Both the position numbers and the translations under genes were made by a program. A DNA stretch of 30,630 nt from a virus, in the IMG/VR virus record IMGVR_UViG_3300043777_000067, positions 1 through 30,630 of that record. One strand, 5' to 3'. Position 1 is the stretch's first letter, and each line of letters begins with the position of its first letter. The notes beneath the pieces are model-generated. The model was not told where the DNA came from and did not search any database. It saw only the letters and a list, made by a program, of their open reading frames with translations. Positions 1 through 30,630 of this stretch are shown one piece after another.

Positions 1-69
1 GTAACTTCCGCGAACGTCAAACAGTCCGGGCAGAAGTTCGGAGCGGATATTAGCTAATGCGACGGGCAT
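1..69 (-). CDS. Partial N-terminus of a probable head protein (major capsid candidate)
   Basis: Only the first 23 codons lie inside the window; the gene continues off the left edge. The start is ATG at 67-69, preceded by GGAGAGGG about 6 bases upstream, and it follows the stop of the 204-residue gene by 16 bases. The peptide begins MPVALANIRSELLPGLFDV. Its place at the end of the portal-scaffold-structural order makes the major capsid protein the most likely identity, but this rests on synteny and a vague resemblance of the N-terminus. A different virion protein is possible. Confidence 0.55.
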   Translation of the reverse strand, partial: MPVALANIRSELLPGLFDVRGSY

Positions 70-85
70 GGTTCATCCCTCTCCG

Positions 86-700
86 TTAGGCGCCGACAGA
101 CGATTTGAAGATTTGATAGTTGAAGGCGAACCTGCCGACGTTGTACGGCGTGGTTGGATCGGAGCCGTTGCCGACGCCGGGGTAAAGCGCGGTCAGGCGG
201 AAGGGTAGGACGCTGACCGTGGTGCCGGTTGAAGTACCTGTGCTCTGGTCGATGGTTGCGACCGAGAAGCCGCCGCCGACTGTCGAACACTGCCCGGTGG
301 TGAAGTTGAACACCTGGCCGATCATCGCGGAGGTGACGGCGGTGTTAAGGGTCTGTGCGAAAAACTGTGCGTTGGGGGCGTCGAGGACGTAAGCGGTTGC
401 CGCCGCGCCTCCGACGGTGCCGGGGAAGAACGGCGAATAAACCGGGGCGCCGCCTGCCGATGGGATGTAGAGGCATCCCTGAAAGATGCCGACGATGGGC
501 TGGGTGGTTGCGAGCGCGCCGGTCGCCTGGATGATGAAGGGCGTTGCCGCCGTGGCGGCTTGCATGATGACCGGGTCGCCGAACCCTATCTGGGTGGCTG
601 TGGCGGTCGCAATGGCGTAGCTGGAAAGCTGGTAGTCCGGGGCACCGCCGGGCTGGTAACTCGTGTGCCGAAAACCAAAGGGAGCGTTAACGTTTGCCAC
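86..700 (-). CDS. Phage structural protein candidate (204 aa)
   Basis: The start is GTG at 698-700 with a good GGAG box about 9 bases upstream. The product begins MANVNAPFGFRH and is rich in Ala, Gly, Thr and Val, with few charged residues and many short beta-prone segments. This is the usual composition of a head decoration or minor virion protein. No catalytic motif is visible. It lies directly upstream of the gene cut by the window edge and downstream of a 266-base non-coding stretch, so these two genes may form their own transcription unit. Function is inferred from context and composition only. Confidence 0.8.
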   Translation of the reverse strand: MANVNAPFGFRHTSYQPGGAPDYQLSSYAIATATATQIGFGDPVIMQAATAATPFIIQATGALATTQPIVGIFQGCLYIPSAGGAPVYSPFFPGTVGGAAATAYVLDAPNAQFFAQTLNTAVTSAMIGQVFNFTTGQCSTVGGGFSVATIDQSTGTSTGTTVSVLPFRLTALYPGVGNGSDPTTPYNVGRFAFNYQIFKSSVGA

Positions 701-966
701 GGCAGGACTCCGAGCGGGGTTTTTCTATCCCCACTCGACATGCGCTGCCTGAGTGTGATGGGCGGAACCAAACCGGCGCGGCTTGGTCAGTCTTTAGGCC
801 TACATCCCCCGGCGCGGGGGAGAAGGTTGAACGTTAAGGTGCGAGCCTTCACGTGTTTGATATGTTGATTCTATTTTGAGGGGAGTGTCAAGAACGAAGG
901 TTGTGGATAAGTATTTGACTCATCGGAGCGTGGCGCGAGCGGATAGGCCCTCAGGGTCACAGCGGC
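701..966. other. Non-coding stretch with two hairpins and a possible promoter
   Basis: No convincing gene is present. On the minus strand, GAGTGGGG (728-735 region) can pair with CCCCGCTC across an A-rich loop, just upstream of the ribosome-binding site of the 204-residue gene. A second hairpin, CCCCCG-GCG-CGGGGG, lies near 807-822. Neither is followed by a U-run, so they are not clear terminators. A TTGACA hexamer (minus strand, 886-891) is the best -35 candidate, but no good -10 lies at the right distance. TGTGGATAA at 902-910 matches a DnaA box. Confidence 0.4.
886..891 (-). promoter_or_regulatory. Possible -35 hexamer upstream of the structural genes
   Basis: The minus strand reads TTGACA, a perfect sigma70-type -35, about 190 bases upstream of the 204-residue gene. 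The hexamer 17 bases downstream (TCAACA) is a poor -10, and TAGAAT is a better -10 but only 12 bases away. A promoter here would give the structural genes their own transcript after the methyltransferase. Treat as a weak candidate. Confidence 0.25.
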
Positions 967-1683
967 TCAGAGTTTTAAGGCTTCTTGCACTGCGGGCTTC
1001 GGTCGTTCAATGAACATATCCGGCTGCTTGAGCGCCTCGGATATACGGCGGCAGGCAATGTCGAAATATTTGGGTTCGATTTCGATGCCCCTGAAGCGTT
1101 TTGAGCATTTGACGGCGGCGATCCCCGTCGAACCCGCGCCCATAAATGGGTCAACTATTGAATAGACATCGTCAGGCATCAACCGAACACACCACCTCAT
1201 CAATTCCACTGGCTTTTGCGTCGGGTGTTCCCTGTCTCGTTCCTTCGCCATGAGACCGGAACCATTGTAAACAAATTTTTTTGTGGCCGTACCGTCCAAA
1301 TTAGTCCACGCTAATTCGCCGTCAGAGTATGAAGGCATTGTATTCTCTTTGTCCCACCACAACCATTTCTGGCTTGCTGGCAGACAATCGGAAAAATAGT
1401 TTCCTCCCCAAATTATTGCGCGGCGTCCCCCATTCAAAATCATGGAAAACGTTTCGGCGCTTGGACGATCTTCGTCCCAACCGCCCGCGTATTCCTTCGG
1501 TTTGCGTTGAATCCGATTTCCAAATCCATCAAAGCCAAGATCTCCCATGCCCCCATGTCTCTCAATCCCATAAGGCGGATCAGTCACCACCGCGTCGACC
1601 TTCGGCAGCGTAGGCAATATCTCCCGGCAATCCCCGAGATAGAGCTTCACGCCTTCGGCCAATGTCTCGATACGTGGGGTCAT
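967..1683 (-). CDS. DNA methyltransferase, beta-class N4/N6 amino type (238 aa)
   Basis: Transfers a methyl group from S-adenosylmethionine to an exocyclic amino group of adenine or cytosine in DNA. Motif IV DPPYG is at residues 35-39, HPTQKP at 153-158 and the SAM-binding motif I DPFMGAGSTG at 178-187. Motif IV before motif I is the beta-class order of the N6_N4_Mtase family. Length is typical for a stand-alone phage enzyme and no restriction partner is adjacent. The start is ATG at 1681-1683. An inverted copy of the dispersed element separates it from the upstream Pro-rich gene. Likely roles are protection against host restriction or regulation; the target sequence cannot be read from the protein. 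Confidence 0.9.
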   Translation of the reverse strand: MTPRIETLAEGVKLYLGDCREILPTLPKVDAVVTDPPYGIERHGGMGDLGFDGFGNRIQRKPKEYAGGWDEDRPSAETFSMILNGGRRAIIWGGNYFSDCLPASQKWLWWDKENTMPSYSDGELAWTNLDGTATKKFVYNGSGLMAKERDREHPTQKPVELMRWCVRLMPDDVYSIVDPFMGAGSTGIAAVKCSKRFRGIEIEPKYFDIACRRISEALKQPDMFIERPKPAVQEALKL

Positions 1684-1699
1684 TTAATCACGGTAGGAC

Positions 1700-1743
1700 G
1701 GTGACCGAGTCCGGTCAACCGGGAATCACCGCCCTCTCGTGAC
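1700..1743 (+). repeat. Dispersed A/B element copy E8, opposite to local transcription
   Basis: Box A GGTGACCGAGTCCGGT starts at 1700 and box B CTCTCGTGAC ends at 1743; box A to TGA is 43 nt. Inside, CCGG-TCAA-CCGG forms a tight hairpin, flanked by GGTGA and TCACC. Both neighbouring genes are on the minus strand, so this copy points against them. Confidence 0.85.
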
Positions 1744-1749
1744 GCATCG

Positions 1750-2337
1750 TTACGTAATAATCGCCCAATTCGTCTTGGACATTTTCCGGAACGACACCGG
1801 CTTGGCCGAGCTTACGCCCTTGGCGAATTTCGAGTTCATCGTTCCATCACTGACCGGAAGATCGGCGATGGATTCCCCTTTGTTGGGATAGACCGCAACA
1901 TCCATGCCGGTTGATTCGGCCGCTCGATGCACTTCGACCACACTAAGATCGGCTGCATCTTTTGGCAGAATCACCGCGTTCATATTGCCTTTCGCCTGCG
2001 TCCCCGTGGTCGTCACCATGACGATGGTCAGGACGCCGGCACTCACGATTTGTTCTTTGACCGGCCCTGTTGCAGCGGGAGCAGCCGTTGCGCCGGGCGC
2101 GGGCGTCGGAGGGGTAACGGGCGCAGGCGGTGGGGGGACTGAAGGGGTTTCCGCAGGCTCGACAACCGTAAACGCCGTTTTCGGCTTTGCGGGAGTGGCG
2201 GGTGTCGCAGGGGTAGAGTGAGGCCACGCGGGATTGGGCGGCAGAACGGGCGGCTGCACAGGAGGCTGCGAACCCGGAGGTTGCACGACGGCGCTGGGAG
2301 GCGGCACGAACGGCGGCGTGGGGATCGGATCGGGCAT
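1750..2337 (-). CDS. Pro-rich protein with small C-terminal domain, unknown function (195 aa)
   Basis: The start is ATG at 2335-2337 behind an AAGGA box about 10 bases upstream. Residues 1 to about 95 are dominated by Pro, Ala and Thr (many PP, PPAP and TPATPA units) and are probably an extended linker. Residues 96-195 form a more ordinary domain without Cys and with several Val/Ile-rich strands, ending KTNWAIIT. A Pro-rich stalk followed by a small domain suits a virion-associated or secreted protein. No family was recognised. It sits between the small membrane genes and the methyltransferase. Confidence 0.75.
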   Translation of the reverse strand: MPDPIPTPPFVPPPSAVVQPPGSQPPVQPPVLPPNPAWPHSTPATPATPAKPKTAFTVVEPAETPSVPPPPAPVTPPTPAPGATAAPAATGPVKEQIVSAGVLTIVMVTTTGTQAKGNMNAVILPKDAADLSVVEVHRAAESTGMDVAVYPNKGESIADLPVSDGTMNSKFAKGVSSAKPVSFRKMSKTNWAIIT

Positions 2338-2374
2338 GACACTTGGTCCTTTTGGTTAGCTGCGTTGTGAGAGT

Positions 2375-2851
2375 TTACGAAACCACGGAGTTGATTACAA
2401 CTGATGTCGGAACCTGTGGAGCGACCGAGATCGCGATGCCCTCAGTTGCCGTAAAGGTGGCCGCACCAGTTGGCAACGTCAAAGTGAGCGACAGACTAAG
2501 TGTGTCTGTGGATGGGGCGTCGGCCGCATTGGTGACCAGTATCGAGGACGTACCATCCGGCGAGACTGTAAGAGTATCAATACCCGCCGCGCTCGGAGCG
2601 TTAGTCCAAGTCGCGGGTGTGGCCGGGACCGGCTGGGGGATCAGAGGATTGCCGATGGCGTCAAGCACGGTATAGGTGCTTGTAATGGTATGGCCTGCGG
2701 TGACGGGAAGCATGACGTAAGTCCTTCTGTTTGGGTGAAGTTCATAGATGCACGGATCGAAGCCGTCTATGGATACTATCAGAAATACTCGGACACCGCG
2801 ACGGCGGCGATGGGGATGATGCTTGTGGTGGAAGAGTCCGGCGAACCACAT
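2375..2851 (-). CDS. Unknown protein; basic His-rich N-terminus and Thr/Ser-rich beta domain (158 aa, or 112 aa)
   Basis: Two starts are credible. ATG 2849-2851 lies three bases after the stop of the preceding 46-residue gene and gives a basic, His/Arg-rich N-terminus (LFHHKHHPHRRRR). ATG 2711-2713 has the better ribosome-binding site (AGAAGGA, about 8 bases upstream) and gives a 112-residue protein starting MLPVTAGHTI. The rest is Thr, Ser, Ala and Val-rich with alternating hydrophobic residues, like an immunoglobulin-type or carbohydrate-binding-like beta sandwich of a virion protein. That fold is inferred from composition only. The region between the two starts may be the remnant of a separate short gene fused in frame. 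Confidence 0.7.
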   Translation of the reverse strand: MWFAGLFHHKHHPHRRRRGVRVFLIVSIDGFDPCIYELHPNRRTYVMLPVTAGHTITSTYTVLDAIGNPLIPQPVPATPATWTNAPSAAGIDTLTVSPDGTSSILVTNAADAPSTDTLSLSLTLTLPTGAATFTATEGIAISVAPQVPTSVVINSVVS

Positions 2852-2854
2852 GGC

Positions 2855-2995
2855 CTATTTTACCTCGCCGCTTACAATTGCCCAGACCACGTCAGCCGGT
2901 AGCCACCCGACATAGACAATCGCGGCGAAGATTGCGGCACCGATCAGCATAAGCGCCCCGTTGATGACTCGATCAGGCCAAGGACTGCGGGACAT
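2855..2995 (-). CDS. Small single-span membrane protein (46 aa)
   Basis: The start is ATG 2993-2995, three bases after the stop of the 53-residue gene (TGAACTATG), so translation is probably coupled. The product has a short charged head (MSRSPWPDRV), one long hydrophobic stretch from about residue 11 to 42 and a short tail ending GEVK. Adjacent membrane genes and late-operon position make a lysis role (holin, antiholin or spanin part) conceivable, but no endolysin is visible nearby and no family was recognised. Confidence 0.6.
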   Translation of the reverse strand: MSRSPWPDRVINGALMLIGAAIFAAIVYVGWLPADVVWAIVSGEVK

Positions 2996-2998
2996 AGT

Positions 2999-3160
2999 TC
3001 ACCAGAAGAACGGATGTGGCGGCGGCCAGATCAGCGATGAAAGCCACGTCAGCACGCAAGCCAAGACTACACCGCCGACGATAACAAGCAGAAGTCGTGT
3101 ACGCCTAGCACCCTCTACAGATTGACGGGTTGGCGTCGTTGTCAGGCGGTAACGGTCCAT
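2999..3160 (-). CDS. Small single-span membrane protein (53 aa)
   Basis: The start ATG 3158-3160 overlaps the end of the 177-residue membrane protein by 19 bases. The first 22 residues are polar and basic (two Arg clusters), residues 23-45 form one transmembrane helix (LLLVIVGGVVLACVLTWL), and the tail is WPPPHPFFW. The positive-inside rule predicts a cytoplasmic N-terminus. It is tightly packed between two other membrane genes. Holin-like function is possible but unproven. Confidence 0.65.
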   Translation of the reverse strand: MDRYRLTTTPTRQSVEGARRTRLLLVIVGGVVLACVLTWLSSLIWPPPHPFFW

Positions 3161-3675
3161 TTTGGTGATTCTTCTGGAAATCCTCGCATAAGTTCAGTTG
3201 GTGCCCGGTCATGCCTTGGCATCGATTCGAGTTGGCTGAATCGAAAGGGCGCGCCTCCCACTGAGACTCCGAACAAGACATTGGCGGCGATCAAGAGGAT
3301 AACGACCAGCATCAGGCCGGCAAGAACGAAGCGAATCACAGCGAGTACCGGAGCGAGGAATGGTAGCCACGTTGTAGCCAGGGCGCCAATCGCCCAATCT
3401 ATGACATACCAGACGATCAGAACGAGGATCACGCCGATGGCAAACATGAGAAAGCCAATCGGCGTCAGGTTCATGCCGCCCCCGCCTCCGGAAAACACAG
3501 CTTTGACGGCGAATAGGAAAAGAACCACCAGCACGCCACCAACGGCGATCCTGGCGATTTTCTTGAACCTCTCGTCCGTGCCGATGAAGTCGAGGGCAGC
3601 GAAGATAAGCGCACCAATCACGCACAACTCAACGAGTATAATGAAGAAATTGAACACTCCCGATAGATTTATCAT
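3142..3675 (-). CDS. Multi-span membrane protein, unknown function (177 aa)
   Basis: The start ATG 3673-3675 has a GGAGG box about 7 bases upstream, which overlaps the stop of the preceding 40-residue gene. Four to five hydrophobic segments are visible: about residues 8-30, 42-62, 68-92, 95-110 and 112-138. A Gly-rich run (SGGGGG) separates the second and third, then a soluble tail of about 35 residues follows. The internal MNLTPIGFLMF could be a secondary start. No family recognised; candidate membrane-active or superinfection-related protein. Confidence 0.75.
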   Translation of the reverse strand: MINLSGVFNFFIILVELCVIGALIFAALDFIGTDERFKKIARIAVGGVLVVLFLFAVKAVFSGGGGGMNLTPIGFLMFAIGVILVLIVWYVIDWAIGALATTWLPFLAPVLAVIRFVLAGLMLVVILLIAANVLFGVSVGGAPFRFSQLESMPRHDRAPTELMRGFPEESPKWTVTA

Positions 3676-3684
3676 TTTGGCCTC

Positions 3685-3807
3685 CTATGGGCGAGGGGTT
3701 AAACCCGCTTCGGCCCGTTTGGTTCCAAACTGGATATAATATTCCATGACTTCGATCCCCGTCTTGCGCGTAATCTCCCCGAGCAAGTGGGGCACCAAGT
3801 GTGTCAT
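3685..3807 (-). CDS. Very small protein upstream of the membrane genes (40 aa)
   Basis: The start is ATG 3805-3807, with AAGGGG about 10 bases upstream. The stop TAG at 3685-3687 runs directly into the GGAGG box of the next gene, a typical coupled arrangement. The product begins MTHLVPHLLGEITRKTG and is predicted to be a soluble amphipathic peptide. Support is packing and ribosome-binding site only; no homologue is recognised. Confidence 0.45.
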   Translation of the reverse strand: MTHLVPHLLGEITRKTGIEVMEYYIQFGTKRAEAGLTPRP

Positions 3808-3972
3808 CACTTAGCGCCCCTTGCGTTTCAGTTCCGCACCAGTTGGAGCCGGACGCGGAACAGCTCTTGTAACGACTCACTGTGAGTCAAGATTCTGCTT
3901 AGGTCAAGTCCGGCTCCACAACTTCATGATGGAGCTGTTTCATGAAACGCGAACCCGGCAGTCCCGACCAAC
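3808..3972. other. Intergenic stretch with nested inverted repeats
   Basis: No gene is supported. TGGAGCCGGAC (3844-3854) is repeated inverted as GTCCGGCTCCA (3908-3918). Between them lies GACTCAC-T-GTGAGTC (3874-3888), a 7-bp palindrome. GTTTCATGAAAC (3937-3948) is a perfect 12-bp palindrome. The set lies just upstream of the small-membrane-gene run and may regulate it, act as a folded leader or mark a recombination junction. Confidence 0.5.
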
Positions 3973-4185
3973 TCAAGCTGACACGCGGGCACATATTCCA
4001 GCAATTATCCGGGATACAGCTGTTTCGCGAGGCACGGGACCAAATACAAAAGGATCGGAAAAAGTCTCCGCAATCGCCTCTCGGATCGCCGCCGAGAGAG
4101 CCAAACGGGTAGTCACGATTTCATCGGGCGCGCCAACCCTTTGCGGGGTAGGCAGGATACCCACATTTTGTGCCTGCTTTGTCAT
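3973..4185 (-). CDS. Unknown small protein (70 aa)
   Basis: The start ATG 4183-4185 lies two bases after the stop of the acyltransferase gene, with GGAAT just upstream, so it is probably co-translated. The sequence is mildly Ala-rich, with one likely helix (TTRLALSAAIREAIAETF) in the middle. No motif or family was recognised. It is the last gene before the inverted-repeat intergenic stretch. Confidence 0.6.
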   Translation of the reverse strand: MTKQAQNVGILPTPQRVGAPDEIVTTRLALSAAIREAIAETFSDPFVFGPVPRETAVSRIIAGICARVSA

Positions 4186-4187
4186 GG

Positions 4188-4886
4188 CTATTCCGGATGA
4201 TACGTCACGACAGGCTCGTACCCCGACTCATTAAGCACCGGGCGCATTCTCTGCATCGGCTTTGCGGGGACGCCCACTACGGTTATTCCCGGCGGCACGT
4301 CTTTGGTCACCAACGCGCCCGCGCCGACCGTGGCGCCTTCGCCGACCTCGACGCCGAGAATCGTTGAACCCCCGCCGATAGTCGCGTAACGCCGGATGAC
4401 GGCGCTTCCCATGATCGAAGCTGCAGCCATGATGGTGACGCCGTCCTCGACCACGCTTTCATGCTCCACGAAAGACGCGCCGTGCATCATGCACCAATTG
4501 CCGATTCGGACTTCCTCGCCGATGTGGCAGCGAATCAGCATTTGCATTCCGTCGCCGAAGATTGAGGAACGGCTGACGTAGGATGTGGGGTGAATGACGG
4601 GAACGGGTTGGAATCCTTGGAAAACCAGTTCCTCGGATATTTCTGCGCGCCGTTTGCCGTTTGAACCTATCGCCACCATGAACCCCGTGCAACCTTCGTC
4701 TTGGGCATTGCGTATTGCCATGCTCCAATCATGAAACAGGGTGCTCGCCGACCACGGCTTGACAGTTTCCGGATCGGCGTCGAACACTACCGGAAACTTG
4801 TAGGGCGAATAATTCTCGCCGTCGCCTAGGAGAGTGCGGCGGCAGAAACGGGCGTGGCCTTTGGCACCGACGGTGAAGATTTTCAT
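4188..4886 (-). CDS. PglD/NeuD-like sugar O/N-acyltransferase, left-handed beta-helix (232 aa)
   Basis: Likely transfers an acetyl group from acetyl-CoA to an amino or hydroxyl group of a nucleotide sugar. The N-terminal part starts MKIFTVGAKGHARF, the GxxGH nucleotide-sugar loop of the PglD family. From about residue 100 to 210 imperfect hexapeptide repeats ([IV]GxGxx type) build the beta-helix. His142 in FVEHES matches the catalytic histidine position of the family. The C-terminus has the usual GVPAKPM. The start at 4886 is chosen because ATG overlaps the upstream stop as ATGA; 13 further in-frame codons exist upstream. It lies in a sugar cassette with an aminotransferase, a cupin and two glycosyltransferases, which supports N-acetylation of an aminated sugar. 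Confidence 0.85.
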   Translation of the reverse strand: MKIFTVGAKGHARFCRRTLLGDGENYSPYKFPVVFDADPETVKPWSASTLFHDWSMAIRNAQDEGCTGFMVAIGSNGKRRAEISEELVFQGFQPVPVIHPTSYVSRSSIFGDGMQMLIRCHIGEEVRIGNWCMMHGASFVEHESVVEDGVTIMAAASIMGSAVIRRYATIGGGSTILGVEVGEGATVGAGALVTKDVPPGITVVGVPAKPMQRMRPVLNESGYEPVVTYHPE

Positions 4887-5098
4887 GGGGTATATTTCCA
4901 AGGGTCGAGGTCGCTTCGCGAGCAAATACGCATAAAATGCGCGGCTTCGACAGTCTTGCCTTTTTCAGCCCTCACATAAGTCGAATGATTGATGCCAATT
5001 AGGCGCGCCATTTCACGCAGACTCGCGTGGGATTCGCTGTTGCGAATGTACCTTAGGTCACGGCCAAATTTCTTCCAACGCAAACGAGGTGTTGTCAT
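4883..5098 (-). CDS. Small XRE-type helix-turn-helix protein (71 aa)
   Basis: The start ATG 5096-5098 overlaps the stop of the WbuC-like gene (ATGA), and its own stop overlaps the start of the acyltransferase in the same way. The HTH spans roughly residues 24-60: SLREMARLIGINHSTYVRAEKG is the usual helix-turn-recognition-helix pattern, followed by VEAAHFMRICSRSDLDPWKY. It is a compact DNA-binding domain without a dimerisation or sensor part. Being wedged inside the sugar cassette in the late operon, it may regulate those genes or the phage. Target unknown. Confidence 0.8.
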   Translation of the reverse strand: MTTPRLRWKKFGRDLRYIRNSESHASLREMARLIGINHSTYVRAEKGKTVEAAHFMRICSRSDLDPWKYTP

Positions 5099-5580
5099 GC
5101 TCTCAATCCCTCTATCCAAGCCGCAAGTTCACTTTCAGGCGGCGCCCACTCCGGAATCTCCATGTTCTTGCCGGGGATGAACGGCCCGTTGGTTGTTTCG
5201 TGAACCACAACCTTATCCTCAAGCGGAATCACAGTATGCCATAGGGGCGTCGCCATACGAAACACGCTCGGCAGCGAACGCCAATCCGCAGCGCCAAGCA
5301 TCACCCGCCGAGTCGGATTCCCAAAACCATCGAAGAATACCACTAGCACGCGCCCGCGCATGACATGCATGGACTCGCTCTTGCCGATGTGGCGATGCGG
5401 CATATTCAGCGAATCTTTGCAAAATGCGATAATCATTTCGTGCAGTAAATCGTCATCGGAATTGTGCAGGTTGAGCCTGGCGCGGCGCTTCGGTTCACTG
5501 CCTGCGGCCTCGATCAGCATGTCGATAGTGGCGTCGTCCACTTCGATCACGGGGCCTGCGTTGCGGAATACGGCGGTCAT
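5095..5580 (-). CDS. WbuC-like cupin-fold protein (161 aa)
   Basis: The sequence shows the WbuC cupin signature: RARLNLH near residue 33, PHRH at 61-64, KSESMHVMRG at 67-76, VFFDGFG, WHTV at 114-117 and HETTNGPF at 127-134. His62, His64, Glu69 and His115 are the likely metal ligands. WbuC-type proteins are encoded in bacterial O-antigen and capsule clusters, so it fits the sugar cassette here; the exact reaction of the family is not established. The chosen start ATG 5578-5580 lies four codons after a GTG inside box B of the dispersed element, which is in frame and could be the real start. Confidence 0.85.
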   Translation of the reverse strand: MTAVFRNAGPVIEVDDATIDMLIEAAGSEPKRRARLNLHNSDDDLLHEMIIAFCKDSLNMPHRHIGKSESMHVMRGRVLVVFFDGFGNPTRRVMLGAADWRSLPSVFRMATPLWHTVIPLEDKVVVHETTNGPFIPGKNMEIPEWAPPESELAAWIEGLRA

Positions 5581-5583
5581 AAT

Positions 5584-5597
5584 TTGTCTCACGAGAG
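5584..5597 (-). repeat. Dispersed element, box B only (E12)
   Basis: Reads CTCTCGTGAGACAA toward the WbuC-like gene. It follows the stop of the preceding coiled-coil gene at once, and its GTG is in frame with the WbuC-like gene (peptide MRQIM). No box A is present. Confidence 0.75.
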
Positions 5598-5843
5598 TCT
5601 ATTGAGAGCGCGTTTAGCAATTTGCTTGTAGTATTGCGGACTACTAGCGATGTTATCCGCCATCATATAATTTATAGTTCCACCTTCGGCTTCCGCTCGT
5701 TTTTTCATCGCAGCGATTGGCTCTGCAATTTCCTCAAGCGCCTCGCGCAATTTCGCGTTTTCCTCGTTCACCCTCTCAAGGTGACGCAGCCTTATATTGG
5801 CTAGCGCCTCCCATCCTTGATCATTCAAGAGACAGTCGGTCAT
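5589..5843 (-). CDS. Small coiled-coil protein, unknown (84 aa)
   Basis: The start is ATG 5841-5843. Residues 18-55 are strongly helical with heptad-like spacing (HLERVNEENAKLREALEEI), and the C-terminal part ends YKQIAKRALNRLS. The final NRLS and the adjacent TAG precede a copy of box B. The gene sits between the aminotransferase side and the WbuC-like side of the sugar cassette. Such short coiled coils are common in phages; the function is unknown. Confidence 0.7.
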   Translation of the reverse strand: MTDCLLNDQGWEALANIRLRHLERVNEENAKLREALEEIAEPIAAMKKRAEAEGGTINYMMADNIASSPQYYKQIAKRALNRLS

Positions 5844-5861
5844 GGCAATTCTCGTCAGTGA

Positions 5862-6089
5862 TTAGTTGAAATCAGGCGAAAGCATCCGTCCAACCTCTCG
5901 ATAGAAGGAAGCTTTGCCGTCGTTTCGCCGGACGCTCAGTAAAGTATCAATCACGCGCTCCCACATTGGTTCTTTAACCCAATTAGGGCCGAGATTTATG
6001 CAACGAGCCACATATTGCCGCTGTGATTCCGGCAACATATCGAATAGAGCATCTTCATCCTCTGATCCGTCGCGATAACGAAGTTTCAT
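5862..6089 (-). CDS. Unknown acidic/basic small protein (75 aa)
   Basis: The start ATG 6087-6089 overlaps the stop of the preceding 25-residue ORF by one base (TGATG). A GTG one codon earlier is possible. The protein starts MKLRYRDGSEDEDALFDML, continues with QRQYVARCINLGPNW and ends MLSPDFN. It has mixed helix propensity and no motif that I recognise. Position suggests co-expression with the sugar cassette. Confidence 0.65.
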   Translation of the reverse strand: MKLRYRDGSEDEDALFDMLPESQRQYVARCINLGPNWVKEPMWERVIDTLLSVRRNDGKASFYREVGRMLSPDFN

Positions 6090-6166
6090 CACGGCAACTT
6101 TCCCAGATTTCCCATCAGGTAATAAAGATCACGCAGCCGTTGCCAGAATTCGCGCAATCGTTTCAT
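6089..6166 (-). CDS. Tiny ORF bridging two genes (25 aa)
   Basis: ATG 6164-6166 overlaps the stop of the aminotransferase gene (ATGA), and its stop overlaps the start of the next gene (TGATG). The peptide starts MKRLREFWQRLRDLYYLM and would be an amphipathic basic helix. Perfect packing on both sides argues for translation, perhaps only to couple the neighbours. There is no other evidence of a product. Confidence 0.4.
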   Translation of the reverse strand: MKRLREFWQRLRDLYYLMGNLGKLP

Positions 6167-7287
6167 TTGAAAAATCTCAACATGCTATCCACCACGTGAA
6201 AGACCTGTGTGCTCGACATTTTCTCATGGCATGGGAGGCAGAGAACTCCTTTCATCAGGCGTTCAGCGTTAGTCCAACAGCCCCGTGCGGTTGATTTATA
6301 GAGGGGCTGATTCGGCATGAGAACCGGATGCTGGATTTTTGTTTCAACCCCGCACGCTTGCAGATAGGCTTTCAGTTCGGCGCGACGGTCAGTCTGAATT
6401 GTGTAGGTGTAATAGGCGAGCTTTTCATAGGGCTGCTGTCGCGGAATATCGACCAAGGACTCAAACGCCTGATCGTAAATTTCCGCAATCCCTCGGCGCT
6501 TTTGCAGCACGTCCTCAACGCGATTCAATCGCACCAGCAGCATTGCCGCCTGGATCGTATCAAGCCGGTGATTGCCCGAAAGTTCGTGGCAAAATTCCTT
6601 GCTCCATACGCCTTGATAACGCAACGGATCGAGGCGTTCGTAAATCTCTTTGTCGTTGGTGAGGATCATCCCGGCTTCGCCGAGAGCAGCCAGGGTTTTC
6701 ATGGGATTCATGCTGAAACAAGTCACATCGGCCGCCGCAGCACCAACGCGCAATGCCCCACATGCTTGCGACGCATCATCGACGAGATACGGGCCACGAC
6801 GGTCTGCAATCTCCCGTATGCGCTCGATATCGCAAACGCGCCCCGCCCAATGCACCGGCATGATGACCTTGGTCCGGGGGGTGATGTGATCCTCGATTTG
6901 ATTCACGTCGATATTCAGGTCGTCGGCTATGTCGCAGAATATCGGTTCGGCGCCGACCATGCGGACGGCGTTGGCGGTCGCGATGAAGGACAGCGCCGGA
7001 ACTATGACCTCGTCGCCTTTGCCGATGTGGAGCGCGCGCAGGGCCAATACGAGGGCGTCCATGCCCGATCCCACGCCGATGCCATAGGTGCGATTGCAGC
7101 GGGCGGCGAAGGCTTGCTCGAATTCGCGGACTTCGGGGCCGTTGACGAGGCGGCCGTGATCCAAAACGCGCATGAAGCGCCCAAGCAAAGCGCGATATTC
7201 TTCGGCGTCTGTTACCCGCAAATCGAGGAACGGCACATCCAGGTAACGTGCTGTATCATGAGAGGGGAGCGAAGGTGCGAGGTTCAT
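6163..7287 (-). CDS. DegT/DnrJ/EryC1/StrS-family sugar aminotransferase (374 aa)
   Basis: PLP-dependent transfer of an amino group to a keto-sugar nucleotide, usually from glutamate. Recognisable family features are FLDL near residue 20, the GVGSGMDALVLAL cofactor loop at 71-83, EVIVPALSFIATANAV at 93-108, VDDASQACG at 169-177 and the Lys-containing motif SMNPMKTLAALGEAGM with Lys197 as likely Schiff-base residue. Length is full for the family. The start is ATG 7285-7287, preceded by GGTGA, which is also a box A half-site. It is the clearest enzyme of the sugar cassette and implies synthesis of an amino sugar that the PglD-like enzyme could acetylate. Confidence 0.93.
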   Translation of the reverse strand: MNLAPSLPSHDTARYLDVPFLDLRVTDAEEYRALLGRFMRVLDHGRLVNGPEVREFEQAFAARCNRTYGIGVGSGMDALVLALRALHIGKGDEVIVPALSFIATANAVRMVGAEPIFCDIADDLNIDVNQIEDHITPRTKVIMPVHWAGRVCDIERIREIADRRGPYLVDDASQACGALRVGAAAADVTCFSMNPMKTLAALGEAGMILTNDKEIYERLDPLRYQGVWSKEFCHELSGNHRLDTIQAAMLLVRLNRVEDVLQKRRGIAEIYDQAFESLVDIPRQQPYEKLAYYTYTIQTDRRAELKAYLQACGVETKIQHPVLMPNQPLYKSTARGCWTNAERLMKGVLCLPCHEKMSSTQVFHVVDSMLRFFK

Positions 7288-7295
7288 CGGTCACC
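7288..7295 (-). repeat. Dispersed element, box A half only (E17)
   Basis: Reads GGTGACCG directly followed by the ATG of the aminotransferase gene. The same arrangement, GGTGACCG then ATG, occurs at 23817-23825 on the plus strand. Here the half-site also serves as the ribosome-binding site. Confidence 0.5.
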
Positions 7296-7296
7296 G

Positions 7297-7551
7297 TCAC
7301 GCCTTCAATAGCTTTTCGACGCGCTCGCGAAAATGCGTCTTGTAGGTGTCGTCCTTGATTTCCTGGGCGGTGAATAGCGGAAACATATTGTTGTGCCGCG
7401 CGGACGTTACCGTGAGCGAAATAGTGCCTTCTCGCGTACACAAAAGATTGAGTTCGTCTCCGATGCCGAATTCCTCGGCGATACCTTGCAAGTCGGATAA
7501 CAGATGCGACCGCGCCCGCACCGCCTTTGCTTGCTGTTCGTCCATCGCCAT
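7297..7551 (-). CDS. Small unknown protein between glycosyltransferase and aminotransferase (84 aa)
   Basis: The start ATG 7549-7551 lies four bases after the stop of the first glycosyltransferase; a second ATG two codons on is possible. The product starts MAMDEQQAKAVRARSHLL and has a compact alpha/beta look (EFGIGDELNLLCTREGTISL) and a C-terminal helix (THFRERVEKLLKA). No family recognised. Its position points to a helper of the sugar cassette or simply a passenger gene. Confidence 0.65.
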   Translation of the reverse strand: MAMDEQQAKAVRARSHLLSDLQGIAEEFGIGDELNLLCTREGTISLTVTSARHNNMFPLFTAQEIKDDTYKTHFRERVEKLLKA

Positions 7552-7555
7552 AGGA

Positions 7556-8476
7556 TTATCTCGCTGCCCGCTTGCCGTTGCCGCGTTTGCGCTTGGTGGT
7601 CTTTTCGGCGATGGCGACGACCTCTTGCGGGGCTTGTTCTTCCGCCACACTCATCCCGCCATTTGTCCAATTGTATAGGACTGGCGACGGCGGCTGGAAT
7701 TGCAGCAACGATTGCTCCACGGCCGCACGCTGCTGATCCTCAATCACCTTTTGCATCGCCGCCTGCTGTTGCGCGACGGCTTCTTGCTGCGTGATGTGTT
7801 CGAGATAGCACGCGCCGTAATCGTATGGCCCCACGTGCGAGATTCGATAACCGACCGCCGCCCACACCTGACCACCACACATGCGCCAGCGGATGCAGAA
7901 CGACAAGTCCTCACTGACCCAACCGCGATTCTCAACGTTCATTTTATCGAACACGCGGAGCAAGCGATTCGCGCCTGCCGATTGCAGAATCTTGAAATAA
8001 GGCTGCAACCTGATTCGTCCGTCGATCAGTTCGGGAAATTTTGTCAGCATCGCGGTTATCACGTCGCGGCGAATCAGTGTGCAGCCCATGCCGACGCCTT
8101 CGACTTCCATGAAGTTGCCGCGCCGCTGCGTCATCGCCTCGCCGGTCCCCGACCCGGCCCACGACGTTGGAAGATTGCGCTGCGGATAGATCGCACCCAC
8201 CAGCGGTTCGTCGAAATGCATCATGTCGAGAACCATGTCGGGCGCAAAACCCATATCGGAATCAATGAACAGCATGTATTGCACGTCCGGCATGGTGTCA
8301 TACCAGATCGTCGTCGCCATCGACCGCAGTTCGGCAATGTCGGGAAACGAAAGTGTCGAGACAGACCCGGCGATTGATTTGGACGTGAACGCCTGTTGGA
8401 TGGCGTGCGTGGTCATGAAGGTTGCGGCCGAGACAATCTGGCCGAAGCCGGGGACGAACATGAAAACTTTGCGCAT
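7556..8476 (-). CDS. GT-A-fold glycosyltransferase-like protein (306 aa)
   Basis: A likely nucleotide-sugar-dependent glycosyltransferase. YMLFIDSDMGF at residues 67-77 carries the DxD metal/nucleotide-binding motif. EVEGVGMGCTLIRRDV (124-139) is the usual acceptor-side loop, and WVSEDLSFCIRWR near 187-199 carries the ED motif of the catalytic base. Glu/Asp residues in these motifs are intact. Residues from about 228 on are Gln/Ala-rich coiled coil plus a basic tail ending KRKRGNGKRAAR, unusual for the family and perhaps a virion- or nucleic-acid-anchoring extension. It is followed within four bases by the next gene. Confidence 0.85.
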   Translation of the reverse strand: MRKVFMFVPGFGQIVSAATFMTTHAIQQAFTSKSIAGSVSTLSFPDIAELRSMATTIWYDTMPDVQYMLFIDSDMGFAPDMVLDMMHFDEPLVGAIYPQRNLPTSWAGSGTGEAMTQRRGNFMEVEGVGMGCTLIRRDVITAMLTKFPELIDGRIRLQPYFKILQSAGANRLLRVFDKMNVENRGWVSEDLSFCIRWRMCGGQVWAAVGYRISHVGPYDYGACYLEHITQQEAVAQQQAAMQKVIEDQQRAAVEQSLLQFQPPSPVLYNWTNGGMSVAEEQAPQEVVAIAEKTTKRKRGNGKRAAR

Positions 8477-8480
8477 GGGA

Positions 8481-9395
8481 TTATCCGAAAGCTCGTGGAA
8501 ACGAAACGATGGTGGACGGCGGCGCCAACGCTTCGCTGAACATCCTGGCTTCCGCCAGGTCCATACCCTCGAACATCTTGGGCATCAATGCCACGGCGGC
8601 ATCCCGCACCCGCTTGTAGCGTTCGTCCTGCGAGGATTGCGTCAGCGTCAATTCCCAGCCTCGCGAATTCATCCGAACGTTATCGTTGACCCACTTGGAA
8701 TAATGCTCGACCCGCATATAGAGCGTGCGCAGTCTTGCCTTGGTCATTTCGGTTTCGTCAAGCGCGGCAATCAGTTTGTCCGCGTCGGCACGGCGAATCA
8801 GTTTGGCGGCATCGAACCATGTCCCCCACCAAGCCGGTTCGCGCATTTCCTGCGTCGTTCCTACTGCGCGCTGGTCGCTGCGAATATCGGCGTGAACGAT
8901 GCGATTCGTCATGCGGCCAATGTCGTCAATCCAATGGTCGCAAAACCAATAGGGGAAATACTCGGGCACGATATAGCCCAAGACTTCCACCCACCGTCGC
9001 GTCGGGCACATGATCGAGGAAAAACTGACATTCGACATATGGCCGTAGACCATGCCGATGCCGTCGGGGAAAAGCTTTGCAGCCTCCAAAATCTTCGTGT
9101 CATATCCTGGCGTGATGACCGGATCATCGTCGGCGGCGATGGCATACACGTCGGCGGGTTCCGACATGGAGCGATTCCATTTCGCCGCAATGGTATCCTC
9201 GCGCTTCTGCACGTTCACTTTGATGCGCGGATCGAGTTTGGTGTCGGTCACCATACCGAGCGTCGCATAGTCGTCGGCGTCGGCATGGATGGTGAGCGTG
9301 GTATTCGGATCGGTCCAATTCGCCATTGATATGCGAATCGTCTCCAAGAGCTTTTGCGGGCGGTTGCGGGTGGAGAGACTAATAAGCAGCTTCAT
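8481..9395 (-). CDS. Second glycosyltransferase-like protein, GT2-type (304 aa)
   Basis: The N-terminus MKLLISLSTRNRPQKLLETI is the first strand and loop of a GT-A fold. VYAIAADDDPVITPGYD at about residues 83-99 gives the DxD motif (DDD). Trp- and Tyr-rich regions follow (VPEYFPYWFCDHWIDDI, EPAWWGTWFD), consistent with an acceptor pocket. The chosen start ATG 9393-9395 has no clear ribosome-binding site. An in-frame GTG three codons upstream lies in box B and overlaps the stop of the upstream gene as GTGA, giving MTQMKLL, which may be the true start. It pairs with the adjacent glycosyltransferase. Confidence 0.82.
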   Translation of the reverse strand: MKLLISLSTRNRPQKLLETIRISMANWTDPNTTLTIHADADDYATLGMVTDTKLDPRIKVNVQKREDTIAAKWNRSMSEPADVYAIAADDDPVITPGYDTKILEAAKLFPDGIGMVYGHMSNVSFSSIMCPTRRWVEVLGYIVPEYFPYWFCDHWIDDIGRMTNRIVHADIRSDQRAVGTTQEMREPAWWGTWFDAAKLIRRADADKLIAALDETEMTKARLRTLYMRVEHYSKWVNDNVRMNSRGWELTLTQSSQDERYKRVRDAAVALMPKMFEGMDLAEARMFSEALAPPSTIVSFPRAFG

Positions 9396-9433
9396 TTGTG
9401 TCACGAGAGCTTGGTGATTACGGTTCGGTCACC
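9396..9433 (-). repeat. Dispersed A/B element copy E4 (short class)
   Basis: Reads GGTGACCGAACCG, then after 33 nt from box A start the TGA of CTCTCGTGACACAA. Box A to TGA is coding for the last residues (SGDRTVITKLS) of the upstream gene. The box B GTG is in frame with the glycosyltransferase downstream. Confidence 0.9.
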
Positions 9434-9625
9434 TGATGCCTGCGACTCTAAAAATCGAATCGCGGGAGCTACAATGCCGTCTGCAAACATTTTCCTATCG
9501 CTCACTCTGCCTTCCACGAGAAGGCGATAACCATGACGGAGTTGTGCGATGTGAAACAACAATTGGCTCGGCGGATAGCTGACCGATTCCGGCGCTTCCA
9601 CAGTTGCAAGACTCTCGTGACCCAT
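9401..9625 (-). CDS. Unknown small protein ending in the dispersed element (74 aa)
   Basis: The start ATG 9623-9625 has GGGGGA about 5 bases upstream and lies one base after the stop of the 207-residue gene. It begins MGHESLATVEAPESVSYPPS, where the GHES codons are an inverted copy of box B. The middle is helical (LLFHIAQLRHGYRLLVEG). The last 11 residues, SGDRTVITKLS, are encoded by dispersed element E4, and its TGA is the stop in box B. The gene is thus bounded by two copies of box B in opposite directions. Function unknown. Confidence 0.7.
   Translation of the reverse strand: MGHESLATVEAPESVSYPPSQLLFHIAQLRHGYRLLVEGRVSDRKMFADGIVAPAIRFLESQASGDRTVITKLS
9612..9621 (+). repeat. Dispersed element, box B only (E15), opposite to transcription
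   Basis: CTCTCGTGAC on the plus strand. On the minus strand it reads GTCACGAGAG and is translated as codons 2-5 (GHES) of the 74-residue gene. Confidence 0.65.
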
Positions 9626-9626
9626 A

Positions 9627-10250
9627 CTATTCCCCCGGTTCGGCGAGCTTGTGCGACGGCATCGGAATATCCAGCGCGGGGTCAATACTCATCTTGAGAT
9701 TGCCGCCTGTCCCGCGATACTTGCCGCCCATTTCGAATCCGTCGCGCATGGCTTTGGCAAGCTGCGCCTTACCACCCATCAATGATTCGTCACGGTCACG
9801 CATCTGCTGGATTGCGTTGCGCTTGTCCTCGTTCGCGGCTTCGATGCACATTTCCTCCGGGCGCTCCATCAGAGCTTGACCGCGCACCACGATAGGACCG
9901 TCATAGCCTTTGGGCATCCAATGGCCATCATGGCGCCTTGCTGGAACCGGACGCCACCCGTTCTGATAAAACTCGTTGTAGAAATCTTGCGCAATGTCCT
10001 TGTTGCCCAGCGACGCCATCACGCACCACTGATATTTGAAGCCTTCCGGCTCGAAACCGGGAGGCACCACGAATGGATCAAGGCCGCCGCGCCGCGAGCG
10101 GGTGAGGATTTCACCGTCGGCCGATCTATGAACGCGAGGTCCACTACGGGGAGCGTCGCGCTGCGGATTGCGAGGCTTATAAGGGCCGCGCCGCCGCACT
10201 GGCGTGTCGGTATCGAGCATTTCGCCGTTATCGTCGGGTTCGTTGGTCAT
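9627..10250 (-). CDS. Conserved-looking phage protein, unknown function (207 aa)
   Basis: The start is ATG 10248-10250. Residues 1-60 are Arg/Pro-rich and probably disordered (TPVRRRGPYKPRNPQRD). Residues 61-140 look folded and aromatic (FKYQWCVMASLGNKDIAQDF, YQNGWRPVPARRHDGHW), and the C-terminal part is helical, ending in PMPSHKLAEPGE. The WRPVPA-type segment resembles phage proteins encoded next to scaffold and capsid genes. A minor virion or scaffold-associated role is plausible, not shown. Confidence 0.75.
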   Translation of the reverse strand: MTNEPDDNGEMLDTDTPVRRRGPYKPRNPQRDAPRSGPRVHRSADGEILTRSRRGGLDPFVVPPGFEPEGFKYQWCVMASLGNKDIAQDFYNEFYQNGWRPVPARRHDGHWMPKGYDGPIVVRGQALMERPEEMCIEAANEDKRNAIQQMRDRDESLMGGKAQLAKAMRDGFEMGGKYRGTGGNLKMSIDPALDIPMPSHKLAEPGE

Positions 10251-10254
10251 TGAA

Positions 10255-11235
10255 TTATTGCTCCGTTAACGACTTGTCGTATTGTCCGCTTTGTTTGAGC
10301 GCGAGTTTGCGTCTAGCAAATTCTTGGACTCCGATGGGGTCGCCTTTTTTGAATCGCTTCTGGCCAGATGGGTCGTCATAGTTCCAGGTGAGGGTGCCAT
10401 CCGTGGCCGACGCTGCTTCACCCGCGCTCAATCTCACTTCCGTTCCTCCACTGACGCCCCCAGCAGATGCCGCGACAGGGGCCACAGGCGCCGCCGCAGC
10501 GCGGCGTTGAGTCTGTGCGCCGCCGTTTGCCGCAGCTTTGCCGTTGGGTTTTGTAATGCCAAGGAATTTCTCAACATGCTTGAAATAATCGGCGCTGCCG
10601 CGCGTACATCCCTCCGCGAACGCATCCGCATCCGCCGCGTTGAGTTTGGCGGCACGTCTCGGATCAGAATTTGTCGCCAATATGCGAGCGTCGTCTGGGT
10701 GATCGCGGAGCCACGCTTGCGTTCCTGCGTCTCGGCTCTGGATAAAAGCTTCCACAGGATCGCTGACGGTTGGCTCAGGGCGAAGAACCTCACCCCTTTT
10801 CGGTTGAGTCTTTTGGACTTCAAGATCGGCCTTGGCTTCGGTGAGTCGCCCAAGCGTCGCGCGGGCATCGGCTAACCTTTCCTGCGCTTCCGCCGCCTTG
10901 GCCCAATCGCCGGCTTCCATTGCGGCCTTGTATTCGGATTTGGCTGCGTCCGAGGACGTTTGCGCCGCTGCAATGCCTTGCTCAACCGTACCGAGACGTG
11001 TTTCAGCAATTTCCGTCCGCGTGGTTTCGACTTCGGCCTGCGCTGCCTGGCGTCCTTGGCTTTCCGTCGCCGCACGCCGTTCCGCCGCCTGCCGTGCTTC
11101 CTTTTCGCGCGCCGTTTCGGCTTGCAGTTCGGTCAACTGCGCCTTGAGCGCATCGGCAACGTCGGTTGTTTTCTCGTCCGGTTTCTTTTCCGGTTCTTCC
11201 TTTTCGATTTCCACTACGATTTCATCGTCGGTCAT
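10255..11235 (-). CDS. Probable head scaffolding protein (326 aa)
   Basis: An acidic N-terminus (MTDDEIVVEIEKEEPEKKPD) leads into a long Ala/Glu/Gln-rich coiled coil from about residue 30 to 135, a variable linker rich in Ala and Pro, and a basic C-terminal end. This architecture, together with its place between portal and capsid genes, is that of a phage scaffold. The start is uncertain: ATG 11233-11235, ATG 11242-11244 and the box B GTG 11263-11265 (MTQTFRRM) are all in frame. No protease gene is adjacent, as in P22-like heads, whose scaffold is recycled. That last comparison is inference. Confidence 0.65.
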   Translation of the reverse strand: MTDDEIVVEIEKEEPEKKPDEKTTDVADALKAQLTELQAETAREKEARQAAERRAATESQGRQAAQAEVETTRTEIAETRLGTVEQGIAAAQTSSDAAKSEYKAAMEAGDWAKAAEAQERLADARATLGRLTEAKADLEVQKTQPKRGEVLRPEPTVSDPVEAFIQSRDAGTQAWLRDHPDDARILATNSDPRRAAKLNAADADAFAEGCTRGSADYFKHVEKFLGITKPNGKAAANGGAQTQRRAAAAPVAPVAASAGGVSGGTEVRLSAGEAASATDGTLTWNYDDPSGQKRFKKGDPIGVQEFARRKLALKQSGQYDKSLTEQ

Positions 11236-11434
11236 GGGTGCCATCCGTCGAAAGGTTTGTGTCACGAGAGTTTGTTTGTTCTTTGCCGCCGGACTCGGTC
11301 ACCTGATGTTCCAGAGTGCCATCATCTTTGCGAATCCAACCATCCTGTTCGAGATTTGCGCGGACGCAATACCCATATTTACATAAATTGGGCATTGTGC
11401 ATTCGCCGTATGGACAATATGGACACCCACGCAT
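11222..11434 (-). CDS. Small Cys-rich, probable zinc-binding protein (70 aa)
   Basis: The start ATG 11432-11434 overlaps the stop of the co-chaperonin gene (TGATG). Cysteines at 4, 7, 12, 18 and 23 in MRGCPYCPYGECTMPN and CKYGYC suggest one zinc site. From residue 43 on the reading frame runs through dispersed element E2 in a third frame (HQVTESGGKEQTNS) and into the start of the scaffold gene, so the C-terminal 28 residues may be an acquired extension. Function unknown. Confidence 0.6.
   Translation of the reverse strand: MRGCPYCPYGECTMPNLCKYGYCVRANLEQDGWIRKDDGTLEHQVTESGGKEQTNSRDTNLSTDGTHDRR
11257..11303 (-). repeat. Dispersed A/B element copy E2 (long class)
   Basis: Box A GGTGACCGAGTCCGGCGG starts at 11303, and box B CTCTCGTGACACAA ends at 11257; box A to TGA is 42 nt. 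It is nearly identical to E1 at 27691 on the other strand, differing at a few middle bases. The GTG is in frame with the scaffold gene. Confidence 0.92.
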
Positions 11435-11886
11435 CAGAATATACTCTCCGGATCAGCCACGCGCCCCATGATGAGCGTATCTTCCACGAGTCGCACCGAA
11501 CTGCCATCCAAACTTGACTTCTCATCCACGAAAAAGAATTCGTGGGCGTCGGACGCCTTGTACATGATCCAGTCACCGACTTTGAGCGTGACGCCGCCGA
11601 AGCTGTCGGGTTTTGCGCCCTTGAACGCGGTGGGGCCGACTTTGAGAACCAGCCCGATCTTGCCTTGGAAGCGATCCTCGGCGCGCGTCCTGTCACCGCC
11701 GATGATGATGCCGCCCTTGGTCATGTCGGAACGAACATAGGTTCCGACCAGCACGAGGTTATGAAACGGCTCGAAATTCTCGATATTGTCGGCGCCGATG
11801 GCATCAACCAGAACCGTGCGCGCATCCTTGCCCTTGCCGATAGCCTCGGCGATGTCGGACAGTTTGCGGACTGACGTAACACTCAT
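11434..11886 (-). CDS. GroES-like co-chaperonin (150 aa)
   Basis: Expected to cap the host GroEL ring and help fold a phage protein, as T4 gp31 does for its capsid. The Cpn10 core starts near residue 43 (HNLVLVGTYVRSD). A mobile-loop-like segment TKGGIIIGGDRTRAEDRF follows at 56-73, then QGKIGLVLKVGPTAF, VTLKVGDWIMYK and VRLVEDTLIMGRV, in the normal order. Length is longer than bacterial GroES (about 97 aa) because of a 40-residue helical N-terminus and an insert. The gene lies between portal and scaffold genes and overlaps both neighbours by a few bases. The mobile loop tip GGIII is compatible with GroEL binding. Confidence 0.8.
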   Translation of the reverse strand: MSVTSVRKLSDIAEAIGKGKDARTVLVDAIGADNIENFEPFHNLVLVGTYVRSDMTKGGIIIGGDRTRAEDRFQGKIGLVLKVGPTAFKGAKPDSFGGVTLKVGDWIMYKASDAHEFFFVDEKSSLDGSSVRLVEDTLIMGRVADPESIF

Positions 11887-12164
11887 TTGTTGTTGGCCTT
11901 GTGCTTTGCCGCATCAGTCCGAATTTTATCGGCAATAAAGTCCGGCACCTCGGCGCCCATCTTGGTCAAATGATCCAGCAAACGCGCGGCCAATTTTTCC
12001 CTGCTTTCCGTAGGATTAAGCACGGAATAAATCTGTTCGGCGCAACGCTTGGCCTCTATTTCGCGCTGCGCCGCATCATATTTGCGCGCCGTCGCAGCGA
12101 ACATGAACGCGGCGATCAGTTCACTAGACCATTGAACGAATTGTTCCTGCGTTTCCTCGATCAT
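11883..12164 (-). CDS. Small helical protein, unknown (93 aa)
   Basis: The start ATG 12162-12164 overlaps the preceding stop (ATGA), and its stop overlaps the co-chaperonin start (ATGA). The protein is almost all helix (MIEETQEQFVQWSSELIAAF, then RKYDAAQREIEAKRCAEQI) with a Lys-rich tail KHKANNK. No family recognised. Strong coupling with the co-chaperonin suggests co-regulated stoichiometry. Confidence 0.65.
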   Translation of the reverse strand: MIEETQEQFVQWSSELIAAFMFAATARKYDAAQREIEAKRCAEQIYSVLNPTESREKLAARLLDHLTKMGAEVPDFIADKIRTDAAKHKANNK

Positions 12165-12391
12165 TTTTTTCTTTCCTGCGATTCGGTTTCAACGTCAATG
12201 CAATGCTGAATAGCGTCGTCAACCCCTTGGAGCTTGCCAGAACGAAACTTGAAATCTCCCCAATCGACCGACGCCTGAAATTCCTCGACCAATTGCTTGC
12301 GATACCGCTCCAACCGAGCGCGAACCGTCCCCGCTACCGCAGGGTGATCGACCGCGAAAAAGCGTACCGCAGAGGGTTGTTGAGTTGCCAT
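12161..12391 (-). CDS. Unknown small protein (76 aa)
   Basis: The start ATG 12389-12391 has TTTAGG just upstream; the dispersed element E6 lies about 28 bases further upstream. The sequence starts MATQQPSAVRFFAVDHPAV and continues with helical segments (RARLERYRKQLVEEF, GVDDAIQHCIDVETES). No motif recognised. It heads the group 12161-11222 that includes the co-chaperonin. Confidence 0.65.
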   Translation of the reverse strand: MATQQPSAVRFFAVDHPAVAGTVRARLERYRKQLVEEFQASVDWGDFKFRSGKLQGVDDAIQHCIDVETESQERKK

Positions 12392-12418
12392 CCTAAACAC
12401 TCACGTCGTCAGTAAGTT

Positions 12419-12455
12419 TTGTGTCACGAGAGACAGGGCTTACGGTGCGGTCACC
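12419..12455 (-). repeat. Dispersed A/B element copy E6 (short class, 32 nt)
   Basis: Box A GGTGACCGCACCG begins at 12455 and box B CTCTCGTGACACAA ends at 12419. One base shorter than the other short copies, it has lost the common frame. The GTG here opens only an eight-codon frame and is not in frame with the next gene. Confidence 0.88.
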
Positions 12456-12475
12456 AAACCCGCACCGACTCAAGG

Positions 12476-13324
12476 TTACGCGCGCTTGTATTCTTTCGCC
12501 GCGCGGCGCTCTTTCGTCAAGCGCGCCTCGCCGCCGCCGGCACCACCCGGTAGTTTTGTGTCCGGCGCAACACCCTTTGGCGCCTCGATCTTTCCACCCA
12601 TCGCGCGCTTCACGTCGGGGGCCAAAGGTTCTTTGGTTCGCGCCACGGTTGGTTTGTAGCTCACGCCGGGACCAGCCGTTCCGGGCGTTTGGCCGACGCC
12701 GCCACCGTAGGCCCGGAAGGATTTGACGACCCCGCCGCCCGTCTTGAACGTGATAACCCTGCCGCGCCCGATGTTCTTGCCGTCCGATTTGCCGTCACTA
12801 TGCTGCGGTTGTGTGCCCGCGTTCAAGCCGCCTTTCCAGGCTGGGCCGTCTTTGATCCTCCCACCCCGCGCTCGCATCGGCATCGGTGGAGGCGGCATCA
12901 TGCCGGGACGCGGCGGCATTGCGCCACCCGGAGGCATTCCAGGCGGACCACCCGGAGGCGGCATCGCGCCCGGCGGAGGCATCGGAGGCGCAGCACCCAT
13001 CGGCGGACGCGGCGGCATTCCAACGCCAGCCAAGCCACCCGGAGGTGGCATCAGCGGAGGTGTGCCGGGATGCTGCGGCGAATTGATGATGTTGACCGTG
13101 GTTCCCTTGTGCTTGACTTTGCCGCCGCGCGCTCGCTTGTCGGCACGGTGCTTGACGCCACCGCCGGTCATTCGCATGGCGGTTTTCTTGACGGCACCGC
13201 CTTTGGCTCGCTTGGACGCGGGAACGGTTTGGACTGCGCCACCCGTCGCATAGCCCTTGGTCATGTGGGCGACGCGCTTGCGCTCGACTTTGTGCTGGCG
13301 GTGCTCTGCGAAGGGATGGGCCAT
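12476..13324 (-). CDS. Basic Pro/Gly-rich phage protein with GG-repeat motifs (282 aa)
   Basis: The start is ATG 13322-13324, overlapping the preceding TAA (TAATG). Short basic units are scattered along the chain: YATGGAVQ, RAKGGAVKK, RARGGKVKHKG and RARGGRIKDG, each a small-GG-hydrophobic-basic pattern. Residues about 80-150 are a run of PP, PPG and MPP units. The product is very basic and likely disordered. Similar [RK]xGG[VI] proteins accompany portal genes in many phages of alphaproteobacteria; a role in binding packaged DNA is possible but not demonstrated. Short codon-level repeats are visible in the DNA. Confidence 0.75.
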   Translation of the reverse strand: MAHPFAEHRQHKVERKRVAHMTKGYATGGAVQTVPASKRAKGGAVKKTAMRMTGGGVKHRADKRARGGKVKHKGTTVNIINSPQHPGTPPLMPPPGGLAGVGMPPRPPMGAAPPMPPPGAMPPPGGPPGMPPGGAMPPRPGMMPPPPMPMRARGGRIKDGPAWKGGLNAGTQPQHSDGKSDGKNIGRGRVITFKTGGGVVKSFRAYGGGVGQTPGTAGPGVSYKPTVARTKEPLAPDVKRAMGGKIEAPKGVAPDTKLPGGAGGGEARLTKERRAAKEYKRA

Positions 13325-13725
13325 TAGGTATACCTCTCCATGATCTTTCTTAGCCTTACGTAGAATTCGTCCTTGTAGGTATGGCCGTCCTCGATTTCGT
13401 CGAACGAAAACAGTTCGTGATGAGTGCAGACGCGCCAGCTTTCCGGGTAGGCATCGTAGCCCATAACCAATAAATCAATACCCCAATCGGTCACGAACAT
13501 ATCCAACGCCGGCCAGTGAGGATGATCCATCTTGTCGGATAACAGCCCAGCATAGAGTTGGGCTTTGGCACGGTACATCGCCACCTGTCGCAAACACCCG
13601 TCATTCAAAACCACCGGGTTAAACGGAAGCGCCAGCGAAGGACGCGCCTGCGCCTGCGGAATCATCACCCCGACAAAAGGCAGCGCCGTAAGCCATTTCA
13701 GCACCGAGCGACGGGGATGGTTCAT
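13324..13725 (-). CDS. Predicted Tat-exported protein in the head operon (133 aa)
   Basis: The start ATG 13723-13725 follows GAAGGAAC at good distance and overlaps the stop of the 59-residue gene (ATGA). The N-terminus MNHPRRSVLKWLTALPFVGV has a twin-arginine RRSVLK motif, a hydrophobic stretch and a likely cleavage site after QAQA at about residue 27, so export by the host Tat (or Sec) system is predicted. The mature part is acidic and aromatic (WGIDLLVMGYDAYPESW) with two Cys, and ends KIMERYT. No family recognised. An exported protein amid packaging genes is unexpected. Confidence 0.7.
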   Translation of the reverse strand: MNHPRRSVLKWLTALPFVGVMIPQAQARPSLALPFNPVVLNDGCLRQVAMYRAKAQLYAGLLSDKMDHPHWPALDMFVTDWGIDLLVMGYDAYPESWRVCTHHELFSFDEIEDGHTYKDEFYVRLRKIMERYT

Positions 13726-13901
13726 TGGCGTTCCTTCAAATAGTCCCGAATCACCATATCGCTGCGGCTGCACCCATGAGGTTCGGGTTTTGCCTCACAA
13801 AACGGGCACCGCGCCAGCCTGTCGATAATATGAGGCCATACCGCAGTGATCGTCTCCCACGAAAGACCTTCGCGCTCGATTTCGGCAGCGGTTTGCATCA
13901 T
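13722..13901 (-). CDS. Small zinc-finger-like protein (59 aa)
   Basis: ATG 13899-13901 overlaps the portal stop (ATGA); a second ATG one codon later is equally placed. The stop overlaps the start of the Tat-signal gene. The middle RCPFCEAKPEPHGC offers Cys32, Cys35, His42 and Cys44 as a possible zinc site. N-terminal helix AEIEREGLSWETITAVWPHI. Its size just below common gene-calling limits means it may be missed by automatic annotation. Function unknown. Confidence 0.65.
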   Translation of the reverse strand: MMQTAAEIEREGLSWETITAVWPHIIDRLARCPFCEAKPEPHGCSRSDMVIRDYLKERQ

Positions 13902-16141
13902 TCACTCCCCGAATCAGTCGGCGCTGGAGGGTTCAAAACTTGATGCACATTCAAGGCATGTTCCGCAACGTCCATATTGGCGTCATGCACAGCCTGTTGC
14001 GTCGCCAGCCCATGTTGCGCCGTGGCCAAGCCGTGCTGCTGTTGCCCTAGACTATGCTGCTGCGCCGCAACCTTGGCATCGTGCGCCGCGTCGTCCTTAT
14101 GGATCACCATTTCCTTGGCCAAATCGACGGTCGCGATATTCTGCTCGGCCTGCAGCTTGCTGGTCTGAATCGTCATATCCTGCGACGCTTCCTGCGCCGC
14201 CACTTGTGCTTTCTGTTGCGCCGCTTGAGCACTGAGCATCTTCGCGTTCGCTGCGATCATGTTCGGGTCGGGCGCGGCAGGCGCGGGCGCTTGTTCGGGC
14301 GCAATGATATTGGTCGGGTCTTGGCGAATCACGCCCAATATCGTGTTCAAGGTTCCACGTGGGTCCATGATCGGCGCAAACGCCGGAACCGCAATCAATT
14401 GCGACAACGCAACAGCCTTGGCCACGCGATGAATGTGCGACGGCGTATTCGGGTCTGAGGCCGGTTCGAGGTGACAGTTTTCCAATGCCTGCATGAACTT
14501 CTGCTCATCCCAATAATCCGGCGGGCAAATCTTGTTAGCCTTCCAAAAATCTTCCGGGTTCTTGCGAAACAAATTAACAATCAGTTCGATTTCTTCGGCT
14601 TGGGCTTGGTGCATTCCCTTGTGGGCTGCGGATTCAACCTTCGTCGCCTGCTCGATTTGCGCGAGCATCGTCCCAACTGGAACGTTCGCCACACCCTCCG
14701 CAGTCGGAATATCGCCAGCGGCCGAAAGCGATTGCGTCTGCTGCTGCACTTTGTCGATCAGCGCGAGCATTCCCGGCCCAACGTCCTTGTAGGGCATCGG
14801 GGAAATAATATTGCCAATCGGTTGATTGTTAGTCTCGACAGGCACGCCGGTTCCGGGGCCGACGCGAAAATCAGATGTATTCTGCCGCCCACCAAGCTTC
14901 GCAATCAGAAAGGAGGGGAACGTCGCAAACATCGCAGAGTCGAGCGATAGCCTCCATGCCGCAGTCAGAGCAGACGAGGCATTGCCGAGGATATTCAATA
15001 ATCCCGTACCATAAAAGCCAGGCCCTGGGACATATGGATACTTCACATACATTCGTTGTCGTTCGCATTGATCGTCGTCCTCTTCCCAATCGCGGCGAAG
15101 CGCAAGGATTTCCTTGGTATCCTTGTCCATCGTCACGAGATAGGGCAGCGCAATGCCTTCATTCTTGAACTGCCCCGGCGCGTACTCGGCAATGTCAAGT
15201 TCGCACTGCGATTCCCAGATCGTATAGGGCTGATCCTCCGGGCGCGATTTCTGCGGCGTCGGGTCGGTGCCCTGCTGACTCGCAATCTTTGCATCGACCG
15301 CATTCACTTGCGGGGGCGGCGCTGTGCCAAGACTTATATCGCGATAGGCGCCAATCAACTGCATTCGTTTCAGCACCGATGGCCGCATGGGGATTTGGTG
15401 CGTGATGCGGGCGCACGAACGCAAATCTTTGGTGGTGTCCGAAACGATCAAGTCCTTTTCGTCCACGCTTTCAGAAACCGGACGCCGTTTCATCGGACAG
15501 CGATATATTTTCTTGAATCCGCTGCCGCCGAAGTATGTGCCCCACAACAGCATGTGCGAGGTGTCGGGATAGTATTCCGTCGCGGTCTTGGTGAAGTAAT
15601 GGTTAAGATCGCGCTCGAATGCGTCAGCGAGATTATCTTCGGACTGAATTGATTGGTCGTCTTTGTTGGCGACTTTGACCGGGCCATCGGAGGGCAGCAA
15701 TTCCGCCTGCGCATTGGCCCAACCTTTCAAACATGCTTCGAGCAACAGCGGGTTTGTGACAGTAGATTGGCCCTCTACCGCTGCCGATGTATCGCCCACC
15801 GTAGCGCGGGGTTCTTTCAGTTCGAGGCCCAATAAGCCTAAGCCGCGTGCGCGGATTTCAAGATGATTGCCGCGCGATCTATCGTCAGCGGCGATTTGGT
15901 CGTGAAGTTCGTTGGCGATCAGGGAGAGTTGGGAGGCGCCAATTTCATCCGCAAGATTGTCGTAGAATTTGTCGCCAGTATCGTCGCCGTCCTTTTTTGG
16001 GCGTCGCGCGTCGAGTTGCACCACCACGCCGCCGTCTGGTTGTTCCGTGGAGATAGTCCCCGTCGCAGGGTCAGTCGTTACCTTGCCGTCCTCGTCGTCG
16101 ATGACGATTTGGATGCCTGAGACGGGTTGCGGGTCAGGCAT
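13898..16141 (-). CDS. Portal protein (747 aa), P22-like size
   Basis: Forms the dodecameric ring through which DNA enters and leaves the head and to which terminase docks. Evidence is its size (P22 gp1 is about 725 aa), position after the terminases, and portal-like segments: LWGTYFGGSGFKKIYRCP near residue 200, DLRSCARITHQIP, KYPYVPGPGFYGTGLLNILG, and a long C-terminal Gln/Ala/His-rich helix (about 625-735) that resembles the P22 barrel. The N-terminal 60 residues are acidic and variable. The start ATG 16139-16141 overlaps the upstream gene by eight bases. Confidence 0.88.
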   Translation of the reverse strand: MPDPQPVSGIQIVIDDEDGKVTTDPATGTISTEQPDGGVVVQLDARRPKKDGDDTGDKFYDNLADEIGASQLSLIANELHDQIAADDRSRGNHLEIRARGLGLLGLELKEPRATVGDTSAAVEGQSTVTNPLLLEACLKGWANAQAELLPSDGPVKVANKDDQSIQSEDNLADAFERDLNHYFTKTATEYYPDTSHMLLWGTYFGGSGFKKIYRCPMKRRPVSESVDEKDLIVSDTTKDLRSCARITHQIPMRPSVLKRMQLIGAYRDISLGTAPPPQVNAVDAKIASQQGTDPTPQKSRPEDQPYTIWESQCELDIAEYAPGQFKNEGIALPYLVTMDKDTKEILALRRDWEEDDDQCERQRMYVKYPYVPGPGFYGTGLLNILGNASSALTAAWRLSLDSAMFATFPSFLIAKLGGRQNTSDFRVGPGTGVPVETNNQPIGNIISPMPYKDVGPGMLALIDKVQQQTQSLSAAGDIPTAEGVANVPVGTMLAQIEQATKVESAAHKGMHQAQAEEIELIVNLFRKNPEDFWKANKICPPDYWDEQKFMQALENCHLEPASDPNTPSHIHRVAKAVALSQLIAVPAFAPIMDPRGTLNTILGVIRQDPTNIIAPEQAPAPAAPDPNMIAANAKMLSAQAAQQKAQVAAQEASQDMTIQTSKLQAEQNIATVDLAKEMVIHKDDAAHDAKVAAQQHSLGQQQHGLATAQHGLATQQAVHDANMDVAEHALNVHQVLNPPAPTDSGSE

Positions 16142-16361
16142 TAGTCGTCTTTTCTTGATCCAACGCCGTCTTGAGCGTCCGCAAATGCTCCTTAATGTCG
16201 GCGACCGATTGCCCCGGCGTCACAGCACCCGCAATCGTCTGCAGCCGCTCAATCTCATCCGCCGCTTCGCCGCACAGTTTGCAAAGCCGCTGATCGTCAA
16301 GATTGGAGGACATGAATTCCATGTTGGCTTCCTTGCGAAGCCGTTGGACTAGATCGCTCAT
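16134..16361 (-). CDS. Small coiled-coil protein upstream of portal (75 aa)
   Basis: The start ATG 16359-16361 has GAGGGAAC about 5 bases upstream. It begins MSDLVQRLRKEANMEFMSSN, then CKLCGEAADEIERLQTIAG (a single CxxC) and a second helix EHLRTLKTALDQEKTTNA. The DLVxRLR...AADEIERL pattern occurs in many small phage proteins of unknown role. It overlaps the portal start, so the two are probably translated together. Confidence 0.7.
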   Translation of the reverse strand: MSDLVQRLRKEANMEFMSSNLDDQRLCKLCGEAADEIERLQTIAGAVTPGQSVADIKEHLRTLKTALDQEKTTNA

Positions 16362-16405
16362 TGCCGTTCCCTCATCGCCCTGACGATATTCGTCATCGCG
16401 CGAGC

Positions 16406-16672
16406 TTAGTCTTTGATTCGCCCGCCATCAACCACGTTTTCACAAATTCGCTGCTTCAGACAATCGCAGCCAAGATTCAACGTGCCCGCATCGCTTCCGC
16501 CGATGGTCGTTGCGAATCCTTCCTTCATGCACACGACGATTCCCACCGTGAACACATTGCCTTTCTTGGCTTCCTCCAAGCACTGCGCCAGCTTGTCGAT
16601 GCAATCCAATTGCTGATCGGACAGCGGCGTGGGGGATAGGAGAATGGGCTTTTGTGGGATATTCGGATTCAT
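16406..16672 (-). CDS. Unknown protein with several cysteines (88 aa)
   Basis: The start ATG 16670-16672 directly follows an inverted copy of the dispersed element (GGTGCGGTCACC then ATG). Residues 17-36 are helical (LSDQQLDCIDKLAQCLEEAK), then a strand-rich segment VFTVGIVVCMKEGFATTIGG, and a C-terminal CDCLKQRICENVV with three Cys. Disulfide or metal binding is possible. Not recognised. Confidence 0.65.
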   Translation of the reverse strand: MNPNIPQKPILLSPTPLSDQQLDCIDKLAQCLEEAKKGNVFTVGIVVCMKEGFATTIGGSDAGTLNLGCDCLKQRICENVVDGGRIKD

Positions 16673-16710
16673 GGTGACCGCACCGTTATCGCTCCGCTAT
16701 CGTGACACAA
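16673..16710 (+). repeat. Dispersed A/B element copy E9 (short class), opposite to transcription
   Basis: Box A GGTGACCGCACCG and box B CTATCGTGACACAA, 33 nt from box A start to TGA. It fills the whole gap between the large terminase and the next gene, but in the reverse direction. In its own frame it reads GDRTVIAPLS-stop, like copies E4 and E5. Confidence 0.88.
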
Positions 16711-16714
16711 CACG

Positions 16715-18520
16715 CTAGACATCGTAAAGGGGTTTTCGCTGCGGCTTGTGCAAACCGCGCTGGTATTCCTCGTGCGAGGTTTCTTCCTCGGTCATTGCTA
16801 GACCGGCATCGCGCAAATACCGCATGGCCTGCGTGGTCGAATCGGTCAGGTCGTCCCTAGCGCCCTTCGGGAAAACCTCCATCTCGGCTATCACTAATTC
16901 CGACCATTCCCGTTCTGGCGCATAGACCAATCCTTGCGCAAAGGTCGGCTGGACCGCCAAAGCGCGCGCTACCTTATCGCCCTTCACGGGGCAAAGCTGA
17001 ATGCCAAACCGTTGCAGCCCATAGCGATTCGAGATTTCCTGCGCCGCACTGATTCCTGACGCCTTGGCCTCGATCAGCAAGTGGTCAACCTTGTAGAGCG
17101 AGCACGTATCCTGCACCCATTCGATCAAACCCCACTGTCCCATTGTCCTACGCTTAAATCGTGAATTGCGTTGCTTGACTTCGGTTTCCGACATGCCGGG
17201 AACGATATTCTCCGCGCCCCACCGCTTGTTATCAATCACGGTATCGACCATCAGCCGATCGGCGCGCGGCGCCGAGAACTGCAAATGCTTGCGCCAGGCG
17301 TGGACAAGCATGATCGAGTTTTTCTTGGTTTCGGGATGAATAAACGTACCCCAAACGGTCAAAGCAGACGGGTCGTTTTCTTCGTCCTCGGTGAATGCGC
17401 CGTCCAATGAGGCGATGACCATATCGAAAATCGGAAACTTGCCGTCGTCCGGTTCCCACAGTTCCCACCATTCGCGCTTGAACAATCCGCCGCCACGCGG
17501 CATCGGAGATTGCGCGTATTGCGACGACCAGCCATAGGGGCCGATTTCACGGCGCGTTCGCGCCATCGCTTCATCAGCAAATCGTTCGGGCCATGCTGTC
17601 TCGCCATCAATCTCGCGCGGATCGGTCCACCCGATTTGCGTTGGGATATGCTCGCCTGCTTCGTCCATTTGCCTGCCGGTATCGAATTCCCACGGGATCA
17701 TCAGGTGGCAATAATCGAAATCGCCGCCGAGAACTATTCCCGACACGTCGGCTTCATGCACGCGCTGCATGATAATCACCAGCGCTCCGGTCGCCAGATC
17801 ATTGAAGCGTGACGAAATCGATTCCCGAAACCATCGCACGGTTTCCTCGCGCACCCGTTCGGATTCCGCCTCCTGCACACTATGCGGATCGTCAATGATG
17901 ATCCTGTCGCCTCTTTCACCCGTGGCCACACCACCAACCGACGAAGCTAATTTCCACCCCGTATGCGTGTTGATGACTTTGATGGTCGTCTTGTTGCGCA
18001 GCGTCACCTGCCCGACTTCATCGCGTTCCTCGAACGCTTGTTGCTGGACTCGTGTTACGGTTTTCATCGGGCCGTAAAGCCGCTGATACGGTTCGCTCGC
18101 GATCAATGTTCTAAATCTGTCGTTGTCGCGCTCGGTCAAAGACGCCGAATACGAAAATGCGATATAGCGGTAATGGGTTTTCTTCATCGGCCCCCATTCC
18201 CATGCTGGCCAGAACACATCGACCAGCATCGACTTCATGAAGCCGGGCGGGACGTTCATCAACAATCGCGTTATCTCGCCGAACGTTACAGCCTCCAAAT
18301 GCTCGATCATCGCCCACAATGGCCAACCGTCAACAAACGGTGTTTCCGGTTCCAGCACCGACCAGAAATAGCGAACGAACGCGATCAATCCACCCTGGCG
18401 ATTTCCTTCCTCGTCGTACCACCCGCGGTGCGATTGCTCGGCCTTGGCTTTGCGTCGCTGATATTCGGTCAGAAGCTTGCCGAATTGTTCAAGCTTGGTG
18501 CGGGCGAATGGGGCGTTCAC
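16715..18520 (-). CDS. Terminase large subunit (601 aa)
   Basis: The packaging motor ATPase and headful or site-specific nuclease. Walker A LLMNVPPGFMKSML is at residues 87-100, Walker B with catalytic acid RIIIDDPHS at 206-214, and QVTLRNKTTI and GGVATGERGD lie between. The C-terminal RNase H-like nuclease shows VIASLDGAFTEDE, HLLIEAKASGIS and ARDDLTDSTTQAM (Asp near 556-561). The gene is complete. The start is GTG 18518-18520, overlapping the upstream stop as GTGA. Confidence 0.96.
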   Translation of the reverse strand: MNAPFARTKLEQFGKLLTEYQRRKAKAEQSHRGWYDEEGNRQGGLIAFVRYFWSVLEPETPFVDGWPLWAMIEHLEAVTFGEITRLLMNVPPGFMKSMLVDVFWPAWEWGPMKKTHYRYIAFSYSASLTERDNDRFRTLIASEPYQRLYGPMKTVTRVQQQAFEERDEVGQVTLRNKTTIKVINTHTGWKLASSVGGVATGERGDRIIIDDPHSVQEAESERVREETVRWFRESISSRFNDLATGALVIIMQRVHEADVSGIVLGGDFDYCHLMIPWEFDTGRQMDEAGEHIPTQIGWTDPREIDGETAWPERFADEAMARTRREIGPYGWSSQYAQSPMPRGGGLFKREWWELWEPDDGKFPIFDMVIASLDGAFTEDEENDPSALTVWGTFIHPETKKNSIMLVHAWRKHLQFSAPRADRLMVDTVIDNKRWGAENIVPGMSETEVKQRNSRFKRRTMGQWGLIEWVQDTCSLYKVDHLLIEAKASGISAAQEISNRYGLQRFGIQLCPVKGDKVARALAVQPTFAQGLVYAPEREWSELVIAEMEVFPKGARDDLTDSTTQAMRYLRDAGLAMTEEETSHEEYQRGLHKPQRKPLYDV

Positions 18521-18765
18521 ACTAACGCTCCCGGTGCGCCGTACATTTCAAAGATGGCTCGGTCCAACGACTCGTGATGCAGCGTGCAATAATTAATTAT
18601 TTCCGCTCTGCGCCAACCCGCAATCTCTTTGAGGATCGGATAGACTTCCTCGGCATTGCGAATTACTTCCCACAATAGCCAATCGGTGATGACTTGCTGA
18701 TAGGCGAGCGGAAATAAAAACGGCTTGAATGCTTTTGGAATAATGCCGCGAAGTTCTTCGGTCAT
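18517..18765 (-). CDS. Unknown protein between the terminase genes (82 aa)
   Basis: The start ATG 18763-18765 comes just after the box-B-like end of element E10. The sequence is helical and aromatic (AFKPFLFPLAYQQVITDWLLW, GWRRAEIINYCTLHHE). Its stop overlaps the large terminase start (GTGA), so it is translated with it. No motif or family recognised. It could assist terminase assembly, based only on location. Confidence 0.7.
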   Translation of the reverse strand: MTEELRGIIPKAFKPFLFPLAYQQVITDWLLWEVIRNAEEVYPILKEIAGWRRAEIINYCTLHHESLDRAIFEMYGAPGALV

Positions 18766-18768
18766 TTA

Positions 18769-18814
18769 TTGTCTCATTCGCGGCCTGCGCAAGCTAACGC
18801 TCAGTGCGGTCACC
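18769..18814 (-). repeat. Dispersed A/B element copy E10 (diverged)
   Basis: Box A GGTGACCGCACTG begins at 18814, and its TGA is the stop of the small terminase gene. The box B part is diverged to CGAATGAGACAA, resembling copy E12, and lies just before the ATG of the next gene. Confidence 0.75.
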
Positions 18815-19547
18815 CCGTCGCACCAAATCTGTACGTCAAATCAACCTCGATCCCCAATTCTCGCGCCTGATTCGCAAGCTGCGCCACAAGCTCCTGATCG
18901 CTCAATCGCGACAATTCACCATCATCGCGTTGAGCAGTACCGATGCCAAGCATTTTGCGCAATTCCGCGTTGGCCTGCAATTTCGAGTACGGCTTTGGAA
19001 TCACAAATCCCGCGTCATTGATCGAAATGCTTTCCACCGCGCGCTGCACGTCCTCGGGCATTTCGTGAATATTCTTCGGCCGCTGCACCCATTTCATCAC
19101 CACCGAACCATCCGGATTGATGATCGGATTTCCCTTGTGGTCGCGCTTTTCGACTTCGACCATTTCCCACATTTGTTTGACGTTAGCCTCGTGAATCGTC
19201 CACAGGAATTCCTCAAGGCGGCGGCGCTTGGCTTGGAGGATTTCTTCTTCCTGCCGCGTCCAATAGGCGATTCGGTCCTGCACGTCCTGACGGCGCAGCA
19301 AGCGTGATGCGTTGCCGGCAGCGTCGTGATCGGACTCCGATTTATAGCCGGCCTGGCGGTAGGCGTCGGCTTTTGGCCGCATGACGGCGCAGAGGTAGCA
19401 GAATCGCTCAAGGCGCCGATTGTGCAACGGCGTGGAACCGGGGTAAGAGCTTGGAACTATTGAGGTTGCTCGGCTTTCGGTGACCGAATCCGGTGTTTCG
19501 CGCTGAAGGCCCTCCCGTGAAGCATCATGTTGCACTGCATCATTCAC
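18810..19547 (-). CDS. Terminase small subunit (245 aa)
   Basis: Binds the packaging site and recruits the large subunit. Residues about 44-95 have the Terminase_2-type DNA-binding pattern: RRLERFCYLCAVMRPKADAY, RQAGYKSES, ASRLLRRQDVQDRIAYW. A coiled coil (EEEILQAKRRRLEEFLWTI) follows, then a beta-rich central part and a C-terminal helix. The only plausible start is GTG 19545-19547. The first 40 residues are weakly structured, and residues 8-24 are an inverted reading of dispersed element E11. The stop lies inside box A of E10. Confidence 0.85.
   Translation of the reverse strand: MNDAVQHDASREGLQRETPDSVTESRATSIVPSSYPGSTPLHNRRLERFCYLCAVMRPKADAYRQAGYKSESDHDAAGNASRLLRRQDVQDRIAYWTRQEEEILQAKRRRLEEFLWTIHEANVKQMWEMVEVEKRDHKGNPIINPDGSVVMKWVQRPKNIHEMPEDVQRAVESISINDAGFVIPKPYSKLQANAELRKMLGIGTAQRDDGELSRLSDQELVAQLANQARELGIEVDLTYRFGATG
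19479..19520 (+). repeat. Dispersed A/B element copy E11 (long class), opposite and inside a gene
   Basis: Box A GGTGACCGAATCCGGT and box B CTCCCGTGA, 42 nt to TGA. It lies within the 5' part of the small terminase gene and is read in antisense as REGLQRETPDSVTES. Its middle GAAGGCCCTC matches copy E7. Confidence 0.8.
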
Positions 19548-19572
19548 GACGAGTCACCTAGAGTCATTTCGC

Positions 19573-19612
19573 CACAAACCAAAACGGCCATCCGGTTGCC
19601 CGAACGGCCGTT
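19573..19612 (-). terminator. Intrinsic terminator upstream of the terminase genes
   Basis: On the minus strand AACGGCCGTTCGG pairs with CCGGATGGCCGTT around a GCAA tetraloop: 13 bp including two G-U pairs, followed by TTTTGGTTTG. It would stop leftward transcription coming from the 23.5-kb control region before the terminase genes, unless antiterminated. No U-run follows on the plus strand. Confidence 0.8.
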
Positions 19613-19630
19613 CCAGCAGGAGGGGCAAAC

Positions 19631-19720
19631 ATGACAAACCGATTGATGCCTCAGCAAAAGCACCAACGCAAGCCATCCTCGTGCTTCCGCTGCGATTCGT
19701 CAAGCCTACCTCTCGCCTAA
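19631..19720 (+). CDS. Possible tiny plus-strand ORF with strong ribosome-binding site (29 aa)
   Basis: AGGAGGGG lies 5 bases before ATG 19631. The peptide starts MTNRLMPQQKHQRKPSSC and has one CxxC. It is on the strand opposite to all neighbouring genes and overlaps the end of the 60-residue gene. The ribosome-binding site could be chance. Low confidence. Confidence 0.2.
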   Translation: MTNRLMPQQKHQRKPSSCFRCDSSSLPLA

Positions 19721-19888
19721 AATGCGCAAATCCTTGGATTTTGAGGCTTTACTGCCTGGAATATCGTAATTCTGGCTTGTTTTCAGGGATTTACGCCGAT
19801 TGTGGATAGTTTCGCGCGCCCAAGCCTTCGCCTCGCGGTCTCGTTCGCGTTCGGATTCGGTGTAGGGCGTGGCGCTGGCGTATTTCAT
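19706..19888 (-). CDS. Small basic protein (60 aa)
   Basis: The start ATG 19886-19888 overlaps the stop of the DUF1376-like gene (ATGA). The product starts MKYASATPYTESERERDREA and is rich in Lys, Arg and Ser, ending SKDLRILGER. It is mostly charged helix and probably flexible. It is the last gene before the intrinsic terminator. Function unknown; a link with replication is suggested only by its neighbour. Confidence 0.6.
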   Translation of the reverse strand: MKYASATPYTESERERDREAKAWARETIHNRRKSLKTSQNYDIPGSKASKSKDLRILGER

Positions 19889-20607
19889 GCTTGCTTGACG
19901 ACTTGCGGCCTAAACGGCAATGCGACGCCATTTTTACGCTCTTTGGCGATCCGGTCAACTTGGTCATTCAACAGCCGAATGGCAACGGCGCCGGTGACGT
20001 TTTGATCCATCACCTCCCGCATCATGCCAGCCAATCGCGATTCCTCATGCCCTATGGCGACGACCCACTTGGCCACTTGCTGCGTTGCGCTTGCTTTTTT
20101 GAACGCTCCTACGCGCATTACCCATCGCACGCCTTGATCGTACAGCCAAACGTCGGGATTGCCCTGTCTCTGACTCAGAGAATCAAGATTCTTATTACGG
20201 TTACTATTACCCGCCTTTGAGTTGGCATCCACATCTTGATTTATCAATGGGTTAGCGGCGTTCAAAGGTGCACTCCAACTTCGACTTGCGCGCATTGCAA
20301 GCCCTTTTGCCCGACGCCCTTCTGCAACGACCATTTGCTGCACGATTTCGGCCGTGGTGATTTGCCCGTCATCGGTGAAAATGAATTTTTTACTTAAGCT
20401 TAAGCGCACCCGCCCATGCCGCTTACCCAAACGCATCACGCGCGCCAGGAAGGCCCCGTCGTTCTTTAACCAGCCGCCAGCCCGCCACAGTGCCCATTTG
20501 AGCCGACAATAGGCGCCCAATTCCTCGTTGGTCAGGTCGTCGGCATCCACCATTGCGTCGTGAACGTGCTCGGAACGATAGTGCGGGCTTTTCGGTCGCT
20601 GCGTCAT
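19885..20607 (-). CDS. DUF1376-like phage replication protein (240 aa)
   Basis: The N-terminal region HYRSEHVHDAMVDADDLTNE, ELGAYCRLKWALWRAGGWL and the following ARVMRLGKRH and FIFTDDGQITTAEI have the DUF1376 pattern, found in phage proteins near replication genes and thought to bind DNA at initiation. The central part is a low-complexity Asn/Ser linker. The C-terminal part (QVAKWVVAIGHEESRLAGMM) looks like a second small domain. The start ATG 20605-20607 has GAGAGG about 6 bases upstream, provided by an inverted box B. Eight codons further upstream are in frame. Confidence 0.75.
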   Translation of the reverse strand: MTQRPKSPHYRSEHVHDAMVDADDLTNEELGAYCRLKWALWRAGGWLKNDGAFLARVMRLGKRHGRVRLSLSKKFIFTDDGQITTAEIVQQMVVAEGRRAKGLAMRASRSWSAPLNAANPLINQDVDANSKAGNSNRNKNLDSLSQRQGNPDVWLYDQGVRWVMRVGAFKKASATQQVAKWVVAIGHEESRLAGMMREVMDQNVTGAVAIRLLNDQVDRIAKERKNGVALPFRPQVVKQA

Positions 20608-20614
20608 AGTGTAC

Positions 20615-20623
20615 CTCTCGTGA
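20615..20623 (+). repeat. Dispersed element, box B only (E13), opposite to transcription
   Basis: CTCTCGTGA on the plus strand. In the direction of the replication gene it reads TCACGAGAG, so the GAGAG acts as the ribosome-binding site for ATG 20605-20607. Confidence 0.6.
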
Positions 20624-20661
20624 TACGACAACTCACGACGCGCTCCCAGCTTGCGCCGAAG

Positions 20662-21933
20662 TCAGATCGACCAAACGATGCGAATCTCAACGAACGTCGA
20701 AGCTGCACTCGATGTGCGTAAAGGTGAACCCGCGTCCACCGTGGGCTGAGGGGCTAAGGATTGGGCAGACGCGGGTTCCGGCGCTGACGTTGGAATGGCG
20801 GCGTCAGTGCCGTTTTGATGTTCGTGATTCGTCAGTGATTCGTTCGATTTATAGTCCTCTTTGCGAATCACGGGCTTGGCCGTGAACCGAATTGCGTCGT
20901 CTGGTTTTGTCAACAGCTTGCGCTGATCTGGAGGTATCCAAAAAGGCGGGAGCGGCGGCCGATTTTTCATCCAGACGAGCCACACATACGCCGTAGCGGT
21001 CGCGCCCTTGGGATTCCATCGGCCTTTGGCTAGAGGCACCCGTTCGGCAAAAAAAGCGATAAGCGTTGGCGGGTGCGGTCCAAAGATCGTTTCGTAGCGG
21101 CCTCCCGATTCGAGCCATTGCAGGCGAACAAACATTGCCACTCCGACGTTCGCCAGATCAATCGCCTTCAAAACAAATTGTTCAGTTTTTTTGCCGAAAG
21201 GCGGGTTAGTAATGATCCAATCCACGCCGGGACCATCGTATTTGATAAAGTTCTCTACGGCGCCGTAACCATAATCCTTTACGTCGGATGCGGCCACGCG
21301 CTTCGAATATTCCGACAGCACTTCGGCCATGTGGCCTTCGCCGCAAGCGGGTTCCCATATCGTCTCGATAGGGAAAGCCGTGGTTATGTCGCTACCAAAA
21401 CGCGGTAAAACAAGTTCAACGAGCGCCCGTGTTGCCCATGGGGGCGTGGGGAAATAATCGAGACTGTCGGTTTTTTCCTCGCGCGATCCCATGATTGCGC
21501 GCGAACCGTTAACATCTGACGTTTCAAGCGTTTTTGCACCACTAGCCGCAATTCGCTCCCGAGTCGTGCTTATCATATCCTCGAACAATTCTGGGGCCAT
21601 GTCGGCGCGGGATTGAGCGCGTTGCGACAGCTTTGAATCAATGCCGGCGTCGGCAAGGGTAGGGCGATCTAAAAAATCCTTGGATGACTTTTTTTTCGCT
21701 TGACGACCTTGCCGAAACAGCCCGGCTTCTTTGGCGGCGTCAATTATTTCCCCTAAGCGGCGCTCTGCTCGCAATTCAAACTCGGTCGCGTCCGCAAGCA
21801 ATTTATGATCTTTGATTTGCTTAGCCTTGAGCTTTGCCAATTCCAATTCGTCCAATAAAGGCACAATGTCATCGACTTGCGTTGCCTCTGCTATGGCAGC
21901 GCAGACGCGATCATATTGGGCAAGGCTGGTCAT
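20662..21933 (-). CDS. DNA adenine methyltransferase (NPPF type) with extra N-terminal domain (423 aa)
   Basis: Residues 1-125 match a helical phage domain (KLLADATEFELRAERRLGEI, then DRPTLADAGIDSKLSQRAQS) often found in phage proteins that carry a methylase or HTH partner. The methyltransferase starts near 155: YFPTPPWATRALVELVL at 160, SAM-binding motif WEPACGEGHM at 193-202, DVKDYGYG, and catalytic NPPF at 243-246. The last 80 residues are Pro/Ser/Thr-rich and variable. ATG 21931-21933 overlaps the upstream stop (TGATG), with GAAGGGG upstream. It is likely an N6-adenine enzyme; the N-terminal domain may set DNA specificity. Confidence 0.88.
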   Translation of the reverse strand: MTSLAQYDRVCAAIAEATQVDDIVPLLDELELAKLKAKQIKDHKLLADATEFELRAERRLGEIIDAAKEAGLFRQGRQAKKKSSKDFLDRPTLADAGIDSKLSQRAQSRADMAPELFEDMISTTRERIAASGAKTLETSDVNGSRAIMGSREEKTDSLDYFPTPPWATRALVELVLPRFGSDITTAFPIETIWEPACGEGHMAEVLSEYSKRVAASDVKDYGYGAVENFIKYDGPGVDWIITNPPFGKKTEQFVLKAIDLANVGVAMFVRLQWLESGGRYETIFGPHPPTLIAFFAERVPLAKGRWNPKGATATAYVWLVWMKNRPPLPPFWIPPDQRKLLTKPDDAIRFTAKPVIRKEDYKSNESLTNHEHQNGTDAAIPTSAPEPASAQSLAPQPTVDAGSPLRTSSAASTFVEIRIVWSI

Positions 21934-22403
21934 CACTGCCCCTTCGGATCAGGCATCGCCAGCGGCGGCAGTTGCGTGCGCTTCGGTCCCGAAAATGCCT
22001 TTACGTCGTCGAGGGTTAGCTGCATTCGTGGGTCCGATTCCTCGATTCGCTTGGTCATGGAAAGGCTTACAGGGTCCAAATCGAAAATCGGCTTGTCCAT
22101 CTTCTTGAAATATTCAATTTCTGATTTAACGCCGTCGCTCGTGTCCCAACCCTCCATGTGCGCGACGATCAGGCAATCGCAGCGTTCCATCATGACGTGG
22201 TTGTGGGGATACCATATTGATAAATCTAGCGGATCGAGGTCGCCGGTCATTGCGACCATGTGAGAGTGAACGATTGGAGAATAAATAAACAAACCCGCAG
22301 AGCGTAGGCGAGCGGCGATAAGAACAACGTCGTAAAAAGCTTCGCTTAATCCGCCGAGATAGCGTGTATATGGGGAGGCCAAATAGCCCAATGAATTCGC
22401 CAC
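21933..22403 (-). CDS. DUF1937-like protein (156 aa)
   Basis: The GTG start at 22401-22403 is chosen for its AAGAGG box six bases upstream and its position after the previous stop; an upstream ATG at 22428-22430 is in frame. The sequence shows YLASPYTRYLGG, AARLRSAGLFIYSPIVHSH, MMERCDCLIVAHMEGWDTSD and GVKSEIEYFKKMDKPIF, the DUF1937 pattern, a Rossmann-like fold related to nucleoside deoxyribosyltransferases. The GWDxSxGV loop is preserved. A role in nucleotide metabolism is possible; the family is uncharacterised. Confidence 0.78.
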   Translation of the reverse strand: MANSLGYLASPYTRYLGGLSEAFYDVVLIAARLRSAGLFIYSPIVHSHMVAMTGDLDPLDLSIWYPHNHVMMERCDCLIVAHMEGWDTSDGVKSEIEYFKKMDKPIFDLDPVSLSMTKRIEESDPRMQLTLDDVKAFSGPKRTQLPPLAMPDPKGQ

Positions 22404-22413
22404 TTTATGCCTC

Positions 22414-22623
22414 TTAGCTTGCAGCGCCATAGATGTAATTGCCGTCCGCGTCGCGAACCCACCGGGGATCGCGGCGAATTCGTATGCCGTCCTTTTCCGC
22501 GTATTCCTCAATTGTGCCGTCGAGTTTGAAGTCGGTTCCCAAGAACCATCCTTCGCTGAGCAAACGCAAATTGTTTGCCCGCCACGCTTTCCAATCTTCT
22601 GCCGTCCATTCGCGGTCGTTCAT
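22414..22623 (-). CDS. Small Trp-rich protein (69 aa)
   Basis: The start ATG 22621-22623 has GGAG about 8 bases upstream. The product begins MNDREWTAEDWKAWRANNLR and ends DADGNYIYGAAS, with five Trp residues. Helical N-terminal half, beta-like C-terminal half. No family recognised. It belongs to the tight early-left gene group. Confidence 0.65.
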   Translation of the reverse strand: MNDREWTAEDWKAWRANNLRLLSEGWFLGTDFKLDGTIEEYAEKDGIRIRRDPRWVRDADGNYIYGAAS

Positions 22624-22632
22624 TCGTGGCTC

Positions 22633-22872
22633 CTAGCGTTCCTGCAGCATGCCAACCCAAGAAAAGCCACCGCTGGCAGCGCGTTGTTCATCCCAAAGCG
22701 GAAAAGAGTTCCATAGCTTTTCCGTAATCACGAACGGAACTGCTCTAGGTCGCCGCGCCATCACATAGCCTTTGGCGTGGGCGATGTAGGTGATTCGGCC
22801 CCAACATGGATTCACGACACCATTATGGCCCCAACGGTCGGCTTTGAGGTTGAGCGCGACTTCCGGTTTCAT
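22633..22872 (-). CDS. Unknown small protein (79 aa)
   Basis: ATG 22870-22872 overlaps the stop of the preceding gene (ATGA). The sequence includes ADRWGHNGVVNPCWGRITYI and MARRPRAVPFVITEKLWNSF; its mixed beta/aromatic pattern suggests a small folded domain. Not recognised. It ends just before the GGAG box of the next gene. Confidence 0.65.
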   Translation of the reverse strand: MKPEVALNLKADRWGHNGVVNPCWGRITYIAHAKGYVMARRPRAVPFVITEKLWNSFPLWDEQRAASGGFSWVGMLQER

Positions 22873-23099
22873 TGGCCTAATACCCTGACTTCCTTGCCTT
22901 CGGCCTGCCTCAAGGTGTCGATTGCGAGGGTGAGATTGGCGACGGTTTGGAGGTACATTCTGTATCGCCGGAAGGCGTGGTTGTATTCTTTCGTTGCTAC
23001 AAGTCTTTCCAGGGATCGCTCGACAGTTTCTATTCGGCGCAAAGTTTGGGCGCGTCGTTTTGTTAGGATTAACAATGGGTTATGGGTGTTTTGGGTCAC
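22869..23099 (-). CDS. Small basic coiled-coil protein starting in the dispersed element (76 aa)
   Basis: The only good start is GTG 23097-23099, inside box B of E7, with GAAGG seven bases upstream also inside the element. The next in-frame ATG is at codon 48. It starts MTQNTHNPLLILTKRRAQTL and is a two-helix basic protein (IETVERSLERLVATKEYNHA). The stop of the upstream 50-residue gene overlaps this start (GTGA). This is the clearest case of the element supplying a start codon. Function unknown. Confidence 0.7.
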   Translation of the reverse strand: MTQNTHNPLLILTKRRAQTLRRIETVERSLERLVATKEYNHAFRRYRMYLQTVANLTLAIDTLRQAEGKEVRVLGQ

Positions 23100-23137
23100 G
23101 AGAGGGCCTTCGCGATGATAGACCGGACTCGGTCATC
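23091..23137 (-). repeat. Dispersed A/B element copy E7 (long class)
   Basis: Box A GATGACCGAGTCCGGT starts at 23137 and box B CTCTCGTGACCCAA ends at 23091; box A to TGA is 42 nt. It encodes the C-terminus DDRVRSIIAKALS of the 50-residue gene and supplies the start of the next one. Confidence 0.9.
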
Positions 23138-23248
23138 TATGCGCCGAGACAGGCATGGGTGTGTCTTTTTTGCCACATCCCATAGGGATGGGCGCAGAAA
23201 GTGGGCGATCAGGCGGCGGGGGCGGCGCTTGAGGCGATTTTGCGTCAT
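23096..23248 (-). CDS. Small Arg-rich protein ending in the dispersed element (50 aa)
   Basis: ATG 23246-23248 overlaps the stop of the HTH gene (ATGA) and the stop overlaps the next start (GTGA). It starts MTQNRLKRRPRRLIAHFLRP and ends IDDRVRSIIAKALS, the last 14 residues being read from element E7. Very basic. At 50 residues it is below common gene-calling limits. Function unknown; packing on both sides supports translation. Confidence 0.55.
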   Translation of the reverse strand: MTQNRLKRRPRRLIAHFLRPSLWDVAKKTHPCLSRRIDDRVRSIIAKALS

Positions 23249-23484
23249 TCTGCGGCCTCAATCTTTTCGGGCGGCAGCGTCGACATGCCCCATAACCGGG
23301 AATTGGCGCCCAAGCCTTTCTCCATAAGTGCCTGGCGCATAACGAGAAAATGCCGCGACGGGAATACATTGGCTCGGCGCCAGAAGCTCACTTGTTGCTT
23401 GGAACGTCCGGTCAGCGCCGCCGTGGCGTTTGTGCCGCCGAGCGCGTCAATGACCGCGTTTGCGTCGTCAAGCATGGTCGTCAT
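23245..23484 (-). CDS. Small HTH regulator, Cro/YdaS-like (79 aa)
   Basis: Residues 5-60 have the pattern of short phage and alphaproteobacterial HTH regulators: ANAVIDALGGTNATAALTGR, then SKQQVSFWRRANVFPSRHFL and VMRQALMEKGLG. It is the first leftward gene, divergent from the rightward early genes, the classic position of a cI/cro-type regulator. ATG 23482-23484 was chosen because the 84 bases upstream contain operator-like repeats; an ATG at 23566-23568 is in frame and would extend the protein by 28 residues. Confidence 0.78.
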   Translation of the reverse strand: MTTMLDDANAVIDALGGTNATAALTGRSKQQVSFWRRANVFPSRHFLVMRQALMEKGLGANSRLWGMSTLPPEKIEAAE

Positions 23485-23623
23485 GGCGTAGCCGTACACT
23501 AAATGTTTATCGGGGGCAAGACGGATTGCGTTCACGGAAACGTGATCGGTGCGGTAAACAAAACCCATTGCATTCGGTAAACACCTAGTTTACTCTCAAA
23601 TTATCGGAACAAGGGAGACGGAC
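23485..23623. promoter_or_regulatory. Divergent control region with operator-like repeats
   Basis: Separates the leftward HTH gene from the rightward early genes. CGGTAAACA occurs at 23552-23560 and 23575-23583, and CGATAAACA inverted at 23504-23512. The second copy forms a palindrome GTAAAC-ACCTA-GTTTAC (23577-23593). Spacing between the two direct copies is 23 bp. These are candidate binding sites of the adjacent HTH protein; promoters must lie here, but I see no perfect -10/-35 pair. Confidence 0.6.
23577..23593. promoter_or_regulatory. Candidate operator palindrome
   Basis: GTAAAC and GTTTAC are perfect inverted halves separated by five bases. It lies about 30 bases before the start of the first rightward gene, where a repressor would block transcription. 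Half-sites recur twice more in the same region. Confidence 0.5.
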
Positions 23624-23815
23624 ATGACCAAGCTTACCGGAATTTTCGAGGTCTATCGCGGCCACTACATCCAAGAGAGCGACGGCAAGTGGCACGTCTA
23701 TAAAGGCGACAATACCCTTCTCGCCACCGCTGACCGCGAGCAGGCCGCTTACGATTTCGTGGACATCGAGCGCCGCAAAGCGCGTGGCGCGGGCGACCGC
23801 CCCGTAACCACGTGA
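23624..23815 (+). CDS. First rightward early gene, unknown (63 aa)
   Basis: ATG 23624 has GGGAGA eight bases upstream. The sequence MTKLTGIFEVYRGHYIQESD continues with GKWHVYKGDNTLLATADR, a small beta-rich fold, then a helix and the tail GAGDRPVTT, which resembles the GDRTVIT tail encoded by the short class of the dispersed element. First gene after the control region, so likely expressed immediately early. Not recognised. Confidence 0.7.
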   Translation: MTKLTGIFEVYRGHYIQESDGKWHVYKGDNTLLATADREQAAYDFVDIERRKARGAGDRPVTT

Positions 23816-23816
23816 A

Positions 23817-23824
23817 GGTGACCG
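23817..23824 (+). repeat. Dispersed element, box A half only (E18)
   Basis: GGTGACCG immediately before ATG 23825, giving AAGGTGA as ribosome-binding site. It mirrors half-site E17 before the aminotransferase gene. Confidence 0.45.
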
Positions 23825-24019
23825 ATGACCCTCTCCCACCCACTCCCCTCTCATGACCCAGACGACCGCATTGTGGCGCAAGCCTTTGCGTTGGGGTTGG
23901 AAATAGCCGAGCGCGAGGAACAACAGAAGAAATGGCAGCGCATGGTGGTGGGGTTGGGTGCGAGCGTGGCCGTTAACATCGTGACAATCATTTGGTTCTT
24001 AATGTGGAGGCTATCATGA
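23825..24019 (+). CDS. Small C-terminally anchored membrane protein (64 aa)
   Basis: ATG 23825 follows a box A half-site. The N-terminal 38 residues are soluble and charged (RIVAQAFALGLEIAEREEQQ), followed by one transmembrane helix from about residue 41 to 61 (VVGLGASVAVNIVTIIWFLM). The charge distribution predicts a cytoplasmic N-terminus. Function unknown. Confidence 0.65.
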   Translation: MTLSHPLPSHDPDDRIVAQAFALGLEIAEREEQQKKWQRMVVGLGASVAVNIVTIIWFLMWRLS

Positions 24020-24207
24020 CCCCGATTGAGGTCGGCGGATACAAGGTTGTGTTGTGCCGTAGCTGCACAACCGGCAATTACTTTTACCAAGTGAATCAAG
24101 ACGGCGCGCTAGACCCTATAAGTCAACACGGCACACGTGCTGCCGCCATTGCTGCCGCAAAACGCTATACGGCGAGCGACAAAAGGCGCGCGCTTCCGCA
24201 GGAATAG
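24016..24207 (+). CDS. Unknown small protein (63 aa)
   Basis: ATG 24016 overlaps the preceding stop (ATGA) and has GGAGG upstream. The product begins MTPIEVGGYKVVLCRSCTTG (one CxxC), continues with NYFYQVNQDGALDPISQHGT and ends in a basic helix. Compact beta-beta-alpha look. Not recognised. Confidence 0.65.
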   Translation: MTPIEVGGYKVVLCRSCTTGNYFYQVNQDGALDPISQHGTRAAAIAAAKRYTASDKRRALPQE

Positions 24208-24217
24208 GGAGATTGTA

Positions 24218-24394
24218 ATGGGATGGGTTTTGATCGTGATGTCAGTCAACGGCATGTCAAGCGCCGCGACGATGACAAGCTTGGGTATGTGTAGGCAGCA
24301 ATTTCAGTTGGCCTATCTCGGCCAAGAGATAAAGGAAGCCTATTGCGTCAACACGAGTGGAGACCGCGTCAATTTATTCCCGGTACGTGAATAA
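24218..24394 (+). CDS. Small probably exported protein (58 aa)
   Basis: ATG 24218 is preceded by GGGAGA at good spacing. Hydrophobic N-terminus MGWVLIVMSVNG followed by a Ser/Ala/Thr-rich stretch. Cys25 in MCRQQF and Cys43 in AYCVN could form a disulfide. This layout occurs in many short phage and rhizobial proteins with a hydrophobic start and two Cys. Function unknown; a signal peptide or membrane anchor is possible. Confidence 0.6.
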   Translation: MGWVLIVMSVNGMSSAATMTSLGMCRQQFQLAYLGQEIKEAYCVNTSGDRVNLFPVRE

Positions 24395-24395
24395 A

Positions 24396-24433
24396 GCTGA
24401 CCGCACCGTAATCACCGACCTCTCGTGACACAA
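24396..24433 (+). repeat. Dispersed A/B element copy E5 (short class)
   Basis: GCTGACCGCACCG then CTCTCGTGACACAA; 33 nt from box A start to TGA. In the same frame as E4 it reads ADRTVITDLS-stop. The GTG is in frame with the downstream 151-residue gene, ten codons before its ATG. Confidence 0.9.
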
Positions 24434-24454
24434 CCAAACCAACAGGGGCTTACA

Positions 24455-24910
24455 ATGACCGACGAAACACTCCAAGGCGATTTCACCGTTATCACCGAGC
24501 CGACGCGCAACGATGCCCTGCAGGCGCTTATCGAGACGCTACGGAAGGCGTCAGGCTCAAGGCACAACGCGATTGCTACGGTGCATCGCGAGGCTGTGCA
24601 GGCGCTTGCCAGGCTCTATGTGCCGCGCTTGTCGGTGTCACCTTCGCCGGATCAGTTTCGGGATTTGGCAGACTTTCTTAACCATTGGGCGCGGATAGCT
24701 GATCGAGTTTTGAAGATCGTGGGAGAGGAAGCAAAATCGAATACGACCGAGACTTTGGATATGAGAGTGTTCGATGGGACGTTCCATGCTGTGATCGAGG
24801 GGGATGCTTGTTTTGAGTTGGAAAGGTGCGCCCAAGAGGTAGAAGCGGAACAGGAATACGGCGGTTATTATCCTGAGTATGAGTACGAGGATAGGCTGTC
24901 GGAGGATTAG
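24455..24910 (+). CDS. Acidic helical protein, unknown (151 aa)
   Basis: ATG 24455 has AGGGG seven bases upstream; the box B GTG at 24425 is in frame but lacks a ribosome-binding site. Helical core (NDALQALIETLRKASGSRHN, FRDLADFLNHWARIADRVLK) followed by a strand-rich part and a very acidic, Tyr-rich C-terminus (EYGGYYPEYEYEDRLSED). An acidic tail is common in DNA-mimic or single-strand-binding accessory proteins; no family recognised. Confidence 0.7.
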   Translation: MTDETLQGDFTVITEPTRNDALQALIETLRKASGSRHNAIATVHREAVQALARLYVPRLSVSPSPDQFRDLADFLNHWARIADRVLKIVGEEAKSNTTETLDMRVFDGTFHAVIEGDACFELERCAQEVEAEQEYGGYYPEYEYEDRLSED

Positions 24911-24976
24911 TTGGGTCATTCTGGATCACGGGTTGCGAATGCGACACGGAAATTCACACGACCGCTGGAGGGGAAA

Positions 24977-25363
24977 ATGGAACGCGCAGTTGCAGTAAAA
25001 AAGCTAGGCAAGCTGCTTGGCAAAAACCTCGGCTATCGCATCGCCGACAAGGCGCCGACGAAAGAGGAACGCGCTGCGGCGCAAAAGGCGCTCATCGGGG
25101 CAGTGGCACACCGGAATGCTCTGAAAGAGAAGCGCGACGAACGATACCGAGCAATCCTGGCCGCAGATGCCGAGTACCAACAGCTTCATGCGGAACACCG
25201 CGCCGCCAGCGAGCATGTGAACGAGCTATCGTCGATCACCCGCCATTACAAGATCACGGTGGGCATATCGAACAGTATGTTCTTCCACATCAAGGCCGAA
25301 GGCGACTCATGGGAAGAAATCATTGACAAGGTCCAATGGGACGGGACAAACAAACTCTCGTGA
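24977..25363 (+). CDS. Basic helical protein, unknown (128 aa)
   Basis: ATG 24977 follows GGAGGGG at good distance. Begins MERAVAVKKLGKLLGKNLGY, then a long charged coiled coil (APTKEERAAAQKALIGAVAH to about residue 85) and a small beta part (YKITVGISNSMFFHIKAEGD). The last residues GTNKLS and the TGA stop belong to box B copy E14. No family recognised. Confidence 0.7.
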   Translation: MERAVAVKKLGKLLGKNLGYRIADKAPTKEERAAAQKALIGAVAHRNALKEKRDERYRAILAADAEYQQLHAEHRAASEHVNELSSITRHYKITVGISNSMFFHIKAEGDSWEEIIDKVQWDGTNKLS

Positions 25364-25368
25364 GGCAA
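25355..25368 (+). repeat. Dispersed element, box B with left flank (E14)
   Basis: CTCTCGTGAGGCAA preceded by GGGACAAACAAA, matching the right half of copies E1 and E2. The TGA ends the upstream gene (TNKLS) and the GTG is in frame with the next gene (MRQTM). No box A. Confidence 0.8.
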
Positions 25369-25371
25369 ACC

Positions 25372-25608
25372 ATGACTAATAAAAAACTTTTGGCAAAGGT
25401 TGAGGGCAAGCACCACGACCAAAAGCCACGTTACTTGCCCGAGATTGAGAACACCGGCGCGCCGCCGCCGTGCGAACTAAATTACGCCCCGCACTTACAC
25501 CACCACCCGCGCTATCCGAGCGGCGACTGTGTCATCTGCGGGGCGCTATGCACCGAAGGCTGCAAGCATTGGCTTGCGGTAGGCGAATGGACACCATTGG
25601 AGGGCTGA
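25372..25608 (+). CDS. Small probable zinc-binding protein (78 aa)
   Basis: ATG 25372 with GTGAGG six bases upstream, or the box B GTG 25360 four codons earlier. The C-terminal half has PSGDCVICGALCTEGCKHW, four Cys and a His in a row typical of a small zinc site. The N-terminal half is basic and His-rich (HLHHHPRYP). Unknown role; possibly nucleic-acid binding. Confidence 0.65.
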   Translation: MTNKKLLAKVEGKHHDQKPRYLPEIENTGAPPPCELNYAPHLHHHPRYPSGDCVICGALCTEGCKHWLAVGEWTPLEG

Positions 25609-25609
25609 A

Positions 25610-25810
25610 ATGAAACTTTTTACTTTCACGCGGCCCGATGGCGGCAAGGTCGCACTCAATCTTGCTAACGTCGAAGTGCTGCGCCGAACAGATGAGAGTT
25701 TCGGCACGGCAAAAGGGGGCCACACCGAAATCATCCTTTCGTCTGGTGCGATTCAGGTCGTCACCGAAACTCTAGAGGAGGTCATGAACCTATGTACGAC
25801 CGCAACCTAG
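25610..25810 (+). CDS. Unknown small beta-rich protein (66 aa)
   Basis: ATG 25610 has GGAGGG just upstream. The sequence MKLFTFTRPDGGKVALNLAN then VEVLRRTDESF, HTEIILSSGAIQVVTETLEE looks like four to five beta strands with a short helix, similar to small barrel proteins. Common pattern in phage and bacterial proteins of unknown role. The end overlaps the next gene by 19 bases. Confidence 0.7.
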   Translation: MKLFTFTRPDGGKVALNLANVEVLRRTDESFGTAKGGHTEIILSSGAIQVVTETLEEVMNLCTTAT

Positions 25811-26004
25811 GCTGTTTCTACGGCGCGATCTTCGACGACCGCGCAGAGAAGGACGACGAGGTTTGGATTGCTGTTACAATCGACCTTGCCGGAACGCAGA
25901 CGCATCTTTGCCGCTTCGCTACCGAGGATGCAGCCGAATCCTGTGCGAGGCTGCAATGGTTGGAGGACTCGCAAGCCAACGGACAGTTTGGAGTGGGAGC
26001 GTAA
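25792..26004 (+). CDS. Unknown small acidic protein (70 aa)
   Basis: ATG 25792 has GGAGG about nine bases upstream, inside the previous gene. The product starts MYDRNLGCFYGAIFDDRAEK, then strand-rich EVWIAVTIDLAG and a helical TEDAAESCARLQWLE. It resembles a small alpha/beta domain; not recognised. Confidence 0.65.
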   Translation: MYDRNLGCFYGAIFDDRAEKDDEVWIAVTIDLAGTQTHLCRFATEDAAESCARLQWLEDSQANGQFGVGA

Positions 26005-26006
26005 AA

Positions 26007-26204
26007 ATGGATCACGAAAACGAAGGTTTCACCGGATCGTGCCCAACGTGCGGCCAGAGCTATCGCGGCTATGAAATCGAGCGCCTGCGCGCAGCACTAC
26101 AAACGGCCGAACAGGCGCTAAAGGGCCAATCCGTCGTCGAGAAAGCCTACGCGCTCCATATCGTGCGCGACGCCATCGCCCAAGCTACAGGGAGGCCAGC
26201 GTAA
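26007..26204 (+). CDS. Small CxxC helical protein (65 aa)
   Basis: ATG 26007 follows GGGAGC. N-terminal CPTCG motif (residues 12-16), then one long helix with heptads (YEIERLRAALQTAEQALKGQ) and a helical tail. Such a zinc-knuckle plus coiled-coil architecture is frequent in small phage proteins. One CxxC alone suggests zinc shared in a dimer. Function unknown. Confidence 0.65.
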   Translation: MDHENEGFTGSCPTCGQSYRGYEIERLRAALQTAEQALKGQSVVEKAYALHIVRDAIAQATGRPA

Positions 26205-26205
26205 C

Positions 26206-26943
26206 ATGCACGCGAACATCGGCCACAATCAGCCGCCAGGGCCAATCGACTTCGCCAAGGAAGCGATCAGCGAGCTTTCCGAATACCTCAAGGAAAACCC
26301 GGTCGTTGAAACCTTTGACCAAGCCAAAGCGGCCGCTGCCCATATCGAGCGCACAAGGATCGCCCTCAAATCAATGGAGGAGGAGCGTTCTATAAAAGTT
26401 CTGCCCCTCAACGAACAGTTATCGACGATAAACACGGCTTATCGCATCGTCCGCGAGCCGCTGACCAAGATTTACGACACCTTGAAAGTTCGTGTGACGG
26501 CCTACAATCGGGCAGAGGAGGCCAAGCGCGCGGCGGAAGCGCAACGGCTGGCGGATATAGCGGCGGAAGCTGAGCGCGCTGCACGGGCGGCGGAAGCGGC
26601 CGAGCAAGAGGCCATTGCCAATGCGGAAGCTGGCGAATGTGCAGACGTGGGCGACGCCATCACCCAGGCCGACGATGCGTTTCGGGAATACTCGGTGGCC
26701 AACCGGGCGGCGCAGCGGGCGGATCGGGAAACCAAGGTGCGGATTCCGAGCGCGATGGGCGGCCGTGCATTGGGAATGCGCCAGGTCGAAGTGTTCACCG
26801 TCGAGGACGCCTGCGCCGCCGTCACCATCATGGGCGCGTCGGACGATCTTAAGAAACAGATTATCCGCGACGCCAAGCGGTTTCGTGAGGCGACGGGCGA
26901 ATTACCGGAAGGTGTAACGTCGGCTTACGAAAGATCATTGTAG
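26206..26943 (+). CDS. Coiled-coil phage protein of the early region (245 aa)
   Basis: ATG 26206 follows GGAGG 12 bases upstream. MHANIGHNQPPGPIDFAKEA starts a family of IGHNxPP phage proteins. A long Ala/Glu/Arg coiled coil extends over about residues 100-150, and the C-terminal domain (VEVFTVEDACAAVTIMGASD then LKKQIIRDAKRFREATGELP) resembles phage proteins encoded next to recombination or single-strand-binding genes. A role in replication or recombination is inferred from this and from position only. After its TAG the same frame continues as ASVDRVR, encoded by element E3. Confidence 0.75.
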   Translation: MHANIGHNQPPGPIDFAKEAISELSEYLKENPVVETFDQAKAAAAHIERTRIALKSMEEERSIKVLPLNEQLSTINTAYRIVREPLTKIYDTLKVRVTAYNRAEEAKRAAEAQRLADIAAEAERAARAAEAAEQEAIANAEAGECADVGDAITQADDAFREYSVANRAAQRADRETKVRIPSAMGGRALGMRQVEVFTVEDACAAVTIMGASDDLKKQIIRDAKRFREATGELPEGVTSAYERSL

Positions 26944-26949
26944 GCATCA

Positions 26950-26996
26950 GTTGACCGAGTCCGGTGAAACGGAATACTGTACCTCTCGTGACACAA
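26950..26996 (+). repeat. Dispersed A/B element copy E3 (long class)
   Basis: GTTGACCGAGTCCGGT then CTCTCGTGACACAA; 42 nt from box A start to TGA. TCCG and CGGA can form a short hairpin inside. The GTG at 26988 is in frame with the next gene through MTQMEQAM. Confidence 0.92.
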
Positions 26997-27008
26997 ATGG
27001 AGCAAGCC

Positions 27009-27458
27009 ATGCAGACCGCAACCATCGAAGTGAAATACGTCGGCCCCCCGAAAGAGGGCAAGCAATACGGCTTCATCAAGGGCGCGGACAATTCCACTTT
27101 TCCGGTGAAGGCTGATCGGATCAGAGAGTTTGAACCGGGCAACAAATACGAACTGGCCTGGACCGAAGGCCACAACGGTTTTAAGAACATCATCGGCGTC
27201 AAGCGGATTGTTGCGCAAGCTGCTCCGCAAGGCGACTTCACGCAGATCAGCGAACCGAAAGCTGTACCAAAGCAAACAAACGGGCAGCAATATTGGCAAC
27301 CGAAACCCACGTCGCCGAAGGACGGCAAGCGCATGTGCGTCACGTCGCTGATGAACGCGGGAATTACGAGCCATCAAATTCCGTTCACGCGAGACGCACT
27401 GGCGACGGCGTTTCGGGCGGTCAGCGAAGCGTTCGATGATGTGTTCGGAGAAGATTAG
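27009..27458 (+). CDS. Possible single-stranded DNA-binding-like protein (149 aa)
   Basis: ATG 27009 is preceded by GGAG at seven bases; in-frame starts further up are ATG 26997, GTG 26988 and GTG 26964. The N-terminal half is beta-rich (TATIEVKYVGPPKEGKQYGF, STFPVKADRI, KYELAWTEG, IIGVKRIV), like a small OB-type barrel. It is followed by a Gln/Pro/Lys-rich linker and a helical C-terminus with acidic end FDDVFGED. That layout resembles SSB proteins, but no signature residue proves it. Confidence 0.6.
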   Translation: MQTATIEVKYVGPPKEGKQYGFIKGADNSTFPVKADRIREFEPGNKYELAWTEGHNGFKNIIGVKRIVAQAAPQGDFTQISEPKAVPKQTNGQQYWQPKPTSPKDGKRMCVTSLMNAGITSHQIPFTRDALATAFRAVSEAFDDVFGED

Positions 27459-27498
27459 GTTTGCATCATCTGCGCGGAGCGCGCGGGGATAGGATCAT

Positions 27499-27506
27499 CG
27501 GTCACC
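27499..27506 (-). repeat. Dispersed element, box A half only (E16), opposite to transcription
   Basis: GGTGACCG on the minus strand, in the gap before the 50-residue membrane gene. Could be chance; listed because of position between two genes. Confidence 0.35.
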
Positions 27507-27526
27507 ATATCGCAGAGGAACCAGTC

Positions 27527-27679
27527 ATGAGATTTCCGGCATTTTATATGGGCGCGGGCGTAATGTGTGGCGTTGGCGCGGTTAACACTACCATACAACA
27601 GCCGCTCTTTGGATTATTGTTTGCAGGGGCCATACTCCTCATTCTTTTGGGCGCACTATTCGAGGCGTGCAATTCATGA
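27527..27679 (+). CDS. Small membrane protein (50 aa)
   Basis: ATG 27527 has GAGGAA about eight bases upstream. Two hydrophobic stretches: FYMGAGVMCGVGAV and LFGLLFAGAILLILLGALF, with a short turn (NTTIQQP) between. Ends EACNS. Below the usual length limit for gene finding. The stop overlaps the ATG of an 18-codon frame that runs through element E1. Confidence 0.6.
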   Translation: MRFPAFYMGAGVMCGVGAVNTTIQQPLFGLLFAGAILLILLGALFEACNS

Positions 27680-27732
27680 CCCCCGCATCAGGTGACCGAG
27701 TCCGGCGGTACGGAACAAACAAACTCTCGTGA
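27676..27732 (+). CDS. Mini-ORF formed by the dispersed element (18 aa)
   Basis: ATG 27676 overlaps the stop of the membrane gene (ATGA) and the frame MTPASGDRVRRYGTNKLS ends at the box B TGA. It has the same tail pattern as the real genes ending in E4, E7 and E14. A ribosome-binding site is weak. It may be a coupling peptide or just the element's open frame. Confidence 0.25.
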   Translation: MTPASGDRVRRYGTNKLS

Positions 27733-27737
27733 CCCAA
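27691..27737 (+). repeat. Dispersed A/B element copy E1 (long class, best conserved)
   Basis: GGTGACCGAGTCCGGCGG then CTCTCGTGACCCAA; 42 nt from box A start to TGA. Nearly identical to E2, 16 kb away on the other strand, which argues for recent copying or strong selection. The GTG is out of frame with the next gene here. Confidence 0.93.
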
Positions 27738-27744
27738 ACAAGCC

Positions 27745-28173
27745 ATGAAACCCGCACACCCTCAACGCCTATCCCCACCCGCGCAACCGGGCGCACTACT
27801 CAAACGCGCCTTCGCCATAGCGCAGCGGATCAAGTTGAAAGTCGTGGGTGATTCCGATCCGGTTTATTTGGCACAAATACGAATGCTCCCCTGCTTGGGC
27901 TGCAACGATGAGCCAAGCGAAGCCGCCCACGTCAGAATGCAGTCCGGCACGCACAACAAACACGGCGGCATGGCGCAAAAGCCTCACGACAAATGGGCAC
28001 TCCCACTTTGCCGAGACTGCCACCGAGAACAGCACCGAATCGGCGAGCGCGCGTTCTGGTCTATCGTCGAAATAAATCCCTTGTTGCTCGCCAAACGACT
28101 CTATGCAGCGCGTGGAGATTTGGTTAAAATGCGCGACGTTGTGTTCGCGGCGCGCGCTGGAATATTGAAGTAG
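27745..28173 (+). CDS. HNH-type nuclease-like protein, DUF968/Ref-like (142 aa)
   Basis: Likely DNA endonuclease of the early region. LPCLGCNDEPSEAAHVR (Cys50, Cys53, His62), KHGGMAQKPHDKWALPLC and LCRDCHREQH (Cys89, Cys92, His93, His97) give the CxxC...AH...CxxCH...H pattern of DUF968 and the RecA-dependent nuclease Ref. The helix after it (IGERAFWSIVEINPLLL) is also typical. ATG 27745 has no strong ribosome-binding site and follows box B of E1 by seven bases. A role in recombination or host DNA cutting is inferred. Confidence 0.8.
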   Translation: MKPAHPQRLSPPAQPGALLKRAFAIAQRIKLKVVGDSDPVYLAQIRMLPCLGCNDEPSEAAHVRMQSGTHNKHGGMAQKPHDKWALPLCRDCHREQHRIGERAFWSIVEINPLLLAKRLYAARGDLVKMRDVVFAARAGILK

Positions 28174-28215
28174 GCGACATTCGACAGGTTAACAGGAGTT
28201 TGGGAGACCGCTGGA

Positions 28216-28320
28216 ATGCCTACCAATTCGAGCAATCGAGTGCATGGGAAACAAGCGAGGCGGCTTAACGGCTGCTGCCTGCGTGGCGAGCAGGGTCACC
28301 CGCCAGTATCAACAAGTTAA
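28216..28320 (+). CDS. Possible small ORF in a 160-base gap (34 aa)
   Basis: ATG 28216 has GGGAGA nine bases upstream. It starts MPTNSSNRVHGKQARRLNGC and is basic, with two Cys. It fills most of the gap between the nuclease and the next gene. GTTAACA followed by GGAG occurs both at the start of the gap (about 28187) and before the next gene (about 28316). No other evidence; a non-coding leader is equally possible. Confidence 0.3.
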   Translation: MPTNSSNRVHGKQARRLNGCCLRGEQGHPPVSTS

Positions 28321-28335
28321 CACGGAGATTTCCCG

Positions 28336-28647
28336 ATGGACGCGGCGATTAAGAAAAAATGGATCAAGGCGCTGCGCAGCGGCCGCTACAAGCAGGCGCA
28401 AGCGCAACTTTATGACTCGGTGACGGGCGGCCACTGCTGCCTTGGTGTCTTGTGTCGGGTGGTCAGAGCGAGGCGCGATGGCGAGAATTTCATCTGGAAA
28501 GACGACAGGGAATCGCTTGATTTGCCAAGCGCCCTACGGGTGGACCTTGGGCTATCGTTCGGCGACGTTGGCAAATTGGTCAAGATGAATGACGACGAAC
28601 TAATGAACTTCAAACAGATTGCCGCCCACATCAGCAAAGAACTCTAA
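28336..28647 (+). CDS. Widespread phage protein with CCLGVLC motif (103 aa)
   Basis: ATG 28336 follows GGAG by eight bases. KKKWIKALRSGRYKQAQAQL, then HCCLGVLCRVV, and the C-terminal NDDELMNFKQIAAHISKEL match a small family frequent in phages of many hosts (W-ALRSG-Y-Q...CCLGVL). The two adjacent Cys and the third two positions later are conserved in that pattern. Its biochemical role is unknown. It is complete and of normal length. Confidence 0.8.
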   Translation: MDAAIKKKWIKALRSGRYKQAQAQLYDSVTGGHCCLGVLCRVVRARRDGENFIWKDDRESLDLPSALRVDLGLSFGDVGKLVKMNDDELMNFKQIAAHISKEL

Positions 28648-28694
28648 TGGCGGCTGTTACGGAATTAGCATCCAACTTCAAAGGAGAAAGACCA

Positions 28695-29060
28695 ATGGGT
28701 CATCACAGTTCGGACGAGCCGTCGCAGGAAATGATCGACGCGATGAAGCGCATGGAGCGCGACCTCAAGAACGAGGGCATCGAGCAAAAGGTCTTGGCGG
28801 CGGAAAGCCCTAAGTTCGGCGCGACTGGCGAATATCCCGAGCCGCCGATCGACAGAACGGACGAGGGCCAGATTATCTTCGGGGTCACGTCGCACCGTGG
28901 CAAGATCATCCTAAATTTCGGCAAGCCGGTCGCCTGGATGGGCATGGACGCCCACCAAGCCACGGAACTCGCGGCGATGCTTTTGAAGCACGCCGCGCGC
29001 TGCCGTGACATCGGCCCGGAACAAAAGACCGAAGCAAAGGCCAAAGAACACGCCGGTTGA
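28695..29060 (+). CDS. Unknown phage protein (121 aa)
   Basis: ATG 28695 with AAGGAG eight bases upstream was chosen; an earlier in-frame ATG 28647 overlaps the previous stop. An acidic, helical N-terminus (EPSQEMIDAMKRMERDLKNE) is followed by a folded domain (GKIILNFGKPVAWMGMDAHQ then ATELAAMLLKHAARC). The last part, strands with a WMGMDxxQAxELAxxLxxHA helix, is a common small phage fold. Function unknown. Confidence 0.72.
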   Translation: MGHHSSDEPSQEMIDAMKRMERDLKNEGIEQKVLAAESPKFGATGEYPEPPIDRTDEGQIIFGVTSHRGKIILNFGKPVAWMGMDAHQATELAAMLLKHAARCRDIGPEQKTEAKAKEHAG

Positions 29061-29084
29061 TGACAGAACACTCGGGAAAGTCCG

Positions 29085-29333
29085 ATGACTGATTTCGAGA
29101 CACGCATTTTAGCGGCGATAGCGAAAGAGGGGGGTGAAATAACCGTCCCGGCACTAGAGTCTCTTTACACAAATCGGCGCGCCGATGCTGTGCGCGTCTC
29201 ATGGCTTATCCGCCACGGCTTGATTGAGTGGATCAGAAACATACGGGGCAGCGCAATATCTGTTCGACTGACCGAGGATGGGCGCCTGTTGCACAAAAGC
29301 CGACATACTTCTGCACACTCAGGAAATGAATGA
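29085..29333 (+). CDS. Winged-helix-like small protein (82 aa)
   Basis: ATG 29085 follows GGGAAAG. Helix 1 TRILAAIAKEGG, helix 2-turn-helix 3 TVPALESLYTNRRADAVRVS, LIRHGLIEWIR and the wing SAISVRLTEDGR give the pattern of a winged-helix DNA-binding domain. It could be a small regulator of the early genes. The match is by eye only; no family was identified. Confidence 0.65.
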   Translation: MTDFETRILAAIAKEGGEITVPALESLYTNRRADAVRVSWLIRHGLIEWIRNIRGSAISVRLTEDGRLLHKSRHTSAHSGNE

Positions 29334-29722
29334 TGACCGAATTTGTCGAGAAAAAATGCCCGATCTGCGGCGTCTCTTACTGCCTGGATTCGGTATTCGA
29401 CAAGCATCGCTCCAACGGCGGTAAGACGGACGACGGGAGCGCGTTGGGCTGGTTTTGTCCAAATGGCCACAGTCTCGTTTATCGCGAGAGCGAGGCCGAC
29501 AAGCTGCGCCGCGAGCGTGATCGGTTGCAGCAGCGCATCGCTCAAAAGGACGATGAGCTTAAAGACCTTGAGAACCGGCGCCGCGCCGCTCTTGGCCAGG
29601 TCACCAAGCTACGCAACCGTGTCGGTGCTGGTGTTTGTCCGTGCTGCACGCGCTCTTTTACCAATTTGCGGCGCCACATGGAAACGAAACATTCCGACTG
29701 GCGCGCGGAAGCTGCCGAGTAA
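29330..29722 (+). CDS. Zinc-finger plus coiled-coil phage protein (130 aa)
   Basis: ATG 29330 or 29333 overlaps the previous stop. An N-terminal CPICG (10-14) with YCLD and WFCPNGH (41-47) forms one zinc site, a coiled coil spans about residues 53-95, and the C-terminal CPCCTRSFTNLRRHMETKH (103-121) is a C2H2-type finger with Cys103, Cys106, His116, His121. This arrangement is seen in a widespread phage family of unknown role; nucleic-acid binding is likely. Confidence 0.82.
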   Translation: MMTEFVEKKCPICGVSYCLDSVFDKHRSNGGKTDDGSALGWFCPNGHSLVYRESEADKLRRERDRLQQRIAQKDDELKDLENRRRAALGQVTKLRNRVGAGVCPCCTRSFTNLRRHMETKHSDWRAEAAE

Positions 29723-29738
29723 CTGAGGTAATTCGCCC

Positions 29739-29942
29739 ATGACCCACGAACGCACATTAGCTGGTCTGGCACTCCTAGACCAACGCGACGCCGTGAGAAA
29801 ATGGATTGAGCAGAATCGGGGCAGCGCGGAGTCATCACAGCTTGAAGCCGCCGAATTGCTGTCCTGTGAACTTTACTATGCGGCAGCTAATGGCGACACG
29901 AGTCGTCTGTTGCGTCGACAGTCGGAAATTGTACGAACATGA
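29739..29942 (+). CDS. Unknown small helical protein (67 aa)
   Basis: ATG 29739 has GAGG about 11 bases upstream. All-helical: MTHERTLAGLALLDQRDAVR, KWIEQNRGSAESSQLEAAEL, and YYAAANGDTSRLLRRQSEIV. Ankyrin- or TPR-like helical hairpins are conceivable from the ALLDQRDA and AAANGDTSRLL turns, but one short chain is not enough to decide. The stop overlaps the next start (ATGA). Confidence 0.65.
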   Translation: MTHERTLAGLALLDQRDAVRKWIEQNRGSAESSQLEAAELLSCELYYAAANGDTSRLLRRQSEIVRT

Positions 29943-30349
29943 CTCCAAAGCGCGAATCACGGAACCGAGCCCTCCGCTGGATTGTCGGTTACGATACCGG
30001 GCTATCCTCAATCGCCATCTGGCGACACATGATGGGCATCGGCAAGCCGCGCGATTGCTGGAACCATCCGCACGATCCTGCGGACTTGGGACGATGCCTA
30101 GGGCTGCTGCGCACGATGCCTGAATGGCGCAAGCGGATTCCTGAAATGAAGGCGCGCTCTCGCTACTGGCGCGCCTTGGTGCGCCGCTGGGACGACGTAG
30201 TGGCATGCATGGAGGAGGAGGTCGGCTGGGATTGGTCGAAGGGTAGGAGTGCCAGGCGAACCTATGATCTGATGCAAATGATCTACAAGACCGCCGACAA
30301 AAGCAGTCTAACACGGGGTAAGCACGGAGAAAATCATGCACGTTTCTGA
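29939..30349 (+). CDS. Conserved phage protein of unknown function (136 aa)
   Basis: ATG 29939 overlaps the previous stop. The pattern VGYDTGLSSIAIWRHMMGIG, then HPHDPADLGRCLGLLRTMPE and MKARSRYWRALVRRWDDVVA is shared by a family common in phages and prophages of alphaproteobacteria and other proteobacteria. No enzymatic motif is apparent. The repeated Trp and Arg and the helical C-terminus would fit a small DNA- or protein-binding role. Length is normal for the family. Confidence 0.8.
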   Translation: MTPKRESRNRALRWIVGYDTGLSSIAIWRHMMGIGKPRDCWNHPHDPADLGRCLGLLRTMPEWRKRIPEMKARSRYWRALVRRWDDVVACMEEEVGWDWSKGRSARRTYDLMQMIYKTADKSSLTRGKHGENHARF

Positions 30350-30602
30350 TGCCAGTGCCGTCCGGCTTTCTATTGCAGAATGGCGAGCTAAGATTCAACT
30401 GGAGCGCGCCGCGACCATCGAGCGATGCAAGCGTCTGAGGGCCGCCTGTGTCGATCCCAAGACATGCGAACGGCGCGAGCATGACGAATGGGAGTTGTTC
30501 TACAAGCGAGTGCGGCCCTTGGAAATGGAGATCGAGGTAATGATACGGGCGCTCGCAAATGCAGCCTCCCTGGAGACCCCCGCGCCAATTATCATGCCAT
30601 GA
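30336..30602 (+). CDS. Unknown helical protein (88 aa)
   Basis: ATG 30336 has GGAGAA just upstream and overlaps the previous gene by 14 bases. Long helices: AVRLSIAEWRAKIQLERAAT, IERCKRLRAACVDPKTCERR, and VRPLEMEIEVMIRALANAAS. Two or three Cys are present without a clear zinc pattern. Not recognised. Confidence 0.65.
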   Translation: MHVSDASAVRLSIAEWRAKIQLERAATIERCKRLRAACVDPKTCERREHDEWELFYKRVRPLEMEIEVMIRALANAASLETPAPIIMP

Positions 30603-30630
30603 CAATGCAAATCATCTGTTTCGTGGTCGG
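30599..30630 (+). CDS. Start of a gene cut by the right window edge
   Basis: ATG 30599 overlaps the previous stop (ATGA) and the frame stays open to the edge, reading MTMQIICFVV. Ten codons are too few for any functional statement. Confidence 0.4.
   Translation, partial: MTMQIICFVV

Follow-up and report, generated by a model that had tools for sequence, protein, structure and literature searches.

A two-box repeat as a candidate end mark of small accessory-gene cassettes in a group of uncultured tailed phages

A bipartite element at gene junctions

The stretch of DNA analysed here (the window: 30,630 nt of IMG/VR record IMGVR_UViG_3300043777_000067, labelled G000 in genome comparisons) carries repeated copies of a TCGTGA motif (Table 1). 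The motif is part of a longer element of 38-50 bp, commonly about 48 letters, found as 213 distinct copies in 33 related IMG/VR contigs, the richest of which have 15-24 dispersed copies each. The layout is bipartite: an inner box A, TGACCG plus type-specific letters, and an outer box B, TGANNCAAA, stand apart by distances that fall into two classes, 35-39 bp or 27-29 bp, the gap between the classes being about one helical turn. The sequence family has sharp edges; genome-specific variants exist (CCATCG in G019, for example), and near-copies of the whole element, spacer included, occur inside a single genome.

Orientation relative to adjacent genes is, in the clear cases, sense for 99 copies and antisense for 77; five window copies (1700, 9580, 16673, 19479 and 27460) are antisense to their neighbours, and GTGA is conserved alike in antisense and sense copies (94% vs 91%). 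The first-pass annotation, which treated box B as a stop/start signal for neighbouring genes, overlooked the antisense copies, the two-box architecture and the outward pairing described below. One spacer subfamily, AACAAACAAA, is found at sense ends in 23 cases vs 1 (Fisher 3e-7), a bias that suggests that left and right ends are distinct.

Several simple identities were tried and rejected. Single elements show no RNA structure (mean folding z from -0.35 to 0.71, both directions tried), and values so near zero tell against an RNA element. A promoter is disfavoured by a box spacing that in most types exceeds the reach of sigma-70, by the half of the copies that face back into the upstream gene, and by the divergent control region of the window (23568-23624), which has no copy. 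As for a host element, a search of 257 Gb of GTDB genomes with the box A..TCGTGA pattern gave five matches; all had a spacing other than the true one, and their number is close to chance expectation for 20 fixed bases plus a variable gap. The element was absent from isolated phages (blastn, 50,697 records), and the box sequences were not found in the literature searched.

Table 1. Elements, cassettes and cargo genes along the window
Position	Strand	Feature	Remarks
913..960	-	Right end (t4-like) of DNA-methyltransferase cassette	GTGACCCTGAGGG...CGATGAGTCAAA; G041 has a different element end at the matching flank, CTTATCCACAACC
967..1683	-	Cargo gene, N6/N4 DNA methyltransferase (PF01555), cassette-borne	
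1700..1747	+	Left end (t1) of methyltransferase cassette	antisense to genes
5583..5597	-	Box B alone (first-pass 5592 site)	box A not recognisable; orthologues of the gene that follows have an ATG start
7251..7295	-	t3 element	letters encode N-terminus MNLAPSLPSHDT of gene 6163-7287
9395..9433	-	t2 element (9402 site), right end of cassette 9395-9626	
9434..9579	-	Small cargo ORF between outward elements	translation MGHESLATVEAPESVS... from left end
9580..9626	+	t1 element, left end of cassette 9395-9626	antisense
11256..11303	-	t1 element (11263 site), right end after inserted ORF 11222-11434	G001 junction empty
12418..12455	-	t2 element	kept in G001, G002, G004, G005
16673..16711	+	t2 element, 3 bp past TerL stop	antisense; in relatives t2 (G001, G004, G005) or t4 (G012)
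18769..18814	-	t4 element	upstream of gene preceding TerL
19479..19525	+	t1 element	antisense; in-frame within terminase small subunit N-terminus (SREGLQRETPDSVT)
23090..23136	-	t1 element (23097 site)	sole site with plausible GTG start
23817..23862	+	t3 element	
24398..24433	+	t2 element (24425 site)	t1/t2 before this gene family in eight genomes
25322..25369	+	Degenerate t1 element (25360 site)	box TGA is stop of ORF 24911-25363
26950..26997	+	t1 element (26988 site)	junction without element in G002, G004
27460..27506	-	Weak t3 element	antisense; directly past stop of gene 26997-27458
27691..27738	+	t1 element before HNH/DUF968 gene 27745-28173	GTG out of frame

The box B GTG as a start codon

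The first-pass annotation had proposed a hand-over of translation at the element, in which the TGA of box B ends one gene and its GTG starts the following one. The GTG is indeed open into the following gene at all seven sites named (11265-, 26988+, 9404-, 24425+, 23099-, 5592- and 25360+; the resulting ORFs are 336, 156, 307, 161, 76, 165 and 82 aa long, in that order). The accompanying estimate of about three by chance overlooked that one frame in three is always closed by the box's own TGA. Among 53 sense copies outside the window, 18 are open from GTG, 10 from GTG+2 and none from GTG+1. The gene lies in the GTG frame at 27 of these 53 (p = 0.006 against 1/3, in a test that counts orthologues repeatedly), so that a mild frame-0 excess remains; in nine of the 27 a stop codon separates the GTG from the gene. 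The M[TR]Q said to be shared by the N-termini is no more than the conserved box letters GTGACACAA or GTGAGGCAA read as codons, letters that antisense copies carry too. What survives is that some upstream ORFs do end at box TGAs, at 9401 (ORF 9401-9685) and at 25361-25363 (ORF 24911-25363); at 23096, the third such stop proposed, the box B TGA closes no ORF of 60 aa or longer, and the upstream ORF, 23133-23369, stops in box A.

Comparison of orthologues tells against the hand-over itself. The gene 10255 junction in G001, about 90% identical and without the element, reads TAG GAGTTGAAGCG ATGGCAGACGAT, and element-free junctions with a downstream ATG start are likewise seen for gene 26997 (G002 and G004), gene 8481 (G002 and G005) and gene 5095 (G041, G002, G004 and G005); since these junctions use the downstream ATG, the GTG arrived with the insert. 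Where the element is present its frame drifts: ahead of gene family 24455, where AGGGGCT and the ATG do not shift, the GTG falls in frame 0 (G000, G002, G023), frame 1 (G033) or frame 2 (G037), and in G004 gene 8481 has GTG ACC TAA and gene 10255 a GTG one base out of frame. A Shine-Dalgarno match is at most a trace at six of the seven GTGs. The open frames at the seven window sites and the 27 of 53 elsewhere are what hand-over has in its favour, together with the gene 22869 family, the only one to keep its frame; with nearly half of the copies antisense, keeping GTGA equally well in an orientation that does not follow translation, we consider hand-over very improbable.

Real starts at the box B GTG are rare. 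The probable exception is gene 22869-23099: five genomes keep this GTG in frame, four of the five lack an in-frame ATG close by, and this gene alone among the seven has an AAGG upstream of the GTG. This looks like incidental use of a codon brought by the element.

Outward pairs and the contents of junctions

Close pairs, that is adjacent copies less than 600 bp apart, turn box B outward around small optional ORFs in 37 of 51 cases (p = 1.4e-12), and the median gap in outward pairs is 455 bp vs 2.4-3.2 kb in other arrangements. Two N6/N4-methyltransferase cassettes of G019 (7435-8196 and 55635-56487), lying in different gene neighbourhoods, share 84-89% DNA homology from the outer edge of the left element to the outer edge of the right, and their 30-nt flanks match at ~0.3; the outward elements thus stand as terminal inverted repeats bounding a unit, as in DDE-type insertion sequences and MITEs. 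The methyltransferase cassette of the window (913-1747) is homologous to these, lies between other genes, and has its left homology limit at the element edge, within a few bases. Homology bounded by elements at both ends was found for this one cassette family only, and different end types are mixed within one cassette.

At several junctions, genes that flank an insert in one genome are adjacent in a relative. The cleanest case, among relatives 90-92% identical to the window, is the junction at 11235/11434, which is filled in G000 and empty in G001; in G041 the same flanks enclose other contents at 700/1750 and at 9395/9627. Of 95 orthologous junction pairs whose elements share an orientation, 28 have elements of different types. 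Small ORFs are inserted also at junctions without elements.

From these sequence comparisons we read the element, with a probability of roughly 0.55, as the end mark of small mobile or exchangeable accessory-gene cassettes in a group of uncultured tailed phages. TCGTGA would be the core of the outer box of a cassette-end element; a cassette would be ordered B'-A' - optional ORF - A-B and would lie at the junction of two core genes, after the stop of the first and before the start of the second, so that box B would always abut a core-gene end, antisense after a stop and sense before a start. Copies that stand alone and doublets that enclose no ORF would be remnants or empty forms. A protein, be it a recombinase or another DNA binder, may recognise the two boxes, and recombination at the ends may move or exchange cassettes; the stop and start codons in the element would be by-products of insertion into near-zero intergenic space. 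We also entertain, tentatively, an undescribed, very small phage gene-cassette system with interchangeable bipartite termini, a putative recombinase reading the boxes on one DNA face, and promiscuous cargo moved into gene junctions, which would comprise methyltransferases, a MazG-like gene and small unknown ORFs.

Machinery sought, regulation and known systems

No common transposase or recombinase was found among the carriers in the families searched. Y1/RAYT transposases (Y1_Tnp) were absent in 20 contigs, in a search that did give matches in control genomes; Phage_integrase was present in three of 20, and an IS1595 transposase was seen only in G019, in a search that covered some transposase families in contigs that are possibly fragments. 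Gene families 6 and 7 (window 26206-26943 and 26997-27458) occur in eight of 10 element-rich and none of three poor contigs; neither is transposase-like, and as a cognate gene both were set aside. Shared 4-7-mers showed no excess that would indicate target-site duplication in 55 pairs. Collinearity breakpoints are not enriched at element edges (94 vs a control mean of 111 at random gene boundaries), on which ground a recombination hotspot was rejected. The missing common enzyme, target duplication and breakpoint excess count against the cassette reading, as do the mixed end types, the element-free ORF insertions and the single element-bounded cassette family.

The same want of a transposase and of target duplication would suit a boundary linker, in which the shared letters are only a short homology where general phage recombination swaps modules and no enzyme is devoted to the task, and between G000 and G041 contents are indeed swapped between the common outer letters TATGGGTCA and ACAAATGAAG. 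Yet breakpoints are no commoner at elements than at other gene boundaries, and the linker leaves the conserved inner box A and the spacing classes unexplained; we judge it unlikely.

Conservation between relatives raises a further alternative. At orthologous junctions the element spacer is 81% identical vs 41-48% for ungapped flanks, the only figures quoted because the locating pattern itself partly forces conservation of the box letters; several positions are kept in 4-8 genomes. Copies at orthologous positions, which also count against the cassette reading, would fit a regulatory site: a phage DNA-binding protein on two boxes on one helix face at many gene boundaries, acting as repressor, roadblock, insulator or promoter element, with the bracketed small ORFs as regulated genes. 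The many dispersed copies, the bipartite form with helical-turn spacing classes and the genome-specific variants agree with this, and SPBRE of SPbeta is a precedent, a dispersed element shown to be a repressor site. Such a site is possible but somewhat unlikely: orientation is untied to transcription, the divergent control region goes without a copy, whole elements recur as near-copies, spacer included, within a genome, and G019 holds an exact element-bounded cassette duplication. SPBRE and the stoperators of cluster A phages resemble the element as dispersed intergenic DNA sites in phage genomes; however, they are known repressor sites of 13-15 bp, whereas the element takes its orientation from the gene end and has copies that delimit duplicated cassettes. 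Stoperators are aligned with transcription (PMC9283540); the element, about half antisense, is not an asymmetric site of that kind.

Akin to the cassettes of this reading are morons, extra genes between two genes that are contiguous in relatives (PMC3029335), as are the inserts here; morons, however, typically have their own promoter and terminator, whereas here inverted bipartite ends are common to unrelated cargo. REPINs and REP doublets (PMC3116915) are likewise short dispersed extragenic repeats with inverted doublets over-represented, and an ORF-less doublet in G041 folds strongly as ssDNA (z -3.5; the other doublet tested is weak, z -1.0), but single elements here are not palindromes, cargo ORFs lie between the arms, and the 20 contigs have no RAYT. 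MPME of mycobacteriophages (PMC3029335) are very small mobile DNAs with inverted ends, also in phages; MPME1 is a single 439-bp unit that has a sequence of its own and adds 6 bp where it inserts, in contrast to the many cargos with only ends in common. SAS/ESAS of cluster K mycobacteriophages (PMC3203893) are conserved non-coding sequences close to gene starts, some of them extended by a further part upstream; at 13 bp, nearly always in one orientation and 3-7 bp before starts, they differ from the element, which keeps to neither that orientation nor that position and in about half of cases lies antisense after stops.

For annotation pipelines, stops and starts borne by cassette ends can yield false N-terminal extensions (M-T-Q...) and peptide tags. 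Small genes come and go constantly at phage gene junctions, yet one can rarely see which DNA delimits the piece that moves. In these phages a single element family stands at both edges, and related genomes show empty, filled and duplicated forms, so that how morons move becomes testable. If the proposed cassette system is real, it would be a phage counterpart of integron-type cassette exchange that leaves core genes unbroken.

The contig and its relatives

The window is a tailed-phage contig of 30.6 kb, whose genes point left between about 1 and 23570 and right beyond; a small terminase subunit is encoded alongside the features tabulated below. Its relatives are uncultured IMG/VR contigs only, and the phage collection held nothing similar to it at the DNA level. 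One conserved protein (26997-27458) forms five strands in its AlphaFold model (mean pLDDT 73). Its Foldseek matches are weak (best E 2.7e-3) and for the most part OB-fold proteins, ssDNA binders among them; judged from this model, the product is possibly a phage ssDNA-binding protein. All ten element-rich contigs longer than 40 kb carry an outer-membrane-protein-like gene, with a signal peptide, porin-like by eye and with no Pfam match, which may indicate a Hyphomicrobiales host. One protein of the related contig G002 (A1 set) matches the 5-hydroxymethyl-dU DNA kinase helical domain (PF18723, E 1.6e-45), which suggests hypermodified phage DNA within the group.

Locations of features in the window and, where prefixed, in related contigs
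Feature	Location	Strand	Remark
Methyltransferase cassette	913-1747		
Sugar-type genes	4188-9404	-	late block; DegT/DnrJ aminotransferase, hexapeptide acyltransferase, glycosyltransferase-like proteins
GroES-like co-chaperonin	11434-11886	-	phrog_3188, E 3e-10; inside structural gene block
Element with inverted repeat	12418-12470	-	repeat upstream of the element
Portal	13898-16141		leftward block
TerL	16715-18520		leftward block
Conserved protein	26997-27458	+	
Outer-membrane-protein-like gene (example)	L060:4313-5125	-	
Second dispersed repeat	G002: around 24231, 25174, 27613, 45204, 45390, 57626; G004: around 36346		about 60-75 bp

A two-box element at gene boundaries

TCGTGA is part of a two-box element, of which profile searches recovered 238 copies, 213 of them distinct, on 33 contigs. 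The element occurs in four types, whose common letters are TGACCG in the inner box (A) and TGANNCAAA in the outer box (B), and its edges are sharp: information content drops immediately beyond each box. Isolated exceptions apart, the TGAC-to-TGA distance falls into two classes, 27-29 bp for type 2 and 35-39 bp for types 1, 3 and 4. The classes differ by roughly one turn of the helix and do not follow multiples of three, so the spacing points to protein-DNA contacts rather than to a reading frame. No RNA folding was found for single elements. The inverted repeat upstream of one copy, CGGTGCGG..CCGCACCG, is nearly unchanged in four related contigs (G001, G002, G004, G005) and is a possible site-specific hairpin. 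Contig comparisons also revealed the second repeat family, which is unrelated to this element.

Nearly every copy sits at a gene boundary with box B abutting the gene end, antisense copies following the upstream gene's stop codon and sense copies preceding the downstream gene's start. Neighbouring copies less than 600 bp apart mostly face outward (37/51, p = 1.4e-12), enclosing either a mere 8-21 bp or small ORFs, among them a MazG-like gene and DNA methyltransferases.

Start and stop codons in box B

The first-pass annotation had proposed that box B hands translation from gene to gene, its TGA stopping one and its GTG starting the next. At all seven sites named, the GTG is indeed open into the following gene; the TGA is the upstream stop at two of the three sites claimed, the upstream ORF at the third (23096) stopping in box A. 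The supposed N-terminal signature M[TR]Q is merely the box sequence itself read as codons, and the figure of about three in-frame GTGs expected by chance is an oversimplification, since one frame is always closed by the TGA that overlaps the GTG. At 53 sense copies outside the window a gene lies in the GTG frame in 27, is truly open from the GTG in 18 and is open in the +2 frame in 10, counts in which orthologues are not independent and some GTG starts were picked by the gene caller itself.

Observations on orthologues tell against the hand-over: for genes 10255, 26997, 8481 and 5095, four of the seven, element-free orthologues start at the downstream ATG, and the GTG frame differs between orthologues of the 24455 family. 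Gene 25360, which has no homologue among the related contigs, has GAGG upstream of its ATG. The exception is gene 22869-23099 (-), whose GTG is kept in frame in five genomes, four of them lacking a nearby ATG. Its domain is separate and element-preceded in the window group. In four relatives (G002, G003, G020, G023) it forms the C-terminal region of a longer, fused ORF, whose N-terminal half resembles, by eye, an Xre-type repressor.

Cassettes and their ends

Orthologous junctions are filled in certain genomes and empty in others, and the contrast is clear-cut when the window is set beside close relatives. At 11235-11434 the window has an ORF and an element where G001 has 13 unaligned bp. At two junctions another relative, G041, has the same flanks as the window but other contents: a bare type-4/type-1 doublet in place of a methyltransferase cassette, and another ORF in place of 9395-9626. 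Contig G019 carries two methyltransferase cassettes in different neighbourhoods, their homology spanning each cassette up to the outer edges of its left and right elements and stopping there; the window's cassette at 913-1747 belongs to the same family and occupies a further, different location. Element types differ between genomes at the same junction and orientation in 28 of 95 pairs, as would be expected if every cassette presented box B outward. The N-terminus of the cargo (M..GHES..RPDSVN) is often an in-frame translation of the left end, and its C-terminus one of the right end, a by-product of insertion among tightly packed genes.

The sequences show the anatomy of the element and the behaviour of the cassettes; the further inference is that a protein recognises both boxes and that cassettes move through recombination at element ends. 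Among the transposase and recombinase families searched we found no enzyme common to the carriers, nor did we find target-site duplications, and breakpoints were not in excess at elements over ordinary gene boundaries. The main alternative, a regulatory role for the element, has a precedent in SPBRE and is favoured by retention of elements at orthologous positions.

For the element as a cassette end, the closest working likeness is the moron with transposon-like ends. REPIN doublets partly resemble the element pairs, but the element fails those defining features of REPINs that are open to testing, and likewise those of SAS/ESAS and of stoperators. The element-bounded units are grouped with the small inserted phage gene cassettes, a known kind; for the terminal element itself we found no description in the literature searched.

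Follow-up and report, generated by a model that had tools for sequence, protein, structure and literature searches.

The question raised by this locus is why unrelated genes of one phage should end in the same short peptide. The stretch analyzed here (the window) is a phage fragment of 30.6 kb from IMG/VR, for which the initial annotation described C-terminal tails supplied by a repeated element, which might be a degradation or localisation tag or no more than a mark left where the element inserted at the ends of genes. The peptides themselves can be read as described: SGDRTVITKLS (9401, minus strand), ADRTVITDLS (24396, plus), GDRTVIAPLS (16673, plus), DDRVRSIIAKALS (23096, minus), GDRVRRYGTNKLS (27691, plus), and TNKLS (25355, plus), and ASVDRVR is present in frame after the 26943 stop. 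All six peptide sites belong to one DNA element, of which box A is degraded at 25355.

The element spans about 38-48 bp, in which a variable spacer separates box A (GGTGACCG, mostly with ARTCCGG or CACCGT after it) from box B (CTCTCGTGACNCAA). The distance between the two boxes is 23-24 or 31-35 in all but three cases. These two spacing classes lie approximately ten bases, or about one helical turn, apart, which suggests that one protein touches both boxes and may read them on the same face of the DNA. The window contained 13 full copies and several partial ones (Table 1), with 7 matches to the box A pattern against 0.34 expected, and, allowing at most 3 mismatches, 19 matches to that of box B against 8.4 expected (reached in 0 of 100 shuffles).

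Table 1. Element copies, cargo ORFs, and associated genes in the window (positions in nucleotides).
Feature	Position	Strand	Remarks
Box B only, CTCTCGTGAGACAA	5584..5597	-	At overlap of a gene end and a gene start
Box B only, CTCTCGTGATACGA	20615..20628	+	Box B match
Element, class 34	1700..1747	+	Opposite to genes; upstream of DNA methyltransferase gene (967-1683, -); PSSM 42 bits
Element, class 31	7251..7295	-	PSSM 22 bits; box A over start codon and box B in N-terminus of 6163-7287 gene; arrangement recurs in G001 and G003
Element, class 24	9396..9433	-	3' end of 9396-9625 cassette; encodes DRTVITKLS
Element, class 34	9578..9625	+	5' end of 9396-9625 cassette; encodes MGHESLATVEAPESVS
Cargo ORF, 74 aa	9401..9625	-	Start codon in one element and stop codon in the second; unoccupied site in G001 and G003
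Element, class 33	11257..11303	-	3' end of 11222-11434 cargo gene
Cargo ORF	11222..11434	-	Join following GroES-like gene
Element, class 23	12419..12455	-	Same place and orientation in G001, G002, and G003
Element, class 24	16673..16710	+	Runs against genes; 3' of terminase large subunit; adjoining cargo in L046, G002, and G003
Element, class 33	19479..19525	+	Upstream of terminase small subunit; in relatives fused to its N-terminus
Element, class 33	23091..23137	-	Read as DDRVRSIIAKALS by ORF 23096-23248
Element, class 31	23817..23861	+	Gene 23825-24019 begins within box A
Element, class 24	24396..24433	+	Upstream of conserved early gene 24455-24910
Element, box A degraded	25324..25368	+	Encodes VQWDGTNKLS, C-terminus of 24977-25363
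Gene, 128 aa, element-derived tail	24977..25363	+	Homologue comparison
Element, class 33	26950..26996	+	Upstream of conserved early gene 26997-27458
Element, class 33	27691..27737	+	Upstream of HNH/DUF968 gene 27745-28173; at this place relatives have an element with other spacers and other cargo

The group carrying the element consists of uncultivated phages. A position-weight (PSSM) scan on nine related contigs, of which G004 is a duplicate of G001, identified 134 copies at 13 bits or more, with 0 matches at 10 bits or more in the reversed sequence. After addition of further contigs and removal of duplicates, the larger set (28 phage records, 618 kb) contained 164 copies, with a maximum of 28 in one genome and 0 in sequence-reversed controls. 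The syntenic relative G013 had no copies. The boxes were strictly kept and the spacers changed fast; 68 copies ran along the flanking genes and 56 against them. In addition, 84 of 127 copies were non-coding, and box conservation was about equal in coding and non-coding copies. The element is conserved at the DNA level. Folding of 12 copies gave z-scores of -2.4 to +1.2 with no common fold, no palindromic attC-like hairpin was found among them, and there was no Rfam match.

The description of shared C-terminal tails holds for three of the six sites, which can end genes (9401-9625, 24977-25363, and 23096-23248, the last being a weak ORF of 50 aa), but the other three cannot do so. At 24396 and 27691 the upstream gene stops earlier, the 24396 peptide lying in another frame, and the 16673 peptide is antisense to both flanking genes. 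Across the copies, the stop of the upstream gene can precede box A, coincide with the TGA of box A, fall in the spacer, coincide with the TGA of box B, or lie past it, and every frame of the element is used by genes that end in it or continue through it. Since the stops fall at different positions and frames of the element, the tail peptide differs, and the resulting ends range from no tail to VTAP directly before the stop, VTESG.., ..LS directly before the stop, or ..SRDT... We also observed that an element in the opposite orientation gives N-termini, such as MGHES..PESV at 9625, which the initial annotation had missed.

Coding constraint was examined in the in-frame 5' copies of the 34 class, readable as MGHES..RPDSV, and spacer variation was equal at codon positions 1, 2, and 3 (1.53, 1.43, and 1.55 bits, respectively). 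Six homologues of 24977-25363 were found in other phages; none of the six has the element there, their ends differ (e.g., ..KLTTERAAAD), and for five of them no homology extends past residue 119. Additionally, the cargo protein MKFSDE.. has two different ends, ..VTVPESQAPRDPNGR in G002 and ..VTESGGKEQTNSRDANHGR in G003, owing to 3' elements of different spacer class. Frames that are not constant, the lack of a codon-position signal, and element-less homologues without the tail speak against the proposed degradation or localisation tag, and the tail is therefore a by-product. The matching protein ends are accidental read-through of element DNA, not a functional tag. As for the other suggestion, a trace of element insertion at gene ends, the origin from the element is supported, but classical insertion is not, given the lack of target-site duplication (29 pairs, mean match 1.03 versus 1.54 for shuffled partners) and the location of the element at boundaries with exchangeable cargo.

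The gene-boundary elements are most likely the ends of exchangeable cargo cassettes. Among copies less than 400 bp apart in the 28-record set, 23 pairs were outward, 4 inward, and 0 in the same direction, and strand shuffles gave a mean of 7.5 outward pairs, with 0 of 5000 reaching 23. Close outward pairs flank small ORFs, the two ends within one cassette usually differ in spacer class, and about half of the copies are unpaired. The two sides of the element also differ in gene content: genes had homologues in 1.46 of five other genomes if they lay next to box A and in 2.98 if they lay next to box B (Wilcoxon p 7e-7), these and the other gene-based statistics being approximate since genes of the relatives were called with a simple hexamer model. 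In 28 pairs of elements at the same site with different cargo, identity was at chance level (0.28) from the first bases past box A, and spacer identities of 0.29-0.94 indicated that the spacer remains with the backbone in some cases and moves with the cargo in others.

Individual joins illustrate this exchange. The join following the GroES-like gene is empty in L046, which is approximately 90% identical to the window, and holds different ORFs in G000, G001, G002, and G003. At the join upstream of the terminase small subunit, the same two elements enclose unrelated ORFs in G002 and G003, and G000 and G001 have a single element only. Backbone joins carried the element in 44 of 82 cases at gaps of at least 120 bp and in 12 of 60 at shorter ones, longer gaps offering more room. 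The fraction of synteny breakpoints was 0.87 at element junctions versus 0.83 at other junctions (p 0.12) in these very mosaic genomes; with the excess barely present, the element cannot be the sole exchange route. Over long divergence, several copies without cargo stayed at the same place in the same orientation, a hint that they have a role of their own.

Taken together, the tails and heads are probably passive translations of a gene-boundary element that marks the joins between cargo (box A) and backbone (box B) and the ends of cassettes. Two outward copies would form the ends of a cassette, often holding one small ORF. Where the frame of the cargo runs into the element, the element would supply a stop (CTC TCG TGA) or a start (ATG GGT CAC GAG AG), in either case with a short peptide. 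Cargo may be gained, lost, or swapped by joining at the boxes.

Signs of movement were found in several genomes. The L039 record contains two near-identical units of about 101 bp, each made up of two elements and a linker between them, whose flanks are unrelated. In G006 there are three 37-bp elements, identical but for one copy that is one base apart, and their flanks are unrelated on either side. A cassette in G008 has 48-bp inverted ends that are 98% identical, and G002 and L129 represent its unfilled counterpart, where the right join shows TGACACAA, which is the tip of box B. A homology-guided target, namely a box B core in empty sites, was considered and rejected: there were two suggestive cases, and unfilled sites overall were not enriched. 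No transposase was identified by Pfam in the first two thirds of the G002 proteins or by PHROG in the middle third. Two exact-pattern scans over 84,980 species for a host-borne repeat gave 0 and 5 single matches, not above estimated chance, and with the patterns used neither a multi-copy host genome nor the element in cultivated phages or plasmids was found.

Several other explanations have to be weighed against this reading. That the tails are functional peptides (a degron, localisation, or sorting tag) under selection at the protein level is extremely improbable: several unrelated proteins do share ..DR(T/V)..LS or an N-terminal GHES..RPDSV, and 19 of 23 N-terminal copies favour one frame, but all frames are used at C-termini, the spacer lacks a codon-position signal, the non-coding majority of copies has the same box conservation, element-less homologues have no tail, and the tail of one cargo protein varies between phages. 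The element might instead be the binding site of a phage or host regulator, an operator or a start-associated sequence like SPBRE or SAS, with its place at gene boundaries reflecting where regulation occurs and the nearby exchange being ordinary mosaicism. The presence of two boxes, the difference of about one helical turn between the spacing classes, the strictly kept boxes between fast-changing spacers, the kept place and orientation without cargo in distant phages, and the absence of a clear enrichment of breakpoints at element junctions would all suit such a role. Against it stand the near-equal orientations relative to genes, the outward pairing, the rarer gene on the box A side, and the paired units dispersed among unrelated flanks. 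No sigma-70 promoter or terminator pattern travels along either; this pattern, which may not be that of the host's early promoters, occurred at chance level and was not tied to the element, with one promoter-like match (26951) and 0 terminator-like matches at elements. We regard a regulator site as rather unlikely but as a serious alternative, and the outward pairing and the dispersed paired units are better explained by cassette ends than by a binding-site role.

Crossovers in either box could also exchange cargo, a route that agrees with the different cargo between the same two elements at the terminase small subunit junction and with a spacer that goes either with the backbone or with the cargo, as would be expected. 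However, the boxes are only 8-14 bp long, and the dispersed copies at unrelated sites and the kept boxes are left unexplained, so that this route is somewhat doubtful. A phage tyrosine recombinase using the element as its recombination site is very improbable. A recombinase-like gene was present in the element-rich G001, G002, G005, G006, and G011 and absent from the element-free G013, but its homologues, with identities reaching 90%, are also found in phages that lack the element (25 records), and the gene is broken in the element-bearing G008 and G010; this recombinase was therefore rejected as the partner of the element. Returning to cassette ends, these genomes could tentatively be taken to hold a new class of gene cassettes, in which single small genes have outward two-box ends with helical-turn spacing and a putative trans-acting mobiliser, and in which the ends can carry start or stop codons. 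If this is true, a captured ORF would be expressible at once within phage operons.

Cassettes bounded by insertion sequences but without a transposase exist. Rickettsia palindromic elements, which are MITEs, make in-frame fusions (PMC10969869). The present element resembles both in being small and without its own enzyme, and in having repeated ends, dispersed copies, and in-frame additions to unrelated proteins. As in MITEs or transposon ends, dispersed copies with unrelated flanks were found (L039 and G006). With regard to terminal inverted repeats, 23 of 27 close pairs were outward and one pair was 98% identical, but most pairs differ and half of the copies stand alone. It deviates from them in the absence of target duplication, the many single ends, the unequal ends, and the nearly constant location at gene boundaries. 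Conserved boundary sequences have long been proposed as a cause of phage mosaicism, yet at most mosaic joins no such sequence can be detected (PMC3029335). The element is likewise a short conserved DNA at gene joins with differing modules on one side, but here one two-box family recurs in both orientations, with as many as 28 copies in a genome, and often as outward pairs. The mycobacteriophage mobile elements MPME1/2 are also ultra-small phage elements with inverted ends; MPME is a single element of about 440 bp (PMC3029335), whereas here the cargo varies from unit to unit and the copy number is high.

Among short conserved intergenic repeats of one phage group, the SPBRE of SPbeta is a 15-bp operator bound by MrpR (PMC10516654), and the SAS of the SAS/ESAS sequences in cluster K mycobacteriophages lies mostly in one orientation before start codons (PMC3203893). 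The present element differs from SPBRE and SAS in its two boxes, its use of both orientations (68 copies along and 56 against genes), and its cargo/backbone polarity. The PeSL promoter-stem-loop cassettes of T4-type phages (cited in PMC4503421) are similarly repeated intergenic elements tied to gene shuffling, and they differ in their early promoter and the stem-loop behind it, a combination not seen here. Integron attC cassettes, which occur in phages (PMC9892861), share the single-ORF cassette and the repeated recombination site, but the element has no palindromic attC-like fold and its sites lie on both sides of the ORF. Thus, transposon-like target duplication, attC folding, and SAS-like orientation are all absent from the element. 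By analogy, it would work most like mosaicism boundary sequences and MITE-bounded cassettes.

These phages represent a group with a boundary element at many joins and a polarity that separates cargo from backbone, by which the question of boundary sequences in mosaicism becomes testable. The case is also a warning for annotation, in that common protein ends need not imply a common function. In these phages the element provides a simple marker for accessory genes.

An intact tyrosine-recombinase-like gene was found in the related phage records G001, G002, G005, G006, and G011. In G008 and G010, all that was left of this gene was ~28 codons from its start and ~21 from its end, separated by unrelated sequence. 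The next ORF in G001 ended with a repeat of the gene's last codons (RMEKSSEKVA), and within the broken region of G008, Gly-Asp and Gly-Tyr codons alternated over a long stretch (39250-40919, L090).

Regions of the tyrosine-recombinase-like gene in related phage records
Record	Positions	Label	State
G001	35969-37242	L060	
G008	39322-40919	L090	broken
G010	872-2040	L079	broken

In L046, a relative ~90% identical to the window, 11-bp direct repeats (GTGCGGTYACC) flanked the cargo adjoining the terminase element (3947-4164). The window had a single copy of this repeat and no cargo there, matching the expectation for a deletion between the direct repeats.

Related DNA methyltransferase genes adjoined elements at different genome places in the window (967-1683) and in G003 (23785-25477, L068); the G003 gene carried an element-encoded N-terminal head (MGHEGAIVGAAPDSVN), and the window copy was without it.

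The class 23 element of the window, named for its box A to box B spacing and located 3' of a proline-rich gene, was preceded by CGGTGCGG, which could pair with CCGCACCG of box A (region 12445-12475), an arrangement kept in relatives. Additionally, the structural region harbored a GroES-like co-chaperonin gene (window 11434-11886) adjoining the hypervariable cargo slot. A small DNA-binding-like protein, with weak matches to both YdaS and a phage regulator, was encoded where two gene blocks diverge (window 23245-23568).
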